Shown here: positions 1-64,000 of the stretch, piece after piece
How the letters are laid out: each line of letters starts with the position of its first letter
How positions within the stretch are numbered: position 1 is the first letter of the stretch
Source: Limnomonas spitsbergensis
Lineage: Eukaryota; Chlorophyta; Chlorophyceae; Chlamydomonadales
Assembly (NCBI GenBank): GCA_037349105.1
Contig: JAYJMM010000120.1
Coordinates: 4,592,001 to 4,656,000, forward strand
Length of the DNA: 64,000 nucleotides
Direction: 5' to 3'
The notes under the pieces: model-generated
What the model was told of the DNA's origin: nothing
Database searches by the model: none
What the model saw: only the letters and a program-made list of their open reading frames with translations
Position numbers and translations under genes: made by a program

Positions 1-83
1 GCGGTCGTGCAGGTCAGGGGAGCAGGTCTTGGTGCAAGAATTCCGCTCCGGAACCAATGGTTGCCCCTTTTCCCCTGGTGCAG

Positions 84-3000
84 GTTGTGGAGCGGCTGAA
101 CAACTCGCCGCACCTGGAGAAGATCCACTACTTCATGAGCAAGGCTGATGCGGTGGAGAAGGAGCATGACCGGCAGAGGGTGCTCATCCAGATCACGCAG
201 GTGGGATCAGACGCATCATAATATGGATGATGGTATTAACAAACATCATATTATCATGTTTGTTGATGGTGGGGCCTGGCTCTGGCTGTTTTGACCCGGG
301 CCAGGGTCTGGGCCAGGCATGGCCCTGATATGCAAGACTGCGTAGTGGATTGATGTCCATTGTTAATTAGACCAAATCTCAACCAGCCTACGCCTAGTGG
401 CCCAAGCTACAGGAATTGCTGCACTAGCCTCACAGCATATAAGCCATAGGTTGTGATGTAGCTGAATTGTAGCTGGCGCACTAGCCCCATAGCCATGGGC
501 TGTGATGTAGCTGAATTGTAACAGATGCACTTGAAGTAACAGCGATGTGCAGCGTTCCCGTTGCTGGATTCTGATGTCTGTTGTTCCTTGCAGAACCTGG
601 CGACGCGTATCCGGAACTCCCACGCCTTCAACCTGCCCACGGTGAGCCTCTATAGCATCGGGATTGCATGCGTGGGAACAACTGTGTCTGCGGTCGTTTG
701 TCTGCTCGTTAAGGTCCTTTGCCGATTGGATTCCTTTATGGTTCTTTATCAGCTGCCCATCCCCCTCCGGCATAAACTTCTGTGATTGCCAGCGTTGTCT
801 GTTCATTGGATACTTCCATGCCTCTCACCTGTGACCCCCTCCCCCCCCTTCTGTTCACACAGTTGTACCTGCCCCCTCCCCACCCCTCTGTTCACACAGT
901 TCTGCCTGCCCCCCCCTCCCCCCCCGCTCTGTTCACACAGTTCCACCTGCCCCCTCCCCCCCCTTTCTGTTTACACAGTTCTACCTGCCCCGGGAGGACG
1001 GCTCTGATCCAGGCATCCCAAATGCCATCGAGGAGGTGTGCAAGGAAATGGACAAGGTAGGAGATGAGCAGCAAGGAGGGGATCCCTCGTTTTTCATAAG
1101 GAGATTCTTGACATGCCCGGTATAAATTGGTGCCCGGTATAAATTGGTGCCTGGCATCAATTGGTGCCCGGTATAAATTGGTGCCCGGTATTTTATTGTT
1201 GCCCGGCATAAATTGGTGCCCGGTATAAATTGTTGCCCGACTGCCCGCTCGCATCCGGCTGCTTCTGATAGACTCAATGGTGTCCCTTGGGAGTCGTAGT
1301 GGGTGCTTACTGCCTAGTTCTGACGCGTGCTGTGTTCATGCCTGTAGTCTATCCACATGACGGTGCAAAAAAACCTGCTCCATCTTCAGGATGATTAAAC
1401 CCTAAACCCTGTCTGCAGTCGATCAACATGACGGTGCAAAAGAACCTGCGCCACCTCAAAGACGACTGCGAGAAGGTGATTGTGAGCATTGGCGAGGCCA
1501 TCCGGACTGACAAGGAGAAGAAGGCTGTCAACAGGAGGAACCGCTTCAAGGTGATGGCGTGCATTGTAAAAAAGTCCATGGGGCTTGATTTGGTGCATGA
1601 GCTGTCTGTCCGCAGCCCTTGCATTTCGACACCATGCTAGTCCTGTCATGGGTATTCATTCCACTATTCCCAACATAGTACTGAATAACACAGTACTGAA
1701 TAACATAGAACTGAATAACATAGTACTGAATAACATAGAACTGAATAACATAGCACTGAAGAACATAGTACTGAATAACATAGAACTGAATAACATAGTA
1801 CTGAATAACATAGAACTGAATAACATAGCACTGAAGAACATAGTACTGAATAACATAGTACTGAAGGATGCTTTCAGGATGTCTGTTGCGTTGTCTGATC
1901 TAGTATCCTGCAGCGCATTGAAGTGCGCCATGGGGGAGGGGGATGCCGTGCGGCCACCACAGGGCCGATTGGTGCCAAACTATGACCGGCCTACCGCCGG
2001 TAGCTCTAGCAGCAGGGCTTGCTACCTCCCCCCCCCTCCGCTGTAGGCCGAGTAGCTGATGTGTAGCTAGGTGGAACCCCACCCTTAACTACACTGAATG
2101 AATAAGTAATGCTGGACCCTGTGTCAATGCAGGGCATCATGTTCTACATGTCGTCCTTCATGATGCTGACGCTCATGGGCCTGCTGCTGGCCGCTCGCGT
2201 CCTCCCGTCTCTGTAAGACATGCGTATATCCCTGAAACAGCTTGGCTGCAACAGCTATTTTTTTAGTGTTCCTGGATATTCGTGCTCTCGAAGGGAATGT
2301 CCTGCTTTCTATCCTGTTTATCTCTATGACATTACACCTCTGGGCCCCTCTATCCTGACGTTACACCTCTGGGCCCCTCTATCCTGACGTTACACCTCTG
2401 GGCCCCTCTATCCTGACGTTACACCTCTGGGCCCTGCTTACACCTCTGGGCACCTCTATCCTGACGTTACACCTCTGGGCCCTGCTTACACCTCTGGGCA
2501 CCTCTAACCTGTTTATGTATATGTGCCTTAGCTCACATGATATGTCCTGTTTTGAGCCATGATCAGTGCGACACCACTGGTTGCTTACTTGTTCCTTAGT
2601 TTGGAGCCATGACCGGTACAATACCGCCCCGCACCCTTGGAAACAACCAAGAGTTAATCCACATATTCTGGGCATTGATTTTCTGTCTGTGCCCATGTGT
2701 ACCCAGGTGCTCTGTTTCTGGGCATGCCATGTGCGATGCGTCTCATGCCAAATTTATCGTCAAGTTGCAGCCGGTCGTGGCTGAGCACTTCAACCTCGTG
2801 GGCGGGGTGCTCCTGGTGTCCTTCCTGTTCCTCGGCCTCCTCGCCAAGGTAAAGCATAATGAAGTGCTCACTGAATTCCCCAGCTCCTCTACGGGTAAGA
2901 TACTGACTACCCTGTTGCCTTAGGGCAGCCTGCCGGTTTGTTTTCATGTTTTGCCTAAAAATGCTGGCTCATGGACCTTACCAGTGAGTGCCTCTCAAGT

Positions 3001-3338
3001 TTTATTTTGCCATGATGTGCACAGCTGACGTGGAAGACCACGACAGTTTTCACGAAGCTGGACCTGAAGAAATTAGACGAGTACAAGCAGTACGTGCGGA
3101 AGATCGCGGACCAGGAGAAGGGTGAGGATCTCATGTCCAGACTGAACCTGGATGTTATGGTTAGCAAGGACTTTTTGGCAATGACAAGCGAGGTGACAGG
3201 CAGGTGAAAGGCAAAGCATTATGATCACATCCAGCTTTAGAAACTTCACCCTCTGCCTCACCTGCCCCTCACCATAATGTTTTGACAGGCCTGTACGAGG
3301 AGTACTTCAAGAGCCTGTCACACAGTGATGACAGGTAG
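84..3338 (+). CDS. Two-transmembrane, dynamin-like protein (5' end outside window)
   Basis: Eight phase-consistent exons were read: 84-200, 594-641, 979-1056, 1419-1550, 2133-2212, 2707-2848, 3025-3121 and 3289-3338 (TAG stop). All visible introns are GT-AG, and together the exons give 247 residues of the C-terminal part. Early residues contain FMSKAD followed by FNLPTFYLP. This resembles the G4 [N/T/S]KxD region of large dynamin-superfamily GTPases, but the P-loop would lie upstream of the window. A charged helical segment follows (EEVCKEMDKSI, then NLRHLKDDCEK). Next come two hydrophobic segments, GIMFYMSSFMMLTLMGLLLA and a second containing GGVLLVSFLFLGLLA, and a basic tail ending SHSDDR. 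The paired membrane helices after a helical stalk recall membrane-remodelling GTPases. That family call is inference and weak; the exon structure is much firmer. Confidence 0.72.
852..978 (+). repeat. Four tandem copies of an intron 3' splice site
   Basis: A CTGTTCACACAG|TT unit plus a C-rich spacer occurs with AG at 862, 899, 940 and 978. Only the last AG starts exon 3 of the upstream gene. Spacing is 37-41 bp. Each copy also carries a degraded start of exon 3 (TTCTACCTGCC-like). Confidence 0.85.
1114..1240. repeat. 17-bp minisatellite
   Basis: About seven to eight degenerate copies of GGTGCCCGGTATAAATT lie in the intron between exons 3 and 4 of the first gene. Confidence 0.8.
1347..1400 (+). 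pseudogene. Degenerate duplicate of the start of exon 4
   Basis: The stretch beginning TAG|TCTATCCACATGACGG resembles the true acceptor and exon 4 start (CAG|TCGATCAACATGACGG) over roughly 50 bp. It then runs into a TAA in the matching frame. It sits about 70 bp upstream of the functional exon. Confidence 0.7.
1672..1866. repeat. 15-bp minisatellite
   Basis: About 12 alternating variants of ACTGAATAACATAGT / ACTGAATAACATAGA lie in intron 4 of the first gene. The AT-rich 15-bp unit leaves frames open on both strands, so the apparent proteins there are artefacts. Confidence 0.85.
2343..2510. repeat. 29-bp tandem repeat with dispersed-element sequence
   Basis: Tandem TGACGTTACACCTCTGGGCC units followed by CCTCTATCC lie in intron 5 of the first gene. 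The same GACGTTACACCTCTGGGCCC core recurs as a dispersed element elsewhere in the window (for example at 8934). Confidence 0.8.
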
Positions 3339-3837
3339 CATGGCAGCTGACGATGGCACGAGATGAATTCCTCTGCTCAGAATCCGTAGGACCAGCATAC
3401 AGCGAGCATTAGGCAGGCTGCACCCATAACTTTGAAGTTGAAAGCCTGCCGGCTGCAATGAACGCATGCATGGAGGCAAATGCTTATCTGTGGGCACTGC
3501 CCTAAACTCGGTTTGTGCCCTCTGATCAGGGATTATCACAATTGGCACACAGTTGATTAGTCCGGGACTTTGAATATTTCTGAGTCTGTGGAGGGTCGAT
3601 ACCTTTTTTGGCCGTGTTAGCAGCCTGATTGTTGCTGCGACGCGGCCTTAGAATTGTGACATCTTGAAAGCATGACGCGTCTATTCATTAATGGGCCTGC
3701 CTACACAGGCCTGCCTCAAACGAGCCGCGGGTCTTCAAGACGCGGCACGCTGATGAATATAGACCTGCCAGTCTTTGCTCGTTCAGATATTTGCCTTTTG
3801 ACATAAAGACACCTGCACTCCATCAACAGCGACTGCA

Positions 3838-5386
3838 ATGGCGATGAAGACAATGCCGTACACAGAGCCTGAGTACAAGATGCCAGGGTGAGAACTTGTC
3901 GGCCCATCAGCGTGCCCGAGCTCCTAGCACCGATGAACCTAAGGAGCTGTGAGGCTGATCAGCTCCACCAAAATGTATCTCGGGCGGAGCACACCAGAAT
4001 GTGGTGGGCCGCGCGCTCTACAGAATAAAATGCCTTGACACAGTAATGGCGAAATGTATCCGCGTACACTGCTCTCTGTCCGCTCTCTGTGATCTACTAC
4101 TTCCTCAGCTGCCAGCTCGACTTACGAGCCGCGTCCCATTTGATGTCCCCTGGATCGATCGGGAGCACCAAGAAGAGAGGCCGAAGACCCATCTCTAAAA
4201 TCATTTTTTTTGCATTGCAATTTCAGGTACACCGGGCACATCCACGGCATGGGAGAGACCTTCAAGAAGACGCCCATCCCTTGCCAGATCGAGACCAGGG
4301 ACCCCCACCAGGACAGCTTTGTGCATACCCGCACCCAGCTCCAGTTCAAGTCTACCTACAGCACCATCCTCAAGGACCCATGCAATAATGCGGCTAATTT
4401 CAAGCGGAAGACCAACCCTGACAACATCTGGCCTCAGATGCAGACCAGCGCGATCCAGGACTCCTTCAAGCCCCCGGTCAGCAACATCAACCTTGGCGAC
4501 ACCAGGATTGACACATTCAAGACCTCTTACGGTTTCGACTTCAAGGCGCCCTTCTCAGGCCACGACAGGCTGCGCAGCCCCAACAGGAATGAAGACCTGG
4601 GCAGGACCACTCAATCTCTGGCAGCAATCTTCAGGAGCTCCTTCAACCGCATCGGAGAGTGAGTGCACCATTACACTTCCGAATGCATGCTACTGTCAGT
4701 GGCTGTCCTGAGACTTTTCGATGAGTGAACGCACATCTTGTGATGCGCCTGTTTGGCCCGCTGTCAGCCTGTTTATTTATTCTCCTGTCCTGCCCCTTTG
4801 CAGGAAGCGGTTGGAGAAGATGATCTCAACCATGCGGGAGCGCATGGAGACCAAGTGCGGCAACTCCAACGACAATGCGTTCCGGATCAGGAAGCTGTTC
4901 CTGGCTTGGGACGGGAAGAGCACCGGCATGATCCACTACGAGGACCTGCGGCAGATGTGCGAGTCCTTCGGCATGCAGCTGGATGACGACTCGCTGATGG
5001 CACTGTTCTACATTTACGACCCGGAGGGCACGGGCTTTATGGCCTACATGGACCTCGTGAAGCACTTGATGCACCCAGACACGTTCTGCTACTATGTCGG
5101 CAGCGTTGACAACAGCCAACAAGAAGCGGACAGAGCCTGGGTCAGGAAGCTGATGACAACAGTTGGCCGCAAGTTTGCACCCGTGGTAGATGAGCTGATG
5201 CCGGTGTTGAGCGCATTTGACGAGACCAGAGACGGCTTCCTGTCGCGGCACGATCTGCTGGCGGGCTGCGCGGCCCTGGGCGTCGTTGTGAGCGAAAAGG
5301 AGCTTGACAGCATGCTTCCTGTGATGAGGAGAGACGGGGCGGGCAACATTGACTATGCCCACCTCTGCAGCCTCTTCACGCCATGA
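3838..5386 (+). CDS. EF-hand protein with axonemal PGYTGH-type motif
   Basis: Three exons, 3838-3887, 4227-4658 and 4804-5386, join in phase to give 354 residues. The first junction rebuilds MPGYTGHIHGMGETFKK, a P-G-Y-T-G-H signature familiar from microtubule-inner and other axonemal proteins. The N-terminal half is basic and low in predicted order (for example TSYGFDFKAPFSGHDRL). The C-terminal half holds four EF-hand-like loops: DGKSTGMIHYED, DPEGTGFMAYMD, DETRDGFLSRHD and RRDGAGNIDYAH. The first loop lacks several acidic ligands and the fourth is degenerate, so calcium binding is uncertain. The start was chosen because its short first exon supplies the two bases that complete the glycine codon. 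A TGTAA motif near 5741 may be the poly(A) signal. A role in the flagellar axoneme is inferred, and no specific FAP name is claimed. Confidence 0.85.
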
Positions 5387-5949
5387 GCATGTTATGTGCT
5401 CCTATTGCCTGACTTTGAGTTTAGAAATTAGACATTCCGTCGAAGATAGGCTCACTTTATTACTGTTTTATGATTTGTTATTGATGCTGAACCCTTCACA
5501 ACTGACTGCGGCTGGTGCTTCCATTATGTTCATATTTATGGATATTCTGTGCCCAAAGCGTGAGTGATTTAACAAAAACTTTGACTTTTTATAATTTGAG
5601 GTTCAGCTCATTACCTACTTTGCACATATTGACGGTTGCTGCTCTGTCAGCATGTTTACGCGCAGTGTGCTCCTGTTGGTCTCTTCCACCATACAGAGTG
5701 TGACATCATTTGGCTTGGCTCCTTGCACATAAGCAACGAGTTGTAAAATGAATCAAGCGAAAGCCATTTGTGTTATCAGGGTCAAAACTTCAGGGTACAT
5801 CAGGAGGCAGGCACGCTTGCATGAATTCAGCTTGGGAGGCGGCCAGGCATTCTAGATTCTATACTCCACGACGATACTCACGAAGCTGGTCGATTGCCTT
5901 CAGCATGAAAGACTACACAAATAACATGCCAGGGAGAAGGCCGTGAATC
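5387..5949. other. Convergent intergenic region
   Basis: This region lies between the EF-hand gene (+) and the RING-H2 gene (-) and should hold both 3' UTRs. GTTGTAA at about 5740 fits the TGTAA poly(A) signal known from volvocine algae. I see no other coding signal. Confidence 0.6.
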
Positions 5950-7577
5950 TTATTGACTCTTGGTGCTGACTTCCTTATTGCAGCTGGGGCAGTTCTTGCT
6001 CTGAGACAGCCTGCATTGACAGGGAAGTCATGACACATGATTCATTTAGTTTAACCAGCCAGCAAATGCAGGCATGCTCAGATGATGCCCGCAAATTAGC
6101 AGGTACGGTAAGCAGCCCTTGGCCCAGGCTCTCACCATTCTGCAACACACTCGTGATGAAAAAAATGCTGACAAGACAGCTGTGTCACCCTGTCTGGGCC
6201 CTCGAAGTCACACTGACATATGCAGCACCTGCGGTACATCATACAATTATTTGAATGTGCCCCTCGAAATATTGAGTTGCATCTCAATCGCTGCAGGCAT
6301 CAGGCAGGTGCCACAATGCACGAGTGCAAATATGAAGGATGTAATTTTTCATACCTTTCCTGCGCTGTCTCTGTTGTGCTGGGCAGATTTAAAGTATGGA
6401 ATTCCACTGATGGCAGCTGCTCCCTCTCCTCAGCAGACAGGCCCTTCGACACTGTGCCGACCATGTCACCAAGAGCTTGGAGATCCTTCATCACATTGAA
6501 GGGTTGACAGGTTGAAGTTTCCTGATTTTCCATCGCCGATTGTTTTGGCATCCCTGGGTCCATTTTAATTAGTTGAACATACAGACATAATGTATGCTTT
6601 GCTGCACTCAAAATTGTATATGAGTCTCGACTTACCTCATATGGGAGAGACTCCAGGTCTGGGGCATCCTCTAATTGCTCATCTAGCTCATCGTGCCCTG
6701 CAAGATGCATGGTATGCAGGACAGCACACTTCAATCTTACATTTAGCACTTCTGAGGTTCTTAGTCGTTCACTGATGTGCATGTATACACGCAGCAGCTA
6801 ATAAATTGCCGAAGCAATGGCTTCCACAACGGCCCAGAGTTCCTCACCATAGGATGCTCCAGCATACATGTTTTCCTCCTCTTGCAATCGTCTTGCAAAA
6901 GCCTCGTCATCCTCCTCCTCCGGCCCGATATCTGCAGCTCTGTCAAATGGTGGGCAAACCTTGTCAACCCTTCAAGCGAGCATCCATTTTTCTTGTACAG
7001 TGTACACCGAGGATAGTCAGCAGGTGTGACCGGGTGGGAGGAGCATCAGAGAGCATGGAATAGGATGCCATCACACGACAAACGTGCATTGCAACGTGGT
7101 GTTCACCGGCCAGTCCTCTCAGCTGAATATTTTGTCTTGGATTCAAGTTGATGCTAAACACATACCAGGCACCAGTATGGCAGGCATGTAGGTCTATGAT
7201 GGCATCATTTGAGTCCACCTTGTTACCATGCTACAACAAAACTGTCATCTCCTGAAGGAACATGGTATGAATCCATTATGGCATGACAATCGTAGGCGAC
7301 GCATGCCCCACGCTTGCTTCTCTACTCGCTCTCCAGTGAGCGCACCCATTTGCCATGTTGTAGAAGACCATCTCCTGTTGCTGAAGCAGTCTTGCCAGTG
7401 CGAGATCATCATCCTAATGCATGCCGAGACGACTAAGCGTTGGTCACAGCCGAATGGGGAACATGAGCTGAAGGAGTCAAGAGCAAAGTCGATCGAGGCA
7501 CTGACCGCGATACTCTTCTGCTTGACAATGCTTAAAGCTCCCGGCCGTAATGGCGCATTTTGCACACTTCCGTCCAT
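5950..7577 (-). CDS. BIG BROTHER-like RING-H2 E3 ubiquitin ligase
   Basis: Seven exons on the minus strand: 7577-7506, 7413-7346, 6939-6848, 6697-6636, 6521-6355, 6228-6136 and 6010-5950. They join in phase to give 204 residues. The C-terminus has a complete C3H2C3 RING: CCICQCDF, then LSCQHFFHHECVAEW, then NCPSC. Before it lies ALGDMVGTVSKGLSAEE followed by LPSV, the hallmark spacer of plant BIG BROTHER-type ligases, which transfer ubiquitin from E2 to substrates. Two N-terminal segments, DLALARLLQQQE and DEAFARRLQEEE, resemble the MIU ubiquitin-binding helix pattern (acidic-phi-x-x-A-x-x-L-x-x-x-E). The RING exons are firm. Exon 1, with its GTCAGT donor, and the acceptor of exon 3 were chosen by phase and are less certain. 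Confidence 0.82.
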
Positions 7578-8120
7578 TTATTTATGTGTCTACGTGACTG
7601 ATGGTTTCTTCCTGGAGGGAATTGATGTGCTCGTCTGTTTTATTGTAGCTCAGACAAGGTTGTACCCTTGGTTCTATCTACATGTATCTGTCAAATTGTT
7701 TTTTCAAAAAGTGCAGTAGGTTTTTAGCGCGCCTCCTCAGCAGTCAGCACTGCACGCAGACGGTGGGTCGAAAGGTTCATACTGCACTGTTTTGGCAGGG
7801 CCTTTCACCTGTCGAAATTCGCCAGCAAGAGGACAGCAAGACACCGTGCGCGTGCAGTCATTTGTCCTGCACATGCGCTACCCATGTGGTACTCGGACGC
7901 ATCGATTATGCCTGCGAGTAAACCCTACTTAAACAACTGTTGTATGATACCAAATGGTGCATCTATGGCATGTGGGTGAGGTGGTAAACTGGTAATTAGC
8001 ACCTAGGATCCTGCCTTCAAATCTGGGCTTCCCAAGCATACGGTACATGCCCTGTACACACCGATGGATACCGCATCACTGTTTGACAAGTGCCATTAAC
8101 TTCCACCAGCTGTACCAGGC

Positions 8121-8480
8121 TGAGCAGGGGTGGGATGCACTTGCTCTTGTGGACTGTGCTGTGGGCATTGTTGAGGGTTAGTTTCTAGTGATTCTGAGGC
8201 GCCGGTGTCGTTTGCCTTTCAAGCCTTCCCTTTGGGTCCTTTTTTTGCCCCCTATTTTTAGTTTCTTCTCCTCCCTTCTGATTAGTGGGGCGCCCTCGCG
8301 GCCAAGCAGGGGTGGGATACGCTTGCTTTTGTGGACTTTTCTTTCTTTGGAGGCTTTGTTAAGGAGTAGTCTCTAGTGGAACTCAGGTGTCAGACTTCGT
8401 CTTCGCTGCCTTCCCGGCCTTTCCTTTTGTTCCTTTCCCCCCTCTTCCCTTTGGTTTCTTCTTTTCTCCCTTCGAACAGT
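8121..8480. repeat. Diverged direct duplication, ~182-bp period
   Basis: Two copies share AGCAGGGGTGGGAT near the start and TAGTSTCTAGTG plus a T/C-rich tail later. Their starts are near 8121 and 8303. Confidence 0.65.
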
Positions 8481-8483
8481 TGG

Positions 8484-8990
8484 GCGCCCACGCGGCCGAG
8501 CTTTGAGCGGGCCCAGAGGTGTAACGCTATTGACTTTTGACAAGGCCACATGGGGCTAGCAGCTAGGACTAACTGCCTGCTGCCTAGTTTTAACATGGGC
8601 TTCAATTGGAGCTTTCCATGACTCCTTCCGGGACAATTGCCGGTATACAATTTTGAACCTGTCAATCCGCTGTCAGAAGTCGCCTACACTACAATTTGTA
8701 GCTACAAAACGAGCGATTCCAGCCAGCAATGAAGTAGCATTACCATTGTTGAGGGCAACTTGGACACTGGATCTTCCAATGTCAAAAACGAGCTCAGAGG
8801 GATCTCTCTTCAGGAAGTTCCCTGAGCTTTTTCCCGCGAAACATTAAGCTTTAGAAACAAGCTTCAATTATCTCACATTCTAGCTCACACCGGTCCGACT
8901 TAGCAGCGGGAGTCAGAAATATGTCAATGAATGACGTTACACCTCTGGGCCCTGCTAAAAAAGGCTCAGCCGCGTGGGCGCCTAAGCAGA
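8484..8990. repeat. Inverted pair of dispersed GGGCGCC...GTAACG elements
   Basis: GGGCGCCCACGCGGCCGAG with GGGCCCAGAGGTGTAACG at the left is mirrored by CGTTACACCTCTGGGCCC with CAGCCGCGTGGGCGCC at the right. About 400 bp lies between them. This could be a small element with long terminal inverted repeats or two independent insertions. Confidence 0.6.
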
Positions 8991-9871
8991 GGGTTAAAGG
9001 TATGTGTCTCTTTCTACCGGTTTTTATTAAACGCCGAGGGAGGATGCCCCGACTAACATTTGATTAGTGGCCTTCCAAGGCGGTTTGACCTGTCTCGAGT
9101 GAACAACCTTCAAAGCTGGTAAATCATGGAGCTGTCAACCACTGTCAAGATTGTTTACATACTGAACGTAATATTCAAATCGTTAGCCCTGGTAGCTGTG
9201 GCTGGGGACATTTCCATTGTGAAGAACACCCACCAGAGTATTTCAAATTCATGATATGGATGATGTTCACGCACTCAGGCGAGTCCTGGCAATTGTCCTG
9301 GTGACGAAATACAATAAAACTGAGCAACCGATGAAAACCCTGTACAGCTCAAAACCAGCAAACACCCAAAAAAACCAACAATTATTTTACACAGCCAGAA
9401 CGAGCGCCGGTTATTAGAAGCATCACGTGACACCTAAAAATAATAATGCTCTGCCACATTTTGAACAACATCAGGCACCATCCATCCATTTCATAACGAC
9501 ATAAAACAAATTAAGGTCACTTAACAACCTTTTACGACCTGCCTGCCTACCTTCAAGAACGAAATCCATACGATAACCGTTTTCCAGGTCAGCAGCCAAC
9601 AGACCTGACCCGGATTTTGATATCACCCTTATGCTGTGGAATGTGGATGCTATCAGTAGAATACGAAGCCTCCTGATATGGCAGGAAACTTAACCTGGAG
9701 AGAAAACGTCAAATTCTAAGAGCATCAAATCTTGACAGAAATAGGTTGGGCAGAAGATTCCTGGCAGGGAAGGATAGAGCACCTTCAGGGCCTGCCTGCT
9801 ATTCCTGCTGCTGGGCCAAGGCACCAAAAATGAAATCACAATTCTCCTTGACAATTTAGGGAAGCAACTCC

Positions 9872-11674
9872 CTAGACCTTCAGCTTTTGGAAACGCGCAA
9901 ACAGGCCAGGTTTAGACGGCGACATGGGCAACTCCTCGTCGTTTGGCAGCAGGTAGGTGCCTCCAGACTCGGTACGTTCCCGCTTCTGCAGCTGCGCCGG
10001 CGTCAACGCAAACTGGCGAAGTGTGGGCGAGCGTCCACTGATGTAATGGCCAGGCGGCACCTCGCACCAGCCGAGCTGCTGCTCGCTAGGAGGCAGCTGC
10101 TCGAGCGAGTTGGTGAAGGCCACAGAGCCGTTCTCAGGATCCAGGAAGTACCAGAGCTCCTTCTTCCCCGACGGGTCACGGGCAGCAAAGGCCTGCTTGC
10201 GTTCGCTGTCGTACAGAAAGAAAGAGTAGTGCCCCTAAAAGGAGGAGAGCGGCAGACAGTCATGATTTATGATTCCAAATACCGGTATTAAGAATCAGCG
10301 TGTTTCACCTTTTGTGCATTACCGTGATTGCAGTCGCCTTTGCTCACCCCTGGTGTAACGCCCGCACAGCGTTGAAGTCTCTAACAACCAGGGTCGAAAA
10401 CTGTGTAATTTGCAGCCGTGCAGCGCTAAAACGCTGCAAATACTGTCAAAAACACACCTTGAGACCTGGAAGAAGCTTTATCTCAGCAAACATTTCTGGA
10501 ACCGATGCATAAATAATTGAACCAAAAAGGACATGCCATGTCGTGCACACCAAGAGTATGAGCCTGTCGTTCTTGTGCGCTATCGGGCCAGTGATTTCCC
10601 CTCCACCCCCCTCCCCCACCAACTCATTCTCGTGCACCTCGAGTGGTATGATTCTTTCTTTTAATGCCGTGCAGGTATTGTACTCTGCACACACCCCAAA
10701 CTGTCTTTATTTGAGCGGACCGGGATGCGAATTATGGCTATCCAGACCGAACAATCACCAGCAGACAAGCTTAGAAGCAGAAGCTTCCGAAATGCGAGCA
10801 TGTGATACAGAGCTCAGCTGCTCAAACTCCCCTAGACCCCTACCGGTATATTAATCGAGATACTGAACCATAACTGATGGGCAGGCATTGGTAGAATTCA
10901 CGAGCCCCAACTCCTCTCCAAGCTTCTCTCCTCCCCAACCAGGCAGTTGAGGCCAGGCAGCCCTCGCGGCCGGCGGCCTCCCCGACCAGGCAGCCCTCGC
11001 GGCCTTTTGAACAGGGCCTAGGGGTGTAACATTCGTAACATGGGCGCTGTTCCAAACTCCAGGATGACCAGTCTTCAATGCAAGCGCTACCATTCCTACC
11101 TGGAGCTCCGAGAGCAGCAGCTCTTCAATCTTCTCTGCTTTGTCTTCAAGAAGCTGTCGGTACAGTGTCATGATCAGTCCTGTTGTCATGCAGCCGACGT
11201 CGTCACACGACCCAAGGTCTGCGTCCACGATGCCCACGTGCTCCTCCAGGTCCTTGATGTTCTTAAGGAAACCGAAGAAACAGAACAGGGACTCCTTGCC
11301 GCTGTGGACATAAGGCAGGACTCGCACGAGATGTCCCGCGATTGTGCTGGCTGCTGGCAGGACTGTCATGGCACATTGATCATCTGCCCCCATCACATAC
11401 TTTTGGACCTGCGAGGACAGTATTCAGTTAGTTACCACATGAGTATGGTTACATGGATTATCAGTGGACATGGAGGACACAGAGCATGGACGGGCCGCGG
11501 CAGCCTGTTGCTTACCTTGGACTGTTCTGTTTCCCGAGGAGACAATGATAGCTCCTGAGGGGCTCGACTTATTTTGGCGAACAGGCTGTCAGGAGACTGC
11601 ACCACAGCGTCTTCTAGGCGCTGAGAGAAACTGTACAGAGCATGACGAAGAGCATCTGTCATCAAGCAAGCCAC
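9872..11674 (-). CDS. Class-II glutamine-amidotransferase-like (DUF3700/Wali7-type) protein
   Basis: Three exons, 11674-11516, 11408-11100 and 10234-9872, are all phase 0 and give 276 residues. The fold is recognised from SLFAKISRAPQELSLSP near the N-terminus, then SLFCFFGFLKNIKDLEEHVG. After these come LIMTLYRQLLEDK, GHYSFFLYDSERKQAFAARD and GWCEVPPGHYISG. These align in order with the N-terminal glutaminase-like domain of plant aluminium-induced/stem-specific proteins, which are related to asparagine synthetase. Those proteins usually start with MLxxF and lack a clear catalytic Cys, so enzymatic activity cannot be assumed. A possible acceptor (CTGACAG) just before LFAKIS means the true start could lie in an unseen upstream exon. 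The N-terminal 30 residues given here are therefore provisional. Confidence 0.75.
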
Positions 11675-13285
11675 GAACCCTCACCCCGAGTTACGCCCAA
11701 CGGAATCTGACAACATATGCCCAATTTATGTGCCAGACAAGGTGCAATCGATCCCATTTTCATTACAGTCTCCTCTTATGCGTCCTTCCTCACGTTCGAT
11801 ATAGAGCATCGATGCCGTTGGCGGAATCCTCTTGTTTGCCGAAGGAGTACCAACTCCTGGGTCTACACATAGAACAAACATATTCATGACACATGCCTCG
11901 GGCCACGCACGTGTGCACATATGAGTCTCACTTGTAAACAACCGCGTAAAATATCCCCTCTACAGTCCAGTCCTTTAAGCCCATCGTTTGATTCTGTGTA
12001 AGAAATTTTTGAAATGGCTTGCTGAAAGTTTTGGTTGAGTCCGAAAGATTCTTGCCAGGCTCTGGTGCAGGACTGTCTCGAGTGTGGGGACGCGATCGGC
12101 GAAGCCTTTAGCCTTATCGTTGGTTCGGCACACAAGTGTGAAGTAATTACGAGGCTGGTGTCGTACCAGTCATATCAGTCACGGTTGCGATTGCTATTCA
12201 GGAAGTGGTCTGATTCGTCTCTCCATCGTCTACAAACACTATATCCCGTCAAATTTTATGTTGGAGCGTTGTGTTGGCAGGAGAGAACGTAGAGCGGAGG
12301 AGGAAGTATCTTCAAATCTGCAGCAGTGACAGTGCTCAGGCAAAAGCGGAAACTGATGACGACTGGAGAAATCGCAAAGTGTGCGCATGGAGCAAGTGGT
12401 GTGCTGGACACATATTTTTGTATGGCGGGCCATCTTTGCATGGGCTTCCGGTATTCGCCTGACGTGTGACATCCCATGCAAAAGGCGATTGCCGTTTTGG
12501 GGGGTCCGAAAATTGGTAGGAATGAGAGAAACATCAACGCCTTGTGGCTGCGTAGGGTAGCCCTCGAGAATGGACACATCAAGTGTCAAGGGAAGGCACC
12601 CGAGGGCCGAGGCAACCATGACCTCTGCTCTCTACACAAACGTCAAACGAAAGCACGCTAAATCAGTTTTCACACGGTACGAGCCTCGGTATAGCCGTGT
12701 AGGCATCATAAGAAGTAAGCCGTTTAGAGGTAATTGATGAGTCCTGCAGCTTTCTGGAACAGTATCCTCCCCACGTTGCCTAGTCAATGCAAACAGTCCA
12801 CTACTTCATGAACCATAATACAGCATCGTGGGACTGAGACCTCCCTCTGGGTGATGGATTGCACACTGCATTTATAGGACATTGACATGATACCATATGC
12901 TGATATGCTGGACTGAAAGTGTATGATAATGGATTCCAAGGCAGGCCTTGCAAGCGTTTGGCAAATTCAGGTGGATTTATAAGGTTACGTGCATGCCAGT
13001 TATTTTGTTGCCCATAGTGGTACATGACTGACCCATTTCACCTTTTCATGCCGAGTTGACAGTCGAACATTACATAACCATCTACATAGATAGGTACTAA
13101 AATAGTGTCCCACCAACCTCACATGCGAAATCTGCATTCTGTATATTACAAATAGCCGGCCGGTGGTGTAAGTGTGGGGACCCTGTCTCCTTTTGACCTC
13201 TGTCCTTCCCCAATGATGTGTCAGTCCTCTTAATGCTAGAAGATCCATCTTTGGACCAGTGGAATCCGGGTAGGGCAAAGGTGTC

Positions 13286-13490
13286 AATGACGTTACACCA
13301 CTGGGCCATGCTGCAAAGCTCGGCCGCGTCGGCGTCCAACAGTAAGGTTGGAAACTAAAGAGAGAGAGGAAAGAGACCCCCTCAAAAACAAAACAAAAAG
13401 TCCTAATCCCCAATCCAACTACCGGAAGCTGAAGACGTCTGGGCCATGCTCAAAAGACTCGGCCGCGTGGGCGTCCCACTGTCACAAAGG
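13286..13490. repeat. Two direct copies of the dispersed GC-rich element
   Basis: GACGTTACACCACTGGGCC with CTCGGCCGCGTCGGCG, then CTGGGCCATGCTCAAAAG with CTCGGCCGCGTGGGCG, lie about 150 bp apart. They are the same family as at 8484, 8934, 10945, 16221 and 51135. Confidence 0.65.
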
Positions 13491-13636
13491 GGGGGAAAGG
13501 AGAAAAGAAAATCAGGAAATTATGGCGCATACAAAAAGCAGGCACATGTCCCAAGCGAGACCGTCGAGAAAGGCCAAGACAAGTTGGAGAGCTAGAATCC
13601 CCATGCAAGTCTCTCCCGGTAAGCCATTCTAGCAAC

Positions 13637-14485
13637 AAACTGAGGCGGCATTCATGGGTTGCCTACAACTCCCATCTTCTAGCTGCTCCTGAGGCGGCCG
13701 CCATGGGTCGCCTCAAACTGCATCTTCTAGCTGCTCCTGAGGCGGCCTTCATGGGCCGCCTTGAACTCCATCTTCTAGCTGCTCCTGAGGCGGCTGCCAT
13801 GGGTCGCCTCAAACTCCATCTTCTAGCTGCTTCCTGAGGCGGCCTTCATGGGCCGCCTAGAACTCCATCTTGTGGCTGCTCCTGAGGCGGCCTTCATGGG
13901 TCGCCTCAAACTCCATCTTGTGGCTGCTCCTGAGGCGGCCTTCGTGGGTCGCCTCAAACTCCATCTTGTGGCTGCTTCTGAGGCGGCCTTCATGGGCCGC
14001 CTCAAACTGCATCTTCTAGCTGCTCCTGAGGCGGCCTTCGTTCATGGGTCGCCTCAGACTCCATCTTCTAGCTGCTCCTGAGGCGGCCTTCGTGGGTCGC
14101 CTCAAAACTCCATCTTCTAGCTGCTCCTGAGGCGGCCTTCATGGGTCGCCTCAAACTCCATCTTCTAGCTGCTTCCTGAGGCGGCCTTCATTCGTGGGTC
14201 GCCTCGAACTCCATCTTGAAGCTTCTCCTGGGGCGGCCTTCGTGGGCGGGTCGCCTCGAACTCCATCTTCTAGCTGCGAATGAGGCGGCCTTCATGGGTC
14301 GCCTCGAACTCCATCTTGAAGCTGCTCCTGAGGCGGTCTTCAACTCTTCATGGGTCGCCTCAAACTCCATCTTAAAGCTGCTCCTGAGGCTGCCTTCGTG
14401 GGCGGGTCGCCTCAAAACTCCATCTTCTAGCTGCTTCCTGAGGCGGCCTTCGTGGGTCGCCTCGAACTCCATCTTGAAGCTGTTG
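13637..14485. repeat. 48-bp minisatellite with internal hairpin
   Basis: About 17 copies of a 48-bp unit read CTGCTCCTGAGGCGGCCTTC, then ATGGGYCGCCTCRAACTCC and ATCTTCTAG. Each unit contains the inverted repeat GAGGCGGCC / GGCCGCCTC around a TTCATG loop. Because 48 is divisible by three, 16-residue periodic open frames appear on both strands (for example MGRLELHLVAAPEAAF). I read these as artefacts. Confidence 0.9.
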
Positions 14486-15650
14486 CATGATGTCGCACAG
14501 GTCTGACCTCGCCGGTGCTTCCGGAAGCCCGGAAGGTGCGTGGCGGAAGCGTGCTCCGACACGGGGGCCAACAGTGGGGGGATATTACGGAATACGAAGG
14601 GGCAAAAGTGTGATCAACACGCACAACTCCAGCACCGGTAACACATAAATCTATGCGAGATGGGGTGTGAGCTGTTATAACCCCTCGAGGCTAATGCCAA
14701 GGGCCGCATATATTTCAATAATGTTACGGACTCTTGACATGCTGAACATGTACCAGTGCTGCAGGTCTCGTCGTGTACCGCGGACCATATGGTGCCAAGT
14801 TTGATGACTGGAGCAAGGTAGCACGACATGGTCTTTGGGGCCATCATATCATATCATATCAGCAATATGATATGATACGGTGAAATATGGTATGATATGG
14901 TATCAGGTCTCTTCGTGCACCACGGACCGCATGGTGCCAAGCTAGATGAGCTAGGGAGGTGCGGGCCGTGGCATGGAAAAGAAGAATGGGAATATCAGAG
15001 GAATCCTCGTTGCACCAAGTCAAGTCACGAACATGGCCAGCAAATGCGCGATCCAGATGCTGATTCCAGCAGGAGTGTCCTCTTGTACGAACCCTGGTGC
15101 AAACATGTATAGTGAAAATCCAACGGGGGGAAACCGCCAAAATGCAAACGGCCAGTTACGTTTTACAGCTGGTCTCTCCTGCCTGTGCGGCAGATTGAGT
15201 TTCCCAGCCTACAAGGCCAGAGATCAGAACAGATTACAACAGATCGTAGCTATCATGCGGATGCCTTTTCTGACGGCCGTGGCTCAGAGTGGCGATTGCA
15301 CGCCCACAGTCGGGTCCACACAGGTAATCCCCGTCTTAATCAGGTCGTACTCCACAAACTGTAAGGCGGCACCAGACACATTCCTTCACATGTTGACCAG
15401 GCAGACGTGGTGCAGGGACGCGGCAAATCCTTCCCTGCCCCCTGCCGCCTTGCGCAGGCAGTGTAGAGCGCCTCGGTAGAAGGGCGGTAGGTTGAAGCCT
15501 TGCTGCCGGCCCTGGGCACCGCTAGCCTGCAGGAGCACCATCATGTTCCACAGAGAGGCCAAGATCCGCACTATCTAGCAGCGACAGCATCCGCATTAGC
15601 AAGTGGCAGCAGCAAGTGGTAGCAGAAGAGGCAGCAGGAAGAGGAAGATG

Positions 15651-16020
15651 GAGTCCAACAGGGCACTGCCCTGATGCGCAGGAAAGGTAGTGGGAGTCCA
15701 ACAGGGGACTGCCCCGCTGCACGGCAAAAGTTTGGGGTCCAAAAGGGAACTGCCCAGCTGCACGGGAAAGGTAGTTAGGGTCTTGCATGGCACCGCCCTG
15801 CTGCGCAGGAAAAGTAGTTGGGAGTTCAACTGGGCACTGCCCCACTGCGCAGATAAGGTATTTGGGGGGCTTCATGGTACATGGAGTAAGGGTCCAACAG
15901 GGCACCACCCTGATGCGCGGGAAAGATATTTAGGAGGCCTACATGGCACAGCCCCGCTGTGCGGGAGCGGTAGTTGGAGTCCAACAGGGCACTGTCCTGA
16001 TGCGCGGGACAGGTACTTGG
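15651..16020. repeat. ~42-bp degenerate minisatellite
   Basis: About eight copies share GAGTCCAACAGGGCACTGCC followed by CTGATGCGCRGGAAAGGTA. Spacing varies from about 41 to 56 bp. Confidence 0.85.
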
Positions 16021-16099
16021 GGTACTCACCTACCTACGGCCACGTGGTATAACGCTGGTGGCATCCATACCCAGAGGTTGAGGGATTAAATCCGCCACA

Positions 16100-16290
16100 C
16101 GATCTTCTCTCCCCCCCCGACTTGAGCGCCGGATTCCATGCTTCTGCCCCCTCACCTAGGAGGATGGCATGGCTGCACCATGGCCCAGGCTGTGCATGGT
16201 AGCTGGAATTGAGCCTAGTCATTCCCTACCAGCCCCACGTGGCCGAGCGTTCAGCAGGGCCCAGCGGGTATGCACTGTTCTAAACCTACC
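16100..16290. repeat. Dispersed element copy, second copy inverted at ~51230
   Basis: TGGTAGCTGGAATTGAGCC is followed by CCCACGTGGCCGAGCG and GGGCCCAGCGGG. The reverse complement of much of this order appears at about 51230-51330 (GCTCAATTCCAGCTACCA). Confidence 0.6.
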
Positions 16291-17574
16291 TAGTACCTAC
16301 CCACCTACCCACCTATTTCCCCCCTAGTATCCCTTACGTTACGCTTCACACAGGAACTGGTGGGGTTAGACCAGTACTATAATACTGCCTCGGCTTAAGT
16401 CAGGACTGCCGTGCCACCCGTGCGTGTTGGCACAGCCTTGGCCGTTGACACTTGTGGGCCTTTATACTGGCCATTCTGGAAGATTTTGTGCAACATTGTA
16501 ACGCAAGACGGATAATGCTTGGCTGGGGAGGACACAGGGAACCGAACGTACCAGTAATGGCCCACATGCAGGCCATAACATTTTGTTTTGGCAGGCCGCG
16601 AACCTAGTGCACATGCTTGGATTCTGGAATTAATATCAGCGCCCAGCAGGTCCACACAGCCCATTTAAATAATTGATTTCACACGAAGCCTAATAAAGCC
16701 AACTACGGTACCTTCCCCGTAGGCTAAAATAAAAACACATGCAACACCACAACTTAATAACGCAACATCACGTGTGAGACACTGGGCATGCAACATCATA
16801 TATAATAACACGTGCAACACCGCAGGTGTTATATTTTGCAACGCAGGTGATACATGCAACATCACATGGGGTGTCACTGAGGGTGCATGAACATAAGTCA
16901 ATGACAGTCAAGGGACAAGAAGGCCACATCGTGTCTCCCCACCAAACGCAACCAGGAAGGGTGATGAAATCAAACGTTTAAAGGAGCTGGTGTGAAGAGA
17001 ACGCACTCTTTAAAACAGGCCATCAGGGACAAAAACATACTGATTAAAGCAGTCAAGCATGTGACAAAAATATGTTCATTCAAATGGCCAAGGTGAAGCA
17101 CAGAAACATTTGACTTGTGCATGAGTCAAATGAACCTGCCCTATGCGACGCATTATTTTTGAATGTCGGACAGTGCTATAGATATGAAATCCAGTCCCAG
17201 CCAGGACATACAGCCAGGACGTACAGCCAGGACCTCATACCTGGCTGTGAGTTTTATGTGAGCAAAAGTTTTTTTGAAATGGACCATGCGGGATAAGTTT
17301 TAGCCTCCAATTGTCTTTCCAAAAGTGCGTTTTAGGCTAAAATCTGCGACTGATTAGATTTTGAATCTGATGATTTTTCTATTGTAGGTGGAAGGACGTA
17401 CAGCCAGGACCTCACACCGCCTGGCTGTACCACTGGCCGTGAGGAGCAAGGTACATGACCTCAGTAGCTCCCAGGAGATGACATCGTTGTAAACGTAAGT
17501 AAGGTGCGGTTCAATGGTACAAACATAAAAAGTGGTGGACATATTTTAAAAGCCACTCGGCTTGAAGGTCAAAC

Positions 17575-17990
17575 ACCTGCATCCCAGAAGATCTAGACCT
17601 GGATCCACTGGCATCCGAAACATTTCCACCTAGATCCACCTGGATCCAGAAAATCTTGATCTGGATCTACTGGCATCCAAAACATCTTCACCTAGATCCA
17701 CCTGGATCCAGAAGATCTTGACCTGGATCCACTGTCATCCAAAACATCCGCACCTAGACCCACCTGGATCCAAAAGATCTTGACTTGGATACACTGTCAT
17801 CCGAAACATCTTCACCTAGATCCACCTGGATCCAGAAGATCTTGACCTGGATCCACTGTCATCCGAAACATCTTCACCTGAATCCACCTGGATCCAGAAG
17901 ATCTTTACCAGGATCCGCCGTCATCCAAAAATCTTTGCCTGGATCCACCTGGATCCACCTGCATCCAGAAGTCGTCCACCCTGGATCAGC
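17575..17990. repeat. 60-bp minisatellite
   Basis: About seven copies have the core CACCTGGATCCAGAAGATCT, then TGACCTGGATCCACTGTCAT and CCGAAACATCTTCACCTAGAT. GGATCC occurs repeatedly in each unit. Confidence 0.9.
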
Positions 17991-18549
17991 GGAAAGCCCT
18001 CCCAGGCAGCGGGCTTCGCGTGTGGATCGCTGATGGCGCTCACCGCCTTGCTGGCATATAGCTATGCTGGCTGCTGCCGTCCGTGAGCCGCCATCACGCT
18101 CGTGGCACAAACCGAGCGTGCGACCAGATCCCCTGGCTGGCTGTGCCACTGGGGTGACCAGAGGAGGCCTCGCCTGCCAAACCCTACGGCGGGTCCTCTG
18201 CACAGCAGGCAGGCTCGCTCAGGCGGTGGACTCTCGGTTGCGGATGGACAGGCAGGTGAGTGAACGGCAGTTTCTTCGGGATGCTTGGAAGCGGCACCAG
18301 GCTGAACGCTGCTGGTGGCATCGACAGGATCGGATCTTGGGCGCCTGGGCAGCCCGCCGCGCCGCCGACGCCGCCCAGGGCATCTGGCAGAATGATACTG
18401 TGCGAGGGCGTGCGCATGGCGAGCGGTGTGTGGTGGTGAGTGTCGCCCGGGTCCTCCAGCGGAGCTGGGCGAGATGACGTCAGCACCTCCAGCGGTGCGG
18501 GGAGGAGCTGCGCTTGGCAGGCCGTCGTGCGCCTGCTATCGACAAACCC

Positions 18550-45266
<26,717 letters not shown>

Positions 45267-46215
45267 GGCTTTATTGTACAATTACTTGCTATTGAGGTTC
45301 ACTCTGTGTCTAGGAAGCAGAGCAGGAAGTCTTCAAAGGCGCTGGATTGAACAAGGCAGCGCGCGGGGTCCTGCCTAGCAGCTACACCAAACTTTCGCAC
45401 CTCTGGGCCTCCTCCCGCGCTCAAAGGGGCAGTCATCCGAGTGTAGAAGCTGGTCGTTTTTCGAACTTACGTGTGGCGCCGTTTGCTTTTATCTTCTGTT
45501 CCGGATTTCCGTGACGAGCTGGCTAAATAGCGGAATGACCCAAGTCAGGACTGACAAACAAGCAGAGCGCGTGTGCTAATGCTTCTCCATTCAGAAGCGT
45601 GTCCACTACATGAAATATTCGAAGAAGTCATGTTGGCTAGAGCAGGAAATGGGAATGGTGCAGAACCCTGGCGGGTTTGAAATGTGTGCATTTCATTCGT
45701 CGAGTCGGGCGCACTGAGTGGACCAGAGAGTGGACAGGGTGAGTGGAGGCGGGTGGGCAAGGGTTGTGACTTTTTTCATCTGACACCCTTGGGCCCCCGC
45801 GTCAGAGTGTCAGACCTCAACAAATTTCGGACGTTTTATGTCGAGGTACCTCGACCTATGTCAGCATATCTCGGGATTTCTTGACATAAGTCGACTTTAA
45901 TGGTATATTCGCAGCAGGGGTTACAGGGTTGTTGGTAGCACAGGTAAAGCTTGAGTACTAATAATAAGGCATTTACCGGTATTGGTGACGTTGTAATGTT
46001 ACAAGATTTTTCTGCATTGTAGCAATTGCATTGGACAATGCTCACATAAATAGGGGACTATGAATATATAATGTTGATGCATTCCATACCCGGCGCCCAC
46101 GCGTTCGGGCAGTTTGCATGGGCAGGGCCCAGAGAACAAACACCATTCACATTTCATGTTCTGAACCCATGCGGTATCAGTCAGGATCCCAGGCAGTCGT
46201 GAACTCATCCTGCCC
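45267..46215. other. Intergenic region between kinase start and GID8 stop
   Basis: This region should contain the kinase promoter and the GID8 3' UTR, both genes being on the minus strand. TTACA motifs at about 45918 and 46010 (TGTAA on the minus strand) are candidate GID8 poly(A) signals. A 16-bp palindrome, GTCGAGGTACCTCGAC, lies near 45840. No additional gene was seen. Confidence 0.5.
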
Positions 46216-47288
46216 CTATGGACATGCCTTTGACTCCGGCAATGCCAGCTGCCCCGTCACCAGATCCACGACTCGTGGGTACGTGCACTTCTCATCCAGC
46301 TGCGTCTGGGACCACAGCATGATCTTGATCAGCATGGGCAGGCGCGACTCCTTGTCCAGGCACTGGCTCTGCAGGATGGCTGCGTTGAGCTCGCTGGCGG
46401 TCTTCTGCCGCTGCGCAACGTCCATCAAATCGCCTACCGGGCTGCTTTTCGCGTCGTTGAAAGCCAGCAGAGCAACCGTGCGTTCTGTAGCAGCAGCAGG
46501 GGTGGGGGGACAGGGGGGCATGGAGAAATTGAAAGGGACGTCGAGTGGGAGCTTCGCCTACATCCTGTCAGTCCTCAGAACGCTCATATGCTTATGTTAG
46601 CAACTGTCATGCCTGTCACCTTCAAGTTTACTGGTCAGCTCCAGGGTCAAGCGACTTATAGATGTACTCCATGCATCCCATAAATGTATTCCTCAAGCAA
46701 CACGTGGATACAATTTCGTAGGGACTGGACACATCTTCAAAAGGAAAAATCACATGGAGCTCCCCTCTCACCCAGCTCTTCGAGGAACTTGGAGTTTTCC
46801 TCGCACTGCGGTGCAAGGTACTCCTCCGCAAACTGCAGCGCCTGCTCCGTATCCCCTTTCCTAATGAGCTCTATCAACCGCTGCTGTTGCAGGTGGAAGA
46901 ACAGATCTTCTTGGGTTTCCAGGATCTGTGCGCAAGAGGAGCCAGTGAGCAAACTGTGCAAGGTCGGATGCATCAGTGGCAGGCGGCATGCACGCTTGCA
47001 TGGGTACATGGAGAGCATGGGCACCTCTGGGTTCAAGTCGTTCACTTTCTCGATCGCGGCCTCGACATTGCCGCCCTGGACCGCCCGGCGGATCTCCATG
47101 CGCTCCTGTATTGTGCTGAGGTCCATGCTTGCAACTGTGCCACTCTCCTTCTCAAACATTTTCGCAGCATCGACGTAGCCTTCTGTGACTAGAAAATTCA
47201 TGATGAGCTTGTTCATATCCTCTTTTGGGACGGTGACGGATGCCAACTTTTGGTCCCACTGCTCCATTGAGAATTTAGTGTGCGCCAT
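46216..47288 (-). CDS. GID8: GID8 homologue (LisH-CTLH-CRA subunit of the GID/CTLH E3 ligase)
   Basis: Three exons, 47288-47025, 46925-46772 and 46484-46216, encode 228 residues, the same length as human GID8. A LisH-type segment (DMNKLIMNFLVTEGYVDAAK, about 24-43) is followed by the CTLH region (IQERMEIRRAVQGGNVEAAI). FHLQQQRLIELIRKGDTEQA and the CRA part ERTVALLAFNDAKSSPVGDL come next, ending DLVTGQLALPESKACP. GID8 is a scaffold subunit of the GID/CTLH ubiquitin ligase. Intron 1 uses a weak donor (GTGCCC), and the exon-exon joins restore the family sequence without gaps. The upstream neighbour on the plus strand starts only 209 bp away, suggesting a shared promoter. Confidence 0.95.
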
Positions 47289-47497
47289 ATCTCGAAACGG
47301 TTGGTTACAGCGTAATTATTTACAAAGAAGTAGATAGTACATACCCAGAAGGATGTTGCAGAGCAAAGAAAGAAAATTGAAAGCAAAGTGTGTACCGCAT
47401 ACGGAATTTGAGCTACTTTCAGCTACCAGTACTCCCCCTCAACGCTCACAGCATGACAGCAGGCTCATAGCACGACAAACTTTTCCATCAATAAATA
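47289..47497. promoter_or_regulatory. Putative bidirectional promoter, GID8 / 492-aa protein
   Basis: Two start codons face away from each other across 209 bp. The region is AT-richer than the flanks and holds ACTTTCAGCTACCAG and CCATCAATAAATAATGG. No TATA box was identified with confidence. The call rests on geometry. Confidence 0.5.
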
Positions 47498-50253
47498 ATG
47501 GATGAGTCTACGATAGAAACAAAGCTCCAGGCATTTGCTCGAGCGGCCCTAGGTCTACCCGCTGGCTCGTCACATCCTACCCAGGAGCTCCTCTTATATG
47601 CAAATGAATTCTGTCAGAAGAGAGGCGATGAAGCTTCCGAAACGTTTGAAAGCAAGGACTTCTTTGCCTCACTCCGGTGCCTGGCATCGAAGCTGGAGGA
47701 TCCGGCAAGTTGCACTCGGCTCGGTGCATTCATCGAGGCCCACCAGCACCTTCCATCGGCTTCCAAGCCGCAACCGGACCGAGAGGTGCAGCCTCTCACT
47801 CTGCTGCTCCGCTCTTTCCGCCGCTGGTTCCTGCGGCAATGGCCCCAAGGCCTGCTAGGGACGACGTGCATCAGCCGCGAGAACCTTCTCGGGAATTTCG
47901 GCAGGTGGTGCCACGGCCACCGACACCTCATGCTCTCAGGTTGGCCCCAGCTGTCCTCCCTGCTGGATCCAATGCCAGCAGACAGGCCCCGTGCCTTGAC
48001 AGCAGCAGCACCAGCAGCAGCAGGAACAGCTGTGCCACGGGCCCCTGCTGGGACTGCCTCTGGGGCCAATGGAGCCAATGTGGCTCCAAGCATCCAGTCG
48101 CTGCGAAAGACATGGGGGCCTAAGAAGCAGTGCCAATCCTGGACAACAGCGCTGGGCGACTTGGATGCCTCAGTGCCGGCCCAGACTTGGTTCCTGGGCT
48201 GGTCTGACACAGGCTACGGTCACGGCACCATCCAAATATGCCGCGGACTGAGATGCCCTTTGAACGAGAAAGGCATCGGAAGGTCGAAACCTATCCTTTA
48301 CACGTGAGTGATATCTTGTGTATCCGACACTGCACACCAGCACTAGTGCCTCAGCTTACCCACATTCCGAGTTTCCGTCGTGGCTGGCTTACCGGTAGAT
48401 GACAGAGCACACATTATTTTGCGGCTTGGAATCGATTCCTGTTCTGTACTCTCATGCGCTAGCACCCCCCTCTTGCCCTTCAGCAGTGCTTATTTCAGTA
48501 CACACTAAAGCACTTTTGCCAAGGCTCTGGGCAGCCTCCAAGCGAACCATGGGTTACGAACCTTGACCGGCGTACAGCTGGTGGCCCAAGCAGTCCAGTG
48601 TATATTTAGTGGGTACTGGATCACCTTTGCTGGGTCGGCCCGAGGCCACCCCGATTCCCACCAAACCTGGACCGGCCTCCGGCCGGCGGCTCAAGCAGCT
48701 GGGCGGGCCGCACCTGGGGCTTGTGGCCAGGGGCCACAGTGTAGCTGAAATGTAGCTGATAGTTGTAGTGGTATACCACTCTATAAAGTTAGTAACACGG
48801 CCAAGCACCAGGGCTTGCTGCACTAGGCCCTCGCGCTGGCAGGCCGTTTGGTAGCTGACTTGTAGCTGAAGCTCATAAATATAATATCTGTTCCCTATGG
48901 TGTCTGCTGTATGATGATGTATGGGCCTTGGGAGGCTGGGTCACACGACTTGGCTTGATACCGTAGTAAATATCAGTTGATGTATTTGCTCAAGTACCGT
49001 ACTTATTTACCTACCTGCTCCTGCTTGCAGGCCCATCGTCGCGGACTTCCCTAAAGTGAAGCACAACGGAGGCACCAGTAAGAGATCGTGGTTCCGTTAT
49101 TTCACCCGGATTGCCACCCCGGGCATCCACCATCATGAACAATTTGTATCTGTTGCCTGTTCGCAAGGTCAACAGATCGTTAGCGATGTCACTCAATATT
49201 GCTGCATTACTAGCTCCCAACCCTGTGTGGGAGTTACTGGGCGGGAGCGATTCCTCTTGTGTTGGCGGCGAATGGGCCACCTGATATGTTTTCTGTGTTT
49301 GACCCGGAAGTCTCGATCATGCCCCGGTCCCCGCTGTATTAATTTCGGCCTTGCTGAGGTGTCACAATCAGTGCTGTGCAATTGCGGCGTAATTCAGAAA
49401 TCGTGCGAGTCGTTACGGTCCCTTACTGGTAAATGTAGCAGAATAAGCCTTGAAATTACGGTGGTCGAAACTCAGCTACGCAAGCCAGCCAAGGACTGTA
49501 ATTGGCACGGCACTGGTGACAATGCTGCTTGATGGTGTAAATTTGTTGCTAGGATCTGTTAAACAACGCACATGCGCTGCCAGCAGCGGACCGCTCACCG
49601 GCTTGCATTTACTGCTCTTGATTGCAGGTTTCGGGCATCAAGACGAGCGACTGCTCGGTTGCATGTACGTCTGCAGCCCGGAGTGTGCGGCTAAGGCGGT
49701 GCTCCCGGCTGGCTATGACGCCCAAGCACACACGGTGGCTACCTTCAGGACAGACTGCGTGTTTCCGGACAAGCGCTTCCAGGCTCCCGAAAAAGTGCCT
49801 CGAGATTTCAAGAAAGCAATGCTGTCTGACACCCAAGGCGTTGGCATCTGGAGCGGTGTGCTGGCCGCGCTGCCGCAGGAGCTCCAAGACTGCATCAAAA
49901 CAAAGTCCAAAAACAAGCGCTCAGATCCAACCGCGTCCAGCCCTACAGCTGCTCAGCCAGCATCTGCGGGGGGGCGCGGAACCAAAGGCCATGCTGCGGA
50001 CCCATCCAGCCCCCCTGTGGCTCAGCCAACGCCTGCTGGGGGCAGTGGGATCCAGCGCACTCCTGTACCTCGATTCAAGCGCAACGCCGCCGGGCCACTG
50101 ACCGATGACGGCAGCAGGAAGAAGCGGGGTGGCCGGGTAACTCCACAGCCTGCAAGCTTCGGAATGAGAGGCGGAACCTCCATCCAGCCCAAATGTCTTG
50201 ACCTCAGCCAAGTCGATGACAGTGACGTTGAAATTGTGGAGGAGGATGAATGA
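47498..50253 (+). CDS. Unknown 492-residue protein with C-terminal SIM-like motif
   Basis: Three exons, 47498-48303, 49031-49077 and 49628-50253, join in phase. The N-terminus (MDESTIETKLQAFARAALGL) looks helical. A Cys-containing middle part includes WFLGWSDTGYGHGTIQICRG across the first intron region and GCMYVCSPECAAKA in exon 3. The last ~130 residues are Pro/Ala/Lys-rich with a basic patch (GSRKKRGGR). The protein ends DDSDVEIVEEDE, which matches a SUMO-interacting motif: hydrophobic V-E-I-V next to acidic residues. Basic tail plus SIM suggests a nuclear protein. I do not recognise the family. Part of exon 1 (about 47800-47950) has unusual composition for coding DNA (WFLRQWPQGLLG), so a small unrecognised intron there is possible. 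Confidence 0.72.
48304..49030. repeat. Intron with dispersed GTAGCTGAA-type repeat copies
   Basis: Copies near 48565 and 48660-48770 share TGGACCGGCCTMCGGCCGG, then GGCCCAAGCAGCTG and GTGTAGCTGAAATGTAGCTG. Related copies lie at 375-520, 1975-2075, 58765-58875 and, inverted, 59205-59310. The element looks like a short interspersed repeat that favours introns here. Confidence 0.65.
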
Positions 50254-52171
50254 GTGTGCCAGTCGTTAGCGGGCCATAAGATTAAGCAAGCGGGGGCCGA
50301 CATGGTCTTACCTAAGACCTGTGACGGTGAGCTTCAGTGCTGGGAGTAATACAAGGTCGAATCATAAGGTCGGATTTTCTTCATGCAGTGCAGAAACCAT
50401 GTTTTTGAGCCGGAGGAGGTGTACAGGTATCTGGAACAGTTTTTAGGATGGGGGAAATGACTGTCGGGTACCACACTCCATGCAAGCTTAATTGTTTACT
50501 CCCGAAAGGTAGTACACAGCCAACCTGCCTCATCGGGCAGGCATCATGTTTTCTGCACAGCTACTATATAAAATAGTGGCTCCCCTGTGTGCGGCTTCTA
50601 ATACGGGTCATGGTGGAGTGCGTTATCGAGGCTCTGCGGCACCTCTGAAATGCCACACCGTTCCATGCCATGCCTTGCCATGTCATATCAATAATATTAT
50701 ATTCATGGTATGTAGTTGAAAGCTCCTTTTTAGTTGGGAAAGTTGATCCCGGTGATCAGATAATCTTGTATTGGTAGTTGAAATGAGGGTTGGGGATCTC
50801 AAATGCTGAGGCTATGGGGTTTTCGTCACTTTCAATTGACGATAAATTAATTGTTATGAAACAATTACCGGTGGGCTTAGAATGGTAATTACTAATATGC
50901 TGTATATTGAATGTGGGGTAAATGGTAAGACATCGACTGGATTTAGCCTGTACACCTACGCCATGTTTCCATTGGGAACCTGTCTCTGGTCGCATAAGGG
51001 GATTGCCCCGCACTAATTGCCACGTTAAAGCGATGATTGGTAAGTTGGCAAAGATCCGTGGGTGTAGGTGGGCCAGAGAGACTGACTGCAGCATCACTTG
51101 AGGCCCCTCCTACCTGTTCATTATTTGACACTTGACACCCTCTGGATCTGCTTGAGAGGCTCGGCTGGGTGGGCGTCCAATTGCTTAGTGGAAAAAAGGC
51201 TCCTTCAGCCCTTTTAGGATGGTGCATGTCTGCTGGGCCCTGCTGCGTTGGGCTGGTGGGGGATAAGCACATGAGCAGGCTCAATTCCAGCTACCAGCCT
51301 ACCACGCATAGCAAGAACCATGACGTGGCCATGCGCCCATGCCACACTCCTATGACAGGAACATGGAACCCAGCAAACCGATTCAAGGTGCAGCCGTGCC
51401 CACATCACATGTGTCGGGGCAGGAACTAGGAAACTGGGGTAGTTGACATGGGGGGGACGTGCGTGTTGACATTCGGTAGTGATGTCGCCGGTATGGTGGA
51501 CTGCTGCCCCTTGGAAGCACTCGGTCCCCCTACTGCAGCTGCTGAAGCCGTTGAGGGGGCGCTGCTGAAAATACCGGGTGGACGATCAAGAGTTTGAGAC
51601 TGGGCACATGAGCCGGATCTCAAAACCTCGAAGCAGTCTCAATGAAGCTGCATGGATCGTCTGCTATCGCTGGCGGGGAGCATGTTGCAGACAGTCCTTG
51701 GCCAAAAAGATGGCACATTCTAAGGGTGGAAATGGAGCTGAAGGCATCTCCTGCATAGTGATGAGTACTCAGGCTTGCGTGGCTGATGCGGAGCTGTGCT
51801 GAGTGCAGAAGGTTCTATTCACTTGCGTACCCGGTACCTCCTGCCGGAAACACTAGTCGATGGGCCTATAACGTCCAGATCAGGAAATGCGGAAGATACT
51901 GTAGCCATTTTCACCACCCCCCTTCATACGTAGTGATCTCCACCCGCAGCGCCACCGACAAATTGTTGGGAATTCGCTTTCCCGGTTTCTGAAGCCGCCC
52001 GAAACCAAACCAACCCCAACCTCGATTGATTTGAATTTTTGCATTTTCCTTCGAGCTAAAATTACGCGATCCCTCTCTGCGCGATCCTGTAACACGCAAC
52101 ATATTATTCACTCAGATTTATAAAACGCTTTCGACTTCCGTAGCTCAATCTCAAGCACTGCTTCTCTTCAT
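50254..52171. other. Intergenic region with a dispersed-repeat copy
   Basis: No gene supported. A copy of the GC-rich dispersed element begins at about 51135 and contains GAGGCTCGGCTGGGTGGGCG. A second shared element follows at about 51230-51330. A minus-strand open frame at 51426-51623 (Ser/Thr/Pro-rich) has no family resemblance and is left out. Confidence 0.5.
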
Positions 52172-53956
52172 ATGGCCACCCCTGTCACAAGCTTGTTCTC
52201 TTATTACGGCTCCAGTGCTACTTGCGATGGTCGACAGTTGCCAGTCACTCCTGAGGAGGTGAGCAGCGATTTAAACAGTAACTGCTCAACACGAAGTGGC
52301 GAAAATCTGTGCATGACTTCTTCAACTGTCTATGTCCATGTCCTGCAGCTGGAGATGTTTGCCGAGCAGGAGCTCATCACTATTGTACCCAGCTTCTCCT
52401 TAGACGGAGGCTCCATGCTGTACTGCATTGGGGTAGGTTTGAGCCCTACCTCCAGGATTGACGGCCATGCAACATGCAAAGATTCAGAACTGATGGCCAT
52501 GCAGCATGCAAAACATCAGAATTTATGGCCATGTAGCATGCAAACCTACCTGCCCATGCCATATGAGTACACCGCCAGGCCGTACAATTTTTCAGCGGTT
52601 CGTTAGGTCACTCAAATGGAATACACAGTTTCCACCACTTTCACTGCATTCCAATACCTCACATTTTTGCAAACAGGACCGCTACGGTCCCTTCCAAGCC
52701 AATTCTCCAATCGACGTCCCCATCTGGCTCGCAATCTTTCTAAGGAAGAGAAGCAAGTGTGATATCCTACCGCCCCCTTGGCTTAGCAAGGAGCGGCTCA
52801 CAAGTGAGTTCAAATTCCCTCCTGCCTCTCGTGCATCCGACTCAGCACCCACCACCAAGGTTGAGAGCTTGAGTCAACAAGCATGTATGTGACAGGCTAT
52901 TCAGGACCTAGGTCTGTTTTGATGCCGGCAGCTCTGCCGGTGGATTTGTTTGACGTGCCTGGCTTCGTGCTTGCACAGCATTGCTGGCGGATGAGAAGTC
53001 TGCTATACAGTACTTCCAGGCGCTCCCCTTCTACTACGTTGAGATTTCCAAGCTGCTGTTCCGTGATGCCGTGGATTGCTTTGGAGAGAGCTTCTTCGAG
53101 GTGCGAGCAACTTCCCATGGCAGCTGCTTTTAATGAGGCTCGGGATCGAGCCTTGGAGGCCTTCAACACTACTCCAACTCAACTCACTGACCGCCTCATG
53201 ACACCGGATGCTGCTGCCGCCTGGCTATTGTTTGCTGGATATCGCTGGGGATTATTTATGCTGCCAACATTTGAGGATTCCCAAGGCATCAGAGAAGTAT
53301 TCATCTTGTCGTTCACATGCACCTAAGGCTATGGACACCTTAGACTCCTTGAGTACAGCAGCAAACGTATGGCTGACAAGCAACCAGATCTTTGCTTCCA
53401 GCTGCGTAACTTCGCACCCTGCTATTGGCAGGTCTCGGGCCTGATGGAGACCATTCGGAAGGTCCGGCTGAACAAGATTACAGAGGGCCTCCGGAAGGTC
53501 AATGAAGCCATCACCGTCAAGCTGAACAATCTGTCTGCTGCGGAGTGCAACATGATCCGGCTGCTGTTCAAGGGCACCCTCGACCACTTTCACCAGATAT
53601 CCAAGGTGAGCTTCGGGGGACCATGGAACCTTCTTCATTGCATGCCTTGGCATGGCGCACCCTCAAATGCTCTGAAATAACTGGGTCCAGAAAAGCACGA
53701 GTTCTGGAAATAGGCCTATTAGCCTGCTAGCCAATTTTCTAGCCCGCCCCCCAACAATTGTTTTTGAAGGTACAGGGCCAATGCTTTTTCTTTGAGTGCC
53801 CGATGGAATGTACAGATCTTTCACATACCGGTAGTTATTTGACCCCCATGCCCTTGCTGCTTGATGCAGAATGATAAGTCCTGGACAGAGGCAAGACTGG
53901 CGTCTGGGAATGGGAGCATGCCCTTCTCTGGGGGGCCCTCAGCGTCTGGGTTTTGA
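52172..53956 (+). CDS. PSF2: DNA replication complex GINS subunit PSF2
   Basis: Six exons, 52172-52258, 52349-52432, 52677-52803, 52979-53100, 53432-53605 and 53870-53956, encode 226 residues. PSF2 landmarks appear in order: FAEQELITIVPSFSLD, then YGPFQANSPIDVPIWLAIFL, KCDILPPPWL, LPFYYVEISKLLF and VRLNKITEGLRKV. The conserved helical end LNNLSAAECNMIRLL precedes a short tail (NDKSWTEARL). GINS with CDC45 and MCM2-7 forms the CMG replicative helicase. The protein is about 40 residues longer than animal PSF2 because of an N-terminal extension in exon 1 and a Gly/Ser-rich C-terminus. The start is the first ATG of exon 1. Exon 1 joins exon 2 exactly before LEMFAEQEL, where the family normally begins. 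Confidence 0.95.
52448..52545. repeat. ~36-bp triplicate in PSF2 intron 2
   Basis: Three copies of GGCCATGYAGCATGCAAA plus ATCAGAAYT-type spacer lie immediately downstream of the exon 2 donor. Confidence 0.7.
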
Positions 53957-54358
53957 CCTCGACTCCAGGTTCTTGGTGCTGAGCAGGATGGAGAGTGCTG
54001 TCTCATACAGATGTTAAACCACTGTATGGAGGCCTTTTAGCGTCTGGATTCTTATCTTAGACTTGGCTTGTGATCCTTGGCAGTGCTTATTTTAGTGCGC
54101 GCTGGCACAGTGCCGAATTTACGTTATAAATAAAATTACAGCACAGCATGATTTGGGGCAGTTAACTATTACCACCATGTATAGTTGCAACGAGGAAGAG
54201 GGGTCAGAGAAATTCTGCAACGGTCAGCTTGAGGACCTCATTTACAGCATGAGGATCTCATATACAAATTGTAAACGACACATTCATGCCTATCCCTATC
54301 CCCAAAAGATATCCCCACGAGGTTTCTTTCTTCGTCACATCAATCCAGTCCCATGTGC
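53957..54358. other. Convergent 3' region between PSF2 and DNAAF1
   Basis: The stop codons face each other across about 400 bp. ATTGTAAACG near 54270 gives a TGTAA candidate poly(A) signal for the plus-strand gene. No coding signal. Confidence 0.55.
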
Positions 54359-57300
54359 TCAATCCAGCTCGGTCAAGTCAACAGCCGGCGCTGCCGCAGA
54401 CACCGAGGCCGCCCCAACCCCTGACGCAGCCCTCAACGCCTTATTCGTATCTGATGCAGGACGCGCATCATCGTTACTACCCGCGACCACCGCTGCCGAA
54501 GCCTTGCCATTCCGAGCGATGACGGCTGCAGACTCCTCGACCTGCCCCTGTGCATGCGCCCCCTGGTCCCCTGCCCGGGCCTCCGCCTGTGCGTCGCCCT
54601 GATCACCAGCCTCTGCGTCGTTCAGCGCTGTCTGGTTGCTCCTCACAGTGTTGAAGTAGATGTGGCCATCAGACTCCGCATCCGCCTTCCAAGCACCAGC
54701 TTGGACGGGCTTGCCGTCCTTGGCCAGCTTCCGCCTGGCCTCTGCCAGCTCTGCGGTCGGGGTGTGCACACAAAGTGAGCGTCAGGCCATGTGTCCTCAA
54801 ACCAGTACAACGACTGAACACCAGCCAGTACGACGACTGAACACCAGCCAGTATGCTCTCAGACTCCCGTGCCTGAAGCCCACCTGGAAAGCCATACAGA
54901 CTGTGCTGTGCCGATTCCGGTCCTTACAGTGGCTGAATCAGTCACCGTCATTTCAAGGCAAATTCAGCTACCTTCACCAGTAATGGACCATAATGACGCA
55001 CTCAATTTCCGAACTACGGCGCATTGGCACAGCACTGCTGATACAGATCAGCAGGTCCCCCTGGCTGTCCCCCGTCTCCCAACTGCCTGCACACCTGCTG
55101 GCTCTTCCTCTCCATTGCGGTACGTGTATGCAGCCAGGCGGTTGCGCGCCGCCACAAGCTCGGGAGGGTCTTCCAGGGGGGTCCACTCGTCGTCACTGAG
55201 CTCATCCAGAGCCGGGTCTGTGTCTCCAGAGGCCAGGCCCAGGGCCTCACGACGCTGCAGGGGGAGCAGAGGGTTCAGGGTCAAGAAAGGCGGGCCCAGA
55301 TTCTCACGAAGCCACGAGGGGAAGCAGCAGGTGCAAGGCGCTCGCTGCAGGGACCAAGCCTCCAGGTCTGCAAGGCTAGGGCAGGCCAGCAACACGACGC
55401 CAGCACGAGCGCCGTAAGCAACTCACCAGAGAGGCCCCTTCTGGCTCAACTCTGCACTCTATAGGACATCATAACGAATCGCAAGCCCCCCCCAAAACAC
55501 AGAACATGACAAGTTCACACATCCCTAAAAAAGCTGCCCTGATCGAGCATCCACGCAGGCTCTTCTGGCTTACCCTGCATTCCACAGGACACTGTAATCA
55601 AATCGCCCACCCCCCATCGCGCTTTTTAGAATCATCGGAATTGCTAAGGTGCCCTGAGGGCACCACAGCAATTCCGATGATTCTGAAAGACGGACCTGAC
55701 ACTCAGCGTAGCTTATTATCCGTGGCGGATCCCGCCTCGCGCTTTAGAGAATCATCGGGATTGCTTCAAGAGGTCAATTTGGGTAACACACACACATGCA
55801 CGAGCATCCAGGCAGGCCCACCTTCCTAAAGCCCTCCTTCCTCAGCTCCAGCATGGCCTCAAAGTTGCGTCTGTCTCGTGTCTCCTTCTCCTTCTTGATC
55901 AGAATGCGCTCCTCCCGCTCCGCATCCAGGCCGCCAGTGGACCTGCAGGCAGCAGGCCAAAGTACAGAAGGATGTGTATGCTTTCGAAGGACATGGCCAT
56001 GCCGTGCACACGCATGACTCCTAGCTTGGCTGAAGTGCTGTTGATTGAGACGTCTAGGGACTGATTAAATGCGCACTGGTACTGCGGAAGGGTCCAGAGG
56101 GATGGCTGATCGTCAGTGAGGACGTCCTGGTTCGCAGCCATGGTTTGACTTGTCACCACTGGTGCCCTAAAGCTCGCACCAGGCATCAATCAGACGCCTC
56201 TCATCCTCGAACACAGGCCGCTCATCGAGGTATCCAAGGCTGGGGATGGCGGCGACAATCGTCTTCCGGTAGTTCTTCATGGTGGATACCACTGGGTTGC
56301 CCTTGAGGTATAGGCATTTGAGGTTCGGCAGCTTCTTGAACACGTCCAGCACTGCTGGGTCTGAGATGTCGTTGTTCTGAAGGTCCAGGGATGTCAGGGC
56401 CTGACACTCAGCCACGGCTGCGATGGACTCAACGTCGGACAGCTGGTTGCTGGTGCAGATCAGAGTCGTGAGCTGGGAGGGTCAGGGAGGAGGGACAGCA
56501 GGGAGGCACAAATAAGCACAGGACACCGAGCAGGAATGGCTGGTGTGGGGGTTGAGACTTTCGGTCGCCAATTTGAAGGCATCTGATTTGTAGTCAGAGA
56601 CGTACCGGTAGGTGTGTGAGGCAGGATTCCTGTGCATCAGAGAATGCTGATATTGGCAACATCAAAGCACTAGAGCTGACTCAATTTCGTGCTGGTTGAA
56701 TAAGAGAGGCCTGTACATCAACCTCTTCACAGGAGAGCCTGGGTGCTCACACTTTGTCAGTGCTGAAGCAGCACTTGTATGCATGCATGGGCGCATTGCC
56801 CTGCAACAGCACTCAGCGTCTCCATCACTATGCATGGCATGGTTGACCACTTTGTCACTGTAATGCCGATTCATTGTGAACACACTCCATCAGTGTTGAT
56901 ACAGCACATGTGAACATGAATGCATGAATGCATGCATGGGCGCTTTGCCATGCAACACTCCGTGTCCCCAACATTGTATCCATGGTAGATTACACAAGGC
57001 CTGGTCACTGAAAACAAAAATCTACGAGTCTGGCGAGTCACCTTTTTGCAGCCCGACAGCCCTTCGAGTCGCTTGATCAGATTATTGCTCAAATTCAGCG
57101 TGTCCAGCTCCGGCGCTCCCTCGAGATTGCTGATCTGCCATATGCAGTTCTGCTGCAAGTACCTGTTTGACGGATAATATAACGACGAGGCTTAGTAGTC
57201 ACGCAATGGTGTTTGACAGTCTTACATCCCGGGCTCTGGGGCGCGCACCCAAGCATTTCGAAATACGCCGATTATCATCGATTGCAGCACATATTTATAA

Positions 57301-57538
57301 TTTCCGCTTATCATACTCACAGACACTTCAATTCAGTCAGTGCTGGGAGTCCTTCGAGGCTGTCAATCGCATTGCCCTCAAGAAATAGAGCCTTGACAGC
57401 AGTGTACTCCTCTAAGTTCTGAATGCTAGAGAATCCCTTGAAATTGAGATACAGCTTGTCATTCAAGTTCGGTGTTTTATATCCGCCATGCTCCTTACAC
57501 AAGGACACCAACGTCTGCGTGCTCATGATGTGGGCCAT
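54359..57538 (-). CDS. DNAAF1: Dynein axonemal assembly factor 1 (ODA7/LRRC50)
   Basis: Six exons, 57538-57321, 57162-57042, 56472-56180, 55942-55822, 55254-55095 and 54750-54359, are all phase-matched and give 434 residues. The N-terminus [20 protein letters not shown] and [16 protein letters not shown] is the DNAAF1 signature. Leucine-rich repeats follow ([67 protein letters not shown]) and then the LRR cap [20 protein letters not shown]. After this lie charged coiled-coil ERE/KEKE helices, an acidic [14 protein letters not shown] segment and an Ala/Asp/Gln-rich tail. The protein acts in cytoplasmic preassembly of outer and inner dynein arms. A GTGAGG just after HIYFN could be an extra donor, so the low-complexity tail is the least certain part. 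Confidence 0.95.
55628..55684. repeat. Near-perfect 57-bp intronic hairpin
   Basis: The 18-bp arms AGAATCATCGGAATTGCT and AGCAATTCCGATGATTCT are exact reverse complements. Inside them, GGTGCCC-TGA-GGGCACC forms a second perfect stem. A third, diverged copy of the left arm lies near 55746. It is located in the intron between DNAAF1 exons 4 and 5. Confidence 0.92.
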
Positions 57539-57806
57539 TTGTATTGTTTAGTATTAAGAATTATGATCAAGGATCGAGGGGGGTCGAAAGGTCCAGAGCA
57601 CTCTTGCAACATCTGATGTACCGCAGAAAAGTAAGAACTACCCGGCAAAATTCACACAACAGCGCAGTTCAAATTGCTTAGCGGACACAAGTCGCTCACT
57701 CGCATGGCATGCAAACCTATACACGTCTTGAATGTAGGCAAGCAATGTGCATGCCGAAGTTTGCCACTCGTTACAATTCGTTTGCCACTGTGAGTGGCAT
57801 ACTAGC
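57539..57806. promoter_or_regulatory. Putative bidirectional promoter, DNAAF1 / helical-repeat gene
   Basis: Divergent start codons are separated by about 268 bp. I see no TATA box. An alternative upstream ATG for the plus-strand gene at 57747 would shorten the gap. Confidence 0.5.
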
Positions 57807-60800
57807 ATGACCGACTCGTGGCTTGGAGCAATCGGATCATCCAGCCAGGAGGAACAACAGAGTGCATGCAAGCAGGCTCTGGCGTACATCCAGCCACTAC
57901 TTGCCACGCAAGCCAATGCTGCCAGCAGCTTGCCTGCTGTCCGAAAGCTGGCACGGGAGTATGGAGAGGCCGTGACAACAGCTCTCAAGTCCCTGTCAGC
58001 CCTGCTGTCCACAGCCAGCAACGCGAACCCGGCAGGTGCTCCAGCAGAATCATGCTCCCATGCAACACTTGCAGATGTTGCATGCGCCGCCCTGGACGGC
58101 CTCGACTGCCTGCGCAAAGCTCTCAAGACCAAGGGCCTGGAGCTGGAAACGCAGCGCTACAGCTTCACGCGCAAATTCACAGCCCTCGGCCTCCATGGGC
58201 CCGCGCTGGCACAAGGGTGGAAGCTATTCCATCTCCTGGAGGCTGCTGCAATACAGCCCTCCGCTCATAGTGGGCAGGCTAATGATCTGCAATCTGCAAC
58301 AAGGACAGGCTTGCTAGCCTCTCTTAGCGAAGCGTTTGCTTGGCAGGCTGACGACCCACGCATGGAGATGCTGCCAAAGGAACCGGAGCTCATGCTGTGC
58401 AGCATCATGCCTGGATTGGAAGCCACGCTGTCCCAAGCATTCGAGTGAGTTTTGACTGCGGAGAAAATAGCGTAAACATATTTGCGCCGTGACCGTTAGT
58501 ACTTCAAACCCCTAGCTTCAACCCGTTAATTCAAAGCCCTGCTGTCAACCATTACCACAGCTGTCTCTCTTACATTCCTGACAGGCCTGGAGTGAGCGGG
58601 AGGCACAATGCCATCTACGTGTACAGCCTGAAGGTAACTACTTTAGGGACATCTTAAAGAGGGCTCAAAAAGCTGCTAGCATGCCAGTGCGTGTTTACAT
58701 GCACACCTGACGGCAGGCTGCTGGGCAGCCGCCACTAGGATAATGGGGATCTTTTTGGTCAGGCCGAACCTGGACCAGCCTACAGCCAGAGGCCCAAGCA
58801 GCTGTGGGCGTGCTGCACCAGGACCCTATGGCCGTAGGTCATGAGCCCATGATGTAGCTGAATTGTAGCTGAATCACCCCACCCAGCAAGAAACAGCTGC
58901 ATGCACACTCAACACATGTTCCTCGCTATACCCTCCCCTGCCATTCCGCTACCCCTCTCCGACCTAGCATCTACAGATGCAGATGCAGAGCTGTCACGCA
59001 GCAGCAACAGCGAGGCACCCACTTGCCATATACTGCAGTGTGTGGCGTCTCTGTCCCAAAAGCTGCAAGCGGGGGTGCAGACTGAGAGCAACGTGTCCTC
59101 GGCCTTGACTGCTTTGGTGACGTTGAGCATCAGAGCAGCTGTAGCCTCAGGCAACCAGGCCAAGCTTCCAAAGGTGCGCAGGGTACTGTTTATTCAGGCG
59201 GGCTTCAGCTACACTTCAGCTACACAACAGCCTTGGACCAAGGCTTCCCGTAGCTGCATGCCCTGCTGCTTGGGCTGCCGCCTGCCGGCCATGGGCTGGT
59301 CAAGGTCTGGTCCACATCATGGCCAAAACGGGGGTTAGGTGCTCACTTAACCAAACAATGCTGCAGAGGACCTGTACCATGCGGTTGGATGACATGGCGT
59401 TTGGTGTCATCTCTCTCTCTTACGTTAGCTGGCGTGATGGCCCTTTTGCAGGCCCTTTTCAAGGTGGCAGCCAGCCACAATGCTGAGGCTCAGTGTCGGA
59501 TCTTGGAGCATGTGGCTGCAATTGCCCTTACAGGTCAGCATGGGGGCATGCTACATCATTCATGGCTGCGTTTTATTACAGTTCTGCGTGGGGGCATGCC
59601 ATATTGTCTATGGCTATAATAGCTCTCATAGGTCAGCTTGAGGGCATGCCACATAATGCAACGGATGCATTAGCCCTCGCATGTCAGCATGAGGGCATGC
59701 CACGTACATCACGGCTGTGCTAGCATGCCCCCCCCTGAAGATGCCTCTTCATGAATCATAATTGGTCCCGATTGGAGTCCCGATTGGAGTCGTCAGTCGT
59801 GATGTTGCTGTCCTGCCCATGCCATTGCCGACCCAATCCGTTCAGGGGACGACAGTGTGGCGCACCAGGCCTTGACGTGTGTGGAAGCCTTCCTTCTCGC
59901 TGCACAAGACCGGGAGGACTTGCCCGGAAGGTTTATGGAAAGCCTAGTCCGGTGCGATGGGGGGCGAGGGAACGGGGCTCCCACTCCCCCCACGGGGTGC
60001 ATCCCTCGAAATTCCGGGGGATGCACCCCGTGGGGGAGAGTGGACTCCCCTTGGCCAGGGGCGTCCAGGGGCTCAAGGGAAGGGCCTCAAACCCGGCCTG
60101 CTGAAGTGTCCCTGAGCCGGCCTTTGCTGGCCAAGGGTGTTATGTGTTCCATGTTGCTGGCCAGGGGTATTTTAAGGGTTCAGGGTTCCTGGACAAGGGT
60201 TTTGAGGGTTAAGGGCTGCCGGTCATGGCTGTCCAGGGTTCAGGGTTTAGTATTACTGGCTAAGGGTGTTCAGGGTTTAGGGTTGCTGGCTAAAGGAATT
60301 CAGGGTTAAGGGTTTAGGGTTGCTACCAATGGTGCTGAAGGTTTAGGGTTTCTGGTCAAGGGTATTCCTGACATCCTGCCTCTCTCCCCCCCCCAATAGG
60401 GTCCTTGACGACCCCAGCAAAGCCCAGGATCCAACCTCCAACAGCCGAGCATGCCTCTCCCTGCACCTAGTCACTCTCGCAACCAGCTGCCAGCTGGTCA
60501 GCGAGCTCCCAGCTGCAGCCGGGACCTGGGTCAAGAGCGCCATCAGGCGCCTGGAGGACGCTGTGGGCGCCTCTGCCACCGCTTCCGCTGCCGCTGATGT
60601 GCAGCTTGTGTACCCCGCCTTGATGAGCTGGTGCCAGGTCATCGCAGAGGATGAGGCACACATGCAGCATTTGAATGAGGCGTGGGCGGGTGAGTGGCGT
60701 TCTTATCTTGGCTGGGAGGGCTGCCCTGAAGAGGACGGGGAAGAGTTTTTTGTTCCATTGACCTTAACACCGGTTGCCGGCGGCCAAGCAGGAGGGTGGG

Positions 60801-63642
60801 CCATGCGTAAGGCCTCAGGACGGAGGCTGGTTGGTAACTTAAAAGTCCCTGTACTACACCTGAACTTTTGCTGAGCCACAAGATGAAACCGCGGATGATC
60901 TGTGATGAACAAGTAACGCTGCAGGGCTGCCTTCAAGGAGCCATGGTTCAGGGTTTAAACCTGCTTAACCCTTCACCCCAAAACCTGCTTAACCCCAAAC
61001 CCTGCTTAACCTGCTTGACCCTTCACCCCAAACCCTATTACACTTCAACATGCGTAGCCTGCTTAACCATTCACCCCAAACCCTGTTTAACCTGCTTAAC
61101 CCTTCACCCCAAATTATGTGCACCATGCGGTGCGAAAACCTTGGTTGTGTTAGGGCACACTTCCAGGATCAGCATGTGCATCATATCACAACCTGTTCGT
61201 TTTCAGGCGATTGTTGTTCGCAACACACGCCACAGTGGCCACACTTTTTGCCTCATGCGGTTGAGCAGGTCTCATGACCAGCATGCCTTATTTTCCAACC
61301 TGCTCAATTGTTGGTGGCAACACACGGTCCACCTTTTACTTCCGCGGTTGTGCAGGTCTCTTGATCAACGGCATGTCAGCCTCGCTGGCGGCAGCTGTCC
61401 AGATTCTGAAGCACAATACCCAGGTGGGAAGCATGCCCAGAACCTGCCCTGATGTTCAGGGTTAGGGTTTAGGTCCGCGACCTACCCTGATGCTGAGGGG
61501 TAGGGGTCTAGGACCTTGAACTGTCCTGATATTAAGGGTTAAGGGTTTTGGTCCTTGACCTGTCCTGTTTTAGGGGGCTGGTTCAGTGATCTTGACCTGC
61601 CCTGGTATAGGGGGGATAGGGATTGGGGTTTAGGTCCTTGACCTGACCTGGTATTGGGGGCTGTTTAATGATCTTGACTTGCCCTGATGTTCAAGGTAGA
61701 GGTTTAGGGTCGCGGTCCTTGACCTGCCCTGGTGTTGAGGGGGTGGGGTATAGGACCTTCACCCGCCCTGATGTTCAGAGTTTAGAGATACAGTGAATGT
61801 CCTGACCTGCCCAGGTTTCGGGGGGGGGTAGAGTAAGCGTTAGGGTCCTTGACCTGCCCTGACTGGACCTTCGCCCTTGATACCATTTTAAACTTGAACA
61901 GCCCTCGAACGACCCACACCATGCAGCATCTGCCGGGTCTAAAGGGCGATGCTCCTAATTTTCTTTCCCTCCTGTTTTTATGGGTGGCTGCGCTTGGCTG
62001 GCAACAAACCGCTCCTTGTCCACACCTTGAACATCAATTGTCCACACCTTGTACACATTTTCATACCTCACTCCGTCACCTCTGGCAGGGCTTTGAGGTC
62101 CAGGAAGTGGCCCAAGCGGCGCTGTCAGTCGGTGTCACCGCCATCGGCATGTCATGCAGGCGAGCCGCTCCGCCCACGGCAATGCCGATGCTGGGAACAG
62201 GCAGCGAACGTCTTGGCCTCCCCTCTGGCAGCGCCCCTCAGGGCCTGCCCCATGGCATCGATCCACTTGGCCTCCCCTCTGGCAGCAGCCCACTGGACCT
62301 CCCTCGTGGCAGCGACGCGGTGATCCGCCAGCTGCTGTGCTGCATGTCGGCCCTGCTGGATGCGGCCAGCCTGGGAGGCCACGTGGATGCCGTCAGCTCT
62401 GAGGAGCTACATTGGGTTTCAGCGAGCGTCACAAACATGGGTGAGGAGCGCGGCTGGCTGGGTGGTGTGCAGCGTTACGTCACTTGTCAGTCAGTGGGGT
62501 GTGGCCACAACTCCCATGTGCCCTGTGGGTATTACAAATCCGAAGGGGGACTTGTAGTAGATCTGAAGGGGGACTTGTAGTAGATTTGTTATAGAAGTCG
62601 TATTCAATCTGAATGAGAGCTTGCAGTAGATCTGAAGAGGATCTTGCAGTAGATCTGTAGTAGAACTTCTCATCTTCTAGTAGAGTTTGCAGCAGATCTG
62701 AAGAATGACGGGTAGTTGATCTTAAGTAGAACCTCTTAAAGTCTGGAGTGGAACTTGCGGGCTGGATGCCTCCTCGGGGTATGTAAGAGATTATTTACCG
62801 CATCATGCTACCTTGATAGTGCCATCCGGCGAAACCTCTGCTCTCTCGTTCGGTATCGTATCATGCTACCTTGGTAGTACGGCCTGGCTTAACCTGGACC
62901 GTATCTTGCCACCTCGGGATCTCCTCACCTGCCTCTACATATCTGCCTGTGTATACTCATCACCAGTACCACTGTTGCTGAGTTAGTGGGCGGGCACCGG
63001 AGGTCCTGCCTCAGGGCCCAAGGGGGTTATAAGCACACTGGCTGACCCAAGATCCAGTGGGCGTTTGTCACTGTTCGATAGGCCATAGCAGGTGGGCAAG
63101 TTTAGACTTGCATCAGATCTCGCCTCAGGGCCCAAGGGTGTCTTGAGCGCACTGGCTAACCGCAAGTGACAGTCAGTGAGCATTTGGGGCTGCTGGCCAG
63201 GCCGTGGCAGGTGGGCAAGTTTCCTGTTCCGCATGTCCCCCAGCGGACTTCCTGCATATGATCATACAGAAAAGGAAGAAAATTGGAACAGAAATAAATA
63301 CCGGCGTCTCCCTGCTCCTCCCCTCATCTCTTCCCCGGGCCTGCCTGTGCCCCCTTGACCCCCCCCCCCTTGCTGTCAGGTCTTGAGCTGCTCATCACTG
63401 GTTTAACTCCTGTGTGGGACGGGCTGCGGGTCGCGTAGGCACAGCCCAGCATGAGTGTCCCCCCGGTGCCTCTCCTCTCCTACCCACACCTCTTCCCCGG
63501 GCCCCCCTGCGCCCCCACATCCTCCTCCCTCCGCTGTCAGGTCTCGAGCTGCTCACTGCCGGCCGCCATTCCTTGGCTGCGGACGTGCTGCGGCTGGCAG
63601 TGGCTGCAGCATTGCACAAGATGCGGCTCCTGGGAAGCGCAG
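57807..63642 (+). CDS. Large helical-repeat protein, tentatively separase-like (3' end outside window)
   Basis: Exons are 57807-58444, 58585-58633, about 58991-59173, 59452-59533, 59846-59930, 60400-60689, 61356-61423, 62089-62440 and 63541-63642. Phases match throughout except at the start of the third exon, whose acceptor is uncertain: 58991 keeps the frame, 58968 looks better but does not. The protein (over 550 residues so far) is almost entirely amphipathic helix, rich in Ala/Leu. The segment KGLELETQRYSFTRKFTALG-LHGPALAQG-WKLFHLL resembles the helical repeats of separase N-terminal regions. GLELLTAGRHSLAADVLRLA is TPR-like. No catalytic part is visible, since separase's protease domain is at the C-terminus. 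The family call is inference; that the exons form one gene is well supported. The start at 57807 was preferred over 57747 on composition. Confidence 0.65.
59517..59715. repeat. ~50-bp repeats of an exon end plus donor
   Basis: The true exon end ATTGCCCTTACAG|GTCAGC with GGGGGCATGC is followed by three diverged copies. These have the junction near 59581 (ACAG|TTCTGC), 59632 (ATAG|GTCAGC) and 59683 (GCAT|GTCAGC), each followed by RGGGCATGCC. Confidence 0.75.
59983..60041. repeat. GC-rich intronic hairpin
   Basis: The left arm CTCCCCCCACGGGG with TGCATCCC pairs with GGGATGCACCCCGTGGGGG, with a loop of about 13 nt and a one-base difference. It is in the intron after the exon that ends at 59930. 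Confidence 0.85.
60120..60350. repeat. Degenerate GGGTTTAGGGTTGCTGGC repeats
   Basis: Eight or so imperfect ~30-bp units combine CTGGCYAAGGGTRTT with CAGGGTTTAGGG. Telomere-like GGGTTTAGGG cores recur. Confidence 0.75.
60950..61110. repeat. Degenerate AACCCTTCACCCCAAACC repeats
   Basis: About five irregular copies of CCTGCTTAACCCTTCACCCC and AAACCCTG lie in the intron following exon 60400-60689. Confidence 0.75.
61440..61860. repeat. Degenerate ~50-bp repeats with CCTTGACCTGCCCTGATGTT
   Basis: About eight irregular units begin immediately 3' of the donor at 61424. The first copies carry GTTAGGGTTTAGG. Confidence 0.75.
62520..62720. repeat. ~24-27-bp AGATCTGAAGGGGGACTTGT repeats
   Basis: About seven irregular copies combine CTTGTAGTAGATCTGAAG with GGGGA, shortly downstream of the donor at 62441. 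Confidence 0.75.
62995..63230. repeat. ~118-bp tandem duplication
   Basis: GCCTCAGGGCCCAAGGG, GCACTGGCTRACC and GCAGGTGGGCAAGTTT occur in the same order twice, starting near 63007 and 63123. Confidence 0.8.
63310..63580. repeat. ~161-bp duplication of an intron end and exon start
   Basis: CTTCCCCGGGCC, a C-rich tract, GCTGTCAG|GTCTYGAGCTGCTCA occurs with the junction after 63379 and again after 63540. The second junction is the functional acceptor. Confidence 0.9.
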
Positions 63643-64000
63643 GTGATAATACGGCTGAGGCACTGAGCAACTAGTTGAGTCTGTCTGATGCCTTCTTGTG
63701 CATGTCCCTGACCCTCCAGTTTAGTCAGCCTGATGCTCCCTGCACGTGTGTCTCTGACGCTCCGATAGTCAAGCTAGTCAGATGCCTTCTATGGCGTCTC
63801 TCTGACCGTCCAATCCAGCTAGGCTGATGCCTTCTAGGACATGTCCCTAATCCTCCAGATAATTCGGCCTGATGCCTCCTAGGGATTAGTGCTCCCTGAG
63901 GCTGAGGGAACGGTCATGACTCATAAACCCTGGGGGGAGGTTCATGAACCCTGGGGGGAGGTTCATGAACCCTGGGGGGAGGTTCATGAACCCTGGGGGA
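63643..64000. other. Intron end of window with 21-bp repeat
   Basis: Downstream of the donor at 63643 lie several CTGATGCCTTCTAGG / CTGACCCTCCAGT-type copies. From about 63921 a 21-bp array (TTCATGAACCCTGGGGGGAGG) runs off the window edge. No exon was recognised here. Confidence 0.65.

Follow-up and report, generated by a model that had tools for sequence, protein, structure and literature searches.

Copies of splice junctions in tandem repeats are common in genes of the snow alga Limnomonas spitsbergensis

Splice junctions in the genome of Limnomonas spitsbergensis, a chlamydomonadalean snow alga, are often accompanied by tandem copies of themselves that lie in the adjoining intron and carry coding bases of the exon. 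The most probable explanation, to which we assign a probability of about 0.7, is frequent local duplication that is blind to gene structure and is tolerated because splicing normally uses the outermost copy. Specifically, i) tandem duplications, mostly of about 20-140 bp, would arise often and regardless of gene structure, presumably through slippage or repair, and some would grow into arrays; ii) a duplication wholly within an exon would be removed by selection, to which the exons would owe their clean state; iii) a duplication across a splice junction would be nearly free, because the original junction is still joined to the body of the exon; iv) splicing would stay with the outermost copy, that is, with the first donor and the last acceptor, and so with the shortest exon; and v) the extra junction copies would become intron, giving longer introns and many spare splice sites.

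The window, by which we mean the whole 64,000-nt stretch of DNA that was analysed, positions 4592001-4656000 of contig C120, contains three genes with junction copies: gene-1 and a separase-like gene on the plus strand, and a CDKL kinase gene on the minus strand. The model of the CDKL gene consists of a first modelled upstream exon (45170-45200), exon 2 (44074-44147), exons 3 and 4 (42844-43098 and 32088-32274, both with Pfam kinase matches), exon 5 (30392-30596), exon 6 (28818-28902), and exon 7 (20185-21120), whose real acceptor, CAG|CTCATG at 21120, also rests on homologue alignment. These seven exons, with GT/AG introns, form one open kinase reading frame, and the product aligns with homologues through the exon junctions. 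Volvox, Gonium, and Dunaliella proteins are among the best-scoring relatives listed, the highest named identity among the matches listed being to Dunaliella salina (57% over 65% of the query). The separase-like gene has a separase TPR domain (Pfam) in its exon 57738-58448, and between it and the CDKL gene lies a minus-strand exon (46737-47315) of a LisH/CTLH gene (Pfam CTLH 1.6e-15, LisH 5.8e-10). The exon peptides of gene-1 had no match in a PDB sequence search.

A preliminary description of this DNA claimed seven junction copies in at least three genes, with repeat units that hold both the junction and adjoining coding bases. We could read all seven directly in the sequence of the three genes, and in each case the copy includes coding bases, so that the real junction must have lain inside the duplicated segment. 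An eighth junction copy, absent from the earlier list, lies at the gene-1 exon 4 acceptor. Beginning with gene-1 (plus strand), the exon 3 acceptor lies in an array with a unit of about 38 bp (835-991, TRF) in which ACACAG|TT.. occurs four times, starting at 857, 894, 935, and 973; the AGs that end at 862, 899, and 940 are decoys, and the last, ending at 978, is the real site. At the exon 4 acceptor (1343-1461), a decoy from 1343 lies 71 bp upstream of the real site from 1414 and resembles it at 39 of 48 nt. The CDKL exon 2 donor (minus strand) belongs to an array of 59 bp x 9 (43560-44092, TRF) with nine sites TTCAGAGAG|GTGGGAG, one every 59 bp and the real one counted; the exon 3 donor (exon end 42844; donor and copy 42676-42883) has a single copy at +108, 108 bp downstream and alike at 84 of 100 nt; and the exon 6 donor (exon end 28818; donor and copy 28721-28829) has a single short copy at +72, 72 bp downstream and alike at 30 of 37 nt, which lies in a GT-rich stretch and was missed by a repeat finder with a complexity filter. 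In the separase-like gene (plus strand), the donor at 59533 is followed by three degraded copies (59510-59712) with junction positions 59581, 59631, and 59682 that match at 40, 37, and 30 of 54 nt, two of the three keeping GT; the acceptor of the exon that starts at 63541 has a single copy 161 bp upstream (63358-63560; 31 of 42 nt). The seventh of the copies claimed earlier, at the CDKL exon 7 acceptor, is described below. In CDKL exons 2 and 7 and gene-1 exon 3, as in four of the kinesin genes treated next (L044, L045, L057, and L059), the tandem units hold the real splice site of the adjoining exon.

Several much larger CDKL arrays, missing from the earlier list, touch no junction (all minus strand, TRF): an array of 51 bp x 23.6 in intron 5 (28907-30120), arrays in intron 4 whose units are G-rich on the plus strand (30633-31791), and 43- and 50-bp arrays which fill most of intron 3 (33157-42402). 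The 51-bp array ends 4 nt before the exon 6 acceptor, leaving the junction uncopied, and appears to supply the pyrimidine-rich stretch of that acceptor.

Beyond the window, junction copies prove to be widespread. A Pfam kinesin search of the genome (260,226,709 bases in 124 contigs) gave 139 exon matches in about 46 clusters by eye, from which 23 regions were picked by rank and exon number before the repeat analysis; the sample is thus not random and represents one gene family. Gene models built by homology (spliced profile alignment) yielded 120 introns in 23 genes, after a 2-base false exon had been removed from L060, which changed the spanned junctions from 33 of 242 to 31 of 240. A rebuilt second profile reproduced 105 of the 120 introns exactly, and these form the robust set of 210 junctions; the 15 unreproduced introns stand outside the robust count and were kept in the 240-junction, decoy, array, and donor-acceptor similarity analyses. 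The search was for ungapped direct repeats with a score threshold of 20 and an offset between 10 and 1000 bases, and a junction was called spanned where a repeat copy reached at least 6 nt to both sides. The median intron is 511 bp (126 kinesin and CDKL introns) and the median internal exon of the kinesin genes 132 bp.

The 23 real regions contain 3154 such repeats, and one base-shuffled version of each contains none. In the robust set, a direct copy that takes in coding bases lies within 1 kb of 27 of the 210 junctions (12 donors and 15 acceptors), and the spanned junctions fall in 25 of the 105 introns and 14 of the 23 genes; when each junction was instead compared with 2 kb of one unrelated gene, 0 of 210 matched. 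Thus junction copies are real and common, at least in the kinesin family. All 120 introns together have 31 spanned junctions, donors and acceptors being affected to a similar extent (14 of 120 donors and 17 of 120 acceptors), and the second-model count, the only one to include a 24th region added after the first analyses (L062), has 17 donors and 18 acceptors spanned in 129 introns.

That the copies are artefacts, either repeats collapsed or expanded in assembly or false junctions created by the gene models, strikes us as extremely improbable. The assembly was made from PacBio continuous long reads (PMC11228838), the copy number of the 130-unit CDKL array is uncertain, and 15 of 120 introns were not reproduced by the second profile; but copies of 50-100 bp are well within single reads (L50 read length 32.946 kb; PMC11228838), often differ from each other, and adjoin introns of which 105 of 120 were reproduced.

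The preliminary description took the duplications to be centred on splice junctions; at the level of single bases they are not: 12.9% of junctions are spanned, compared with a mean of 15.0% of positions per intron interior (26.9% of pooled intron-interior positions), and a gene bootstrap puts the difference, junction minus mean interior, at -6.1 to +2.3 points. Spanning stays level across the junction itself and declines over roughly the first 60 nt of the exon, reaching 1.7% in exon interiors; the 19,315 nt of conserved motor-domain exons contain no near-tandem array that is confined to an exon. Measured against their unit, the depths to which arrays extend into exons are consistent with a uniform distribution (18 arrays, KS p = 0.24). 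When whole arrays of the kinesin sample are counted instead, the answer depends on the settings, with junction spanning at between 0.7 and 2.3 times the expected frequency. Of the 53-54 arrays in the main setting, 18 include a junction, and uniform placement under full tolerance would yield 9.3 to 19.1, a figure that hinges on the assumed unit length and ancestral intron length. A modest excess of junction-spanning arrays, up to about twofold, may exist.

Such an excess would be expected if duplication were drawn to splice junctions, through transcription-linked breaks or sequence features of the splice sites, so that the arrays were truly centred there. We regard this as unlikely. When the smallest unit is taken as the duplicated segment, 18 of 53 arrays span a junction where 9.3 would be expected (p = 0.0015), and the excess persists with a 10-nt overhang (17 of 53 against 8.0, p = 0.0006) or a score of at least 30 (16 of 39 against 7.1, p = 0.0006); moreover, a survey of green-algal introns found them rich in tandem repeats, with more repeats near intron-exon junctions in the two algae surveyed, Chlamydomonas and Volvox (PMC3887541). 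That survey reported repeat density, whereas the units described here hold the junction itself and coding bases; and where it found more repeats near junctions, our base-level profile is flat, with rates at the junction equal to or lower than those in the interior. Nor does the array excess survive when the largest unit is used (15.6 to 19.1 expected), and simple two-copy cases are not significant (7 of 25 against 4.8, p = 0.18; 4 of 17 against 2.4, p = 0.20). Stricter tandem settings gave 8-9 of 43-45 arrays against 5.3 to 12.4 expected, and 8 of 38-40 against 3.8 to 10.1. Finally, selection on one partner should slow the decay of a copy that lies in an exon, and this would favour detection at junctions and produce an array excess there under duplication that is blind to gene structure.

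The spare sites are tolerated, which the preliminary description had named as one of two possibilities: 25 of the 31 duplicated junctions, a few of which (e.g. those of L060 intron 2) belong to the 15 unreproduced introns, still have one or more copies whose site dinucleotide is intact (13 of the 14 donors and 12 of the 17 acceptors). By a simple site score of our own, the real site exceeds the median decoy at 14 of the 31 junctions, ties with it at 14, and falls below it at 3. The retained fractions of decoys sum to 23.7 over the 31 junctions, compared with a rough expectation of 17.9 from flank identity; selection for or against decoys is shown neither by dinucleotide retention nor by column variation in the CDKL array. 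In region L059, on the minus strand of the locus, the intron 6 donor is a GC donor, CAG|GCAAGT, in a near-identical array with an 89-bp unit, and 8 further copies have the same GC site.

Decoys that are intact, and at 14 junctions equal in median score to the real site, might be in use, as regulated alternative donors and acceptors or as a brake on splicing in genes such as CDKL. There is a partial precedent in human ABCA7, where intron 18 contains a VNTR of 25-bp units that start with the donor GT, in about 12 to 427 copies; the first donor gives canonical splicing, and retention of one unit has also been observed (PMC5954066). The arrays described here resemble this VNTR in being intronic, in having a unit that holds a real splice site, and in their large copy number, but ABCA7 is a single gene affected at a donor only, by a unit that begins with the GT, whereas here donors and acceptors are affected in many genes and the unit includes coding bases. 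We nonetheless judge use of the decoys to be quite unlikely, in part because the nearest copies show no preference for frame: their offsets leave remainders of 0, 1, and 2 in 11, 14, and 9 of 34 cases (31 kinesin and 3 CDKL junctions), as by chance. We find it simplest to suppose that the inner copies are passed over and drift along with the array around them.

The CDKL exon 7 acceptor also bears on this. Its array (21115-28668, minus strand; TRF) has 130.4 copies of a 58-bp unit with 97% matches, the exact copy number being uncertain in an assembly from continuous long reads. The consensus unit contains a CTGAC stretch, which we take to be branch-like, pyrimidines, and CAG|GTCATG, and 129 of the 130 units, including the one with the real acceptor, retain an intact AG. 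The intron contains 126 TGTCCAG copies ahead of the real acceptor; splicing to 125 of these would lead to a premature stop before exon 7 and splicing to the remaining one to a frameshift, whereas the outermost acceptor alone gives in-frame entry into the exon, which argues against used decoys even though the median of the six decoys within 400 bp outscores the real site (2.12 against 1.28, by our own score). The decoy junction has no special conservation either, since in the 130 homogeneous units 8 of 16 columns near it are invariant, compared with 30 of 42 elsewhere; an apparently unusual conservation of these columns was an artefact of an exact-pattern search and vanished in an unconditioned column count. 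Most columns of the array are nearly invariant, and column 17 is two-state (72 T, 58 C), which suggests higher-order expansion of the array.

Two models of acceptor choice are current, scanning from the branch point to the first AG and exon definition. The exon 7 acceptor is the last in its array and weaker by our score, so that, if it is used, first-AG scanning from the branch point would fail to account for the choice, and pairing with the nearest downstream donor, as in exon definition, would explain it. A genome search with the 58-bp unit of this array, in which the best candidates were scored and very common words skipped, returned strong matches at its own locus only, together with two matches of 68-69% on C90. 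Introners are likewise repeated sequences with splice sites, but they insert their own copies in many genes (PMC9860276), whereas the 58-bp unit matched strongly at one locus only among the candidates scored.

A further proposal was that this genome may be generating as well as expanding introns by duplication; evidence for expansion was found, and evidence for generation was not. New introns might arise by tandem duplication of AGGT-containing exon segments (the Rogers model), and there are single genes for which a gain of introns through tandem duplication has been documented (PMC4974935, PMC2891723). The CDKL exon 7 consensus unit does contain CAG|GT, and the cases of potato RdRp, ATP2A1, and fission yeast (PMC4974935) are like ours in that a tandem duplication carries splice signals, the duplicated segment in potato RdRp being a copy of an existing intron-exon structure. 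Those duplications produced a new intron; here the resemblance between the donor and acceptor regions of an intron does not exceed that of permuted pairs (mean 5.13 against 5.07), with 2 of the 126 introns, CDKL included, above the permuted 99th percentile, and there are matched introns that lack the copies. The sampled arrays, moreover, sit within or at one end of longer introns. We therefore consider it very improbable that these introns were born in this way.

Five pairs of paralogues were compared, and in these, four introns carry junction copies that their counterparts at the same position lack: L045 intron 4, which is 1126 bp long with 804 bp of repeats and copies at both ends, is matched by a 541-bp intron 4 in L058 with none; conversely, L058 intron 1 has junction copies and L045 intron 1 does not; and L054 introns 2 and 5 have copies that are missing from their partners, L049 introns 4 and 6. 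No matched pair in the five paralogue pairs shares junction copies, and the cases of L059 intron 6 and L060 have no matched intron in the comparison. Thus, in four cases, the copies are younger than the introns in which they lie. The comparison of L045 intron 4 with its paralogue argues that duplication has made that intron longer, but repeats are not the sole cause of intron growth, because some paralogous introns are of unequal length and contain few repeats or none (L041 intron 4 has 558 bp and its partner in L042 has 1373 bp, with no repeats; L047 intron 2 has 245 bp and its partner in L053 has 1215 bp, with at most 91 bp of repeats).

The phenomenon is of a kind already known, ABCA7 being the one-gene precedent, and what seems new is its frequency in a single genome and its occurrence on both the donor and the acceptor side. 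Splice-junction copies at genome scale in algae are not reported among the open-licence literature matches listed, and the portions of the L. spitsbergensis genome paper that were consulted make no mention of junction copies (PMC11228838). In core-Reinhardtinia species the mechanism behind long introns was left open (PMC8226300); junction duplication suggests one contributor to intron length in volvocine algae.

Most studies of how the spliceosome chooses among identical sites have used artificial constructs or single genes. This genome offers many natural cases of such a choice, in which an exon has between 1 and about 130 near-identical copies at its donor or its acceptor end, and because full-length transcripts of L. 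spitsbergensis have been sequenced (PMC11228838), the question of proximity is directly testable. We wish to raise one bolder possibility, which we think doubtful but worth stating: that roughly 1 in 8 splice sites can have an apparently functional duplicate because the spliceosome invariably chooses whichever pair of sites makes the exon shortest, even if it has to pass over more than 100 acceptors that are as good or better. If so, duplication of splice sites would be free of cost and a notable driver of intron growth, and the spare copies would be ready-made sites for new exons.

The introns are also rich in telomere-like 7-mers. In regions L039-L061, CCCTAAA/TTTAGGG occurs 65 times in 74,850 bp of intron, compared with 10.8 +/- 3.0 expected under a first-order model, and once in exons, where 0.4 would be expected. 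Even when repeats are left aside, the 25 commonest intron 7-mers include several rotations of CCCTAAA. We speculate that these intronic 7-mers could be scars of break repair; in the window they are found, for example, at 1397-1410 and 60239-60314.
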